From NCBI GenBank assembly GCA_030407315.1, contig JALQPE010002763.1:62001-126000 (forward strand): DNA of 64,000 bases, in the 5' to 3' direction. Both the position numbers and the translations under genes were made by a program. Shown here in pieces: positions 1 through 64,000 of this stretch (positions are counted from its first letter, which is position 1; every line of letters begins with the position of its first letter). The stretch is from Asparagopsis taxiformis. Its lineage: Eukaryota > Rhodophyta > Florideophyceae > Bonnemaisoniales > Bonnemaisoniaceae. The notes under the pieces were generated by a model. The model had not been told where the DNA came from. It did not search any database and worked only from the letters and a program-made list of their open reading frames with translations.

Positions 1-765
1 CGCGTTTACGTTAGTCCGCAAGCATCCGTTTGAGTTAGTTTAGTAAGCGAGCGTACGCGTGGCGCCTTGATTACGTGTCACGGAGCGTCAATGCGAGCGC
101 GTGCGCGCGTACGTTGCCACGAAACCGCGAGCCGCGCCACGTGTAGCGGTTTCCGCGAATTTCCCTTTATTTCCCTTTTTGGGTTTTTTATGACGAAAGT
201 CTTTTTCCCAAAATATTTCCCTTTTTGCGTGCGAGCGTGCGGCCGCCGCCGGCCGGCCACACAAGGACAGCCTGTCCCAAGTAAGTTAGCTATTAGTGGT
301 CGCATGGCTTCGCACCCTACCAATAAACAGTCAGCACTTTCGCAGCTACGAGTTAAGCGTTGAGCGCGTCGCGAGGACCGATTGCGTTACGACGTTGCGT
401 GCGGATTGCTCACGATCGCCGACGTACGTGCGCGTGCGCCGCGTTTACCGACCGTCGAATTGCGTCGCACCGCGAGACCGCGCGTTGTGTCGCATACCGC
501 TAGGCCAGGGATTTACGACCCCTGCGTGGATCGTGTTGAGCTCGAGTTTACTCGGTGATCTCACCCTGAGATCACGGCTTGCGCCGGCCCGCGAATCCCG
601 TGTTGCGATCGACCCTGCGCGTTCCGCCGTTGTACCACCCGATCGCCTCCGCGACCGAGCGACGTGCGAAACGCAAGTTCACGAGCGCGTTACGGTTCAA
701 CACGCCCTGACAAGGCAAGCGATTCTAGAACTCTCTTAGTGACCGCCATCCCGGCTGGTCCTACA
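1..765 (+). repeat. Partial LTR of Gypsy family B (plus orientation)
   Basis: This stretch matches the LTRs at 43800-44605 (same orientation) and 38771-39572 (opposite orientation). Shared blocks include the segment around TTAGTAAGCGAGCGTACGCG, the TTTATGACGAAAGTC block and the terminus GGCTGGTCCTACA. About 40-60 bp of the LTR start lie beyond the window edge. It is more diverged from the other two copies than they are from each other. Directly after CCTACA the sequence changes to the protease region of element A, so this is the edge of a family-B insertion into A. Whether a full element or a solo LTR lies to the left cannot be seen. Confidence 0.85.
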
Positions 766-1068
766 ACAAGTCCTTTGAGGAAGAATTCTTCGTCGCGCCT
801 AAGTTGGCCGTACCCCTCATCTTGGGAACTGGGGCAATGAATACCCACGTAGACGCAATTAGGTGCCGGGCCCAACGAATTGATAATCACGACGGCGGGT
901 CGATAGCTATCCTAGTGATGTCGCCTACGCGTAAAACATCCCCCACCCTTTCGTGCTACGTGGATGCCTCGCGACCCTCTAATCGGATTAACGTAGACCG
1001 CCAGCCTCATGGTATTCGATTGTCACAAAGTGTGAATGTTCCTCCGCGGAGTCAAGTAACAACTACTG
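766..1068 (+). pseudogene. Remnant of retroviral-type protease region of element A
   Basis: The translation in frame 3 contains VPLILGTGAMNTHVDAIR, which resembles the C-terminal half of a Gypsy aspartic protease (ILG followed by the alpha-helical end) and aligns in position with CILGADFIDRVVR in element B (about 35810-35830). The catalytic D-S/T-G half is missing because the family-B LTR (1-765) cuts in. The frame is lost near 1070: the similarity to the protease-RT linker of element B continues in frame 1 downstream. The gene is therefore broken by one insertion and one frameshift. Confidence 0.6.
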
Positions 1069-4000
1069 TTGTATCCGTGCGCCGGTGGCGGCTTGAGTAT
1101 ACTCTCTCCGAGAGATCAGATCCTTCACCGACATCGTGTCTCTATCCCGAATGGGGTTGCGGAAGTCATCCCGCGACAGGAATTCCTGACTATATTAACT
1201 AACTTCGGTACATCCGACAAGTACCTCCCTAAAGGGACAATTATAGGCTATGCCCTTCGGGCACCCGAACGGCCAATGCGCCCCATGTCTCTCAGCCGTT
1301 CTACCCCTTCCTCCCAAGAGGCCTCCACTATGGTGACTACTCTCCCTCAGGAGCAAGAGGCCGAGGCCACACCACCATCAAGTTGGAAGCAAGAAGTCTC
1401 TCTAGACCACCTTGGTCAAATCCCGTTGAGGGAACGCATCCTTAGCATGCTATCTCGACACGAGTCTATGTGGGATGGATCCCTCGGGGACATCCGCGCT
1501 ACGGAACACCGAATCGATATTATCGAAGGAAGTAAGCCTCGACGGCAACAACCCTACCGGATGGGACCCGCTCGTCGAGAGATTGCCCGTAAGGAAATAA
1601 CCAGCATGCTGGAAAAGGGAGTGATCGAACCGTCGACCTCCGAATGGGCTAGCCCAGTGGTACTGGTTCCGAAGAAGGATGGTAAATTACGCTTTTGCGT
1701 CGACTATAGGGGTCTTAACGACATCACTGTCAATGATGTGTACCCCCTTCCACGAATGGATGATTGTATTGACTCCCTCGGAGATGCTCAAGTATTCACC
1801 ACATTGGATTGTAACTCTGGTTATTGGCAGATACCTGTTGCACAGGACGACCGTGATAAGACGGCATTTACCTCCCATTTGGGGACATATCGTTTCAAAC
1901 GATTGCCTTTTGGCTTGAAGAATGCACCGGCAACGTTTCAGCGTGCCATCGACATTATTCTTAGCAGCGTTCGCTGGCAGACCTGTCTGATTTACTCAGA
2001 CGATGTGATCGTATTCTCTCGGGACGAGGCCGAACATCTCCACCATGTGGACCAAGTACTCTCCCTCCTACGGGAAGCAGGTGTCACCCTGAAGTTGACA
2101 AAGTGTCATTTCTTCGAAAAGAAGGTTGACTACCTGGGACATGTCGTGATGCCAGGAAAGCTAGCTGTTGCACAGAACGCCACTTCGGCTATCGCTGACG
2201 CGATCTTTCCGCAAACGCCTACGCAAATGCGATCCTTCCTCGGAAGCTGTGGCGTCTTTCGACGATTCATCAAAGGGTATGCCGCAATTGCGCACCCCTT
2301 GAACGAAATGCTGACCAAAGACAGCCTCCCTAAATTCGGGATAGAACCTCCTACTGAGGACCAATGATGCGCGTTCAACGCTCTCAAGGAGGTCATGACC
2401 AAGCCGCCGATACTGGCTCTACCCAAGTTGGGTCAACCCTACACCGTGGATACGGACGCTTCCGCATACCAAATAGGATGTGCTCTGCTTCAGCAGCAAG
2501 AGGAAGAGAATGATCTCAAGCCAATTGGCTATTGGTCGCGTACGCTGACTAAACCTGAAAGAGGATACTCCCCTACGGAGCGAGAACGCTTAGCCGTTGT
2601 ATGGGCTGTCACTATCCTACGTCCATACTTGGAACAAACAAAGTTTGTCGTCCGAACGGACCATAACGCACTGCGTTGGCTCATGAACATCAATGACCCT
2701 TCAGGGAGACTATGCCGCTGGCGCCTCCGACTCGCGGAATTTGACTATCAAATAGTCTACCGACCCGGTCGGGTTCACCAACTACCTGACGCCCTTTGGC
2801 GTGTTGAAACTAACGGCGAGACGCCTGTCATCATTGATGATGAAATACCAACTCTGTTGGCCACGCATGCACCGCAAGGTGAAACATCCTTTGATGACGA
2901 CACAGATGCATGGTTCTACGACCTTTCTCTAGCAAGAGACCACGCCGAGGAGGCGCCTAATCGCAACGGTACCCCCGTCTTAACAACTCATCCGCAAACG
3001 GAAAACTACAGCCCGATAACTCGCAAGGAGTGGCTCGAAGAGCAACGAACAGACGACTTCTGTCAACAGGCTCTAGCCTCTCAGAAGTCTGACTCGCTCT
3101 TCTTCGAAGATGAAGACGGTGTCCTTTGTAGGAAGTCCAAATTGGACGGGTCATCCCAGATTGTGGTACCCAAAGCCTTACGGCAACGTCTATTGACGAT
3201 GTGCCACCACGGCATCTTGGCAGGACATCCTGGTCAGAACCGCATGTACGACACGATGCGTCTATCTTATTATTGGCCTGCAATGGCTGCGGACATAACC
3301 GGAACGGTTGAACGCTGTTCAGCGTGCGCGAGAAACCGATTACGGTTGCGCAAACATGCGAGTACCCTCCAGCTGTTCCCAGCTACCACACCATTGGATG
3401 ACGTTGCAATTGACCTGCTCGGTCCGCTACCTCGTACCAAGAAGGGTAACGTGCACCTACTGGTGATATCGTGTCGCTTTACCAAGCTCACCCAAGTGGT
3501 GCCCCTGCGAAGCATCACGGCTTACCATGTGGCAGTAGCCTTTTGTACACATTGGGTGTTTAAGTATGGTCCCCCACGGACATTATTATCCGATAACGGT
3601 CCGCAGTTTGCGTCGAAGTTCTTCCAGGCTGTCTGCCTCCAGTTGGGAACGAAGAACGTCTTCACGACGGCTTACCATCCCCAGACAAATGGGCAAGTCG
3701 AACGGTATAACCGTACTCTGTTGAGCATGCTACGTAATTACGTCAATGATAACCAGGATGACTGGGATGTCTACGCATCAGCGTTAACCTATGCGTACAA
3801 TACGCACGTGCATCGCACAACGGGAACTACACCCTTCGACCTCATCCTAAGCCGACCTCCACCGCCATATGCGACACACCATTCGGTGAAAAGGAGGGCA
3901 ACGCCGGACGCGTTCACGAAGCAAGACTTCTTACGCCGTATTACGGACACCATCGAGCTGGCAGGTAAACGCCTCCACAGCGCGCAAGCACGCTACAAGC

Positions 4001-5388
4001 GCAACTTCGACCGGTCGATCCGGAAGTCTAAACGACTCATCACGACTGATGATTATGTCTACCTGGACAATCCAGAAGTCCGTGAACGGAACAAGCTAAC
4101 GCCAATAGCTCAAGGTCCCTACAGGGTTATCCGTGCAGGACGGCGAACGGTTTACATCGACCGCGATGGTATCACCGAAAAGGTTAGTCTCGATAGAGTT
4201 GCGCTCGCCCCGCGTCCAACCGAGGAACCCACCTTGCCACCGAGGCCACATTCCGCCAACGCACAAGCATCACCATCAGGTGCAGACGCCCTCGCGCCGA
4301 GTACGCAAACACAACAACCACAGGGCAACGGCCAACAACACGCACAAAGCGAGTCACTTCCGCCAACTCCTACTCAGGAACTTCCCACCACGGGTCATCC
4401 ACCGCTTTCGCAGCAACCTACAATTAGGACAAACGAAGAAGATAGTGGTTTGGGACAAACCACCCTTCAGGAGGGGGCCCCAGACGCTATGCGCGTAAGC
4501 TAAAATTTTGCAACTCCCTCTAGGGATGAACCTAGTAGCCGTACCCCTTTCGGTAACTCACCCACAATTGGGAGCGACGCACACGACCCAAGTCGTTCAC
4601 CCACGCACCAGGTGCCAACCGACCGCGACCGCACACAATTGCGAAGAAATCTACGAAGTAGAGAAGCACGCGCTGCCCAGGCAGATGCGGACCAAAGTCG
4701 CAACCCTGATAGGGCTCATCCATCGCACAAGCAAACAACTCGCCAAAATATGGCAGGCACCGATGCCACAGACCCAGCCCAAAGGCACCCGACTCGCGCC
4801 AACGCGACCAAGCGTCGCCCCACCGAAGCACGGCCACAGACTCCGACTCCTCCTCAACGAGAGGCAAACCCTTCACCGGGAACTGCACTTCGCTTTGCGA
4901 ATCGAGCAAGTCAAGCACCCACTAAAGTGGCGAAGCCCCAACAGGGTCGGAATACTCGCTCAAGCGCGAAGAAGAAGGCGGCGACGCCGGATGATATCAA
5001 GCTTCAAGCAGCCACTCCCAATGGAGAACAAAAGATATCGCTGCGAAGAACGCGCCCAAACGGCGAACGGATAATTTTCTCTGATGAGGTGGCTGAAACC
5101 CTAGGGGGAAGTAACGATGCAACTCCTGCAACCTCAGAAGAGGAATATCCCATCGATGACCTCATCGACTACGTCACTGACGACGACGGCGAACAATGGT
5201 TCTTGGTAAAATGGTATGGCTACCGCAAGCCAACGTGGACGCAACGAGCGAATGTCCCCCCCGAATGGGCATCACGGTACTTCCGTCGTACGCAACACCG
5301 TAAGGGTGACAGGCCACCGCGCCGAACACGCACGCGCACACCCAGAAGTGGGAAGAAGTTGCATAACCCCCCAGGGACGAGAACCTAA
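1069..5388 (+). pseudogene. pol: Ty3/Gypsy chromovirus pol of element A (RT, RNase H, integrase, chromodomain)
   Basis: This polyprotein would copy the element's RNA into DNA and integrate it. Reverse transcriptase runs about 1500-2300, with FTTLDCNSGYWQI and the catalytic YSDD near 1993-2004. RNase H begins near 2430 (VDTDASAYQIGCALLQ). The integrase zinc finger lies near 3200-3340 and its D, D, E residues in AIDLLGP, LLSDNGPQF and NGQVERYN near 3412, 3590 and 3699. A GPY-type module follows near 4105, then a chromodomain near 5143-5300 (WFLVKWYGY), which usually steers insertion to marked chromatin. All parts are in one frame but are separated by two in-frame stops, TGA at 2365-2367 and TAA at 4501-4503. 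The second could be a natural boundary before the chromodomain; the first sits inside pol. The gene is probably inactive. Confidence 0.92.
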
Positions 5389-5663
5389 CAAGGCATCCAC
5401 CGGGTGGAGCTACCGAGCCTCGGAAGGTCAACCCAGAAAGGGCGCACTTTATCACCGCCAACTGGAGCCAGTATGGAAATTAAGATTTTTCGAAAAATGA
5501 AATTTGGCCAATAGGGGTTCAACAAACAAGTTCACACGTCATCGTGATGATGTATCTTTAATGTACCTCAGAGGTGCCTCAGGACTACCTGATGAACAAA
5601 GGCGCAACGCAAAAGCGTGTTCAAACTACCCTTAGAGGTTTGTGCGGAGGCAATTGCCTGTCC
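5389..5663. other. Spacer between pol and antisense ORF of element A
   Basis: No coding sequence is supported here. The stretch separates the chromodomain end of pol (plus) from the 3' end of the antisense ORF (minus), so the two genes converge on it. It contains a purine-rich, A/T-rich run near 5473-5505 and a short CCCCCCAGGGA stem near 5369-5380. Confidence 0.5.
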
Positions 5664-8128
5664 CTAGCGACGATAATGGCTCGAAGGCCGAGGCCGCTGG
5701 GATGCGGAGGGTGCCGTAGGGGCAAACGCACGCACGTTCGTCGATGGACGAGGATGGCGGGGAGGAACCCTAGCGTACGTGGGATTGCGACGCAAGCCGC
5801 GCTGCGGAACAGCACCGCTACCCCGACGACGGGCAGGCACAGGGCCATGCGAAGGCGCGACCGCAGGTGCGGGTAACCCAACTACAGGGACGGACGCGGA
5901 ACGCGGAGAAACATCTGGCGACTCAGGCGACCCTAGACGGGCATCCAATTGCGCAAGCAAAGAAGTACGAGCAGCAGCAGCACCCTCAGGGGAACGAAGC
6001 CGAGTACGCACATTGCGGTCGGGAATACCCTCATCGGGAGACCTAGCACGACGACGTGAATAACCAGGCTGAGCCGCCTCTTCTTCACCCTCCCCGGGAA
6101 TAACGCGCGAGGCTGAAGCCGCTTGCTCCAGCAAACGCCTGGCGTCACCTAACTCGCCCTCCAGTTCCCCAATCCGGGTACGCAATTCTGCGGCTTCAAG
6201 GCGTGCAGCCTCTATCTCCTTATCTGCCACGCGGCGTCGTTCTCGCTCTTCGCGAAGGCGCTCCCGGGCGGCATTACGCTGCTCGCGTCCGTGCTTGTAG
6301 CGACTAGCCAACGTGACACACGTAAGCGCAAGCGTGTCCAACGCAGAATCCACGAGGAAACGCCCATTGGCCGAGACGAAAACGGAAGCGACCGTACCAT
6401 CTCCGATCTCATTGGCCAACCGCCGCACCTCTGGGAGTGACATCAACTCCCGACCGGATAATTCCCCACGTAGGATGTTCACAGCGGAAGGCTGACGCGG
6501 AGTACCGTCATCACCGGTTACGGATGGCTCAGAGCCTTTGTCGGACGTTAGAAACGCCTCCATGGCAGGACCCATCTGGGATGACGGAGCAGCCACAGGC
6601 TGAGGGGCTGACGCGGTAGGCGTGGTATCCATGGGGACCGAACCTTCATACAAGTCATCAGAACCACTGGGTGGTAAGGGAGTAACAGGAGCAAAGCTCC
6701 GTCCTGCATAAGGAGAGCGACCGCTCGGGCCTCCCATCTCGGAATTCCACCACGGACGCGGCACAAACGCTTCGCCAATAGGCTGATACTTGTACGACTC
6801 AGGATCACCGTCAGAATAATGGCCAGGCTCCAAGCCGTAATAACCGTCTTCGGTGAATTCACCATCCCTACGATAGGGAGGCAGCTCTGCGGTCGAACCT
6901 TCTCGGTGGTTTAAAACGTTGATACGTAACGCCCTTATCGGCAGGTCCACCGTCGTATAGACAACCACCTTCTCCGGTGCCACTCCTGTGATGTTGGTAC
7001 TGACCATCTCTTGAGGATAATCATCACCCCCAAGGGCTACCTTCAACAGGCGACGCACTACTGTGCCAGGTAACTTCCTGCTATGGGGAACCACGTCCGA
7101 CAGCGGCACCTCCGCGAGACCGTACCAGGTACGACTTACTCTGTTGACGAGTTCCTCAGCCATCACCGGCACGAAGCCCCGCGTTTCGACGATACGAGCC
7201 AACTCGATTCCTATTAGGATATCCCTCTCCAACTCGAGGTACGACCGGAGTCTATTCAACCGCCATGCGGGCGCTTCGCGAAGAGCGGAATGGTGGAAAT
7301 ACACCAACGACGGAGGGTCGGCGATAGGCAAGCACATCGGCGGAGCCAACTGCCCTTCCCAAATGGGATCATCCCATAACGGGTCTAACGCTTCCCTCGA
7401 TACCCTCATGGGTCTAGTGACCGGCTCAACAGAGCTACCATTACGGTGCGCGAATACGCGATAGTCATTCGCCGTAACTTGACGCCCCATCATTCGGGAA
7501 GTCACCCTAGCGTGAAGTCGCATATGATGCTCATAGATACCCGTATCGGGACGAGGGGGATACGCAAACCAGCGGGACCGAATCATCGGCATGTCCTCTA
7601 CGGTACCTTGGTACGATTCCTCTTGGAACAAGCGGCGGTTCATACGTTCGACGTAAAGAGCATCCCCGGGATGAAGGAGAAAAGTCCTGTCGCTACATAG
7701 CGTATGAGGAACACGGAAGTGACGCATCGGGCGACTCGAAGGGAGACGGGCATACGCCGACCAACATTCATTTTGCACCTGGTGGCTTTGACCCCGGAGG
7801 GAACTCATCAAGAGCATATCGCGACGTAATTCGCTTCGCGGGCGGTCGGTAAAATCCCTATGAGGGAGTCGCGCGAATGGGTAGTGTTCCCAGGGAGCAG
7901 CCAGCTCACGCCTAAACGGCAATGCTTGTGAATCAAACACCATGAGCTCGTCAGCATTAGCTGGATAAAATTCCCCCGAGGAACGCCAATTGGCAGTTGG
8001 CTTAGGCGCCCGAGGAGGGGTATCATGCGATGGAACCGCCGGCGCTGGCGCGGACGCAACAGCGTAAGGATCAACCAGGGCGGTGCCCGACGGCCTCACG
8101 CCTGCTGATGCATTAACGGGAACAGGAC
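5664..8128 (-). pseudogene. Antisense ORF of element A, C-terminal part (about 820 codons)
   Basis: This open frame runs opposite to pol and lies between pol and the 3' LTR, a place where some plant Gypsy elements (for example Grande) carry antisense genes. I do not recognise a named domain. The part after residue about 550 is a charged coiled coil (repeats of RERLREERERRR type), followed by a Ser/Pro/Arg-rich tail. A middle block (LRSYLELERDILIGIELAR) resembles the antisense ORF at 40781-43624. It has no good ATG of its own: the first codon near 8099 is GTG. The reading frame continues without a stop to the transposon boundary at 8128/8129 and is in frame with the ORF at 31870-32721. It is therefore the downstream half of one gene split by the 23.7-kb insertion. 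Confidence 0.8.
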
Positions 8129-8146
8129 CACTACTGTGTCTGAAAT
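8129..8146 (+). repeat. Left terminal inverted repeat of CACTA-like element
   Basis: CACTACTGTGTCTGAAAT is the inverted partner of the right end (31852-31869), with mismatches at positions 9, 12 and 16. The CACTA start is the hallmark of the superfamily. The preceding AC (or GACC overlapping the first base) is repeated after the right end. Confidence 0.85.
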
Positions 8147-8149
8147 CGG

Positions 8150-9310
8150 GCCTGGGGCAGTACTGTACGGCAGTAAAATTTACTGCCTGAGGCAGTAAAA
8201 TTTAGTACTGTAAAAATATAAATTAATGCCCTACTTGCCGGCAGTACAGTGCACTGCCCGGAGGCAGTGGCCATGTGCTGCCGACGGCAGTAGAAAGTAC
8301 TGCCTGGATGTATGACGTGAGGCAGTGGTGGGAGGCAGTGATAGTTGCTGGATTTAGATTGCCTTTCTGGCAGTGATTTGTGCTACATTGGCCTGTAAAA
8401 TAAAGTAGTATATTGTGCTGACTTGGGCAGCACGGGGAGGGAGTAAAATATGCTGTCCAGGAATATGGCCCACGGCAGTACTATTTGGTGGCGTGGGATG
8501 CACCGTGTGGCAGTAGAAGCTAGTGTTTCCGGCAGCGTGCTGTGCTGGCTGCAGGCCCTAATGACGGCAGCACATTTTGCTATATTTAGGTAGTGCCCCG
8601 ATGTACTGTATGATACTGCCTGCAGGTCATGGCAGAGGCAGAGAAATGTACTGTATTCTATTATTGGACAAAGCAGTAATTTCTGCTGCTGTGTGGTGCT
8701 GCTTTTTTTGTACTTACAGGTAGTGACAAGTCTATGTTCTGGCAGTAGAGTAATGCAGTGGAATATGATGACAGCAGACATGCTTCGAGGCTGTGTATTC
8801 TACTGCCTGTGGAAGCGAGTGGGGACAGTAAATTATGATGTCTGACGAAATGTGTGAAAGCAATGAAATGAGGTGCTGATAGTCTCTGGGAAAAGCTGCC
8901 TGATAGTACTGCTTTATGATACGAAAAGTGCTACCGTACCGTGCTACTTGCCGTGGTGGAAAGTGCTGCCGTGCTCTACTACTTGCGTATGTGTAAATCA
9001 CTGCCACGCTGTACTGCTCCAGGATATGTGAATTGCTGCCCCACAGCACTACAAAAAGTAGTAGATTTTGATGTATTATAGAGCTGTCCAGATCAGCGTA
9101 AAGTACTGTCTGATAGTGTTGTACTCGACAGGGGCATAGGACAGTACCAGTTACTGCCTGTGGCAGTGCAGTGTACTACCTGGAAGTGCTACCTGTGGCA
9201 GTACATTTCACTACCTGGAACTAGTGCTTGAGACAGTACAATTTACTGCCGGGAAGTCTATACTGAACCAGTAAATTGTAGTGCCTGGCGGTACTGACTC
9301 GGACAGAACG
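8150..9310. repeat. Left subterminal repeat array of GGCAGTA / TACTGCC
   Basis: More than twenty copies of a GGCAGTA-like motif lie here in both orientations. Some form palindromes such as GGCAGTAAAATTTACTGCC near 8175-8193. Copies decay with distance from the terminus. In CACTA elements such arrays are bound by an element-encoded protein (TnpA in maize En/Spm) and are needed for transposition. The open frames on the minus strand in this stretch are side effects of the repeats and are not called as genes. Confidence 0.85.
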
Positions 9311-10736
9311 GGAAAGTAGTAGAATATGATGCCTAGGGTAATACTTTCTAGTGCCTACAATTGATGTTCAGGACGATAGAATGAGGTGGAAATGCCATTC
9401 CAGCCGCATGTTCAGGCATCTGGCTACGAAATGTCGGGCAGAATGGAGTATCTCTCTCGGTGGTCTTCATAGAAGTGTATAGGGATAACCAAGTGTGATC
9501 TAAAAGGATGTCAGAATTTTTATGTAGCAAGGACAACGATGCCTGAAGGATTGTTTCAGTTCTATCATTAGACTAGACTACTCATAAAATCGAACTATCG
9601 TATCTAAAATCTTACTATCTCTACAACCAGGACTATTGTGCAAGCAAATCGAGTTCCTTGCTGTTTCAAAACTACATGTGATGTTCAGACAGGAGGGAAA
9701 TAAACACCATTACAGATGATTTGCAACAGGTTAGCAATCGGATATAGAAAAGTATTGTAAAGGATGAGAAGAACATGAGTATGAATGGAATGAACAAACT
9801 TACCATCATTGAACTATTTTTGCGTGCAAAGGTATTGGTTGTAGGTTGGAATGACGAAAGCTTGCAAGCTTTCGTCATTCCAACCTATAACCAATACCTA
9901 TGCCAGAATCATTTGCAATCAATAGACTAGAATAGGATCAGCGAAGAACGATATTTATGGTTAGTGCACTATCTTTCATGGAAAGCATGTGGAAAGAAAT
10001 GAGAGAGGGGAAAGATACCTACTCGACAACGTACCAGCCTTACCTGTCATCTTCATGATAACCGGATGATGAAATGGTCCTATACGTCGCGCATCAACAG
10101 CCTTAAATAGACAGCTCATCCACTCATAATGACCTCGTCGTAACTGGAAGGCAGATGATTTGGCAGACGATGATGTGGCAGATGATTTGGCAGCGGATGA
10201 TCTGTCAAATTTTCTGGACGTGATAAATTAGCAGAAATAGAAATCATGCCCCTACGCAATGTCAAACCAACCTAAAAGTCTTGGTATTGATGTTTAGCTG
10301 CATACTGAAGGAGAAACATCGAATAAATGCTGTAAATTAGAGTAGTAGACAATCCGAAAGAGAATTGCAACCGTGTTCTCATCTATATATAGTTTATTAC
10401 CATAACAAGATTACTATTGAGGCCTATTATACCATGTACTGAAGCTAAATTGTAAATGATTCGTGTATTTCATTCAGAAAAGGAAGCAGGAATCGTTGGA
10501 GGCATTAAAGATCGCTGAAGAACCCAACATGGGAAATCAAGTCACCTGTTCCTTGAGTTAGGTAGGACACTAGTCAGTGTGAAGTTTTCGATAAGATGTA
10601 ACGGTAAGAAAATATAGGTACTATAAACTATTACAGTGGCCTGGTTAAAAAGAGACGGATACCATCTTATTAGTTGCCTACTAGTTGACATTAATCCACA
10701 ATTTGTGCAAGGTTCTCTCGAATCCAAAGAGAAGAG
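9311..10736. other. AT-rich non-coding left arm of the transposon
   Basis: No gene is supported. The stretch holds a 68-bp palindrome (9831-9898), a run of GATGATTTGGCAG-like short direct repeats near 10150-10205, and a TATATATAG run near 10383. The transposase start at 10737 follows, so its promoter probably lies in the right part of this region. Confidence 0.5.
9831..9898. repeat. 68-bp near-perfect palindrome without spacer
   Basis: Two 34-bp arms meet directly at CTTG|CAAG. The left arm begins GGTATTGGTTGTAGGTTGG and the right arm is its reverse complement with a single mismatch. A palindrome this long with no loop could form a cruciform. It is not related to the other palindromes of the element. 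It could be a small insertion, a replication or excision by-product, or a protein-binding site. Confidence 0.85.
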
Positions 10737-13700
10737 ATGAAACGAACAGCTGTTCGGAAGAAAGGTACACCTCGAAGAACCCGGAGAAGGTTTGAATCAT
10801 TGCCAATCCCATACGAAAGTGGGACAAGGCACGAAAATGGGGAAACCCCGCTAGTTTCGAACGAAACATTCGAGGTTCACGCCGATATACCGGACGAAAA
10901 CGTCGGAAAAGCATCTGCTGAAGACGAGAATATTTCTAGTGGCAATGGAGAAGAGCACATTGCATTTTTTGAGGCTGGAAAAGTTACCAGAGAAGAAGAA
11001 ACGATAGGCTCTGAGGAAAGCTCGGCCGAGAGCTGTGATGACCACGACGGAGAAGAGGCAGCGGAAGATGACCGCGGACTTGTGGATAAACTGCTGACCT
11101 GGCCAGTATTCTCTGCAATAATATTGCTTAGTGGAACGCTACGGATGAAACGCAAGGACTATGAAGGTATGCGTGAGATGTCTAATTTCAAGCGGGACAT
11201 TTCGGATCAAGCACCCAGCGACTCGTACATGAGGAAAGTCATTTTACCGTTCATTCTGAAAACATGTTTCCCACAAAGCATGGATACAACGTGTGAAATA
11301 GATGTAACAAAAAGCGGCTCTAGGCTTGGAAAGATGTCTCCAGGACTGTCTAGTAGCCGTAGAGCTCATTGTACTACATCGGTACGAGTCGTGCTACCGA
11401 GCACATGGGCGGAAAGGGATATACAGACCGGACCCATTCTGGACTGCATAAAGTCTAGTAAAAGGGATAGTAGTGATGAAAGAGAAGATGAAGCATATCA
11501 AATTGCTTCAGAAAGTATTGAAAACTCTTTCATTGTCAAATGCCGTTCAGCTGTTCTGAATGACCCATTCCATCGCATTTCGGTAAGTGCATCAGATCAT
11601 GACGGTCACAAGATGCACAGAAAGGTATACGCCCGACATGGAGACGAGTTGAGGATCATATGTATGCCGACGACAAATCAAGAGGCCCTGGTGGCTAAGC
11701 TGGGAGGAGCCAGAACGAAACAGGGAAAGAACATCGAAACTGGAAAGAATTCTAGGAGCAGAAGAAGTTTTACAGCAAGGAGTGACTGGAGAATTGAAGC
11801 TATCATCATTGCAAGTTATCTTGCAACCGGAGAAGAACAACAAGAATCAAATATGGAAGATGTGATAGGCCCGCAAATCGATGCAATGGAAGAAACTGAG
11901 AAAAGAAATGCGAGGCGTGTCGTCTCCACCACAACGCTCGACGGAGAACATTGCAACAATGATATTCGGGCAGGTGACGCTATCACTCTGTTTCGGCCAA
12001 AAAGTAAGTCTGATGGGAGCACATTTGAAGAGTTACTACTCGTGAACAGACATCTGAAAAAGGGACGCTCTGAACATGCGACTTTTCTCATTTGCTCCAC
12101 AAGGGGAGCAACTGGGCAGCTACATCGCGAACAAATTCGGGTGAAAGACGTCCAGCTCATAGGAGCTCCAGACAAGAGGTCTAGATGGCACCCCGGCTCT
12201 AAACGTATGGATGCCTGCAGTGAGGGGAATCTTTCAGATGGCAGGAAATATATCGTATACCGATTTCTGCTATATGCTGATGACTTCCAGCCGTTCACAA
12301 GCCGGAAAGGAAGTTTTGGTGGCTGCTATATGCTTCCATTAGGCATACAGCCAAGCAAGAGAGCAAGCTTCCACGCAGTCCGCGTTCTTGGATTCGTTCC
12401 CCCGGGAGTTTCAACAAATGTTGTAATTGAGAGAGTTGTACCCGACATTGTGAAGGGAAGTACAGACGGTTTTCCAGCGAAAGATGCAAATGGAGAAGAC
12501 GTGGTCATATTCCTGGATCCTGTTGGATTTATCGGAGATTACCCAGCTGTTTCGCATACTCTGGATGTCCGTGGACACACCAGTAATACACCATGCCATA
12601 GCTGCATTTTCGAAAAGCAAGATATGAGCAGCAGTGGAGGTTCACGAAATGCATACACAGCATTGCTAAACAGTCAGATGAGTACGCATGCCCGAGGAAT
12701 GCACCGAAACAAGCTTGTGAGGGAAGTCGCATCGCAAGATCAGCTCAAAGTTCTTGGACTAAGCCTAGATCCGATTGAGAATAAGGCACTCCATAATTTG
12801 AGTGAATCCCTTAATCGTGTGCGGAGAGGAGTTCCTACAAACGAAGAAGGAGTTCCAGTTGTTCCTTGTCAATTCGATCCATATCGCTCTGCTGTAGTTG
12901 CCCCAGACCATCTGCTCTCCGGACTGGCTCAAGATGTGATGAATGCGACAATCACCGCAGCAACACCTGTACTTCGAAATGTTGCGGAAACAGTTCTACT
13001 GAATACCCTCCGAATGTTCTGTTTGAGTAGTCAGAGTCAGGTATTCGGGCAGAACTACCTATTATCGATGAACATGAGCGATATATTCGCTGTTCTCGTT
13101 GTAGCTCCCCAAGCATTTTATTCGGCATTTCGTATCGTCATCGGGAACTCTTGGGACGGGTATGAAAAACTTGAACGTATTCTTCGTTTGCTGAAAAAGT
13201 TTCAAATGGTTGTTGCCAGCATTCGATTCATCCCAACATGGTGGATAGATGGACTTGAGTCAACCAGGAGGTTCGAGGCCGAGAATGGCGGACGTCATGA
13301 CCACATTCTAGCTCTTGTTTCAGACTATATGAAAGAACTGCATGAGGTATGCAAGAAGGATCCTATTGCAATGAAACATCTGGACAAACCGAACTTGCAT
13401 CGGTTGATAGAATTTTGCGTACATACATTACCAGCTTTTGGAGCTGCGAAACATGTGGAAGAGCTTTTATTCGAGAGAATGCACCAGCCTCTTAAAAGAG
13501 GGGTTCGAAACTCGAACCATAAGAATGAACATCTGTCATCAATGGAGCTCATCATGGCCGATGACTGGCTCGCACGAATAGCCATCACGCTGGGTGCGGT
13601 AGGTCACAATACAAAACAATGGACGTCTGCCGATTGCAGACGCGTGTATTTTGCACTAGGAAAAGGAATTTCGGAGAGTCCACATGCGACAGAAGAGGCA

Positions 13701-14438
13701 GCAAAAAGATGCTTCTTAAGTCCTGTATTCCATCTCATATCAGAGAGGAGCAGTACTATGGTGAGCACCCACTGTCCAATCACGCGGTGGCGAGGGGAAT
13801 CTGTTGAAGACGCGAAAAATGTTCCGGCAGAAGAAACCGTCATGATGGCAAGGATACGTAAAGCTTCTGAAACTTTTCTCAGAACCAGACAGGTAAACGG
13901 GTCTCAACATGGTGAACGACTATGGTGGCTCACTGCTGCACAAAGAGTGCGCACTAGTCATGAGGGATCTGAGAGCGAATCGAGGTTAGGGCGTGCTGAA
14001 CCTGGAAGCATCATTCAAGCAGTGTGCAAAGATGGATGGTATGATGCTGGTATAGTAGTACCCGCCCATAGCAGGACGAGCATGGAGGAATTCACATGTT
14101 CCAGACGTGTCCTTTTCGTCACATTGTCCTTTTTTATTGTGGTAGGGCAAGGAGAGGAGAAGAAGGCAAAGAAATGGAAGCAGAAAACTCCATATGCTGT
14201 CTGCATTCCCTTGACATGCACTGGAGACGGTATGTACCGGAAAGGTGGGAATGATACTATAGTTCACGTTGAAATGAACGACGGGGTCCGAGAAGTTTTG
14301 CACGTACATAACTGCGAGTCAGGAGTTTGTTCATACGATAGACAAAGTGGCATTGTAGAGCACAATAGTGATATTCTTTCTGGTGGTGAAGTGAGCGTCT
14401 TAACTAGAGAAGATGGATACCCACCACGTTCAGCATAG
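10737..14438 (+). CDS. TNP2-like CACTA transposase, intronless (1233 aa)
   Basis: This protein probably cuts and moves the element. It starts at an ATG followed by a basic stretch (KRTAVRKKGTPRRTRRR) that could be a nuclear signal, then an acidic region to about residue 120. Features that match the Transposase_21/TNP2 fold as I know it are YADDFQPF and the SFGGCYMLPLG block (about residues 510-535), then FLDPVGFIGDYPAVSHTL with RGHTSNTPCHSC (about residues 590-625), and FGAAKHVEELLFERMHQPLK with RNSNHKNEH further on (about residues 900-930). These would supply acidic catalytic residues, a Cys pair and the FER..K helix. Related KDZ transposases share some of this, but the CACTA ends favour the present call. 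No intron or stop is visible, so the gene may be active. Confidence 0.78.
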   Translation: MKRTAVRKKGTPRRTRRRFESLPIPYESGTRHENGETPLVSNETFEVHADIPDENVGKASAEDENISSGNGEEHIAFFEAGKVTREEETIGSEESSAESCDDHDGEEAAEDDRGLVDKLLTWPVFSAIILLSGTLRMKRKDYEGMREMSNFKRDISDQAPSDSYMRKVILPFILKTCFPQSMDTTCEIDVTKSGSRLGKMSPGLSSSRRAHCTTSVRVVLPSTWAERDIQTGPILDCIKSSKRDSSDEREDEAYQIASESIENSFIVKCRSAVLNDPFHRISVSASDHDGHKMHRKVYARHGDELRIICMPTTNQEALVAKLGGARTKQGKNIETGKNSRSRRSFTARSDWRIEAIIIASYLATGEEQQESNMEDVIGPQIDAMEETEKRNARRVVSTTTLDGEHCNNDIRAGDAITLFRPKSKSDGSTFEELLLVNRHLKKGRSEHATFLICSTRGATGQLHREQIRVKDVQLIGAPDKRSRWHPGSKRMDACSEGNLSDGRKYIVYRFLLYADDFQPFTSRKGSFGGCYMLPLGIQPSKRASFHAVRVLGFVPPGVSTNVVIERVVPDIVKGSTDGFPAKDANGEDVVIFLDPVGFIGDYPAVSHTLDVRGHTSNTPCHSCIFEKQDMSSSGGSRNAYTALLNSQMSTHARGMHRNKLVREVASQDQLKVLGLSLDPIENKALHNLSESLNRVRRGVPTNEEGVPVVPCQFDPYRSAVVAPDHLLSGLAQDVMNATITAATPVLRNVAETVLLNTLRMFCLSSQSQVFGQNYLLSMNMSDIFAVLVVAPQAFYSAFRIVIGNSWDGYEKLERILRLLKKFQMVVASIRFIPTWWIDGLESTRRFEAENGGRHDHILALVSDYMKELHEVCKKDPIAMKHLDKPNLHRLIEFCVHTLPAFGAAKHVEELLFERMHQPLKRGVRNSNHKNEHLSSMELIMADDWLARIAITLGAVGHNTKQWTSADCRRVYFALGKGISESPHATEEAAKRCFLSPVFHLISERSSTMVSTHCPITRWRGESVEDAKNVPAEETVMMARIRKASETFLRTRQVNGSQHGERLWWLTAAQRVRTSHEGSESESRLGRAEPGSIIQAVCKDGWYDAGIVVPAHSRTSMEEFTCSRRVLFVTLSFFIVVGQGEEKKAKKWKQKTPYAVCIPLTCTGDGMYRKGGNDTIVHVEMNDGVREVLHVHNCESGVCSYDRQSGIVEHNSDILSGGEVSVLTREDGYPPRSA

Positions 14439-15145
14439 AGTGTTCCAGCACAGTGTTTAATACATCAGTAAACTTTCGTAATTCATTTAGCAGCAGTCCT
14501 GATCAAGTCTTCCAACAAATGCTATACAAAATTTGTACATGTCGTTTGAAGAATAGAGTGGGATTTTGTTCCATGCGCACAAATAAAGTGTGTTTTGCGA
14601 AGAGCGTACGCACTTACGTACGTATGACGCCATTGGTACTAGAGATGGAGCCGCGAGTTGCAGGACTCCTAGTTCCACAAAGTTGAGTTCGCATAATCCA
14701 ATGGAGAGCTGGCACCTGGCCAATGAAGTGGAAAATAATACCCGGTATAGTTTTCTGGCTCCAGTGACAAGTGGAGTATTGTGACTGATGGCTGTCTGCT
14801 GGCCAATGGGGAGCCGGCACCTGGCCAATGAAGTGGAAAATAATACCCGGTATAGTTTTTTGGCTCCAGTGACAAGTGGAGTACTATGATTCATGGCAAT
14901 GGGATGGTTTTGGGAACGAAGGAATTGTGTGTGGGAAGTCCTTCGTCGAGGAATGACAGATGGCCGAATACAATTGGAGCGCGTGGAAGGTGAATCAATA
15001 ACTGATATTTCACGTTTAGACGTGTAGGGAGATCGTTTCCCGCCAAATACCACCTTGAAAGAGGAATATCTCTTGATCGTGTAGTCGGAGAGAAAAGGTA
15101 TCTTTGTTATCCTGAACGGCTTCTCTACGCGTCCAAATCTTTGCA
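14439..15145. other. Intergenic region downstream of transposase with palindrome cluster I
   Basis: The 707-bp gap between the transposase stop and the next gene has no supported ORF. It holds two copies of a 68-bp unit at 14711-14778 and 14816-14883, each with a half-degenerate AATAATACCCGGTAT core. The part after 14890 is probably the leader of the downstream gene. Confidence 0.6.
14711..14883. repeat. Palindrome cluster I (two 68-bp direct copies)
   Basis: Both copies begin GGCACCTGGCCAATGAAGTG, carry AAAATAATACCCGGTATAGTTTT, and end in CCAGTGACAAGTGGAGTA. The core is the same as in clusters II-IV, but its right half (TATAGTTTT instead of TATTATTTT) is mutated in both copies, so the two arose by duplication after that change. 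Confidence 0.85.
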
Positions 15146-18100
15146 ATGGCCGGAAGCGACACTGAGCGCGCTGCGGAACCAAAGGATACCGTCGAAAGCG
15201 TTGCAGAGAGACTTGCAACGACGGTAGGCGGTGATAAAACACCCTCCGGAGGTTCTGCTGATGGAGGGGCTCCGTCTGCAGCGGGAAGGGAGACGGCAGA
15301 TAGCCAGACACCCATTCAGGGAGCAGACGCTGCCATGATAGAGGCAGCAAAAACCCTTGGTGATATATCACCATCTGGGAAAAACACTCTACGCTTTCCA
15401 TCTACTCCTGGGACGGTGAAATCGAAAAACAGGGAGAGGTCTAACGTCCGTGAAGGCGAGGGGAGTCCTGCTGGCATGGAAGCATCAGAAGAGTCTGTGA
15501 TGGGGATTGACATCAACATTGTCGAATGCAGGACTGAACCTAAAATGATCAATCCGCTAGATGTTGCCAAACCGGAATCAACTTCTCGTCTTGTGCAGGA
15601 GGCCAGAGTGCGCGATCTGGTCAGCAAAATATCTACCGAGGGGTTTCTGGAAACTGGCACCCGAATGACCATCTGTGAAACAATGGGGTCAGACGGACGG
15701 AAGAAACTGCAGTGCATTGATGGAGGTCATCGTATCAGCGCTTTGCAGTCGATTGTGGAAAACAAACCGACAGTTGCTGATCGATGGAGACTGAGGAGCA
15801 TTAGCGTTGACTTCATCCGACCACCTGGAACCCGTGAAATGTTTCATCCTCTTGAAGTGATGCGAATATCGCAGAAGCTGAACGAAAAGACTCATGACGT
15901 GATAGAAGTTTCTATTGCTGACCACGTCTGTACGGTCATGAAGTTCATGATGATGAAGGGCTTGATGAAGGCGAAGGTAAATGTGTGCACAAAAGTTGTA
16001 GTCGAGAACAAGGTCATTCCAGGTTGTCAGGAAGGAATCATGATGAAGTACGTTTCGATTGCGCAGGGCTTCGGAGACGTAAATAACCCGGCGTTCGAAC
16101 ATTGGTCAGCTATCCCAAGTCGATTTGCAACTGAAACTAGTCCGCCAGACTCGAAGAATATGCAGGGATGCACTGTGGACGTCCTATTCGCTTCTGCGTT
16201 TCGAAAAGCTTCGGTGGACACCAAACTTGTCATTCTAGAGCTCACTGCAATGTGGACGATGTGGAAACGTAGGAAAGGAGATGGTGGTATAAGTCTAAAG
16301 ACATGCGCGCAAAAGTGGTGCTACAGCATGTGTGAAATATATGACATACTTGAGAAAGCTGTACGGAAAGAAAACTCCTGGCATTCCTCACCTCATCCAT
16401 GTTTCAGGAAGTTACATGAAGTACCGGAGCCAGGTGGACGAACACGAAAAACCATACGATATCGCATTTTGACTGTCCTCAAAGATTTCTATCCTTCCGA
16501 CGCACCAACTGGGAGAGGTATACGTGCAGCATTGACGCGGTCTATGATGAAAGAAATCCGTTATGTGGTTTTCAACGGCCCAATTCTATCGGATGACTCT
16601 CTCGACCATTCCGTCGCGCCTGAAATAGGTGTGCAGGAAAGGCGGACTAGGCGAAAATCCTTGGAAGGGAATACTGCACCTCAACCACGACAACAATCCG
16701 CATCGTATGGTGATACTTCAAATGCTGCCATTGATCGCTCGGACGTGGTACAGAGTCCAAATGTACTTACCCAACAGCAGACACAGGGCAGTCTGGAAAT
16801 ATCGGATCGTGTTAACGCTGAGGTCGGTGCTGCAACACAGGTTGGTGAAGAGGCGACAGGGAAAGCGGCAGATTCCGAAAGCGCAAAGCAGGTTACAACG
16901 GACCGCGCAGTGCCTACTGCGCCTACCGAGAACAATTCTTCGAAACCTGGAGATTGTGAAGTTGGGGATGTGTTGCAGAAGAACGTAGGAACTCAAGAGC
17001 TTGAACCAACTGGTGCAAATCGAGGAAGAAATGACCACGGTGATGAAAATGACCTGCAACAATCACCTAGCCCAGTGGCAGCCGGAAGTGCCACGCTCAG
17101 ACCAGAGCAGGGTGGAAAGTCGCCGGCGAATATGTCAGTTGGTCATCCAAGAACTGGTCGAGATGGTGAAGGAGGTCCTGAATCTAGGAAGAGCGATGGG
17201 TCTGGAACGAAAGATGTCCGCGAAGAATGTCCCGAACATTCTTCTGGAAGGACAACGGAGGACCCGATGAAAGGTGTACGAAATCAGGGTGATGGCACTG
17301 GAGACGCTATGTTATCTACAGCGGATGTCGGCCTACCTGTTTTACCTGAGCTGGAGGACACGGAAACACCTGTTACCAGTTCTACGCCTAGGAAGTTGAT
17401 GAAAGCCAAGCACAGCAGTGGTTTCGTGCCCTTAAAGGCAAAGCCGAGGAATACGGAGACGCCGCCAATGATTCTACGATCCAAACGGAAATTGGTGGAT
17501 GTCACCCCTCAAGAGGTTATTGACCTGGTGGGAGAGGATACCAGCAGGCCGCGGCAGAAGAAGAAGCAAAAGATGCGTGAAGACGCAAATTTGCAATCCG
17601 GCAAAGACGCTGCAGTCCACGCGGTTCAAGGAGGTCAGTATTCGGACAGGCAACAAAATGATGTCCCTGACAAAGATGTGGAGGAAGGTATAGAAGCGAA
17701 ACTGCCTGTTATCATTCATCCCGACAGTCGAATGAAATACTATGTGAATGGGAAACTGGTCGATACGCTTCGAGCCGAGGTCGCTGAAGCAGCAGCGAGT
17801 GCCTATTCGGCACAAAATGTTTCCGCTGAGTTTCTCTCGAGGGCTTATTTCCGAGAGAAACGAAATGAAATAGACTTGGTTGGGTTTACAATTCTGGACG
17901 GAATATTCAAGTCTTCTACTACTGCAGATGCGATCCACGAACTGCTCCTTCATTTTTCTGCGTTGTTTGAGGAACGTCTCGAGGATGCCAAGAAGAACTC
18001 TGAATCCGGTGACACCCGCAGAGATCCGGACTGGACACCGTGGTGCATGGCTATGATGGATGGGAAAAACTCTGATGAAGAAGGTGAGAAGGGCAGAGGA

Positions 18101-18670
18101 ATCTTTATAACAAAGCGGAAGAGCTTATGTGATGACCTCGAGGATAACAATAATAATCTCTATCGGAAGAAGATGATTGTTGAGCTCGGTCTAGGTATTT
18201 GTGCGGAAGGTTTGGAATTGAGGACTAGTGGGAAGGACCCGATGGCCTTCCCCAGCACTGGAACTACTTTAGTGCTGACTGGAGAGCGGACTAAACCTCG
18301 TGCTGGACATACAGACTATGAAGTGGGAATCGATGAAGTTAACAGTCCCCCTTCTCCGCCATCCTACTTCATGATGTCAAGCGGCGCAGATGGATTCGGC
18401 CTCGTGCTTGCACCCTACAGTCATGTCTGTTTATCCCATCCCAACAGAGAGTTATACAGAGTTCCAATGAAGAGGTGTGAAGTACCACCATATTCTGTTC
18501 TTGTCTGCCGAGGGGATGTTTATCACCACGAGGAAGGATTTGAGAGCAATAAGGGTCTTCAATACAAGTTCCCGATCCGATCTCACATATTCCTCAAAAC
18601 TGAGCAGCATCAAAGTGAAGAAGGAGAATATGTCGTTGGACATTGGGAGGGCAATTCGAAATTGAAGTGA
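15146..18670 (+). CDS. ParB-like domain plus putative 2OG-Fe(II) oxygenase fusion (1174 aa)
   Basis: The N-terminal domain, about residues 130-400, has LVSKISTEGFL and then CIDGGHRISALQ (I191 to R196), the ParB/sulfiredoxin nucleotide-binding motif found in many DNA-associated proteins. Residues about 480-840 are Ser/Thr/Gln/Gly-rich with basic patches (RPRQKKKQK) and are likely disordered. The C-terminal domain, about residues 855-1174, has GHTDYE (H1055, D1057), a GADGFGLVLAPYSHVCL strand pair, RGDVYHHEEGF (H1127 or H1128) and IRSH (R1145). This HxD...H...R order and spacing fit a double-stranded beta-helix dioxygenase, the fold of TET/JBP and AlkB. A role in oxidising a modified base or protein is inference. 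The 19820-22729 gene is a paralog of the same architecture. Start: first ATG, after stops upstream. Confidence 0.75.
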   Translation: MAGSDTERAAEPKDTVESVAERLATTVGGDKTPSGGSADGGAPSAAGRETADSQTPIQGADAAMIEAAKTLGDISPSGKNTLRFPSTPGTVKSKNRERSNVREGEGSPAGMEASEESVMGIDINIVECRTEPKMINPLDVAKPESTSRLVQEARVRDLVSKISTEGFLETGTRMTICETMGSDGRKKLQCIDGGHRISALQSIVENKPTVADRWRLRSISVDFIRPPGTREMFHPLEVMRISQKLNEKTHDVIEVSIADHVCTVMKFMMMKGLMKAKVNVCTKVVVENKVIPGCQEGIMMKYVSIAQGFGDVNNPAFEHWSAIPSRFATETSPPDSKNMQGCTVDVLFASAFRKASVDTKLVILELTAMWTMWKRRKGDGGISLKTCAQKWCYSMCEIYDILEKAVRKENSWHSSPHPCFRKLHEVPEPGGRTRKTIRYRILTVLKDFYPSDAPTGRGIRAALTRSMMKEIRYVVFNGPILSDDSLDHSVAPEIGVQERRTRRKSLEGNTAPQPRQQSASYGDTSNAAIDRSDVVQSPNVLTQQQTQGSLEISDRVNAEVGAATQVGEEATGKAADSESAKQVTTDRAVPTAPTENNSSKPGDCEVGDVLQKNVGTQELEPTGANRGRNDHGDENDLQQSPSPVAAGSATLRPEQGGKSPANMSVGHPRTGRDGEGGPESRKSDGSGTKDVREECPEHSSGRTTEDPMKGVRNQGDGTGDAMLSTADVGLPVLPELEDTETPVTSSTPRKLMKAKHSSGFVPLKAKPRNTETPPMILRSKRKLVDVTPQEVIDLVGEDTSRPRQKKKQKMREDANLQSGKDAAVHAVQGGQYSDRQQNDVPDKDVEEGIEAKLPVIIHPDSRMKYYVNGKLVDTLRAEVAEAAASAYSAQNVSAEFLSRAYFREKRNEIDLVGFTILDGIFKSSTTADAIHELLLHFSALFEERLEDAKKNSESGDTRRDPDWTPWCMAMMDGKNSDEEGEKGRGIFITKRKSLCDDLEDNNNNLYRKKMIVELGLGICAEGLELRTSGKDPMAFPSTGTTLVLTGERTKPRAGHTDYEVGIDEVNSPPSPPSYFMMSSGADGFGLVLAPYSHVCLSHPNRELYRVPMKRCEVPPYSVLVCRGDVYHHEEGFESNKGLQYKFPIRSHIFLKTEQHQSEEGEYVVGHWEGNSKLK

Positions 18671-19819
18671 TGAAGGGCATCTGTCCAGCCGTGTTGAAGC
18701 CTTAGTTGGGTATGAATCCGTAGAGTAATAAACACAATTCCAATAGAACATGATAAAAGAGATACTGCATGGATTCTTTATATAGTCAGATCAACTTCAC
18801 AAATGTAACAAACACCACATGCAGAAAGCTATTCTCCACAGAAAGCTCTACCTACAGGAGCTGCAAATTCTAAACCTCTTCAGTAGATGCAAGAAACGAT
18901 AGCAGATAGTAAAACCTGGTATTATATTACATCGTTCACTATCCCCGGTAAAATTTTCAGTTCCTGAGAACAGGAGTCTGGCCGGGTATAAAGTTGGGTG
19001 GGTGTAGACCAAGTGCACCAACCCCACCCCATTGCCTGGGGGTACTGGCGGATAACCTCAGCCAATGGGCGTTGGTGCACCTGGCTTTTGGGAGGCCAAA
19101 ATAATACCGGGTATTATTTTGGGTCGGTATAGACCAAGTGCACCAACCCCATTGGCCGGGGTAGCCGGATACCCTCGGCCAATGGCGTTGGTGCACCTGG
19201 CTTTTGGGAGGCCAAAATAATACCGGGTATTATTTTGGGTCGGTATAGACCAAGTGCACCAACCCCATTGGCCGAGGTTGTCCAAACTACCACCGGCCAA
19301 TGGCGTTGGTGCACCTGGCTTTTGGGAGGCCAAAATAATACCGGGTATTATTCCTAGTTTCTCAAGCCAGGTGCAGTGCACTCATTGGCCGAAGCCCACT
19401 TATTCGTGGTTCATGTTGAATACAGACGCATTTGGTATGTACGCATCAGCTCCACGAGTTGGTGCAAAATGCTGGGAAGTATGTGACTTCAGCATTATGT
19501 AGTTATTACTTGAGTGGTTTTGGGGTAATCACCATGACCAACTCGTACCTGTTTAGCCACTTTGAGTATGAACTCGTCGTATAGCGATTGTATTTGGCCG
19601 CAGAAATTAACTGAATTTCGAGTATTACTCTTGATCTGAGTCAAGTGGTCTAGAAATAAACAAAAAATTGAAATCAGAGTTGAAACGGATTGTTCACGTT
19701 TGATCCTTTATCAGACTGCAGTAGCGAAATAAATCTATCTTAATCGTCTCTGTATCGTCGTTATCGGGGTCGTACACTCAATCAAGCTTCTCTCCATTCC
19801 TGCTTTCCCTCATCCTTCA
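18671..19819. other. Intergenic region with palindrome cluster II
   Basis: A 1.15-kb gap without a supported gene. Its middle (about 18960-19390) is filled by three tandem palindromic units. The stretch 19400-19819 is the probable promoter and leader of the next ParB/oxygenase gene; I see no clear TATA box. Confidence 0.55.
18985..19390. repeat. Palindrome cluster II (three tandem units of about 118 bp)
   Basis: Perfect 27-bp palindromes (13-bp arms around a central G, core AATAATACCGGGTATTATT) occupy 19096-19122 and 19212-19238. A third at 19330-19352 has lost the end of its right arm. Between them a larger inverted pair repeats: AAGTGCACCAACCCCATTGG facing CCAATGGCGTTGGTGCACCT. Each unit can thus fold as a compound hairpin. 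A diverged first copy of the flank is visible at 19000-19040. Confidence 0.9.
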
Positions 19820-22729
19820 ATGGCTCCTCGCACTCGCTCCAAACCCTCTGCCCCCGCCCCTGCTCGCGCTTCGACTCGCGGTCGGGCCTCCGCTCGCTCT
19901 CGCGCCCCTTCTCGCTCTCGCGCCCCTTCTCGCAGCCCTGGTCACGATAACTCTGTCACCGCCGAGGTTCAGTTGTCAGACTGTCCCAAAGCTGACCACA
20001 GGCTGTCTCCCTTGGATTTGCACAGACCCCCCCTATTCTCTCGTCATATTAGGGAAGGGAGAGTGCTTGAGCTGAAGGAGAAGTTCTTGAGGGAAGGATT
20101 CACCTCCTCAATCTCCCGAATCCTTGCCTGCAAAATGCTCCTTCCTAGTGAAGGCAGCACAACCCCCACCCTTCAAACGTTTTACATCGATGGTGGCCAT
20201 CGCGTTGCGGCTCTCCAGAAGTGCATTCGTGAAGACCCGGAAGGGCAACATCCGTATGCTGCTTCATTCAGGAACATCGATGTGGCTTTGATCAGGCGCC
20301 CAGGGACAGAAGAAGTTTCCGATGAGTACTTCACACCTTTTGAAGTACTCGGGCTGTCCATTCAAGCAAACACACTCACACATGATGTTGCCCTTGTTTC
20401 TTTGGCAGACCGAGTGTGTTCTGTGGTCCAACTGCTCACGACCAAGGACATGCTGGGTGAACCGAATCGGAAGTGCATTCAGGTCATCATGGACAGCCAG
20501 TTGTCGATATCGAAACTGGGCTACCAAGCCATCAACAAGCACGTGACTGCTGCGAAAGGCTTCCGGACTGTGAACAACAAAGCGCTTGAGTTCTGGAGTT
20601 CCGTACCGAGCATGTTCACCAAGGAAATTCTCGCTGCGGAACAGGAAAGGGCCGTTAAAGAAGGCCGTGACATCAACGACGATGTCTTCAAGCAGTCCGT
20701 AGACATGTATGGCTGCAACATGGATCTCGTTTTCATGGCAGACTTCCGTCGCGGCTCGGAGTATCAGCAAAGGTTCATCTTGCTCATAACAGCTCTCTGG
20801 ACACGCATGCGAGATCTGCGTCAGTTGAGTAGGACGACAAGAGGATTTGGTAATCCTTTCGTTCGTGTTTTGATTGAAGTTTTCAAGATGTCCGAGCCGG
20901 TTGCTGCTCACAAAATGATGGAGCCTCCGCTCGAACATTTCTACTCCGAGCTCAAGAACACTGGGTCAGGAAAGGAGACTGTTATTGCGAACAGTATCGC
21001 GGAGACCCTCCTGCACTTCAATACCGACGACAACAGCGGTACGAAGCATGCTCTCGTCTCCGACGAAATGTATGAGCAGCTTCGCTTTTCCACGGGCGTT
21101 GTGGACATGGAAGAAGACCAAAGGGTCATTGTTCACAATGAACAGCCATCTGAAGATGCGCCGAAGCCATCTACGCCCCAATCAGATGAGCCTTCTACCC
21201 CTTCTACCCGTTCTGGTCCTACTCCTCCTGCCCCTTCTACCCCTCCTGCTCCTCGTGCTCATTCTACCCCTTCTACTCCTTCTACCCCTTCTACCCCTTC
21301 TACTCCTGCTCCTACTACCCCTCCTCCTCCTGCCACTTCCGTTCCCGCCCCTTCCACCCCTCCTGCTACCCCTCCTCCTGCCGCTTCCGTTCCCGCCCCT
21401 TCCACCCCTCCTGCTACCCCTCCTGCTCCTGCCACTTCCGTTCCTGCAGTTGAGCAGGCTCAAGGAACCCCTGATGCCACTGTGGCAGGTTCTGAGAAGC
21501 AATTGGGATCTGTTCTCCTCCGTCTCCCTCTCAATGCACCACCGCTTGCGGTGAATGAGCCAGTCGAGACACTTCGCAGGTCGAAACGGCAGAGAACGGA
21601 GAGTCTACGGGTTGGCGACACAGTCAGGCAGAGTCGGAGGTAGAAGAGAGAAGAGCCCCTTCCGAAGCGCAGAAGACTGGAAGTTAACCGTACGGTTAAA
21701 CGTTCAACCGAGGAGATTCCATTGTTCAGCGATGAGCAGGAAAATCCCCTCCCCGACAGGGTAGTCGATGAACGGATTATGGATATTCTCCCGAACACCA
21801 TACCGTCAGACTCTAGGGTCAAGTACTATATCGACAGCAAGCTGTACGAAACAATCCGACAGGAGATTTTGAGTGCAGCTGCTGCCGATATGAATTGTAT
21901 AGCGTGCAGTGGTCCAGCTTGCTGTGCAGAGAAGTTCTTTGCAACAGCTAGGTCAACTCTCAATCTCTTGGGTGCCCATGTACTCAGTGGTATCTTCCGT
22001 TCTTCGACTGTGGGCAACGCAGCACATGAACTGTTCACGTTCTACGCCCAGAAGTTCAAACCTGTTCATTCTTCTGCTGAAGACAGTTCCAATGATCCCT
22101 GGCATCAGATTCGAAACAAGGGTGAGGTAACAGCAGAGCAACAGGCCTCTCGTTTGGGAAGGTTCTCTATCTCAAGGAAGAAGATTTGCGACGATCTCGA
22201 GCAGATGGATGAACATCAATTCAAGAACAAGATGATTCTCGAGGTCGGCAAAGCAATCTGTGCCGAGCTAATGTACTTGGGCCTAGGAATCCATGAGCCT
22301 GTGGCCTTTCCTAAAACCGGTTTACGTCTTTTGCTGACCTCTGATGGTGCTCCAGATCAAGACTTGCACACAGACCTACCGGTGGTCATCAATGATTCCG
22401 ATTTCCCACCTGGAAGATCGTACTTTCTGATGGCAAGCGCGGCTGATGGGTTCTGGCTTCGTGGAGCGTATTTCAGCCACGTCTGTTTGACGCGTGCAGA
22501 CGCTGAGAAGTACAAGACGCCTGTTATGGACATCTACGTGCCACCGTATTCTCTCTTCATCGGTCGTGGTGACTTCTACCATGGAGGCAAAGGATTCAGT
22601 AGTTCAGCGGAAAATCGCCTAACATATGGTCTTCCGGTTCGTTCTCATCTCTACCTTTTAAGTGACGAAGAAGAATTGGCGGATGCTATCGAAACAGTCA
22701 ACTACTGGGATGCACCTAGTGCGCGATAA
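19820..22729 (+). pseudogene. Second ParB-like / putative 2OG-Fe(II) oxygenase gene with in-frame TAG
   Basis: This is a paralog of 15146-18670. After a Ser/Arg/Pro-rich start it has the ParB-like motif FYIDGGHRVAALQKC (I123-R128), a middle helical domain with VALVSLADRVCSVVQ, and a long Ser/Thr/Pro low-complexity tract (about residues 455-560). A TAG at 21641-21643 ends the first open frame (607 aa). The same frame then stays open to 22729 and encodes the oxygenase-like domain: LHTDLP (H850, D852), ADGFWLRGAYFSHVCL, RGDFYHGGKGF (H921) and VRSH (R941). Because both halves remain well conserved, TAG could be a recent nonsense mutation, be read through, or lie in a very short intron: GT at 21640 opens AG|GTAGAAG, and an AG at 21671-21672 would give 33 bp in frame. 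A separate downstream start is less likely, as the only early candidate is TTG. Confidence 0.72.
21641..21643 (+). other. In-frame TAG between ParB-like and oxygenase halves
   Basis: The codon directly follows VRQSRR. The 78 bases after it stay open in the same frame and encode a basic linker (KREEPLPKRRRLEV), matching the basic linker seen before the oxygenase domain in the paralog at 15146-18670. Confidence 0.85.
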
Positions 22730-23416
22730 TCTGCAAGAATACTGCTTTGCCTCTCCCTCTACAGGCAGCATCTGCCAATCCTAAGCTAGCTTCGGTAGTA
22801 TACTTCCTTTACCACAACTAAATCTACTCCTATTCATGACTTTGAAAATATTAGCACGGTCAGTCTACTGCACTATTAGAGTTCCTCTACCTCTCACCCC
22901 GCATAGCTTCTACACCCTACATCGTACAGACTGATCTCTTTTCCTTTCCTACATGCATGGCACAGTTTTGCAAGACTGCCACAATTCCACATCACTCGAG
23001 TAACCAAGGTCTTGAATTGTTCTTCTTAGTATACTAACTATAGTTGAGATGCAAACCTGGCAGCCAATGGAATTGCTGCACCTGGCTTGCCATGCCAAAA
23101 TAATACCGGTATTATTTTGGCATGGCAAAGCCCAGGTGCAGCAATTCCATTGGCTGCCGCTGCGTTCATGACAGCCAATGGCAGAGCTGCACTTGGGCTG
23201 GCCACACCCAAAATAATACCGGGTATTATTTTGGCATGGCAAAGCCCAGGTGCAGCACTATCATTGGGCGTGGGCTGACTGGCACCGCTCAGCAAATGAA
23301 AGTCTGTTATTATCGCTCAGGTAGATTGTAGTACTACAACGTTGTACGAGTTCAGATGCAAGACTTTTTATTGCTGATGGTACTCTTGATATCTGTAATT
23401 GGACGCCTAAACTGTC
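22730..23416. other. Convergent intergenic region with palindrome cluster III
   Basis: The stop codons of the plus gene (22729) and the minus gene (23417) face each other across 687 bp. No ORF is supported. The palindromes at 23059-23280 sit between the two 3' ends. Confidence 0.6.
23059..23280. repeat. Palindrome cluster III (99-bp hairpin plus a second copy)
   Basis: The inner part, 23090-23125, is a perfect 36-bp palindrome around TACC|GGTA. The outer arms continue with GCAGCCAATGGAATTGCTGC on the left and its inverse on the right, so almost all of 23059-23157 can pair; the only visible defects are small length differences near TGGCTTGCC/GGCAAAGCCC. A second, less regular copy follows at about 23170-23280 with core AATAATACCGGGTATTATT. 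Confidence 0.9.
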
Positions 23417-26400
23417 CTACTTCTCTGCAGTCCAGTAGCGCGATCCATAGTCAACGAATATCTCTTCCCCAGCTCGAACATCTACTACAACCTGCGCTAG
23501 GATGAGATCAGGTTTTGCTACTGCATACTTGAAGTCGCAAGTAGGATTGACGTCTTTGTGAACTCGGAACTCTGCATTTTTTCTGCGTTGCACATTTGCA
23601 ACTCTCTCCATTCCGTCAATGGTCCTACTGTCGTTGAGGTAGCTGCAGACATTGTATTCCGCTGGTACAAGATATATCTTGTCGACCGGTGCTTCTTCTC
23701 CGATGACACTGGTCTCCATCTCCATGTTGAAGTTTTGGAATCTTTCACCAGTACAACCGAACCCGTCCGGTCCGTACAAGCGACTGCGTTGCGGTTCATT
23801 CTCCCCAATCTTCCCGTATAAAATTGTCCCATTATACCATCCAACAACAGAGCCCCTCTCTAAATCTTCTGCGGCAAAAACCCCCAATCCTCCCTCTCGA
23901 ACTGTCGATGCAGCAACAATAACGTTGTGAAAGGAGGCATCTACTGCAAGCATCATCTCAGGGTCAACGGAGAAAACCTTGCCTAAATCTTCTACGCCCC
24001 ATTCATTCATTGGGACTTCGGCAAGTCTTCGGAGCATGCTTTGATCCCGCGCAACAGAGGAGACAAATCGCAACATATGCAGTGGTAGTGAAGATACCGA
24101 CGGGAATCCATCAGGCGCATCACTTCGATGTCGAAGTCTTTCACTTCCTACATTGCTCCTTATCGAGTAATTCCATTCTTTGTTAGCGAGAATACTCGAT
24201 ATGTCATTTTTGGTTGCCTCCCCAAAAACTCCATCTCGACCTTGCCTAACAAAGCAATCCAGCAACAACGGCTGAGCTGATCCATGGCATGTGGCGTCTT
24301 TTTCACATCCAATAAACTTGCGATACAGACCATCTCTCATTGTCATGCAAGCTATTGCAGTAGAATACGTTCCGGAGAATAGATCTACCACAATGTCTCC
24401 TGGCTTTGAAAACCTTGAAATAAGCTCTCGAAGTATGGACAGAGGCTTCTGCTCCGCACGTAGCCTTTTGTCTTCGAAGTTCAATGACTCACCAGGTCCG
24501 AGCTTTGGGCAGTTGTCGATTGCGTTCACGTACCCTGGATGTCGTGAAAGGTCACGGTTATGCAAAGAATAATCAACCATTTCAAACGCGGCAGCTCCCA
24601 TCCCACGTTTGAAACTGTGCACAACAAACTCGTGAATGTTGTGTAATGAACACGATTTGTTCATTGGGTTTTGGATGAATACGTAGGGACGACGGCTTAG
24701 AATGAGAGGAACATCGTCTGTACGCATGGATTGTTCCCCGCTTTCTGCATTTTGAAGAGCTTCTCCCCACCCAACCAACTGTTTGATACTGGAAAATATC
24801 AGGGCATGTCCTCCAGGGCGCAGCATTCGAGAAATGTCCTTTCCAGTACGAAACATTTGTGCGCTATTGATGTCATCATAGTCTGAATTGGTCTTGCCTT
24901 TCTCCCTCCGCGTGTTGAAGGGTGGATCGGTGAGCACAAGTTGTGCTTGTCCATCAATAGTATTCCCTGAAAGCATGCCAATGGAATCAGTGTTAACCTG
25001 GTGCACTAACCTCGAGGCTGTACAGTTGTAAGCCACGCAAAATCTCTTCATGACCTTTTTCAATTGCACAATATGATCCGGTACCCCCTCTTCCTCACCC
25101 ACTGCCTCCGCTGACGGTGTATCCTCCGCAACATCTTGCATAACCGTGTCCATTGCGGACGAAGCCCTCCCATCCATGCTGGATGTATACTGGGATCCAG
25201 AGTCATTGGTAGGTTTCCTTCCACCTGTACCTAAACGGCGAGTGCTGTGCTGCATTGATTCATTCGACTCAAGACGATCTCTTTCTCGAGAAAGAGATCT
25301 GGATGCTGCGTTGCGCTGTTCAGTCTCGTAGAGAATTTTCAAGTCGCAGACATCAACTGGCTTCACACGCATTTCACGGTTCCAGTTCTTCCATACCTTG
25401 AGTCTTTCGTGACCATCCAATGCGATGGATTGTTCTATTCTTGCTTCGATGAAGGCGTTCAATCCGAACCGGTCAGGCTGATGGAAAAATTTAGTGCGCA
25501 GCCCTTCCATCTGGTTCGTACTTGATCCGAATACATCAATGCCTATCATACAGTCATACACAGACACTAGTACGGCTTCTGTCAAAGACCTCAACCTTGC
25601 ATCAACAGAGATATCCAAAGTGCCTGGATAACCTGCATTCTCGCGGAGTTTCACTACCGGGGACGGAAGCAGAAGATCTGAGTAGTGGTCAGGATGTGCC
25701 CACCCGTCAGTACGATTAGCAAGACAGATGAATTGGAATTTCTCAGAGTCGAAAACCATGTATGGGCGACACATCATGTAGGCGCTTTCGAAGCCCAGAA
25801 TCATCGCTGTTGTATCCCAGGCAGACATGACCCTTTCCAAAACGACACCCACAGACTCTCCGTTTGCTCTTGTGCGCTGGAAAGGGGCGAATGTAGAAGT
25901 CTCTGTATCCCTCCCAGTTCTACGACGCTTCCTACCCCGGCGAATGGGTGCATTTCTGCGTCTAGTGAGGGCAATGTGCACAAATGAAATCATAAACATC
26001 AGCCTTCCAAATACTTTGTCTTCTTCTGTTAATGTTCTACCCTGTGCACTTCTTCCAGAACGAAAATACTCACAGGTGAGGACTTCGCGACACAATGGAG
26101 AAGCAATTTCACCACTTGTAGACATCCCAAACAACTGCTCGCCGACTGATGCTCTTTTCTCGAGAGATGTGGGAAACTCCTTCATCGCAAAATTGTTCTG
26201 AACTTCCACCGGCCTTCCCCATACAATACAGAACAACTGCCACAGACAGCGAACCATTTTGGGATTGGGTTCTTCTATGCGACTGTAGGGGCGAAGCACA
26301 CGAAGAATTGACAAGCAACTCTCGTACTGTGGCTGCCTCAGCACAGTTTCTGCCAAATCTTCGCGCTGAGATCCCACGGCGAGCCATCGCCTAATGGATG

Positions 26401-26926
26401 GCATATTCACGTCGCGAATTGTAACCATGCTTGAGCTTCCTTGTTTTTCACCTGCGTTTCGCTCCCAGTACCCATCTCTAAGATCCAAAGTAAGATTCAG
26501 GTACTCAATGAAAGTCATCCTCTTCTGCCTGGATGCCATATCGTTCGCGTTTGATGCTTTCACACTATCTAGAAGGAAAGCAGCACTTGTAATCGGAGAT
26601 ATGTCGACTTCTTCTTCAATCATAGGAACAGTGAAATCACGCGGAAGCTCACCGTTCTCTATGAGCTTGATTACAGCTTTCGAACGATGCGCACCATCCA
26701 GCACCTCTACCTCACCGGCAATGATCCGACCGGTAATTGGGTTGTTGTCATTGTAGCCGTAAACCTGAATGCTCTCGGCAATAACATCGACGTGCCTGTA
26801 GTCGATTTCTCGAATCTCGACATATCTTTTGATCTTGAATGGGTCGATGTGCAATAGCCCATTGCGCCGCTCACCATGAAGGGGACGCCCAGAGGTGCTC
26901 GCTGGATTTCTCTTCTCAGAGGCCAT
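23417..26926 (-). CDS. ParB-like / DPPF DNA methyltransferase / SET domain triple fusion (1169 aa)
   Basis: Three domains are visible. The ParB-like part, residues about 25-120, has EVLDGAHRSKAVIK (D77-R81), where Ala replaces the usual second Gly. Residues about 640-880 hold a DNA methyltransferase of the N6-adenine/N4-cytosine type: LTDPPFNTRR (D667-F670) and, later, IVVDLFSGTYSTA (about 842-854). The catalytic motif before the AdoMet motif is the beta-class order. Residues about 1005-1165 form a SET domain: REGGLGVFAAEDLERG, then CSYLNDSR, and VRAGEEIFVDYGSRYW at the end. SET enzymes methylate protein lysines, mostly on histones. The combination would let one protein mark DNA and chromatin. 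No intron or stop is visible. The start is the first ATG, and the 5' end faces the gene at 27658 across 731 bp. Confidence 0.85.
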   Translation of the reverse strand: MASEKRNPASTSGRPLHGERRNGLLHIDPFKIKRYVEIREIDYRHVDVIAESIQVYGYNDNNPITGRIIAGEVEVLDGAHRSKAVIKLIENGELPRDFTVPMIEEEVDISPITSAAFLLDSVKASNANDMASRQKRMTFIEYLNLTLDLRDGYWERNAGEKQGSSSMVTIRDVNMPSIRRWLAVGSQREDLAETVLRQPQYESCLSILRVLRPYSRIEEPNPKMVRCLWQLFCIVWGRPVEVQNNFAMKEFPTSLEKRASVGEQLFGMSTSGEIASPLCREVLTCEYFRSGRSAQGRTLTEEDKVFGRLMFMISFVHIALTRRRNAPIRRGRKRRRTGRDTETSTFAPFQRTRANGESVGVVLERVMSAWDTTAMILGFESAYMMCRPYMVFDSEKFQFICLANRTDGWAHPDHYSDLLLPSPVVKLRENAGYPGTLDISVDARLRSLTEAVLVSVYDCMIGIDVFGSSTNQMEGLRTKFFHQPDRFGLNAFIEARIEQSIALDGHERLKVWKNWNREMRVKPVDVCDLKILYETEQRNAASRSLSRERDRLESNESMQHSTRRLGTGGRKPTNDSGSQYTSSMDGRASSAMDTVMQDVAEDTPSAEAVGEEEGVPDHIVQLKKVMKRFCVAYNCTASRLVHQVNTDSIGMLSGNTIDGQAQLVLTDPPFNTRREKGKTNSDYDDINSAQMFRTGKDISRMLRPGGHALIFSSIKQLVGWGEALQNAESGEQSMRTDDVPLILSRRPYVFIQNPMNKSCSLHNIHEFVVHSFKRGMGAAAFEMVDYSLHNRDLSRHPGYVNAIDNCPKLGPGESLNFEDKRLRAEQKPLSILRELISRFSKPGDIVVDLFSGTYSTAIACMTMRDGLYRKFIGCEKDATCHGSAQPLLLDCFVRQGRDGVFGEATKNDISSILANKEWNYSIRSNVGSERLRHRSDAPDGFPSVSSLPLHMLRFVSSVARDQSMLRRLAEVPMNEWGVEDLGKVFSVDPEMMLAVDASFHNVIVAASTVREGGLGVFAAEDLERGSVVGWYNGTILYGKIGENEPQRSRLYGPDGFGCTGERFQNFNMEMETSVIGEEAPVDKIYLVPAEYNVCSYLNDSRTIDGMERVANVQRRKNAEFRVHKDVNPTCDFKYAVAKPDLILAQVVVDVRAGEEIFVDYGSRYWTAEK

Positions 26927-27657
26927 CGAGAAATAGATTCTTCACCTCAATCAGCCACCAGCAGAAAACAATCTTCTCTCCTACCTGCCGTTAAAAACCT
27001 TCGGCAACAATCTTGATAAACCTTAAATGCACAGTTAAAGAGTTAACCTGAATATTTTCAGGTATACTTTGGCTAGGTAGGGTACGTAATGAGGAATAAT
27101 TAGGTTCTTCGGCGGCCTTTCAATACAATTATTTCGCCAACGGACATTTCCATTTTTGTTTTGAATTTGAAGTCCCCTCGAGAGATTGAGTTTGAAATCT
27201 GCCATCGGAGATTTCAAAACCAATCTCTTGAGAGGACTTCATCTTCTGTTCGAACTTGTAGACTCGTTCTTACAACCAGTATATAAATATACACATTGAT
27301 TTCACTGCATCATTCTCGATCCCTGCGTCTGTTTATACATACACGTCTAGGTTCCGTTATATTGCCACAGCGAAAAATACACCCAATCTACTGGTAATGG
27401 CTTCGAGCAGCTCGGAATAAGATCTTTATTATATGGTGATGAATGTTCAAGAGAGATGATCATCACGATGTTGGTCTCCCATGTCGCTTGGGACAGGTGT
27501 TAGTAATTTATAACCGTTACGAGTTATGCAAGTATAAAAATAGTAACCTACCAATTTTCTCTCTATCATTCCACACGGATACAAGCTGTACAGTTTCGTC
27601 ATCTTTCCTGTTTCCTCAGTCGATACCTCTTCCATTCTTTTCCTGGGAATACCCATT
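26927..27657. promoter_or_regulatory. Divergent promoter region between methyltransferase-SET gene and Tudor-like gene
   Basis: The two genes point away from each other, so both promoters should lie here. It holds a long imperfect inverted repeat (about 27168-27240) and, at about 27281-27291, TATATAAATA in plus orientation. The TATA-like run is some 370 bp before the ATG at 27658, so either the leader is long or the run is chance. No member of the intergenic palindrome family occurs here, unlike in the other transposon gaps. Confidence 0.45.
27168..27240. repeat. Imperfect inverted repeat, about 33-bp arms
   Basis: The left arm GAAGTCCCCTCGAGAGATTG faces CAATCTCTTGAGAGGACTTC on the right, with GAAATCT/AGATTTC pairing nearer the centre and a short GCCATCGG loop. 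It is unrelated to the AATAATACC palindromes. Its place between two divergent genes would suit an operator, but this is inference. Confidence 0.75.
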
Positions 27658-29046
27658 ATGCAAGACCCAACAGACTTTGTCTCCGAAGGATCAGTCATTG
27701 AAGTAGAATGGAGTTTACGAACGAGAGGAAGGAAACAGAAAAAGGTTTGGTGGGGCGCCAAAGTTTTGAGTACTGCCAAGCCGGACGCGTCCGGAGAACA
27801 TCGTTTGACTGGAAACTTGTTTGTTACGCTGCAATATCAATCTGAACACGGTTTCGACCAGTCAGTCTCTACAGCAAAATTATTCAAGAACAATTCGCTG
27901 CTGGACATTGACTCTGGAAACATGCTACGTTGGAGGTTTGGAGAGCAACTAGCACTAGAGCAGACGATCTCGTCTGCGGGTGAAGACAGTTTCCATAAAA
28001 AAGACTGCAAACAAAACTTGTTGAGTCGATCCAAGTCCGAGCCGCGCTTAGTTTGCGATGAGAGTCCTCCTGGTCCTAACATCAATGAGGACATATCCAA
28101 GCTGTTTCAAAAGGTATCCTACCTCGAAAGGCAGATTCTCAACTGTCGCGGTTCATCAAGCGCTACTGGACCCATCTTCGGAAACATTGTGTGCGACTAC
28201 CTGTTCCAGAGAGTTGGCTTAAAACTGGACAAACCCCTGTCCTCCAAAATCACGAAGTCTGAAACAGGCCGGGAAGTGAGCTCCTTGGTGCAAGACTATG
28301 TGACGGCAAGAGCAGATTGCTCGCTTGAACAGTTTTTACAACTTTCCAGGCTATGCGAAGAGAAGAACAACCCAAACACAATTTTCCTGCCGAGCGTCGA
28401 GGCGGTTCGAATTTCAACTGGGAGAGATAAAGAGCTATCGATCCACTTTGGAACATACTATGACCTCTGCAATACTTTAGCTCCTTCCATGTCTACATGC
28501 ACGAACTCTACTATCCTCAAGTGGAAGAAAACACGACACGATTCTGGGTCTTCTGTCATTAGAGTTTTGGGAACTCTAGCAGACAGTGCTTCAGAAGATT
28601 TTATTCCATCTACAAAGGCTGTTCTTGTTGGTTCCTCTTTATACAGGAGATCTGAAAACATGAGTAGTACTGTCGTTCTTACTCGAGAATCTGATGAATA
28701 CGACTATGTCAATTGCAGCTATTCGTATCCTTTGGAAGCTCGCTTCCTCTCAAGTCGAGAAATGCAGGAGAACTTTGAGCTGCCGGACAGCAAAAATTTC
28801 AAACTGGCCAACTCGTTCTCACTGACCTGGAAACCTGTTCAAGGCCCTCGTCCATATGGAACTTTCGAGCGCGTTCTCAAGAATGTTGTGTTGGGAACTG
28901 CATACTTGAACCTCCCAGCATGCATTTTCAGTGGACACACCATCTGCAGCGAGCTAGACACAATTGGACATGACGTTATCGTTGGACAGAATAGTTCCCC
29001 TGTCGATGCACCTCATCCTACCGTACACGATGTCGCCTCCGAGTAA
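27658..29046 (+). CDS. Transposon cargo protein with possible N-terminal Tudor/SH3-like domain (462 aa)
   Basis: The first 90 residues look like a small beta barrel: VIEVEWSLRTR, then KVWWGAKVL, FVTLQYQSEHGFD and VSTAKLFKNNSLLD, with the aromatic WW and the alternating strands seen in Tudor or PWWP-like chromatin readers. I call this by pattern only. The rest (residues about 100-462) is unrecognised; it is not low-complexity and contains a segment CSLEQFLQLSRLCEEKNN and a beta-rich second half. The ATG at 27658 is the first in the frame. The gene is divergent from the ParB/methyltransferase/SET gene and convergent with 29654-31177, so a part in the same chromatin process is plausible but unproven. 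Confidence 0.65.
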   Translation: MQDPTDFVSEGSVIEVEWSLRTRGRKQKKVWWGAKVLSTAKPDASGEHRLTGNLFVTLQYQSEHGFDQSVSTAKLFKNNSLLDIDSGNMLRWRFGEQLALEQTISSAGEDSFHKKDCKQNLLSRSKSEPRLVCDESPPGPNINEDISKLFQKVSYLERQILNCRGSSSATGPIFGNIVCDYLFQRVGLKLDKPLSSKITKSETGREVSSLVQDYVTARADCSLEQFLQLSRLCEEKNNPNTIFLPSVEAVRISTGRDKELSIHFGTYYDLCNTLAPSMSTCTNSTILKWKKTRHDSGSSVIRVLGTLADSASEDFIPSTKAVLVGSSLYRRSENMSSTVVLTRESDEYDYVNCSYSYPLEARFLSSREMQENFELPDSKNFKLANSFSLTWKPVQGPRPYGTFERVLKNVVLGTAYLNLPACIFSGHTICSELDTIGHDVIVGQNSSPVDAPHPTVHDVASE

Positions 29047-29653
29047 AACGTTTTCTATCTTTTCTAGATGGGTCTACAAGACTGTTCAGAGTTAGTCAAC
29101 CTCGATTAAGTCGATGGTATCCATCGATACATGCTCCGTATCTTTCTGGCCTGTTCCTTCGTCCAGGGACTGTCTGCATTCTGTAACAATGATTGCCCTC
29201 CACTTGGCAAAATATCCCTGAAAATAATACCGGGTATTATTCTTAGGTTTCGTCCAGGGATCGCCTGTAGTCGGTACGAATGATTGCCCTCCACTTGGCA
29301 AAATATTCCTCAAAATAATACCCGGTATTATTTTCCGCACTACTCTGCCAGGTGGAGCTACGGCATTGGATGGGACTGCACAGGCCCCGAAGCTACTAGA
29401 GGCGTGCTCAATGACAGGGTAAAACTCTTAACCGTAGTAGACATGACGCTTTCTAGTCGCAGAGTGAGCTGAAAAATAAGAACGATAGCTATTGTTTCCA
29501 GTACACCATGTAGTACGTAGCATGCTAGGGTGCACCTTTTCCACTCATATCCTAGACAGTTTCATATCTAAAGGTTTCTATTTCTCCTCAGTCTGCCTCG
29601 TCGTAATTATTTTACTTCAAAGGTTATGAAACTTTACTTATCCGCTTCCATTA
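29047..29653. other. Convergent intergenic region with palindrome cluster IV
   Basis: This is the 607-bp gap between the 3' ends of two convergent genes. No coding sequence is supported. Two palindromic units lie at about 29180-29350; the remainder has no visible structure. Confidence 0.55.
29180..29365. repeat. Palindrome cluster IV (two units)
   Basis: The core at 29312-29334, AAAATAATACCC then GGTATTATTTT, is a perfect palindrome around a central C. A second core near 29220-29242 has a decayed right end (ATTCTTAGG). Each is preceded by the same block, TTGCCCTCCACTTGGCAAAA, and the last is followed by its inverse CTGCCAGGTGGAG. The flank sequence differs from clusters I-III, while the core is the same. 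Confidence 0.88.
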
Positions 29654-31177
29654 TCAATCTTCCTCATCAAGGAAAACTTCAACGTAGCTTTCACTCCCAT
29701 CTTCTTCATTTCCATGTCCGCTATCCTCCTCAAACGCGGTACTACGCTGTTCCAAGTGTTGTTCATCGAATTTTTCGTTAGTAATTGTCAGTACATCTTC
29801 GCAGAGATGCCTCTTACAGATTCGGTCACTCGGCAACATCGCCTTTCCTAATTGTTTGAGCTCGTCTTGTACACTTTCTTCGAAGGTCTGACCTGATTGT
29901 ACCTTGAAAATTCCTAGAATCCCGGAAGCGATTGCATAGACAAATCTGAGTGAATTGCAGGAACGTCGCAGGAAAACCATTCTACTCGTGCATTGAAGGA
30001 AAGCAATTGCAGTGTTCAGGGCTACCTCCAGGATATTGATTCTCCTTCGAATCATCCTTTTGGCCACACATCCCGATATCTCGACTTCGTACTGAATGAT
30101 GACAACCATCTCTTTCCGCTCAGCGATGAATTGTATCAAGATCTCGGAATTCTTGTCATCCACAACTTTCCGTTCCTCAGGCCTTAGATTTCCGTTGGTC
30201 ACACGGGTATCGGGGATAACATCCATATCTCGAATGAGATCGTGAGTTGGAAACTCGAAAGTGATAGAGGCGTCCGTTTCCAAGACTAGAGCGAACCCCA
30301 GTTCGACAAGGAATCGATGGCGCACCTGCTCTCTAGACTTGTTCAGGAAACCGAGCACCTTTGTCAGCGCAACTTTCGTAACAGCCAAAGATATTTCACG
30401 CTTGCTCAACTGTCCACCATTTCCATCTGTTTTCCTCCGCTTCCTAGCCCCTCCGTCAATGCTTCCTGCAGGCTGGTTTCGGCCATCGCCAGTGGCACCA
30501 TAAACAACTTCTTCGATTATTTTGTCCGGAATGTACTTGTTCTCCTTCCAGACGTTGAACGCATTCGAATCGCGTCCAGAGCTCGAGCCTTCCACTGTAC
30601 GGCCTGTACCCGACTTTTCCTTCTGAATGTTCCGCAGGAGAGACATCACCACTTGGAATCGAAGCTCGATGTTGTTCTTCCCGGTGTTGGATTGGAACAC
30701 ATCCCTCTTGTCATTGCTCTGCTTCGCAAACATCATTGCAGAGAGCAACCTGCAACCACGGAGGTCGTAGATTCCTTGGTTGGTGTAAATTGTCGCCCCA
30801 GCATCAATCTTGTCGACCAGCAAAGGTACAACAGTTCCAAATACTGCACACAGAAAATTGTAAGAAAACGATAGTTCTGCTGACTGCGAGATGCGCAAAC
30901 GGTCCCTGTCCTTGTCAGTCATCCCCTTCTTCGAATTGCCCTGACTCTGCTGTAATAAACCATCACAGATGTCTTTCACACCCTGTAATTCCGTTACTAT
31001 AAACTCGACGCGACTCATCAGCTTTTCGATTTGCTGGCGTTGGGACGTTCGATCATCGTCGATTTCATCCATCCTCTCCCCAATACGACGAACTTCCCCA
31101 GTCACTGTCCTGAATCCCTCTCGAATAATCCCTGCTAGGCAGTCATTTGGATTTTCCTCACGACGCTGAGATTCCAT
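29654..31177 (-). CDS. Coiled-coil transposon cargo protein of unknown function (507 aa)
   Basis: I do not recognise a family. Residues about 15-75 have a heptad-like pattern (VRRIGERMDEIDDD, QRQQIEKLMSRVEFIVTEL) typical of a coiled coil, so the protein may form oligomers. The middle (about 95-190) is hydrophobic and probably globular (SFSYNFLCAVFGTVVPLLVDKI). A basic stretch (GGARKRRKTDGNG, about 245) could be a nuclear signal. The C-terminus is acidic (DSGHGNEEDGSESYVEVFLDEED). It is the last gene before the right end of the transposon and points inward. In maize En/Spm a second small DNA-binding protein (TnpA) binds the subterminal repeats; this gene could fill that place, but only position and basic patch support it. 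Confidence 0.6.
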   Translation of the reverse strand: MESQRREENPNDCLAGIIREGFRTVTGEVRRIGERMDEIDDDRTSQRQQIEKLMSRVEFIVTELQGVKDICDGLLQQSQGNSKKGMTDKDRDRLRISQSAELSFSYNFLCAVFGTVVPLLVDKIDAGATIYTNQGIYDLRGCRLLSAMMFAKQSNDKRDVFQSNTGKNNIELRFQVVMSLLRNIQKEKSGTGRTVEGSSSGRDSNAFNVWKENKYIPDKIIEEVVYGATGDGRNQPAGSIDGGARKRRKTDGNGGQLSKREISLAVTKVALTKVLGFLNKSREQVRHRFLVELGFALVLETDASITFEFPTHDLIRDMDVIPDTRVTNGNLRPEERKVVDDKNSEILIQFIAERKEMVVIIQYEVEISGCVAKRMIRRRINILEVALNTAIAFLQCTSRMVFLRRSCNSLRFVYAIASGILGIFKVQSGQTFEESVQDELKQLGKAMLPSDRICKRHLCEDVLTITNEKFDEQHLEQRSTAFEEDSGHGNEEDGSESYVEVFLDEED

Positions 31178-31489
31178 CTTCCGTCAAACTTCTCCTCTCG
31201 TTCCAATCGCAAAGTGTCACTCCAGACGATTTTCCTGCAACAAGAATGCTAGCAATAGTAACAAATAATGCCAACTACTCTACTCATATCCTCGGAAAAC
31301 GACCGATTTTCTCCTACCTTTTTTGTAACGGTCATTTCCATGTGACCATGCATCCTCTACACTTCTCACTACTAGTAGCTTCAGAATAGTTTCCTCTCTT
31401 CTCTACTTGAACTCACATGCGAACACATTGTACAACCCTATCCTGGACAACTATTGCAACATTGAATCTCAGAAAATACCAATCACCAA
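31178..31489. other. Non-coding stretch between last cargo gene and right subterminal array
   Basis: The 5' region of the minus-strand coiled-coil gene. I see no ORF of substance and no repeat. The promoter of that gene should lie here. Confidence 0.4.
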
Positions 31490-31851
31490 TTACTATCAAG
31501 GCAGTACTTGCAGGCAGTACAATTCACTGCCGGAGCCAGTATATTTTACTGCCTGATTCTAATGCCAGGTCATTTGCCAGGGCAGTACTGTACGGCAGTA
31601 CATTCCATTGCAGAAATCATCAAAAATCACTGCATTGCACTACTGCCCTGTGGTACCAGCAAAAATTACTAGAATTTGCTATCGTACAGTACTGCATTCT
31701 GCTACATACCGTACTGCCAGGAAATTTTGTATTTTACTGCCTGCGGCACTAGAACTGAAAAAATTAAAATAGTAATTTTACTGCCTCAGCCACTACATTG
31801 CTCAGGCAGTGATTTTTACTGCCTCAGGCAGTAACTTTACTACATTTTTTT
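31490..31851. repeat. Right subterminal repeat array of GGCAGTA / TACTGCC
   Basis: About fifteen copies of the same motif as on the left side, in both orientations, among them GGCAGTACTGTACGGCAGTA near 31581-31600, also present at the left end near 8156-8175. The array is about 360 bp, against roughly 1.15 kb on the left, so the two ends are asymmetric, as is common in CACTA elements. Confidence 0.85.
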
Positions 31852-31869
31852 ATCTCAAACTCAGTAGTG
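31852..31869 (-). repeat. Right terminal inverted repeat of CACTA-like element
   Basis: Read on the minus strand this is CACTACTGAGTTTGAGAT. The first codons CAC TAC TGA give His-Tyr-stop in the frame of the interrupted host ORF, so the transposon end itself supplies the stop codon of the truncated antisense gene. Confidence 0.85.
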
Positions 31870-32721
31870 ACCAGCCCCACTCCGGGTAACTTTGCCAGAA
31901 GAGGCGTACGGGTCTACAGCCGACTCGACAAGCTGAGCATTAGCTCTTTCGGCCTCTGCCCTTTCGGCTTCTGCCTTTTCGGCTTCCGCACGAGCGGCTT
32001 CGCGACGCAACTCTTCTTCCCTACGCTTACGAGCGTCCGCCAAAATCTGCTGATTGCGGCGACCATAGTCCTCGTAAGGATTCGCAGAAGCGTCACGACC
32101 AGAAGAGGTACGAACCGCAGGAGCGGAGGGACGAGCCAACGACGGCCGGGAGCTTGGCGAAGGCCTAACATTCGACTGCCTCAATGGCTTGGGCGTAGCG
32201 CCCCCCTCGGCAATAACTTCAACGACCTCTTCGGCAGCAGCCGACATAGCTCCTTTTGGAGACGGCCCGGTGGCCTTAACGGGTTCGCCTTCACGCGATG
32301 GCGGATTGGCCGATAACGGCTTGGCAGTGGCCACGGGTGTAGACGGCTTCGGGGAAGCAGGGGATTCGGTTGGACCGACGTTGCCACCTTGTGCACTTGC
32401 CCTAGCGGGAGGAACCGACTTCTCGGAGCGCGAAGGAGTCCCGACGACTTTGCCGGAAGGCGAGGCTGTCTCAGCCGAAGCCTTGGCGGCAGTCGAACGA
32501 GTTCGCGTTTGCGATGAAGCCGCGGAGGCGATCGGCGCGCTTGTCGCGGGAGGCGAAGAGGACTTGGCCGGCGTTGGCGTGGCCCCGGTGCGGGAAGAGG
32601 ACGCCTGGTGGCGAGTGGTTGGGCGGCGAACGCTTAAACGCGTGGTTGGACGGTTGGGTGAACCCATATTGTCCCCTTCCTCTTCGGAGGATTCGAATTG
32701 AATCGGAGCGCGAGGGGGCAT
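31870..32721 (-). pseudogene. Antisense ORF of element A, N-terminal part
   Basis: The ATG at 32721 begins MPPRAPIQFESSEEEGD. The product is rich in Ser, Pro, Ala and Thr up to about residue 220, then has an Ala/Glu/Arg helix made of near-repeats (AEAEKAEAERAEAERA). The frame runs to the transposon at 31869/31870, where the transposon end adds H-Y-stop. The frame continues without shift at 8128 on the other side of the insertion. The whole gene would have been about 1,100 codons. No known domain is seen; the composition is gag-like or structural. Confidence 0.8.
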
Positions 32722-33208
32722 CTTAAAAAGCCAGTAGAGGCGAGGAAGGACGTTGCTAAAAACCCTGAAGCGGGATAGACAAAATGGCCTATTGGCTTAA
32801 ATCTCCAAGAGGGAGCCGCGGTACGCAACCCTGAATGGGATTCGCAAGGCGATTGGCCGGGAGATGAATTCAAAGCCTCGAGTTGGCACCGCTCACGCGA
32901 TCGCGCGGTAAACTATCTTGCAGATGGATGCAAAACCCTTTGAGGGATGACGGAAGGGACACGAACTCTCGTACACTGTGGACACCGAAGGGGTGAGTAC
33001 GCTCTTTCGCGTGGGATCGATAAGAAACCTGCAACAGGTGTTGATTCCAATGGGAAACGGTCGGTGGACCGCCGGAAGAGTCGGATGGACTAAACGAATT
33101 TATCGAACACGCGCCGCGCGCGGGAAATTTTGAATTGCACAATGCAACGGCCACAGCCAAAAATTGTAATTTTTATTTGATCAAATTTTGTCGGGACGAC
33201 AAATCTCT
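32722..33208. other. Non-coding region between antisense ORF start and PPT of element A
   Basis: No ORF is supported. It contains several short stems of the form CCCT(n)GGGA: AACCCTGAAGCGGGAT near 32761, AACCCTGAATGGGATT near 32827, AACCCTTTGAGGGATG near 32934. The promoter of the antisense ORF would be expected here. Confidence 0.45.
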
Positions 33209-33221
33209 CAGGAGGGGGCCG
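33209..33221 (+). promoter_or_regulatory. Polypurine tract of element A
   Basis: CAGGAGGGGGCCG lies directly before the TGTCG start of the LTR. A purine tract here primes plus-strand DNA synthesis in LTR elements. The same 12 bases, CAGGAGGGGGCC, occur at 4469-4480 inside the element. Confidence 0.7.
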
Positions 33222-33861
33222 TGTCGTACCGCCTGGCGGTCCTCGCCGATCGAGGCGTGTCGCTTCCCTATTGGGTACCCACTTAAGGGATGTGCCAATC
33301 ACAAGGCACCAGCCAACTGGTGTGTTTCCTATACTTGGGACAAGCTAAGGCTGACAAATAACCCTATCCGGGCCCATCGGCCCCGGCCAAGACCCCACAA
33401 GGGGCAAATTTCTAACTTAAGCTAACCAGCTGTACATTACAATGTAAGCCTAACTGGCAATAACCTCGCGGGTAGGCGAGTGCCGTTAACTGGGCTCTGG
33501 TTGGTCAATAACTGGATATTTATTCCTAACCACTAACCCTAGCTTACAGTAGACTTAGTATAAAACCGCCACTGGAATAGCCAGTAGGCACGGTTTCTAG
33601 AGTAACGTAAACTCAAGTGGAATTACGACCCACAGGAACAGTGTTCGCATACCTATTTTTCAACCCCTCTCCGGGAAAACCTTAGGGTTAGCCAACAGCT
33701 CGACGGATTACGTCATCTTGCTCCATTAATACGCACCTCGCGTGAGCGCTATAATCGCACAACCCCCTCCGGGTAGCGATACCTTCTCTCTTACGAGACT
33801 ACCCGCCGGGTACCTATAAGGTTCATCTGCTCTACCGCTTCCTCTACCGAGGCTCGGGACA
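33222..33861 (+). repeat. 3' LTR of element A
   Basis: The stretch starts TGTCGTACC after a polypurine tract and ends CTCGGGACA, so it has the TG...CA form with TGTC/GACA ends. A TATA-like box (GTATAAAACC, about 33557-33566) lies in plus orientation. After 33861 the sequence turns into the RNase H part of element B on the minus strand, which marks the insertion edge. The partner 5' LTR is outside the window, so the boundaries are not confirmed by a second copy. Confidence 0.65.
33557..33566 (+). promoter_or_regulatory. TATA-like box in LTR of element A
   Basis: GTATAAAACC sits in the second half of the LTR, in the element's own orientation, as expected for the promoter at the U3/R border. 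Confidence 0.5.
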
Positions 33862-36344
33862 CCTGTCGGGTGGTTTGCCGCTCTAGCGGATTTTCTACCT
33901 GCTACATACTCGACGTCGAATTCGAACTCGGCGAGTCGCAACCGCCAGCGCGCGAGTCGTCCTTCCGCAGAGGTCATGTTTAAGATCCAGCGCAGCGAAT
34001 TGTGGTCCGTACGAACCGTGAACTTCCGTCCCTCTAGATACGCGCGTAATAGCAAAACTGCCCATACTACTGCGAGGCACTCGCGTTCCGTCGTCGAATA
34101 GTTGCCCTCCGCGTCGTTAAGCGTACGCGACCAGTATCCGACTGGATGTAGTACGTCGTCGTCCGCGTCTAACTGCAGTAACGCGCATCCGATTTGTCCC
34201 TGCGACGCGTCGGTATCGAGCACGTACGGGTGCCCTTCGCGCGGTAGGCGGAGAATAGGCGGAGACAGCATCGCTCGTCGCAATGATTCGAACGCGCGCG
34301 TTTGCTCCGGCGTCGGCGCGGGTAAGCTGTCTCCTTGGTCCTTCTTCAGCAGCTGCGTAAGCGGCGCTGCTACGAACGCGAATTTTTCAACGAATCAGCG
34401 GTATACGTTGCACGTCCCCAGGAAGCTGCGCAGTTGCGTTTTCGTCGTCGGGTACGTCGCATCGCGTAGCGCGTCGCATTTCGTCGTCGGTACGGATAGC
34501 TTCCCCGGCGAAATAGTATGTCCCAGATAGTCCACTGAGCGTTTGAAGAACTCGGTCTTCGCGAATTTAAGCGAAACGCCAGCGCGTCCGAGGATTCCCA
34601 GTATCTCGTCGACGTGATGCCCGTGCGCATTCACGTCGGCGGAGAAGATGATTACGTCATCCAAGTAGACAAGGCAATGCTGCCATTTCACGTTCGCGAG
34701 CAAGATATCGAGCGCGCGTTGAAACGTCGCGGGCGCGTTCGATAGTCCAAAGGGCATGCGGCGGAAACGATACGTACCGACATGCGACGTAAACGTAGTC
34801 TTATCGCGGTCGGCGTGCGCTACCGGGATTTGCCAGTATCCCGAATTGCAATCCAGCGTAGTGAAAACCGTCGCGTTACCGAGCGAGTCGACGCAATCGT
34901 CCATGCGCGGAATCGGATACGCGTCCTTCACGGTAGCGGCATTTAGACGGCGGTTGTCGATGCAGAAGCGAGAAGTCCCGTCCTTCTTGGGTACGACTAC
35001 GACCGGGCTCGCCCACTCCGACGTAGCGGGTTCGATCACTCCAGCGCGGAGCATCTTTTCCACTTGCGTACGGATAATTTCGCGCGACGCGTGTCCGGCG
35101 CGGTACGGCGGTTGGTTGACGGGGGTCGCCCCCGGAACCAGTTCGATACGGTGTTCTGTCGCGTGGATGGCTCCAAGCGTGCCATTCCACATTCGCTCGT
35201 GCTTTCGCAGCATCTCGATAATTCGCGCGTGTAGGTCGTCGTCTACCCGCTCATCGCGTAGCGTCGTGCGTAAGAGGTCTTCCCAATGCGGCGTCGCTTT
35301 CGCAATTCCGTCGGCTTCGCACGGGTCCGGCGGATCCGTCGCGTTGCGTGGCGTCGCATCGTCGGGCGGTCGGTCTTGCGGAATCGGCGCTTCTGGTGCA
35401 AATTGTAGGCAACCCACGGGGTTGGGCACTGCGGCGCCCATCTTCATGCCTTTGGGCAAGACCTGTAGGCGAGTGCCGGCGTTGTGCACTTGCACACTGA
35501 AGGGCACGTTCCTTTTAACCTGCGCTTCACCATTGGCTAGACGCAGCAACTTCTGCCCGTAGAGGTCGGTCGCGGGTATCGTGATGCAGCGTCCGTCAGC
35601 GCCCGTGGTGACTTCGATAGCGCGCGTCGCGTGCGGCGGAATCGACGTGCGACGCGCAACGCAGATTGGCGCGAAATCTGTTGGTCGGGTAGTCTTGGGG
35701 GTCGGTGCGCGGCGCGGTTTCGTCGGCGTGCGCGGGAGCATCGGAACGTGGTCTCCATAGCAGGTTCGCAACGCGCGCTGCGGCCCAGTATAGATCATCC
35801 GAACCACACGGTCGATGAAGTCTGCTCCCAGAATGCAAGGGACGGATAAGCGCGGCATCACCAGGAAAGTTTGAAGGTGCGCGCGGGCACCCAGAAGAAC
35901 GCTATGTCGCAACGACGCGTTCGGCGCGAGGCGTCGCCCGTTCGCGTCGATAATCGCGCAGCGCAGCGTCGGCGGCGTAGCGTGGCGCTTCCAGTGGGCG
36001 CCTAGTACGTTTTCGCGAATGAGGCTCCGGCCTGCGCCAGTATCAATAACGGCGGTCACCGCGGTGGCTGTGCGTTGATTATATCCGACGCGGGTCTCGA
36101 GTTTGTAGTTCGCGGTAGGGGTCTGAAACAGGACCACTGTTTCGGGTGGTAACGGAGGCGGTTTTTCGCGCGGTGGTTGCGTCGTCGCGTGTCCGTTGGG
36201 TGAGGAGGAGCCGGCCCACCCGTTACGGCTCCTCGTAGGCGTTTCCCGGGTCTTCTGCGAAGCGAACCGAGTGGGGCGTAAGCTGCTCGCCGTCATGCGC
36301 TTCGTCTTCGCGCGTGCGTTCGCTTTCGTGCTCGCGTGCGTCAT
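33862..36344 (-). pseudogene. pol: Pol of Gypsy element B (protease, RT, RNase H), truncated
   Basis: The frame opens at an ATG at 36344. The protease motif VIDTGAGRSLI (about 36020-36050) and CILGADF follow. The RT has FTTLDCNSGYWQIPVAH and YLDDVIIF (about 34650-34670). A TGA at 34395-34397 interrupts the frame after SFLGTCNVYR where similar elements have Arg, after which RNase H (YVLDTDASQGQIGCALLQ) continues in the same frame to about 33862. There element A's LTR cuts in, and no integrase remains on this side. Pol and gag are in different frames, with 98 bp from gag stop to this ATG, so expression by frameshift is possible. The RT is close to that of element A in sequence (same SEWASPV block), but the base composition is much richer in CpG. 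Confidence 0.9.
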
Positions 36345-36441
36345 CGTCCGCAGAAACTTCGAAAACCTGAACGTTGCGCTGCAGGTTCAGTTCTTCGGGC
36401 GTTAGGCGCGCGTGACTATGCATCTCGCGAATCGCGGCCTG

Positions 36442-38193
36442 TTACTCGGACGAGAGCAGCGGGCAGCTTACCATGGGGTGTCCGAACTTCCGGCATATCA
36501 GGCAGCGGAACGCCGCTGTGCGAGACGTGTCGGCCGGTGCTGTCTGTCTCATGATAGGCGGTGGGTAAGTTGCACGCGGTATGTGCGCCGTGTACGGTCC
36601 CGCGCGATCGCGTTCTCGGTCATCATTATGCGCAAAGCGTCGCGAGCGGTCGGCGGGCGATGCGTCGCGAGAGCGTGGCGTGCGATAATTCGACGAAGGG
36701 GTGCCAAGCGAGGTTGGACTTCGCATGGGGCTCGGGGTCGAGAACTTCCGTTCGCGCGGAGCGTGCGGCGTCGCGGCGGAGGTTGAGACGTTTGGCGATG
36801 AGAAGCCTGATGGCGGGGTATGCCCCACGGTCAGCGCTTGCATCTTCGGTGTCTCGTCCTCCTCCACGTAGTGCGCAGGAGTTCGCCGTAATAGCGGTCG
36901 CGCGCTCGTCGTCGGCGTCATCGCTCGGTGCGTGTCCCCGTGGCTCTGCGCCATAGAGACTAGCTCTCGAAAGGTGTATCGACGCGGGTCACGAGACAGC
37001 GCGTCCCGCACGAGGTGTTGCGCGTAGGGGCGTAGACCATCGACGAAAATAGAAACAAGCGTTCGCTCGCTAAATGCATCGCCACAGCGCAGCGCGCGGC
37101 GTCGTAGTCTCGTAGCGAATTGCGTTTCGGTTTCCTTCGGGTCTTGCGTTTGTTGCGCCACGTCACGATACGCTTGCGCGACGTCGCCTTCGCGCGCATA
37201 GGTTAGCAGGAGCCACTGAACGGCTTCCGCGTAGCACGTAATCGAATCGACGCCCGCGCGCGCTCCTCGGAACGTTCGTCCCACGTACGTTTGGAACGTG
37301 TCGCGCGCCTCGTCGGCCAGGAAATACTTGAGAATCGGCAGTGCTGCGCCTTCGGATACGCCGGTGTTGTCGCATGCGCTCTTGAAATACTTCAAGAACG
37401 ATAGCACGACGATTCCGTCGGTGCCCGTGAAATTCTCTCCCTGCATCGAATGGCGCACCATCTTCGCGGTGTTAGCCAATTCGCTCGCGATTTCCCGATT
37501 AAACGCGCGGTCCGTATTACGCAAGCGGTACGTGCGATACGAAAGCGCGCGCGTGAACAGCTCGTTCAACGGCTGGATCTCTACCAGCCCGGGATGCGCG
37601 GGTCCGTCGTCGCTATTCGAACGCGGGTGATCGTCGAATGACAGGTCCTGGCGCGCCAGTTCCAGCCATCCTTCGGGATCCGCGTTGCGCGCGTAGTTCG
37701 TCGGAGTGGCGCGCGCTGCGGTTCGCGTTCGGTTTTCGCGCGTAACGACGTTCGCACGGTCGGTATTGTGCTCCTCGCGGGAGTCTATCGTAGTAACGAT
37801 TAGGTTGTGGACTTGCGCCCTCATCTGAGCCGTCAATCCACGTGATTGGCCCTTGATGGCGCGGTCCACCGCAGCTCGTACTTCTGCCTGGAGCATGCAT
37901 TGGAACGTAGGGTCGTCCACTACTTGTCGAACCAAGCTCGGAAGCGTTGCGGACGGCGTAGCGTGCACGTCGGTAACGCGGAATTCGGCCTCGCGCTTCG
38001 TTGCGGCGCCATCGTCGGAGGTTTGCGCGTCGTCGTCGATACTCGCGAGCGCTTGCGTCGGTAACGGCGGCCACGGGGAAGCGGTAGGGTCAAGGATATG
38101 TGAAGCGACCAGTGCGTCGACTGCGTGAGTTTGCGACGCGACTGGCGGCGGTTCGGTCGGCGCGTTCGATCGCTCGGGCGCGGATGGATCCAT
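36442..38193 (-). CDS. gag: Gag of Gypsy element B with zinc knuckle (583 aa)
   Basis: This is the capsid-type protein that would package the element RNA. The first ~130 residues are polar and Pro/Ala-rich. A helical middle region (about residues 200-400), with FLKYFKSACDNTGV, LPILKYFLADEARDTFQTY and ETQFATRLRRRALRCGDAFSE, fits the retrotransposon gag fold. The last residues contain a CX2CX4HX4C zinc knuckle (CLICRKFGHPMVSC) for RNA binding. The ORF is intact from ATG to stop and lies about 580 bp from the 5' LTR. It is the only complete standard retroelement gene in the window. Confidence 0.9.
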   Translation of the reverse strand: MDPSAPERSNAPTEPPPVASQTHAVDALVASHILDPTASPWPPLPTQALASIDDDAQTSDDGAATKREAEFRVTDVHATPSATLPSLVRQVVDDPTFQCMLQAEVRAAVDRAIKGQSRGLTAQMRAQVHNLIVTTIDSREEHNTDRANVVTRENRTRTAARATPTNYARNADPEGWLELARQDLSFDDHPRSNSDDGPAHPGLVEIQPLNELFTRALSYRTYRLRNTDRAFNREIASELANTAKMVRHSMQGENFTGTDGIVVLSFLKYFKSACDNTGVSEGAALPILKYFLADEARDTFQTYVGRTFRGARAGVDSITCYAEAVQWLLLTYAREGDVAQAYRDVAQQTQDPKETETQFATRLRRRALRCGDAFSERTLVSIFVDGLRPYAQHLVRDALSRDPRRYTFRELVSMAQSHGDTHRAMTPTTSARPLLRRTPAHYVEEDETPKMQALTVGHTPPSGFSSPNVSTSAATPHAPRERKFSTPSPMRSPTSLGTPSSNYRTPRSRDASPADRSRRFAHNDDRERDRAGPYTAHIPRATYPPPIMRQTAPADTSRTAAFRCLICRKFGHPMVSCPLLSSE

Positions 38194-38755
38194 CTGCGCG
38201 GTTGCGTTCGATCGTCGCCTAGGGAAAAGGGAAAAAGGGATGATGGGGAAGGAGAAAGGGGAATTCGGCGCGCGTCAAAATCTCGCGTCGGCGCGTCGAA
38301 AAATTGGTAAGTAAAAAGGGAAGCGCTTCCCGAAAATTGTCTGCGTATCGGGCGCGCGTAGTAAGGGTGAGGGGGACGAGTTCGCTCGCAGGAGGGCTTC
38401 TTCCTCGCTCGGAACGCGCCAAGACGGGTCTCGATCGTCCGCGAACCCAATATTTTCGGCACCGCCGAACCCGCGTTAGGGTTGCGAACTAGCGCGCGCA
38501 CGCGCTGCGTCTTCGATCGCGTCGTTCCGCGCTGCGAATCGTCGTAGTAGAGATAGGGTAGTTGTACAAACCAGAGAGGCTATAGCACCGCTTCCGGGAT
38601 AGCGATACGCGCGCACGCGTCAATCGCCCTCGCTGTCGCGCACGACGAACGGATAAAAGAGGAATTAGAGTAAGCGATAGGTTTGGCGTCCCGTGTTTTC
38701 CCCAAGCGGAGTTTCTGTGCTTCGCTGAGTTCGCACGTCGGTTCGCGCAATTCTA
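38194..38755. other. Leader region of element B
   Basis: The stretch between the primer site and the gag start. No ORF is supported. It is rich in CG dinucleotides, with GCGCGCACGCG-like runs. Confidence 0.5.
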
Positions 38756-38768
38756 GGTCGAGAGACCA
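38756..38768 (-). promoter_or_regulatory. Primer binding site of element B
   Basis: On the minus strand TGGTCTCTCGACC begins two bases after the LTR end. The TGG start complements the CCA end of a tRNA, as usual for LTR elements. I cannot name the tRNA. Confidence 0.6.
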
Positions 38769-38770
38769 GT

Positions 38771-39572
38771 TGTAGGACCAGCCGGGGTGGCGATCGCTAA
38801 GGGAGTTCTAGAATTGCAGCCGTGTCAGGGCGAGGTGAACCGTAACGCGCTGGTTGAACTTGCGTTCGCGCGTCGCTCGGTCGCGCTGGCGAACGGGTGG
38901 TACAACGGCGGAACGCGTAGGGAACGATCGCAACACGGGATTCGCGGGCCGGCGCAAGCCGTGATCTCAGGGTGAGATCACCGAGTAAACTCGAGCACAA
39001 CGCGATCCACACAGGGGTCGTAAATCCCTGGCCTGGTGGCGTGCGACGCAACGCGCGCTATCGCGGTGCGACGCAGTTCGACGATCGGTTTACGCGCAGC
39101 GCGCACGCGAACGTCGGCGATCGTGAGCAACCCGCACGCAACGTTCCAACGCAATCGGTCCTCGCGATTCGCTAAACGCTTAACTCGTAGCTGCGAAGAT
39201 GCTGGCTGTTTATTGGTAAAGTGCGAAGCAGAACGACCATTAATAGCTAACTACTCAGGACAGGTTGTCCTTGCGCGGCCGGCCGGCGGCCGCTCGCTCG
39301 CACGCAAAAAGGGAAATATTTGGGAAAAAGACTTTCGTCATAAAAAACCCAAAAAGGGAAAATAAAGGGGGAAATTCGCAAAAGGCGCTACACATGGCGC
39401 CAAGCTCGCAGGTTCGTTCGCGCGCACGCGTTCGCTCGGGCGCGCCGTGACACGTAATCGGATCGCTACGCGTACGCTCGCTTACTAACTAACTAATTTG
39501 CGGATGCATGCGGACTCAGTCAGACGCAGTCGTTGCGAGCGCGCGCGCGTTGACCGAATAAATTGTACCACA
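38771..39572 (-). repeat. 5' LTR of element B (minus orientation)
   Basis: Read on the minus strand it starts TGTGGTACAATTTATT (39572) and ends GGCTGGTCCTACA (38771), 802 bp. It is nearly the inverse of 43800-44605; the closing 250 bp are almost identical. Primer site and gag follow in the right order, so it is the 5' LTR of the minus-strand element. Confidence 0.88.
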
Positions 39573-40780
39573 ACCCTCACTGGAAGGAAGGCGAGGGCCT
39601 CAAACCCGCTCAACCTGCCACGCGCCCGTTCGGAATTCGCAAGGCCACGCACGCCAGTTTTCGCCGCGCCACGCAAGAGTTCTACGCCTACGCTATGATA
39701 TTCTCGTTGTCGACCCGCCGCGCGTCTACCGACTCACCGCACTCGGGCTCTAGAACGCTTCATGAAACCTGTACGAGTCTGGTTTCCAGCGGATGTTCTA
39801 TTGACTCTGAATGGTGGAGCGAGCTGGAATCAGCGATGAGATTTCGCGCGAAAACGGGGAACGACGTTGGAATCGAGAGTGGGGGCTGGCCCGGCTGGTC
39901 AACAATGTAGCCGTCCCATGGAAATTGCCCCATTGGAAAAGTACTCAGAGTAGGGACAGCCGCATTACGCTGCCGTCCAAGCCCACTCCCGCGCCGTGAC
40001 GAAACGTTCCCTGCTGTCGCCTTTTGATTGGGCGACGACACACGCCGACTACCGCGAGGCGCGCGAGCTTGGTGGAAAGACGCAACCCCCTGGAAGGACG
40101 CGGGTCTCCACTGGGAATATAGCGGCACCCACGTGCACGCTTACCCCTCTCCAGCGGAAGCGAAATGAACGAGAGAGGCTCCTAGAAGATGTAATCCCGC
40201 ATAAGCCTCCTAATAACACCAGCCGCCCCGTTTTAGACGCGATAGTTGCGTGCGCCACGACCGACCCGCGTCCATCCGAAGCGAGCAAACGAGCGACCGC
40301 GTTAGCGAAGAACCAATACGCGACGCAAACGAACACCTGCCATGGCGTCGGACGAATGCGCTGCGAACTAACCGCCGACGAAAGACGCTGCGTACGACAA
40401 ACCGACGAAGCGCATACGCCCCGACAAAGTTCCCTCGGACGCGCTGTCCGCTCCCTAACCCTTCTTTCACCCCCATTCACACTTTGCAGCATACGCGCCA
40501 CACCTTCGCACGCGCCCGTAGGACGTCGTCGTCCGCGTGTCCCCCGAGCGCCGACGTGATCACCCAGCAAACACGGCCTCAAACGTTGGACGCGCACGCC
40601 GCGACGGCCGAAGCCCATTATGACGCGGCAACCGCCCCATATGTTCGACCGTGCGCCGAGGCAAACGCGAAGCTACAAGGCGTGTACCCCGAAGGAAAGG
40701 CGACTTAGAACAGGAAAGGCAAGGATACGTTTATTTGAGGTGGCCTGGAACGTCAGCGAGGAATGTACGGATGATAACTA
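39573..40780 (+). pseudogene. Degenerate region, possible 3' end of pol of plus-oriented B relative
   Basis: By analogy with element A, pol in plus orientation should precede the antisense ORF. Open plus-strand pieces occur (39563-39910, 39996-40559, 40651-40977), and one carries YVYLRWPGTS, which faintly recalls the EYLVKW core of a chromodomain. I could not recognise integrase or RT motifs. The region is better called degenerate element DNA than a gene. Confidence 0.3.
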
Positions 40781-43624
40781 CTACGGATTCGCATGCGCGT
40801 CGTCGTCGCGGCGCGTACGACGACTGGAAGTGCTTCCCACCGCATTGCGCGCGCGAGCACGGCTTGAGGCTGTGTCTGCTTGGTGACCGCGTCGACGCTC
40901 GGGATTCAACACCCGGACGACGCGCCCGCCTTGCACCCCGAGGCGCAAAGGCGGGATACCAGGAGGCGCCGACGTAGCCCCCGCAGCGCTAGAACGAGTC
41001 ATTGGACGCGCGCCGCCGCGACTCACTCCAACGCCCCGCGCCGCCGACGTCGCTCCGGACGCCGTTTCATCCCGCATCGCCTCCTGTCGTAAACCGCTAA
41101 CCGACTGCGTCTCGCCATTAGACGCGACCACTTCAGCCGACACGGCGGGCGACCGCTGAACCGAGTCGATGATATCATTCAACGCGGCGCCAAGTCGATG
41201 CGTGCGCTCGATCGTATTCTGAATCTGGCGGACCGTCTCCTTCTCGCGCGCCTGATATTCGCGACGCACAGCCGCAACCCGCCCTTCGTCCCGCCTACGC
41301 TCGTCGGTAAGGCTAGCATTGGCAGCCGCAAGCGCACGCTCCGCCGTTTCTTGAGCCGCATTTGCAGCTTCGCACTTAGTTTGGAGCGCCGTGATCATCG
41401 CCCGATTGCCGTCGACTTCGCCTTGATGCGCCGCCGTGCGTTCTTGCAGAACCCGAACTTCGTGACGAAGATGATCCAGCCGCGCCGCGTCCTCGCCGGC
41501 CTTCCTCACCAACGCCTCGTCCTGTACGCGTGCATCTTGTAGAGCCCTTTCAGCCTTACGCTGCGACGCTATCGCCTCGGCGCGAATCTTGGTTGCTTCT
41601 TCGGCGCGCGCCAGAGCGTCGTCACGAGCTTGAGCTACCACAGTCACTCGCGACAGGGCCTCGTCGCGGCTCCTTTCAATCGACTCCAGACGCGACGCCA
41701 CTGCTTCACGGGCCCGTTCGGACGCAGCGGCCCGCGACAAGGCATCATCACGCTCGCGTTCGGCGGCGGAAAGCTGCCTTCGTAACGCGCGAACGCCCGC
41801 CTCGTCCGTCGACTCGCCCGCCTCGGCGGCCACTATTGCCGTAATTGGACCAGCCCCGCCTGACGCCACAACCTCGACCGTCGCACCCGCGCCGCCCGGA
41901 GCCCGATTCGCATTCTTCAATGCTTGCAGCTCGTCATAAACCTTGACGTATTCCGCGCGCAGCGCCGCGTCAAGCTGAGTGACGTCAATCGGAGCGCGAG
42001 GAGCCTCGGAGAATAATGAATAGCGACCGTCGCGAAAGCGTCGTCGCTCGGTAGCTAACAGCGCCGCCATGCCAAGATACTGCGCGTACTCCCGCGAGTC
42101 GGTCGCGCGCATGACGTGTAATTCGTTGGAAGATAACGCGGACAACACGGAATCGATAGTCACGACGTCGCCCGCCTCTAAGTTCGCGAACGCGTCGCGC
42201 GACGGGTTGCGTGGGGACTTCAGAAGGATATGTGGAATTTCAGTATGGCGATGCACGCCTAGCGCACCATGCGACCAATCGACGGCACCGCGCTCGGCAT
42301 TCCAAGGTAACCATTGACCGCCCTCCCTGAGATCTACGCCCGGCGCCACTTCGAACACAGGAGTCTCGTCCCATGCGCATGCGCGATGCTCCCTCAAGAG
42401 GCTTTCCAGATGCGCTGTCGAATACGTGCCGCCGTGTACGACCGCCGACGCGCCGATACGCTCGATGCCCGCGATAAGTTGGTCGCTCAGTCGCAAGATG
42501 CGCCGCTCGACGTACGCAACGTGCAGCCAAGCAGCAGCGACCATCACGACCCATTCGCTGAGGGCTATCGCCCAGAAATACGAGCGCGTCTCGACGGATA
42601 CGTTCAAACCGAGCAAGACCGATGGCGCGTAGTGGAAAACACAAGGGAGCGGCACTGACAACGACGCGGGAGCCTCGGGCCAGTCACGCGCGTCGTAGCG
42701 CGAGAAGAATGCGCCAACGCGATCTTCCGGGAATTCGCGAAACTCGACGTCGCGATACGTAACAAAGTAGCCGCGCGACTGACGCAAGCGCAATTCACGG
42801 CGCGATTCAGACCGCATGGCCGCTTCCAGGAACCACGGCACGCTGGTCTCGCCTTCGTTGTCGACGTCGTTCCACGGCACGCCGCCGTCCTACAGGAAGC
42901 CGGCACTGGGCGCTGCCGCCCAAGGGTCAATGTGAACAAACTCGTCGCGGCGCATGGTACGAAGTTTGGCCAAGTGGCGCACGAGTCGCTCGTCAGCCGC
43001 ATCCTCCAGGAAATACGCGTCGCAGGGCAAGTTCGTCGGCACAGCCAGATCGCAAAGCGCAGCGTCGCGTCGCGCATCCCACACCGACTGCGCGTTTCGA
43101 TGGCCAGGCAGTACGGCGTACCGGTTGACGTCGGCAATGCGGTCCCAGAGGAAGCGGCGCGGATAAAACTGGAGGCGACTTAGCTCCGACCAAGTCGGGA
43201 GCGTGCGAGGAAGGAAGCGAAACGCCACGGGATCGTCGTATCGCGCGCGAGGCGCCGGAGCGGGAACATTCTGCGCGGCCGAAGGGAGCGAAACCGACGC
43301 AGGCGGAGGAACAGCACGAAGAAGGATACCAGTACCAGAGCGAACCCCGGTCGCGGAAGTTGGCGTCGCGGTAGCGTCCACGGTCGCGACGACGTCGGAA
43401 AGCGTAGCGCCGTCACCCCCGCGTCCGCTCGACGATGCCGCCGCGCCCACGTTCGAGGAGGAAGCCTGCGCCATGGACATGTAATAAGGGCTCTCGGGGC
43501 TCGATGGAAAAGGAATCGAAACGCGCGCGTTGGACGGAGAAGCATGGGGTGTAGGCACAGTTTCGTTGCCAGGAGGCGCGCCGGCTCGGATCCAGCCGGG
43601 AAGCGACTCGTTGTCTTGCGCCAT
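40781..43624 (-). pseudogene. Antisense ORF of B-type element, with in-frame TAG
   Basis: Two open frames, 43624-42890 and 42880-40781, are in the same frame and are separated only by one TAG at 42890-42892 (after PSAGFL, before DGGVPWND). Together they would give about 947 residues. The N-terminus is Ser/Pro/Ala-rich, as in the antisense ORF of element A. A middle block (RSYFWAIALSEWVVMVAAAWL, then VERRILRLSDQLI) aligns with LRSYLELERDILIGIELAR there. Residues about 570-830 form a long coiled coil (RRQLSAAERERDDALSRAAA and similar). The end is Arg-rich. The shared plan in two different Gypsy families shows that the antisense gene is an old part of these elements. The function is unknown. Confidence 0.78.
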
Positions 43625-43789
43625 CGGTAAACGAGCACGCGCACGACGGAGACGAGGAAGCGAGCGCGAGTGGCACAGTGGAACAGAGAGAAGGAAGGAT
43701 GGAACAAAGAGAAGACGGAGGAAGAGAGCAGAGGAAGAACAGGATGATACGCACGAGAGATGAAGCGCGAGGACGCGCTTCGGAGTTAG

Positions 43790-43799
43790 TCGGGGGGAG
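43790..43799 (+). promoter_or_regulatory. Polypurine tract of plus-oriented B-type element
   Basis: CGGGGGGAG immediately precedes the TGTGACGC start of the LTR at 43800. It shows that this LTR is a 3' LTR of a plus-oriented element. Confidence 0.65.
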
Positions 43800-44605
43800 T
43801 GTGACGCAATTTATTTCGTCGACGCGCACGCGTTCGCTGCGATTGCGTCGGGATGAATTCGCGTGCATCTACCTTAGTTAGTTAGTAAGCGAGCGTACGC
43901 GTGGCGTTCTGATTACGTGTCACGGAGCATCGTTGCGAGCGCGTGCGCGCGTACGTTGCCACGACACCGCGAGCCCGGCACCACGTGTAGCGCTTTTTAC
44001 GAATTTCCCTTTTATTTCCCTTTTTGGGTTTTTTATGACGAAAGTCTTTTTCCCAAATATTTCCTTTTTGCGTGCGAGCGAGCGGCCGCCGGCCGGCCAC
44101 GCTAGGACAGCCTGTCCCAAGTAAGTTAGCTATTAGTGGTCGCTCTGCTTCGCACCTTACCAATAAACAGTCAGCATCTTCGCAGCTACGAGTTAAGCAT
44201 TTAGCGAATCGCGAGGACCGATTGCGCTGGAACGTTGCGTGCGGGTTGCTCACGATCGCCGACGTTCGCGTGCGCGCTGCGCGTAAACCGATCGTCGAAC
44301 TGCGTCGCACCGCGATAGCGCGCGTTGCGTCGCACGCCACCAGGCCAGGGATTTACGACCCCTTTGTGGATCGCGTTGTGCTCGAGTTTACTCGGTGATC
44401 TCACCCTGAGATCACGGCTTGCGCCGGCCCGCGAATCCCGTGTTGCGATCGTTCCCTACGCGTTCCGCCGTTGTACCACCCGTTCGCCAGCGCGACCGAG
44501 CGACGCGCGAACGCAAGTTCAACCAGCGCGTTACGGTTCACCTCGCCCTGACACGGCTGCAATTCTAGAACTCCCTTAGCGGTCGCCACCCCGGCTGGTC
44601 CTACA
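43800..44605 (+). repeat. 3' LTR of B-type element (plus orientation)
   Basis: Starts TGTGACGCAATTTATT and ends GGCTGGTCCTACA, 806 bp. It is the inverted match of 38771-39572 and the full form of 1-765. The outer flank begins TGGAG; the other side of the target duplication is not in view. Confidence 0.88.
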
Positions 44606-44828
44606 TGGAGTCCTTATTTTGATAGGACTTCCCACTGTCGACCAATTGGAATGCTTCTGCAAGCTTTATGGAATGTTCCATAAAGCCTTTAAAGTCACTG
44701 GAAAGGACACTTTGTGAAAATTCTAGATCGTTTGGAAGTCTAGATTATAGTGCATGTGGCCGTATTGCCTTTAAAACGTGCTTCACCGCAACGTTTTGTG
44801 ACGTTTCAATAACCCATAGAAGCCCATT
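44606..44828. other. Flank of LTR with a short palindrome
   Basis: No gene. GCTTTATGGAATGTTCCATAAAGC (24 bp, 44671-44694 approximately) is a perfect palindrome of 11-bp arms around TG. Nothing else is visible. Confidence 0.5.
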
Positions 44829-45302
44829 TTATCTCAGTAGTGTGTGATAAGACACAAACAGGGATTGCATGCGCGAAACTGGAGACGAGTCTTGCATGTT
44901 CATTCGCAGTTTCTTACTAACCATAATATCCAACCCATTTAACGTAATTGATTCCTTACATTCTTCTGCCTTCTTTTCCAGAAATGCGCGTAGTGTGGCG
45001 TCAGTTAACTGTCTGTAAGACAGAGCATCAGGGATAAACCCAAGAGCCATTTCAGATTCCAAATACTCTGGATCTACGCAAAACTTCAAGTCCACCGGCC
45101 TGGCTGTTTCCACAGACATCGTATCGTCGTTTGACATCTGCACGGCCCTGGCTATGACCTCGTTTGCGTACTGATCGTATAGGCGAAGGAATACGCGAAT
45201 AGAGCTGGCATCCTGTTTGACCAGTCTGGGATGGTCTATTGTGGGAGATACAGCCACTGTTTTGCGAATAGATACGCCGGATGACTCTTCCATTTCCGAC
45301 AT
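44829..45302 (-). pseudogene. Gag-like N-terminal fragment (about 157 aa)
   Basis: From the ATG at 45302 the product has SIRVFLRLYDQYANEVIARA and later VDLKFCVDPEYLESEMALGF, a style seen in the N-terminal part of LTR-element gag proteins of algae and oomycetes. An upstream extension to 45401 would need a TTG start. It ends at a stop shortly after LFVSYHTLLR, and no pol follows. It is probably a leftover of another element; a small host gene is possible. Confidence 0.35.
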
Positions 45303-45402
45303 TTTCCCGGGGCGCCTACGGAGTGGGGTAATAGAATAGGGAGTTTCGAGGGTCCAAGTTGACGTAGAGAATGCAGGGCGTCGGTTCCTGCTCGCAGTCA
45401 AA

Positions 45403-47880
45403 AAGACCGATCGCAGCTAGAACTGCTAAGTGATCACTGTGGTTGTTGAAGATGCGATAGCTTTTTTTTCATAAATGCGCATCGAGAGATCGCACTTAAG
45501 TACTTATTCTAGAGTACCAAATGAATGTGCCGCCACTGACGGCACTACTAGTTGGTGTACGTGAAGGGAGTTGACTGATACATTGGCTTGCAGGGTGTCG
45601 TCACTGTAGGTAGATACAAGCGCTACAGCAATGACAGAAAGTCAATATCGTTCTTGCCATAATTACTTCAAGCCGCTGCGTCTATTACCGTTACAATAAA
45701 ATGCAAGCTGGCTACACGCTCCCCGCCCCTCGGCGACAGGGGGAGTGTCTGGGCGCTAACTCACTCTATATGTCGCCCAGCGACGACTCGCTCACAAAGC
45801 ATCAGGGCGCTAACTCATCGGACGCAATAAGAACTGCTCCTTACACGAGAGACCATTACACTGACAACATGTCAGATCCGTCAAACAGTAGTATTTATGA
45901 TAGAATACCGTGATCTCAGTAAACGGCCGACGGTAAGGAAGAATCTCCTTATAACACCGAGGATAATCTAACATTAACCAAAACGGAGTATTAAAGGCAC
46001 TCTCCAGTGCAGAGCACTGCTAAAGTTCGTGGGTGTCTTATAATTACTGCTCGTACTGTACACTGAGACACACGAGTAATACACTGATACAACCTGTATT
46101 TTATACCGCCGCCGTATCAGACCACACAATAAACACATGACATTACGATCCTCAACATCATCAGAAAGGCTATGCTCGCCATTCTAATTTAACCATCATT
46201 AACAATCATGGACTAATTCTGGTGAGCCCTCTCATGGGATTGCTTTAAATTTTTAAAAGACTTTAAGGGGATTTCTACTCCATTCAGCCTGTTGGGATAT
46301 CCATATAACCAGGTGACATGCCAACTCTAGTGTCTGCGCTGGCATAACATTCTTTCTAGTCTAACACAGCCCTCATATGATGCCACTTGTACTATAGAAA
46401 CTAGAGTAGCGGTGAAATTTTATTCTGCCATTTCCTGGTAGTTGGGTTCCATCCAGTGCCGTAAATAACGACAGCTACGGCTCCCTGCTCTGTTCATCTC
46501 GTCTGATTGCAAGAAATTTGCATACGCTCTATCGTGCTGGTCACGTCTCTCTTTGGATCTTCAGTATCCTCATGAAAGACTGTAGCGCTTCAGAAGAAAT
46601 AGTGGTACTTCATTGCTGGAATGAAAGACTGAAAAGTAGACATGGCTCGACCATGTATTACGTCTCGTTGCGTCCATCAAGGCGCATTAATTTTCTGAAC
46701 AAGTATCTTTTTCCATCGTTCTGTTGAGATACTTTGAAGAATCAAAATGCTTTCGAATCATTTCTGTCCTGTAATCTGAGAAAGTCAGCATTTCCTTGAA
46801 TGTCAACGATGCAGCGGACGAGCTCTGTTACCAATCTAACCTTCTTCAAATCGCATTACTTCTTGACATCAGATAATTCCATTATCTTCCTGAAGAAAAG
46901 TGACCTGAGATTAAACCGTCATGGCACCGTTTTCCGCATTGTTTTGGTTGGTATGTTCTGTAGTACACGTGCATTCAATCGCAACAATGATCCAGTAGAC
47001 CAATGGGTCTAACATCAGAAAAGGTTTTCGACCCGGTTGCATTTGCACTGGAAGCAATACTTTTCTCGAGAATATATCTTGTTTTGCTTCTCTTGTATGG
47101 TTGTGTTTTTGAAGTATCGCTTTTTTTCATGCCGTGGGATTATGCTGAGGCATCTTTGCATTGTGGAAAGTGCCCATCAAACAAATTATAGAAGGTCTCT
47201 CGGCACAATCTGTAAAGTTGAGAAGTGACGGAAACAAGAGAAGAAATCGGAGATGACTTGCCGTTCTCAGAATATCATGTTTAAGAAGTTGTACTCTTTC
47301 GCCCATAGAAATCCTCATAAGCCCAGGAAAGAATCCTGTCTCAATATAGTTGGCCATAGCGGTTCATTTGAAGGAGAGTTTAGTTCGTCACGCTGTCAAA
47401 CACAAACAAAGAATGATACTCACTTTAACTTTGCTTTGCCTAGTGCGAGAAGAAGCGTGACAATATCATAACAAATATCAGTAGAATGGTTCATCCTTGA
47501 GAATTTCAGTAGAGCAGTCCTTTCGATAAACTAATCAGCCTGAAACACATCTCGACTGAAAATGCATCACTAGCAAATCCACGTAGGATCGCTCCATACA
47601 ACTTGTTTGTAGTTTATCTTTTCATTTCGCATATGCAATCTCATTATCTCTCTATGATAAAATCCTCTTCCCTGAAAGTTGTTTGGTCGATGCTAGAGAA
47701 AGCGCGGATAATCGATGCTTGTGAACATTGTTGAAAAGCAACTACAGCCAAAAATCCCTGAAACTTTTCTGGGCCCCCATACGTTTTGAAGGGATGGACA
47801 CAACGCCTCTTTTAGAATACGCAGGAACTTTCACGATGTGCAGGTGTAGCATCTTTCCCAGATTTCCAGGACTGTAGCTT
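45403..47880. other. Long stretch without a supported gene
   Basis: About 2.5 kb of AT-rich sequence with only short, unconvincing open frames. Near 45718-45790 GC-rich inverted bits (CCCCGCCCC...GGGGGAG and GGGCGCTAACTC twice) stand out. No RNA gene was recognised. Confidence 0.5.
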
Positions 47881-47888
47881 TTCTTCAC

Positions 47889-47896
47889 TATAAAAG
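47889..47896 (+). promoter_or_regulatory. TATA box of secreted Cys-module gene
   Basis: TATAAAAG lies about 110 bp before the ATG at 48006. Three other secreted-protein genes in this window have a similar box at about 95-112 bp. Confidence 0.65.
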
Positions 47897-48005
47897 CAAA
47901 GTTTCATCTGCCTGAGACGTTAAATCCTTCAATCTTCCTCAAACTGAACACATCAACAGAAAACAAACCATTCTTCATCGATACAGATTCAACAGCACAC
48001 CCGCA

Positions 48006-48527
48006 ATGAAAGCAGCAACTCTTTTCGCCACACTTCTCCTATTTACGGTATCATTCGCTGCTGAAGCAGCTCCTGATGTTGAAGCAGTTCCAGCAGACAG
48101 AGTTGACGATGCAGGGCTTTCTGAGCCTCAAGTTGAAGATTTAGATACCATGGAAGCCGATGCTGAAGTTCCCACCGCCAATCGCAACACATATTGTCCA
48201 GAAGTATGTGTAGTACGTGGTCGTGCATTCAGCCAATGTAGATATTTGGCAGGATGTACAGTTGCGAGATGTTTCAGGCCTCGACATCGATATTCTCGTC
48301 GTTCACTATTCAAGTGTACGCAAATTCGGACTCGTCCTCCGACTACTACTACTACGACGACGACGACGACGACGACTAGGCCTCCCTGTCCGAATATTTG
48401 CCGTTTCGGTCGTGGTTCCAGACGTTTGGCAGTGAGAGAATGCCATTTCTACAGGTACTGCAAGGTCGGTCGCTGTGTCGTCCACAGTCCGTACTACAAG
48501 CAAGGATTCTGGTGTACGGATCATTAG
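48006..48527 (+). CDS. Secreted protein with two Cys-rich modules joined by a Thr run (173 aa)
   Basis: The first 21 residues (MKAATLFATLLLFTVSFAAEA) form a signal peptide. An acidic stretch (about 22-57) may be a propeptide. Two modules follow with the same spacing: CPEVC...C-x5-C-x4-C...C (about residues 64-104) and CPNIC...C-x5-C-x4-C...C (about 128-170). Between them is RPPTTTTTTTTTTTTRPP, encoded by ACT/ACG repeats, a likely O-glycosylated spacer. The modules are basic. The gene at 61462-61881 shares the architecture, so this is a family. Small basic disulfide-rich secreted proteins often bind walls or act on microbes; the function here is not known. Confidence 0.75.
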   Translation: MKAATLFATLLLFTVSFAAEAAPDVEAVPADRVDDAGLSEPQVEDLDTMEADAEVPTANRNTYCPEVCVVRGRAFSQCRYLAGCTVARCFRPRHRYSRRSLFKCTQIRTRPPTTTTTTTTTTTTRPPCPNICRFGRGSRRLAVRECHFYRYCKVGRCVVHSPYYKQGFWCTDH

Positions 48528-49527
48528 AATGGTATGACCATTGTTCATTTAACAGTCACGTGGTAGATTGCTTCTGCTGCCCTGTTTTAATGAGATATAT
48601 GCGTACGGGAACGGACGCATGTATGTTTCTGCATTTCGTGCAAGAGGCATAATAGAATAAATTAGGTTAGAATGATAAATTGTTTCTCTTTTGTTGGAAT
48701 GGAAAATGATTCATCAGTGAGGCATGGATTACTTAGCAGAAGATGGTTCTGCCGCCATGTTCGTGATTGAAGCGCGTTATTACGAGAGGGAAGTGAAATA
48801 AATGCGAGGTAACTCATGAGCTATATGACATGTGGTTCATTTAAGCATTGAATAATTTCCTAGGATGACTAGAAAAAAATTGGAAACGTTGGTGGTCAGA
48901 GCACTTCCAAAGATCACTCTGTTTGACTTTTTTAATAGTGCAACTTCACCGAATAAGGATCCAGCTATATGACGAGTAACAATGATGAATTATATGAAGG
49001 TTTCTAGTGCATAGTTGCCGATGTTTATACGAACACCAACGACAATCTAGAAAATGCTTCCAAAGCATTTGTCCAAAAATGAGTAAGTACATGTATAAGA
49101 CAAGCAATCAACCCGTATCTGAAAGTATGTTGAAGTCGTTCTTAGCCATAGTCTTGATTCGAACTGCTGACAGCCATTGCGACGAGTTCCACATTGTTTT
49201 CAATCTGATTTGCTCTCACGATGGCATTCTCTATTTTCTCTGTCATGGATAGCAATGATTGGATTTCGACCCCTGCATCTATGCCGCACGTTTGAAACGC
49301 CGAACAGAACAAGGAAGCAAAATACTGTCAGCTCGTTTCAAAGTAGTTACGATGACGCATCATAAATCCCTGAAGCTTTTAGCTATTCACCCACTCGCAC
49401 AAAGCTGACACAACAGTTGCAAACGAATACAACTTTTATCTCATACACCATCGATATTCCGACTAACCCTAATTCCCACTATATCTGATTCTAAAATATG
49501 ACTCCCAAATTCCAACAACTCAAATCT
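48528..49527. other. Stretch without a supported gene
   Basis: About 1 kb between the 3' ends of two convergent genes. Only short open frames of no recognisable content are present. Confidence 0.5.
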
Positions 49528-50463
49528 TCACGTACAGGCGCTCGGCTTCAAGTTTCGTAGCCTTCCGCGCACGTCACCAGGAGAGCACCTGTTTCCAAAG
49601 CATCTCACCAGCACAATGCTGAACATTTCGAACTTGGAACTTCGTCCCGAGATGCAAATCTGAAATCGTTCTCCACTTCCCACTGTTGTGATCAGGTAAT
49701 GCCCATTATGGTCAATTGTCTTCAGCATGTCCGCCATTCGGTAGCGTCCAAGATTCTGGAAGCCTTTCACATACGATTTCACCAGTCCGCGGAAACGACC
49801 ATTCTTGAATGGCCTGAAACCCTTGCTTGACTTGATCCATACGTCATTGTGTTCCTTGTTGTGAGGAGATGCCGTTATTGCTGTGGTGTAATACTGTCCA
49901 CCTTCTGTTAGGCGGATGTTGAAGCACTTGACCCCTCGACGTCCAGCCCCAATAATTGCTCTTGAATTTCTTTCTTTCTCGAACACGATACCCTTATAAC
50001 CACCTCTGCTCACCGGAGACCATCCTTGTTCCGGCTTCGAATTACCCAAACTAATTACTACTCTGTCCGTTCCAGTGAATGTACATCCTTTGCGAGCTTT
50101 CGTAGGCCTCCGGACGCGCAGTCGACGACGATGCCTCATGGCCTTTCGGTATGATTTCCTCTCAGTGCTAGCCATGGCTAGTTGTGGTTGCAGTTGATGA
50201 CATACCCCTTTTAGAAAGGATCCCGAACATGCCATTGATAGGGATTTATCGGCGTCCATTTCACAGAACTCACAAGCGCTCCTCAAACATGCTAAAGATT
50301 GCATCTCTGCAGCAGTTCGACTGCGGCATACTTGACTCATGCGAGCGACATCTTCAAGACACTCATTTCCTTGATTGATGCATGATACAGCATAGAATGA
50401 CCTCGCCGACGAGAGGGAGGATAGTGAAAGCGTAGCAATGGCCAACCACACGAAGATCTGCAT
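49528..50463 (-). CDS. Secreted two-domain protein, family member 1 (311 aa)
   Basis: The start is set at the ATG at 50463 (MQIFVWLAIATLSLSSLSSARS), which gives a good signal peptide; a longer frame to 50538 would start at TTG, and an ATG at about 50484 is an alternative. The first domain (about 22-90) has eight Cys (SCINQGNEC...CRSR...C...ACEFC...C...C). A basic linker follows. The second domain (about 125-311) has CTFTGTDRVVISLG, GGQYYTTAIT, HNDVWIKSS, DHNGHYLIT and CISGRSSKFEMFSIVLV. It is the most diverged of three paralogs. The strand-rich, Trp/Tyr-bearing domain may be a carbohydrate-binding sandwich, but I do not recognise the family. Confidence 0.72.
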   Translation of the reverse strand: MQIFVWLAIATLSLSSLSSARSFYAVSCINQGNECLEDVARMSQVCRSRTAAEMQSLACLRSACEFCEMDADKSLSMACSGSFLKGVCHQLQPQLAMASTERKSYRKAMRHRRRLRVRRPTKARKGCTFTGTDRVVISLGNSKPEQGWSPVSRGGYKGIVFEKERNSRAIIGAGRRGVKCFNIRLTEGGQYYTTAITASPHNKEHNDVWIKSSKGFRPFKNGRFRGLVKSYVKGFQNLGRYRMADMLKTIDHNGHYLITTVGSGERFQICISGRSSKFEMFSIVLVRCFGNRCSPGDVRGRLRNLKPSACT

Positions 50464-50567
50464 TCTGTCCCGAAGGAGATGAAGCATGTGCTGAGACGAT
50501 TTCCCAATGCGCTTGTTCAAGTAGTAGATATCTGTCAAATTCGAGGCCGCCTTCTCTCTCCATTAAG

Positions 50568-50574
50568 CGTTTAT
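50568..50574 (-). promoter_or_regulatory. TATA box of secreted family member 1
   Basis: ATATAAA on the minus strand, about 105 bp before the chosen ATG. The distance agrees with the related genes and supports the choice of the ATG at 50463. Confidence 0.6.
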
Positions 50575-50579
50575 ATGCG

Positions 50580-52385
50580 CAAGGCAGTAGCGATCAACTT
50601 CAATTGTTTTCCAAATGTAGCTTGAGGAGACCTCAGTCCACCGATATTTGCCATTCGCATGCCACCTAGAAATTGGCTATGTTGATGGGCAAATCCAGTC
50701 TATTGGTCTCTGTCGATGATCCGGGAAGCAAGCACTCTCAGGATTCGGAAAGGCATTCACAAGAAGCATGGCGACGCGTAAATCATGTTTTGCAGTCGAG
50801 TTGTGCGATATGGGACTGCACGGAGGGTATAAGATTGTTGTTACCCAGTTGGAAAATTGGTTTTTGATCTTGTGCTACTTCGACTGTGCCCTTGACTACT
50901 GCAATATTTGTTTGGTATCGATGTTGGCTTGTATGGGTAGTAATGTCTAGAATCATATGTCCGTTGATAAGCAATCGGATTGGGAACTGGCACAACAAAT
51001 GTCGAGAGCAATTCTACGTGTTGACAATGGCGCAGTAAGGATTAGATCCTAGTCCGCCGTTGTATGATGTTTGAACAAGTGCAATTCTCATAGGGTGATG
51101 TTTTGGATACTGCAAGGGTGCCCTTGAGGGTACATGTTCGTTAAGCGAATTGACTTGCGATGCAACCCTGTATCATCCTGTATCATTGAGAGTGAAGATG
51201 AGATCGCCATGTGGATGAAGTTATTTGAAAGCCACGTTTGATTAGAAAAGGGGATGATGTGACCTCGGTCATTGCACGATTCCAGACACCCCTCCAGCAA
51301 TAAGGGCAGTTCGCGGGTGCGCAGACTTTGTGTGGTTGGGAAGCCAAGCTCGATTCAATAACACGTGGCTGCAACTGTTAACGGAACAAATTTACGTCAA
51401 CGTACAATTTGTCGGCGTGTGTCAATACAGTCAGTCAGGCGACCAAGTGAGACACTCAAGACCGCTCGTGTAAGACAGCTGTAGCAGAATTCAGCTGTTG
51501 CAGCTATACGTTTCCACTCAACTTGTTGAGCTACTCATGTGATCAGATGTGAAGCGGGAAGGATTGATTAAATTCAGCATCTAACGCTGCCAAATTGACT
51601 ACATTTGAGTCGAGAAGCAGAAGTTTGAGAGTGCTGCTCGGTATTGTCTAGTTGAGAGAGATGCTTGTTTCAGATGTCTCAGGAGGACGGGTATTCTGCG
51701 AATGATTGCATGAGCCGATGAGATATTTCGTCGGTGATCCTATGAAAATTGCCGGGCACCGCTTTGGTGAGTTGGAGAGTTGCCAGTCAATTCCAAGCTC
51801 GTGAAGTCATCGACGAGGTTGATCACGCTCAACACACTATGTAACCCAATTTGAAATAGTTTCATGGTTTTCCAAAACTAAACTATATTTAAATAATATT
51901 CGTTTTTGTCCATATTTCATAATGCCGTTGCCGAAGCGACAAGTGTCGCTGCACAGACAATAGCACGGCATCTCTGGGATCAATTTATTTAGGTTTCTTT
52001 ACTGTAATCTGTTCCACGGGTGCCCCAATATTTTGGAAACGCGCCCCTGTTCAGCGACGCAAGCCAGGTGGAACGTCAGAGGATCAAATCGATCAAGCAA
52101 TATCGCCATGATGTGATTGTTCAGCTACCAACGTCACATCATTATAACAACACAAAGCAACAATGGATTTAACAATGAAACCTTTCACGCACTGACTCAA
52201 CCTAGTTCTACTATCAAGGATGAGTCGATGATACATCATACAGACATATCCTCAGTACGTAATTTCTTAAACAAATGGGATACAGCATTTCTACACATGT
52301 ACGCAATCATTCAAGTATTGCGCCCGGCGTTCCCCAACTGGCAATTATGCCACAAAGAGTAATCCACCAAGACGCCATATCATCT
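50580..52385. other. Stretch without a supported gene
   Basis: About 1.8 kb with no ORF above background and no repeat that I can see. Host intergenic DNA. Confidence 0.5.
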
Positions 52386-53273
52386 CTAAGCCTTCTGGCG
52401 TCGGCGCTCAGCACGCATCCTCTCTTCCAGTGCCATGAGTCTGTTCTGCAGCGCTTTTTCCACGCTGATTAGGTCTGCATTCTGCCTAGCGACCAGTGCA
52501 CCAGTTTCCACCCTCTCTGTCCTCGTCTTTGTCAGTTTGGCCCAATACGATTCACGAGTAGTAAGCTTCTTCAATGCAGAATCTTTGTCACGCGGCTCAT
52601 CGCCATTATCCAATTTATTCAGCCTCTTCACCAGATCAGCTTCACGCTCTCCAGCTTCCCTGTTTAGTTTCTTCATCATTGTATTAGATCGAATCCTCTG
52701 TTTTCCAACTTCACTAATCAATCTCCTGCAGGCAGCAATTTCACGTACATCACGCGCTGCTTTGCTGCCCTTCGCATACCTTGCATCCCTTCTAGCTGTT
52801 TCAACTTTCTTGGTTGCAATCAACAGCGGCATGCTGTCGTTATATTTCTCCACCCACGCTTTGCAATTCTCAGGCGTAATTGTACTGTCTGCATACAACA
52901 CACGTAGAGCATCAGTGAGATCATTCCAGCGAGCTCTCTGAGCTGAAGTTGTTCCAGAAAGCGCAGTGCGCAGACGCTTCCAGTCTGCTCGTGGCGGAGA
53001 AGAGCCCTTTTTCCATTGAGAGTACATCTCCTTTTCGCGAACTGTGAGCAAACCATGAACGAGCTCCTCTGGAGAACTGATCGCTACATCGACATCGTCT
53101 CCAAGAGCGGTCGCTAACGAACTGCCAGAAAAGAGAAGCGCTGTTGCATCAGCTGCGAAACGTGCCCATTCTGAGTTCTTTGCCGACTCGCGTGGAATCG
53201 AAAGTCTCTTAGAGTGGGAGTAGGACAAGTCTCCGTCAGGTTTAGAGCGACGAGCCGAGGTTCGTGACGTCAT
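52386..53273 (-). CDS. Basic helical protein of unknown function (295 aa)
   Basis: ATG at 53273 (MTSRTSARRSKPDGD). The protein is rich in Arg, Lys, Ser and Ala. After about residue 150 it is nearly all charged helix (KVETARRDARYAKGSKAARD, REAGEREADLVKRLNKLDN, LMALEERMRAERRRQ), probably a coiled coil. Residues about 70-140 (LVHGLLTVREKEMYSQWKKG, RWNDLTDALRVLYADSTI) look globular. No signal peptide or known domain. It may be a nuclear or structural protein. Intact ORF; moderate confidence that it is a gene. Confidence 0.5.
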   Translation of the reverse strand: MTSRTSARRSKPDGDLSYSHSKRLSIPRESAKNSEWARFAADATALLFSGSSLATALGDDVDVAISSPEELVHGLLTVREKEMYSQWKKGSSPPRADWKRLRTALSGTTSAQRARWNDLTDALRVLYADSTITPENCKAWVEKYNDSMPLLIATKKVETARRDARYAKGSKAARDVREIAACRRLISEVGKQRIRSNTMMKKLNREAGEREADLVKRLNKLDNGDEPRDKDSALKKLTTRESYWAKLTKTRTERVETGALVARQNADLISVEKALQNRLMALEERMRAERRRQKA

Positions 53274-53850
53274 GATGGTAGGAGTTGTTCGGGGTGCAGA
53301 TGAGCGGGAGTTGTGATGGGCACGATTCGATTTGAATTGTAAAAATGGGTTGGGATGGAATGGTCAAATGGCTGCGCAGATGCAGGTGCAAGTGGTCGAG
53401 AAATGTGGAAAGCGGCGCGGCGTAGTTGGCGGTAATACGACAACGCTACTCGTTGGCCGATATTATGTCGCGTTGACTGTCTGCTCATGGTTGGTTGCGC
53501 GCTGTTCTTGTGTGTTCCAAAAGAGTCGACAGCGTGACCCAGCGATATCGTTCGCCCGCCCCATATTGTTTGTCTCACAGTTGTATCTCGCAGGAGAGGC
53601 AATCGCCTGAATCGGGAGAAGAGACGGCTTCACAGACTATGACAATTGGGACTAGCCAATCCGGATTCCCAGCTCCTGCCAAAATTACGGATAAAATTGC
53701 AATGGTGTGTGGTGGCGGTTCAAGCGCTGCCGCTTGCGATGCACTGATATACACGTCGAGTGCATATGTGGACTTTGCGTGCCTCAAGGTCTTATCATTT
53801 GTTGTCCGGAGATTCAAAAAAGTTTCCTTCTTTTCCCACCACTACACTGT

Positions 53851-53920
53851 ATTACGGCCGGGAATTGAACCCGGGTCTCGCCCGTGGCAGGGGCGTATGC
53901 TACCACTATACCACCGGCGT
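53851..53920 (-). tRNA. tRNA-Gly(GCC)-like gene, acceptor stem poor (possible pseudogene)
   Basis: On the minus strand TGGTATAGTGGTAGCAT is a normal D arm. CGCCC-CTGCCAC-GGGCG is a perfect anticodon arm with anticodon GCC, and CCGGG-TTCAATT-CCCGG is a perfect T arm with the B-box sequence. The outer acceptor positions do not pair: ACGCCGG on the 5' side faces CCGTAAT, with only the three inner pairs and the outermost pair possible. It is either a damaged copy or a tRNA-derived sequence. No T-run terminator is clear. Confidence 0.7.
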
Positions 53921-54398
53921 CGGACCAGGTCGTGGGGAAGCATTACCTGCACGGGTCGGACAGGGGTGGCCTTCAAATATTACACATGTAAGGCATGAAA
54001 TATCTGCATTTTGTCACTTCCATCGCCCAACTTCCCTCTGTAGCGCCTTCGCGTCACTCCTTCCAAGCTAGACCAAGCGAATACCCGAGATGTTCATTGC
54101 TGCCAATGGAATACGTCTTGGTTCCCAAATTGATAGACCTTATATTCTATGATACGCATTACACTTGCCACCATAAATTTTTCATCTTCAATCGTGGAAG
54201 CTCAACTCTGGACTACTCGTTCATTCGTACACGACGCTTTTGCCCCCAACTCTATACTATCACTGCCAACACATCACAGGTGAAGTGTATTTTTTGTGCT
54301 TATTGCACTTTACATCTGCTCTTATCCTCCAACACAACCACTACTTTATCATTTCCTTACTGTAACCATAGAAAACATTGTTATATTCCACTCGAGCA

Positions 54399-55307
54399 TC
54401 AAACACATTGCGTGCGAGAAAGGTTTTGCATCTGACTGGCGACGTCTCTTGGGCCGCAGTTTCGTCCAATACACTTCACAAGAACTATTTTGAACATCTC
54501 AAACAGAGAGCTTCTACCAGAGATGCAAATATCCAACCTCCCATTGTTTTCAATGTCTGTGATAAGATAGTGTCCATTGTGATCCACATTCTTCAGCGTA
54601 TTCGCAATACTGTTTCGACCGCGATTTTGGAAGCCCTTGAGCCATGAATGAGTCCTTGGGCGGAAATTTCCATCCTGGAACAGTCGGAACCCCTTATTGG
54701 AGCGGATCCACACATCATTGTGCTCAGTACTGTGCGGTGCAGAAGTAATTGCAGTTGTATAATACTGTCCACCTTCCCTCATCCTGATCTTAAAACACAT
54801 AATTCCTTTTGTTCCAGCTCTAACAATCGATCGTGTCCTTCTGTTTCTCTCAAAAATGATTCCATCCATGCCTTCTCTCCTGGTTCTCGTCCAACCTGAA
54901 GCCATTCTGACGCGTCCAAGATCAATCACAACCTTATTTACTCCTGTGTAAGTACAGTCTGAATTATCGTTCATCGCAGTAGGCTGGGGATTTCGAGTCT
55001 GAGTCTGTGCAGGAGCTACGGTTGTTGGCGATGTCCCAGTCCTCATGCAGGTGTTGATTAAAGCACTGTTTTCACAAGGGAATCTCGTGAATCGAACTCG
55101 ATTTTCTCGACAGAACGAACAAGCTCTGGTGAAGCATTCCGGAGATTGGGAACGTGCGTTTCTGAATGGAGCACATCGCCCACTTCTTCCCGCCAAGACC
55201 CGTCCACAATCCCGTCCAAGAGCGATGCACTTCGCAGCATGAAATGGGCGTGCCGTTGCGAGAGCAATCAAAAAGAAAAGGACCGTGACAAAAGTGGGGA
55301 CCTTCAT
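54399..55307 (-). CDS. Secreted two-domain protein, family member 2 (302 aa)
   Basis: ATG at 55307 with signal peptide (VPTFVTVLFFLIALATARP). The Cys-rich first domain (CIALGRDCGRVLAGRSGRC...CFTRACSFC...C...C) is close to that of 59385-60266. A Thr/Pro/Gln linker (about 95-112) follows, then the second domain with CTYTGVNKVVIDLG, GGQYYTTAITSAPHSTEHND, WLKGFQNRGRN, DHNGHYLIT and ICISGRSSLFEMFKIVLVKC. It has a final C-x(n)-C pair. Strong identity with member 3 indicates recent duplication. Function unknown; export from the cell is clear. Confidence 0.8.
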   Translation of the reverse strand: MKVPTFVTVLFFLIALATARPFHAAKCIALGRDCGRVLAGRSGRCAPFRNARSQSPECFTRACSFCRENRVRFTRFPCENSALINTCMRTGTSPTTVAPAQTQTRNPQPTAMNDNSDCTYTGVNKVVIDLGRVRMASGWTRTRREGMDGIIFERNRRTRSIVRAGTKGIMCFKIRMREGGQYYTTAITSAPHSTEHNDVWIRSNKGFRLFQDGNFRPRTHSWLKGFQNRGRNSIANTLKNVDHNGHYLITDIENNGRLDICISGRSSLFEMFKIVLVKCIGRNCGPRDVASQMQNLSRTQCV

Positions 55308-55402
55308 GTTTTTTGTTTGATGAGATTAGCCCTTTATGGTTCTGTGGATGATGTTGATGGTGATGTGAAGGAATTGATGTCGATTATTCTCCAAAAGGTT
55401 TA

Positions 55403-55410
55403 CTTTTATA
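55403..55410 (-). promoter_or_regulatory. TATA box of secreted family member 2
   Basis: TATAAAAG on the minus strand about 96 bp before the ATG at 55307, the same octamer as at 47889-47896. Confidence 0.65.
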
Positions 55411-58400
55411 GGTAAAGACTACCTAGTTTTCGTCTGGTCCTACCTGCGCAAATGTGTGGATAAGGCGCTAGGCTTGTTGGTTTCGCGCCTTGTCAAGGTC
55501 GGGAAGCAGTCAGGGTGTAAGTCCGCTTCAGCAAAGTTTCATAGATCATAATAACATGGGAGTGCATATGGCGGCAGTTCGTTGAATAAGGGACCAAAGT
55601 TATCGCCTATCCCGCGTCGTTCCTGATATCTTCTCTCCATAGATGCAAGGAATTGATAGCAATTCATTGCTGGGTTCGAAATTTCTACAATGTAGACACC
55701 GAGTCAAAGCTGATGGTGTCGGAGAAGGAGCTGACGGTGTCGCCGACAGGAGGAATCACTTAATTCAGGGTAGAAAAGTTAAGGATGAACATATGTCTAT
55801 TCAAAGCGCCATTCAAGAAAGGGTATAGCAGTTTGACACCACGGCGAAGTGACTGCAAAAGTGGGATGAAGCTGTTCCGACAGGATGACTCAGCATCGAG
55901 TAGGAGTAGACGTCAAGTTGAGCGAGGAAGGGCGCGTCAAGAAGCGGTCAGAAGAGCAAGTGAGAGAGATGATTGGCCTTGTCGACGGCCTACCAGTTAT
56001 GTACATATATGAATACGTCAGCTTCGACGATGACATTTAATTTTGAAATTGGAAGAATTTGTGGATGCGATGCGCCATACGTCCACAGGGATACAGGGCC
56101 CTGGCCTTCACACCTGGGGAGAGAAAATGCGCTGTGCTGGTCATGTAAGGGATTTGAATTACATCGTCGACGGTCATGATGACCGCGGCAGAAAGTTGCG
56201 TCATGGGTTGCGAATGTGCAACAAGAACAAGTGCATCAATAATTCAATTCTTCAGTTTGGTGTATTCTACGCCTGAATGCTTTGCAAGTGAGTGTCGGAC
56301 TCGGAGAGTGCACATTTTAGTGCAGTATTGATCACAGATTACCTTTCATTCTTGTTTGTTCTTCGTTGAAGAAGAAAAGCAAGGAGGGTACTTGTAGCAA
56401 TTTGGTGGCAGTTTTAGTGGTAAACTGGGATGGCATTATTAATAGTGTGCTCGAGGCTAATATACAGATTAAATTACGGTTTCTCTCGTTAAACAACTGG
56501 GGTTTTGCAATACTAGAGGTAGCTCAATTATCCAAGTCATTATTAATTGTACGTCGGATCGAGCAAATCCCAGAACCAAGGCGGCACTTCAATTGCTCAC
56601 ATGCACGTCTGCAGCCGACGGTTGCAGTCGGTACAAGTACAATGCGGGGCCACAAGTAGAGCGCAATCAGCAAATGATTCGAAATTAACGTCATCACACG
56701 CAATGTAGCTTGCAAGCTTGTCGAGATGTATTTATTGCGATAGCGGGTCCAGAGTGCACAGAAGATGAGCAAAGGCAACACACGCAAATGTAGAGCATCG
56801 CAAATCAGGCGCGATGTAATCTTTGGCGACTCGAGAGCAGCACGTTTGTGACTGAATGGATGCACATGGGCGCGTCGAGCTAATCAGTTGCTGACTCGGG
56901 AGTCAAACTACGTCATTCAACCAAGCGGATGGGATGCCATTCGATAACTCGGGAGCGGATTTACGCGGTGAAAGGGAAAGCAGTCTGGCACTAGCAGGGA
57001 GAGCATGATGAGACGAGTCAGATGAGGTGAGATGTATTTGCTGCAATGACACAGCGCTGCACAATGTTTTTCAAATCTATAATAATTTTGAAAACGCAAA
57101 TGAAGAGTTAATTTGTTAATTGCTACACATGGGAAGCAATGCATCTACTCATTATTTGTCAGTCATCTCTTGCGCAATACCTTGTCACGAGTCTTTCAAC
57201 GACTTGCTGCATCCAACTTGACCTGGTCGATGCAACGTCTGATCTACAATGGCGCGGCGCAGCGCAGCGCAGCACCGATCAATCAGCATTGCTGCCCGTT
57301 AAACACGTGCACATCGGTGAGGAGCACCGCTCTGCTTCAACTTTGTGCCTTCCGCTAGTGCAGCGCAATGATAACGCCATCATGCTGACCAGTTGACCGC
57401 GTTGGTCAGCTTATCCGCGGACGGACATCGCTTCCGCGCACGCACGTGTCCCACCCAGCCCGTCATTCTAGCTCGTGCTCGTTGCCGCCGTCGAAACTTT
57501 CCAACCAAACATCGCGTGCAAAGGCTGCACGCCGCCAACGCCTGCCGTGTCTTGACGTGGCACCCATTTCGCCGTCGTTCGACTCGTATCCATTGCAGCT
57601 CATTGGCTTGAGTCCGCAATACGTGTACCAATGTAGTGCCGCGTATAATTCTGTTCGTCGCAGCGAGTGTATGCTCCGTGCTCAGCGGCTCCCGTCTCCT
57701 CGTGCGTTGCGTCTGCGTGCGCATTGTGTACCAATGTGCAAACAAAGTTAGCACTATCCCATTGTCGCTCAATAGTATTTCAGCATCAATGAGCTCCTGA
57801 CCGCCCGATTTCGAAAAATCTCTACCAATTGGGCATGTGGCGTGCCGCTGTCACGTCAGATTTGCTGGATTGCTAAGACACGTGGTTTGCGCTGTTCGCT
57901 CAGCACTCATGTTTCTTGCCGCGTAGAAACTACGCCTTGATCAACCCAACCCATATTCTTCCGCCTTGTCGAGTAGTATGACATGTAAACAAATGCATCT
58001 CCCCAGTCCATGTGTCGCCCGCTCTTTATTAGTGAACATCACTTGCAGCTAATTCCTCAGTTTTGACACAAACCACTTTGTAACTTTCCTATGCCGTCGG
58101 TGACCACACACGTATCTACTCACCATCGCAGTACCAACTATCTCTAGAAGTGTTTCGTGCTACCGCCAGTCGTATTGACCTAAGTCACCATTGCATCAGA
58201 TACTGCGACTGTTCCAGTTTAATGAAACTTCACTTGCGTCTTTCCACCTTGGTATCGTTGTGCTACACGTGCTCTTTCGGGCCTCAATGGTAGAATTCCA
58301 TTGCAACAATATGCTTACTCAAACAAAACAGTGTTTTCAACGTCACTTTTCTTCAAGAAATGACCAACTTTCAAACTTGCTCATAGTCTTCGTCATTCTC

Positions 58401-59271
58401 AGTTTATGCCTACACATTTTCCCTCTGGCAGAGATAAGACTACAAATTGGCGTATGCCAAACCTCACTCACATCTTGCCACGTTGTTTATCCATTCCCGA
58501 TTCCGTCCATCATACTTATACATCGAGACTAGTATCGCTCTAGTTAACCTATTACAGTATATGCTGAATACAACAATACATCGACTGACATTCAAGACTA
58601 GGCCTATGACCGACGAACCACCCATTCCCCCTTATCACCACTACACGCGTCTGCGGAATACAACAAGCGAACGGCCGAAATATGGCGTACTTTAAAAGTC
58701 CAGTACCATTGGAGAAGCGAACAATTCTACAATTTCATAACCATCCAAACTGCTTCACCACTCCCATTTCTATTCTGCCGTCCGCACGTAGACAGCTGTT
58801 TGCAGCCACAGTGAACACGTATTGCTCTCATTTGCTATATTCCGTTGTTAACTTTGTGACAAGAATAGACCCAATGGTTAAACAACATGAATGACGTTTG
58901 TCTCGAGCCATAATCCACCCCGATTTCCTCTCTACGTGGGGAGAAAGAGGGGTAAAATACAGGCATAGATGGTTTGATCACTTAGTGGTATGAAATTCTT
59001 GCCATTCATTCTGCAAGGAAAGCGTACCCCGTTTTGTAACTTGATATGCAAACGCTTTCAGTTGCCCTTGGTTTGATTGCGATACTTTGTCAAACATCAT
59101 CGCAGATGTGCTTGTTTCAATGCGTAAAGCTCAAATGAGAGCGCCCGACTGCATCTCATAGTACTCGCCATATGTCGGCAAGTGTAAGTTTTTGATAACG
59201 TACCATTTTCTCTGCTACGTGTTTATGTTTAACGGAAGCCTCTACAAGGGAAAGAACGCCGGATGTCTGGG
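55411..59271. other. Long stretch without a supported gene
   Basis: About 3.9 kb. A more GC-rich patch near 57240-57760 contains open frames on both strands (57380-57772 minus, Arg-rich), but they look like composition effects. Short GCGCAGCGCAGCGCAGC repeats occur near 57255. I see no RNA gene. Confidence 0.45.
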
Positions 59272-59279
59272 TATATAAG
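59272..59279 (+). promoter_or_regulatory. TATA box of secreted family member 3
   Basis: TATATAAG, about 106 bp before the ATG at 59385. Confidence 0.65.
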
Positions 59280-59384
59280 TCCTCTCATGCTCTGCCTGTT
59301 AGCTCTTATCCATTCACTCAACAAACGAACACTCACTCAACACACAGATCCTTCCCATCTTTCACACACTACACAACCATCAGA

Positions 59385-60266
59385 ATGAAATCGATCTGCA
59401 TCGTCGCCATTTTCCTGATTTTCTCGACCATTGTGTCAGCCAAGCCGTTCGATTCGGCGAGATGTCTCGCTCTTGGTCGAGGGTGTGGACGAAACCTTGC
59501 AGAAAAGAGCGGAGTCTGTGCAGCAGGAAGACCTCGCCAGGACCAGTCTGACAGATGTCACAGTCAAGCATGTGCGTACTGCCGTGAGAATAGGAATGAT
59601 AGGAACAAATTCCCATGTTCAGAATCTAGGCGTTTCAGATGCTCTGGAATGCAGCCACCTGCTCCGGCACCTGCACCGGCACCAAGCATGCAGAACAATG
59701 GAAGATGTACATTCATTGGAACCAACAAGATTGTCATCAACCTCGGAAGTGTTCCTCGCGGTCGTGGCTGGACTCCTGTCAGGAACAGTGGAATGAGTGG
59801 TATTGGTTTTGACGTAAATCGTCGATCGAGAAGTATTGTTCCTGCCGGAACTCAGGGTGTGATGTGCTTCAATCTGAGGCTACAGAAGGGAGGTCAGTAC
59901 TACACAACTGCTATCACGGCAGCACCACACAGTACCGAGCACAACGATGTATGGATTCGTGCAGAAGATACAGGTTTCAGACTGTTGAGGCGTGGGCAAT
60001 TCCGAAGCGGCGGAAAGAAATGGCTGAAGGGCTTCCAGAACCGTGGACGCAATCTCATTGCCGACCAGCTGAAGACTATTGATCACAACGGGCATTATCT
60101 GGTGACTGACGTAAGAGGTGGTCAACAATTCCGGATTTGTCTCTCTGGAAGAAGCTCGCGATTCCAGATGTTCAAGGTGGTACTCGTCGAATGCTTCGGG
60201 AACAGGTGTGCGCCAGGGGACGTCAGAGGTCAGATGCAGAACCTGTCGCCATCGAGATGTGTCTGA
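59385..60266 (+). CDS. Secreted two-domain protein, family member 3 (293 aa)
   Basis: A signal peptide (SICIVAIFLIFSTIVSAKP) is followed by the Cys-rich domain (CLALGRGCGRNLAEKSGVC...C...ACAYC...C...C), a short PAPAPAPAPS linker (about 92-101), and the second domain with CTFIGTNKIVINLG, GVMCFNLRLQKGGQYYTTAI, PHSTEHNDVWIRA, WLKGFQNRGRN, DHNGHYLVTD and ICLSGRSSRFQMFKVVLVEC. Of the second domain's Cys, one lies at the start and two near the end. The leader is rich in CACTCAACA. The linker differs in each paralog while the domains are conserved, as expected for two folded units on a flexible tether. Confidence 0.8.
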   Translation: MKSICIVAIFLIFSTIVSAKPFDSARCLALGRGCGRNLAEKSGVCAAGRPRQDQSDRCHSQACAYCRENRNDRNKFPCSESRRFRCSGMQPPAPAPAPAPSMQNNGRCTFIGTNKIVINLGSVPRGRGWTPVRNSGMSGIGFDVNRRSRSIVPAGTQGVMCFNLRLQKGGQYYTTAITAAPHSTEHNDVWIRAEDTGFRLLRRGQFRSGGKKWLKGFQNRGRNLIADQLKTIDHNGHYLVTDVRGGQQFRICLSGRSSRFQMFKVVLVECFGNRCAPGDVRGQMQNLSPSRCV

Positions 60267-61461
60267 GCGTACTAGGGTAGTGTGAATGCTTTGGTCATTG
60301 GACCAACGATGATCTGTTCTTATGATGAGGTTGCGCTGTACCATTCAGGTTTCCAATCATTACATGCTTTGTAGATAGCTACTGCGGAGTTCCACAAGAA
60401 GGTTGTGTGCCATGATAGCGCCATTGGCAACCATGTAGCGAAATGAAATAAAATGTATAGGAGGACTTTATGTGTTGCATGAAATTGCGAAGGATTGAAG
60501 TATAACAAGTATAAGAATGAGCACCATCCCCATGAGGTACGGAAATGGTTGTCTAGCTGGAGGATCGGAAGGTTGTTGATGGACGAAAACGTGTAATAAT
60601 TTATGGTTGTGGCGATGCTCTAATGTATGTTGTGCTCAATCACGTGTTTACCTATAATGCGGCAGGAAATAATGCTTTCCGACACAAGGCGCGACACAGC
60701 GTCGTCATGTTGTTGCATATTACGCAATGCTCGACAACTGTAAAGAGGGCAAAAGACACGTTGGGGAGAAGAAATTCAGTGTAGGAGAAAAGGCGCCACG
60801 TCGATTGATTCTACCCAAGTATTGCGTGTGTAACAAGAATGCTCTCGATTTCAACGATGTTGACGTGTGGACGCGAGGCGTTTAAAATTTGGAAAAGATC
60901 AGGAGGGAAACTGCGTGTCTCTGGGGCAGACGGTTCGTCTGTTACTTTAAACACCTCATGACTCGTAAAGTATGACGTTAGCCGAGCGAGCGAAGTTTGT
61001 AACTGTTATCTGTGTACTCAACGTGGATCGCTGAAACAAGATGATGTCTCATGAACAGTGAAACTAATTTTAGGCCTATCATTTGGATCTGGATCCTTGA
61101 AATCCTGATTTGCTTGCCATAAATTTGCAAGTAACTACGTTCCACTTGGACGTGAACAAAATTATCGAGCTCAAACGCGTGGTCTGTTAGCTTCGTGCTG
61201 TTACAGCAGCCCGGCATGGGTTGCTCAAGTCGTGAGCAAGACGCCATCAACATGACAAATGACTTTGTAACCGACTGCATCCATGGCCCAACCCGTGCCC
61301 ATTGTTCCTGCACAACTGCTTCGACCCTCAGCAATCGATCCGACGATGCACTCCCAGAAACTGCAGCCAAAAGTCCGCCAGATCACTGAGTATGCGCTCG
61401 CATCTACACACTCTCGCCCACTAAGTTTGCCCAACAAGCCATTGACTTGAATTTTGAAACA
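60267..61461. other. Stretch without a supported gene
   Basis: About 1.2 kb of intergenic sequence. Minus-strand frames at 60978-61370 lack any recognisable feature. No TATA box is clear before the ATG at 61462. Confidence 0.45.
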
Positions 61462-61881
61462 ATGGTTCCCCGCTTCTCGATCCTCGCCCTGTTGCTCGTC
61501 CTCCTCTGCGCGACGGCGATCAATGCGCAGCCGTGTGGGCGCCGAATCTGCCGCACAAGCAGGCGCGATATCTCCCGTCTGCGTCGTGAATGTAACTCCA
61601 TGCGCAGACTGTGCCGGGTGCGTCCTTGCGAACGACGTGGAAGCGCCGGTTTTATCTGCAACCTAAGGCCGGATGTCACGCCCCCGCCGCCTGGTTCGAC
61701 ACCGCGTGCTTGTCCGGATCGATGCTTCGGCGGACGCATGGAGCGTTCCATGGAAAGAGCCAGGGCTTCGTGTATGGGCTTATCCAATATTTGCCGCGTG
61801 AGACGATGCATGAGATCGCCCAATGCTTCTGGGAGACCTCGTTCCGGCTTTTCATGCTCTCCGAGACGCAACAGATCGTAA
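61462..61881 (+). CDS. Secreted basic protein with two Cys-rich modules (139 aa)
   Basis: Start at the ATG at 61462 (MVPRFSILALLLVLLCATAINA, signal peptide); a longer frame from 61447 would need TTG. Two modules follow: CGRRIC...C-x6-C-x4-C...C (about residues 25-65) and CPDRC...C-x6-C-x4-C...C (about 83-133), joined by PDVTPPPPGSTPRA. Both contain the block IC/LC-RVR-x-C. The spacing matches the 48006-48527 protein except for one extra residue. Net charge is strongly positive through Arg. The fit with antimicrobial or wall-binding peptides is suggestive only. Confidence 0.72.
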   Translation: MVPRFSILALLLVLLCATAINAQPCGRRICRTSRRDISRLRRECNSMRRLCRVRPCERRGSAGFICNLRPDVTPPPPGSTPRACPDRCFGGRMERSMERARASCMGLSNICRVRRCMRSPNASGRPRSGFSCSPRRNRS

Positions 61882-64000
61882 CGGCGATCAATCGCTTTTG
61901 GGATCATCCAGTGTACTCGGTGTTTGTGCTAGCTATGTTGCTGTAGATGTTGAACTTTTAATAATGTCGTGTCTACAATGTAAACATACTTGTCATGTCG
62001 CCCTTCATTGACAAGATCTAAATTCATGCTTGGCGTTGGTGCGCGTGTAGTGAGAACAATCTAAGCCTTGTTATCCGATTATTGACTTCGATGTTCGGAA
62101 AAGTCAAATGCTTGGTCACTAAAAATCGATGTGTGACAGGGTTACCTTGCTCGGCCTTTGCTTCAAGAACTCCGTGTAGATATGGCCCAGAATTCGTCTG
62201 CGATAAGCTTAAGTCACGCTCGGCGGCAGTAGTGAAATGAGATGAATATGCCTTTTTGCACGCACAGCATCTTGACAATGAATTCATACCTACATCTCAT
62301 CATCGCAACTGACCCCATTGTCGTTCAAAGACTACACAGATGTTCGATCCTCGTTCACATGAACTCTTCGACTCACGTTATTTCGATCATAAATTTGTCA
62401 TATTCAAGTATCCCTGGAACACAATAGAACCAACAATGCCATAGCGAACACGGCCATTGAGAAATCACAGGCACATGGGCGCTTTGCATACCGAGCGCCT
62501 AGCACTCAATCTATTTTAGACTTGCAGAGCAACTTTTCGTCTCCAAGCATCTTGGGATGGTAGGCGACTCTCCGTTTGTCGCAGATTCTGTATAGCGGTA
62601 TGTGTCTTCCAATGTGCGCAATCTTACTTGAAACGTACTATGAAAAGCGATATTCACACCAGTTGCTAAAATTAGTCTGCTATGTGACAATGGTTTTGCT
62701 GTAGTCCAAAATGCGCACACAGAAAAAACCTAGACTCCACGGGTGCGCTGGGCGGGTGTAGGATTTGCGAAGATCTCTCCGCACACAAGAAGAACGCAGT
62801 GGATGACAAAAGAGGAAAACAATTAAGACTATATGGCCGACGTACCATCGATGGTACCGTTGCATCTCGAAAATGTACAAATCATGCAGCAGCTAGCAAA
62901 CATTGGATGTGAGACGACTCCATTGAACTCTAACGGCGTACATCTCTACGAGACAATGAAAACAGCCTTCTCATTTTCATCACGAACAACTTTTGAGGAT
63001 GATCCATGCGAAACTTAATTAGGTCTTGGGGATGGCACACCGGCATGATGGAGAATTTCACTGAGGAAAAATGTTCCCAGTCCTCAACCGTTGAGGACTT
63101 GAAATTTATTTCCACAGTCAAAGCACCCCATACTTTGGAAATCATGGCTAGTACTTGAAATGAGATCTGGTGGTCTGAGCAAGTTATTATCGTTCAAACT
63201 TTTAACGATACATCGGCGTGTAAATTTCCAATAGCGTGGCGCTTTCCGTATCCATTTCGTTATATTTCCTCCACTACCTCCTCTCTTTCCAAACACAGTT
63301 GTGACTGTACACCATTCTCCGCTCGAGATGCCCGTCGCAGATCCTTTTCAATCATCTACTGGTTGCGACACAGATGTCGCTTTCATAAGAAATCTGGCGA
63401 CGAAATCCAGAAAGGGATCATAGAATGGCGATTATTGATTCCAGTTTGTGCAAGTTTTTGTCTTGTGATATTTGCATAACAAGCTGGATTAGAAACACAG
63501 CTTCGAGGCATTCGTATTGCAGCAACGTATTCTGGATGTGTAATCACGAGTCACGTAATAATTGTGTGCCACGGATTGTTATATTGCGAATGGAAGCAAT
63601 AATCAGGCTTGTGATATTCGTCCAGAAACACTGTGTACTGCTATTGCAGAAGGGATTAATATGGCTTAGCATAGTTTGTGAGGATAACAGACTTCAGCAC
63701 AACGGAGAACTCGATATCGCATTTTGTCATATTTTACAGGGGTGAAGAGTTGGGGTTGGACGCAGTGCATGATTCGATGTTGACTGTCAACGGGAAAAGA
63801 GAGAATGTGTTCTGCAAGATGCAGTCGAAAGAAGCTGTTGAAAATAATGTCCGTTACAACGTGTTCTTCTTGGTTCCTGGAGAAACGGGTGGCGAGGAAG
63901 CGTAAGATCTTGGCAAAAATACAATTGCTGGTGCAAGTTGAACATGTTGCTCAACCTGTTGGGGGAATCAATTGACATGCGGACAGCACGCAACCTTCGA
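61882..64000. other. Right flank without a supported gene
   Basis: About 2.1 kb. The best open frame, 63678-63905 plus (75 aa), has no recognised motif and could be the first exon of, or part of, something beyond the edge; I do not call it. Otherwise AT-rich intergenic sequence. Confidence 0.45.

Follow-up and report, generated by a model that had tools for sequence, protein, structure and literature searches.

One DNA transposon, 23,741 bp long, spans positions 8129 to 31869 of the 64-kb stretch of DNA analysed here (the window), and all its genes very probably belong to this one element. Overall, it is probably best explained as a transposon of the CMCT clade with a self-targeted epigenetic kit. 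Its limits and end structures are as follows:
8129..31869, unstranded: whole transposon, from inverted ends, AC duplication and reunited frame
8129..8146, plus strand: left terminal inverted repeat, CACTACTG..., 15/18 match to the right end
31852..31869, minus strand: right terminal inverted repeat, ...CAGTAGTG, 15/18 match to the left end
8127..8128, unstranded: AC, left copy of the 2-bp target duplication, from flank comparison
31870..31871, unstranded: AC, right copy of the 2-bp target duplication, from flank comparison
8129..9400, unstranded: left subterminal array of GGCAGTA/TACTGCC, 15 of the window's 32 matches
31450..31869, unstranded: right subterminal array of GGCAGTA/TACTGCC, 11 of the window's 32 matches

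The terminal pair CACTACTG...CAGTAGTG is identical at all eight outermost positions and at 15 of 18 over the full repeat. The insertion breaks up a long frame of the minus strand. The flanks were joined in silico with 0, 1, 2, 3, 4 or 5 bases removed, and the minus-strand frame through the junction was measured as 844, 835, 1129, 843, 834 and 1128 codons, respectively; excision of the element together with one AC restores 1,129 codons from stop to stop. The removal of five bases shares the frame with the removal of two, but leaves the flanks unequal. Only the two-base removal combines equal flanks with a reunited frame, which fixes both boundaries to the single base and the duplication at 2 bp. 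A CACTA-type duplication of 3 bp was ruled out by the flanks, GAC versus ACC, and the first-pass annotation, which took the duplication to fit a CACTA element, needs correction on this point; the extent of 8129..31869 and the size of 23.7 kb given there were confirmed exactly at both boundaries. The sequence GGCAGTA/TACTGCC has 32 matches in 64 kb, 26 of them inside the two subterminal arrays and in both orientations. Parts of Ty3/gypsy elements (RT, RNaseH, integrase, protease) surround the transposon. The neighbouring genes look single-exon, which fits the intron-poor red algae; table entries for Gracilariales list 0.371-0.733 introns per gene (PMC12502185). A red algal host is plausible on this ground, whereas a fungal one, suggested by the likeness to KDZ/TET elements and by the gypsy flanks, was dropped as unproven.

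Six genes were found between the ends, the transposase and the five others counted before, if the frames 19820-21643 and 21644-22729 are taken as one gene split by TAG:
10737..14438, plus strand: gene 1, putative transposase, 1233 aa, from the CMCT motif order, no Pfam match
15146..18670, plus strand: gene 2, 1174 aa, ParB-like N-terminus, long linker and HTD...YH...R oxygenase-like C-terminus, from motifs
19820..22729, plus strand: gene 3 (ORF3 + ORF4), paralogue of gene 2 by similarity, TAG at 21641-21643
23417..26926, minus strand: gene 4 (ORF5), 1169 aa, ParB, N6_N4 methylase and SET, from Pfam, PHROGs and tblastn
27658..29046, plus strand: gene 5 (ORF6), 462 aa, no family assigned
29654..31177, minus strand: gene 6 (ORF7), 507 aa, coiled-coil-like start by eye, weak matches only

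No stop codon interrupts five of the six genes, whose frames run over 1.4-3.7 kb. Profile searches recovered ParB, N6_N4_Mtase and SET, all in gene 4, and no transposase, TET/JBP or 2OG profile match. For gene 5, Pfam, NCBIfam, PHROGs and PADLOC all gave no family under the thresholds applied.

Gene 1 presents the motifs ADDF (514), GDYP (600), CHSC (620), HARGMH (651) and EELLFERMHQPLK (908-920, with EELLFER at 908-914). The resulting order D, D, CxxC, HxxxxH, E, with residues assigned by eye, is the order of the CMCT clade. For this clade (CACTA, Mirage, Chapaev, Transib, Plavaka, ESTA), D, D, C(2)C, H(3-4)H, E, termini of CA...TG and duplications of 2-5 bp have been described (Kojima, PMC12730594). 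Motif order, CA...TG ends and the 2-bp duplication of the element agree with this description and suggest that gene 1 encodes a CMCT-clade transposase. In Pfam, the whole protein had no family at E 1 and its core none at E 10. The proposed CACTA type was borne out by the CAC...GTG ends and by subterminal repeats in both orientations, but not by a 3-bp duplication or by a transposase profile, where the motif order has to suffice; Transposase_21, which we take to be the profile of the CACTA/EnSpm family transposases, was not matched. Due to the 2-bp duplication and the missing Pfam transposase match, CMCT clade is the safe label. The ends of Plavaka elements (TGT...ACA or CATCA...TGATG) differ from the CACTA ends found here, while a 2-bp duplication would fit. 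Fungal EnSpm families have 3-bp duplications, and the 7-bp (Kyakuja) or 8-bp (Zisupton) duplications of KDZ elements contrast with the 2 bp of this element (PMC12730594).

A nested origin, in which a smaller transposon of transposase and ends received the cargo block by a later insertion, is very improbable. The GC3 values of genes 1 and 2-6 are too near to those of the neighbouring genes to discriminate such an event: the ranges overlap (0.42-0.54 in element genes, 0.44-0.50 in nearby genes), thus base composition is uninformative on the origin of the element genes. A search of the element for inverted pairs of at least 30 nt, which shorter ends would escape, yielded 14 pairs. These were the repeat arrays described below, one palindrome at 9826-9903 and the subterminal arrays, and none was a second set of long ends. 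A single pair of ends encloses both the transposase and the cargo, and the two have one palindromic repeat family in common, which also speaks for the single element.

The expected protein with ParB, methyltransferase and SET domains is gene 4, backed by profiles and tblastn. The earlier view of the transposon, CACTA-like and loaded with enzymes for the modification of DNA and chromatin, is supported. The protein contains ParB at residues ~28-110, the N6_N4 methylase at 662-879 (DPPF, DLFSG; Pfam E-value 1.2e-13) and SET at 1013-1161 (2.2e-5); by its ParB and N6_N4_Mtase domains it falls among the ParB-methyltransferase accessory proteins of transposons. The ParB part matched phrog_1033 at 7e-6 and phrog_4272, a family of unknown function, at 6.5e-8. 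In tblastn, it found eight phage records (seven from Leptospira phages, with a lowest E of 2e-5; five of the eight annotated as ParB) and nine plasmid records, seven being annotated as ParB N-terminal domain proteins. The SET domain is predicted from a complete profile, covering positions 1-105 of 105 of PF00856 with 25.3 bits against a cut-off of 22.4; the nearest sequences, at weak similarity, were the histone methyltransferases KMT2D (E 0.0094) and an EZH2 chimera (E 0.018). The methylase is permuted, with DPPF at 667 preceding DLFSG at 848. DPPY is the motif of adenine-N6 enzymes, DPPY/F occurs in N6AMT2 and SPPY characterizes N4-cytosine enzymes (PMC8885841). DPPF and the permuted motif order thus point to a methylase closer to the adenine-N6 than to the N4-cytosine enzymes.

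Genes 2 and 3 follow one plan. The ParB-like beginning contains IDGGHR, and a linker of low complexity leads on to the C-terminal domain, which carries HTD, YH and R. They are similar over 324 residues with 31 % identity (E 2e-42) and over 343 residues with 37 % identity (E 5e-69). HTD, RGDxYH and RSH are invariant across the two paralogues; within the 37 %-identical region, HTD is followed by H after 71-72 residues and by R after a further 18-20. Gene 3 has an in-frame TAG at 21641-21643. A candidate GT-AG intron of 90 nt (21640-21729), unproven and one of 36 frame-keeping candidates listed, would span this TAG in frame and stop just upstream of the block SDEQENPLPDR, which is conserved with gene 2.

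The C-terminus of both proteins looks like a 2-oxoglutarate oxygenase, judged from its motifs; this identity is the weakest link of the model. Another fold with a chance HTD...H...R pattern is unlikely. Such a fold would agree with the outcome of the profile, sequence and fold searches, none of which backs an oxygenase, while the invariance of HTD, RGDxYH and RSH across both paralogues argues against it. The domain had no 2OG or TET/JBP match in Pfam. TET/JBP dioxygenases have HxD (or HxE) ... H; the two paralogues keep HTD...H...R, and the HxE of the PE type is absent. A kinship with AlkB found no support, with an hhalign score of 11.9 against E. coli AlkB compared with a median of 12.4 and a maximum of 19.9 in 100 shuffles. 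Among PDB sequences, a single match was obtained (E 0.77, a ribosomal RNA processing protein), and the predicted structure is unreliable in its fold (pLDDT 34). The gene 2 domain had no match in phages, nor had the gene 3 domain in plasmids. Pattern scans for relatives in viral contigs gave 1, 2, 18 and 33 matches, of which tblastn confirmed none.

The start of genes 2 and 3 may be ParB, as suggested by its motif and by one weak profile comparison: against the ParB of gene 4, hhalign scored 25.2, over only 17 columns, with a maximum of 23.9 in 200 shuffles. Against phage ParB alone, the score of 18.3 was inside the shuffle range. No profile matched this region, and its best phage hits were non-significant (E 4 for gene 2, 0.4 for gene 3). 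A ParB-like profile of genes 2 and 3 found nothing among PDB sequences, and one of genes 2-4 had a best E of 0.68; the ParB structure prediction reached a pLDDT of 41, and the PDB fold search gave nothing below E 3.3. Of the ParB-like proteins with a putative oxygenase in the first-pass annotation, two genes therefore stand by motif and by the weak comparison, but without a profile match.

Four arrays of tandem repeats with a period of ~90-118 bp were located by a repeat scan between the genes:
14698..14897, unstranded: repeat array 1, two units, imperfect core
18975..19400, unstranded: repeat array 2, three units and a degenerate half
23055..23275, unstranded: repeat array 3, two units, unit 1 an almost perfect hairpin of ~100 bases
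29158..29370, unstranded: repeat array 4, two units

All nine occurrences of AATAATACC in the 64 kb and all seven of GGTATTATT fall within these arrays. Their common palindromic core is AAAATAATACC(S)GGTATTATTTT; in five of nine units this core of 11+11 positions is perfectly palindromic, and 9-10 of 11 positions pair in the other four. An alignment of the nine units has 30 invariant columns, 18 of them inside the 21-position core, which is consequently better conserved than the arms. Outside the core, the units range from an almost perfect hairpin (array 3, unit 1) to little beyond the core. A strict palindrome scan (arms at least 16, loop at most 8, mismatch at most 12 %) was passed by one of the nine units (23084-23131), and with ungapped arms of 45 bases the units pair at 19-34 of 45 positions. 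A description as long palindromes was dropped on these results in favour of a palindromic core. An RNA consensus built from all nine units lent no support to a conserved fold, with changes on both sides in 3 of 23 pairs and a covariation term of +0.56.

The arrays occupy all four gaps with a gene 3' end and none of the three others (left end, divergent gap 26927-27657, right end); four arrays dropped at random on seven gaps have a chance of 1 in 35 for this placement. The restriction of one palindromic-core repeat family to gaps with gene 3' ends is a novel observation. Two palindromes unrelated in sequence, 9821-9908 and 27181-27228, sit in two of the gaps without arrays. The arrays may mark gene boundaries or provide landing sites for ParB-like proteins. 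They also bear on the possibility that the enzymes are mere passengers, of host or viral origin, trapped between the ends as in Pack-MULEs and with no role for the element. This is distinctly unlikely: one repeat family lies between transposase and cargo and among the cargo genes, five genes have fully open frames, and two ParB-oxygenase-like genes were retained side by side as diverged paralogues. The TAG in gene 3 would agree with passive cargo, as do giant algal families described as carrying only genes without homology to transposases (PMC12477816).

Eukaryotic genomes silence transposons via DNA and histone methylation. We propose that the element is an intact-looking giant cut-and-paste transposon on the CACTA/EnSpm-Plavaka side of the CMCT clade that may bring its own epigenetic equipment. 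The transposase would cut at the CACTACTG ends, aided by the subterminal GGCAGTA sites. The ParB-like domains could serve as a shared targeting or clamp module bringing three proteins onto the element: gene 4 as the writer, with its predicted DNA amino-methyltransferase and SET histone methyltransferase, and the putative oxygenases of genes 2 and 3 as possible erasers or further modifiers that reverse host or own marks. As a result, the element might be kept transcribable with open chromatin, or be marked as self, via DNA and histone methylation. Oxygenase chemistry, ParB-based targeting and self-marking are presumed steps of this scheme. An action of the kit on the element's own DNA or chromatin is plausible, falling a little short of an even chance. 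For the ParB-methyltransferases of other algal transposons, binding and modification of the own transposon have been suggested by the authors (PMC12477816). A self-contained, sequence-targeted epigenetic switch, in which writers and erasers are matched through a shared ParB-type module and the arrays with AAAATAATACC(S)GGTATTATTTT are their landing sites, is unlikely as a complete system.

Alternatively, the methylase-SET protein may hit competitors or the host genome broadly, making the kit a weapon or a host-control system. For fungi with TET-bearing elements, oxidised methylcytosine over other transposons has been discussed (PMC12730594), in line with such a function. It is quite improbable here, as the ParB-like starts of three proteins suggest a specific target. 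If self-targeting is true, the transposon would show how such an element can control the chromatin it lies in by enzymes that it encodes itself, a bacterial-type DNA methylase joined to a histone methyltransferase and two likely oxygenases, and it could become a source for a toolkit of targeted methylation and demethylation. The ParB link makes the targeting directly testable.

The remark that no CACTA element with this gene set is known overstated the gap. Sola1-1_Ec32 of Ectocarpus is a giant transposon with a protein of ParB-like and N4C/N6A methyltransferase domains, and similar proteins are cited from green and red algal transposons (PMC12477816). Thus, the ParB-methylase idea is not new. 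The likeness includes the size of 21.5 kb and the ParB-methyltransferase (1104 aa), which in both elements is encoded on the other strand from the transposase; in contrast, Sola1-1_Ec32 belongs to the Sola-1 superfamily, and its description mentions the two domains and neither SET nor oxygenase partners (PMC12477816). Giant CACTA-type (EnSpm) elements with several accessory genes are known from red algae (Petroll et al. 2025, Bostrychia; here through the citing paper, PMC12477816). These are probably the nearest relatives. The 2025 Bostrychia study of Petroll et al. is also said to report giant Plavaka elements.

Fungal TET-positive EnSpm, ESTA and Plavaka elements resemble the transposon in that a CMCT transposase is accompanied by the gene of an oxygenase with a presumed action on DNA marks, in EnSpm and Plavaka a TET/JBP gene; they differ in the TET/JBP family of the oxygenase and in the 3-bp duplications of EnSpm, and the main text of the source has no ParB and, as far as it describes them, no methylase-SET protein (PMC12730594). 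Transposon-borne SET histone methyltransferase genes occur in HarbingerS and MuDR, which are other superfamilies and for which the same description mentions no ParB or DNA methylase (PMC12730594). The N4CMT of bdelloids, a bacterial-type PF01555 methyltransferase in a eukaryote, is likewise fused to a chromatin module, but it is a host gene with a chromodomain and the SPPY motif (PMC8885841). Neither SET on a ParB-methylase nor ParB-oxygenase proteins appeared among the open-access literature matches listed, outside of which they may exist. Cargo with predicted activity on DNA and chromatin marks is familiar from algal transposons, and the present gene combination seems to be a new form of such cargo.

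Within the giant CACTA-like transposon, all four gaps in which the 3' end of a gene lies contain tandem repeats; the remaining three (left end, right end and the divergent gap between genes 4 and 5) have no such array. The arrays have a palindromic core in common:

14698-14897, tandem repeat array
18975-19400, tandem repeat array
23055-23275, tandem repeat array
29158-29370, tandem repeat array

Two further long palindromes, unrelated in sequence, lie upstream of the transposase gene (9821-9908) and inside the divergent gap (27181-27228). The beginning of gene 5 (27658-28000) carries GSVIEVEW...WWGAKVL, a stretch similar by eye to a Tudor/Agenet-type domain; profile searches gave no match.

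Outside the element, three related single-exon genes encode cysteine-rich proteins, with a DNA identity of 65-68% over 373-437 bp:

49528-50562, cysteine-rich protein gene
54399-55325, cysteine-rich protein gene
59199-60266, cysteine-rich protein gene

The proteins had no Pfam match; they have hydrophobic starts and look secreted. An Rfam search placed a tRNA-like match at 53850-53920 (minus strand, 41.2 bits); ARAGORN called no tRNA there. One repeat of ~750 bp is present in copies that are 86-92% identical and probably represent LTRs of gypsy elements:

13-767, repeat copy
38769-39516, repeat copy
43807-44615, repeat copy
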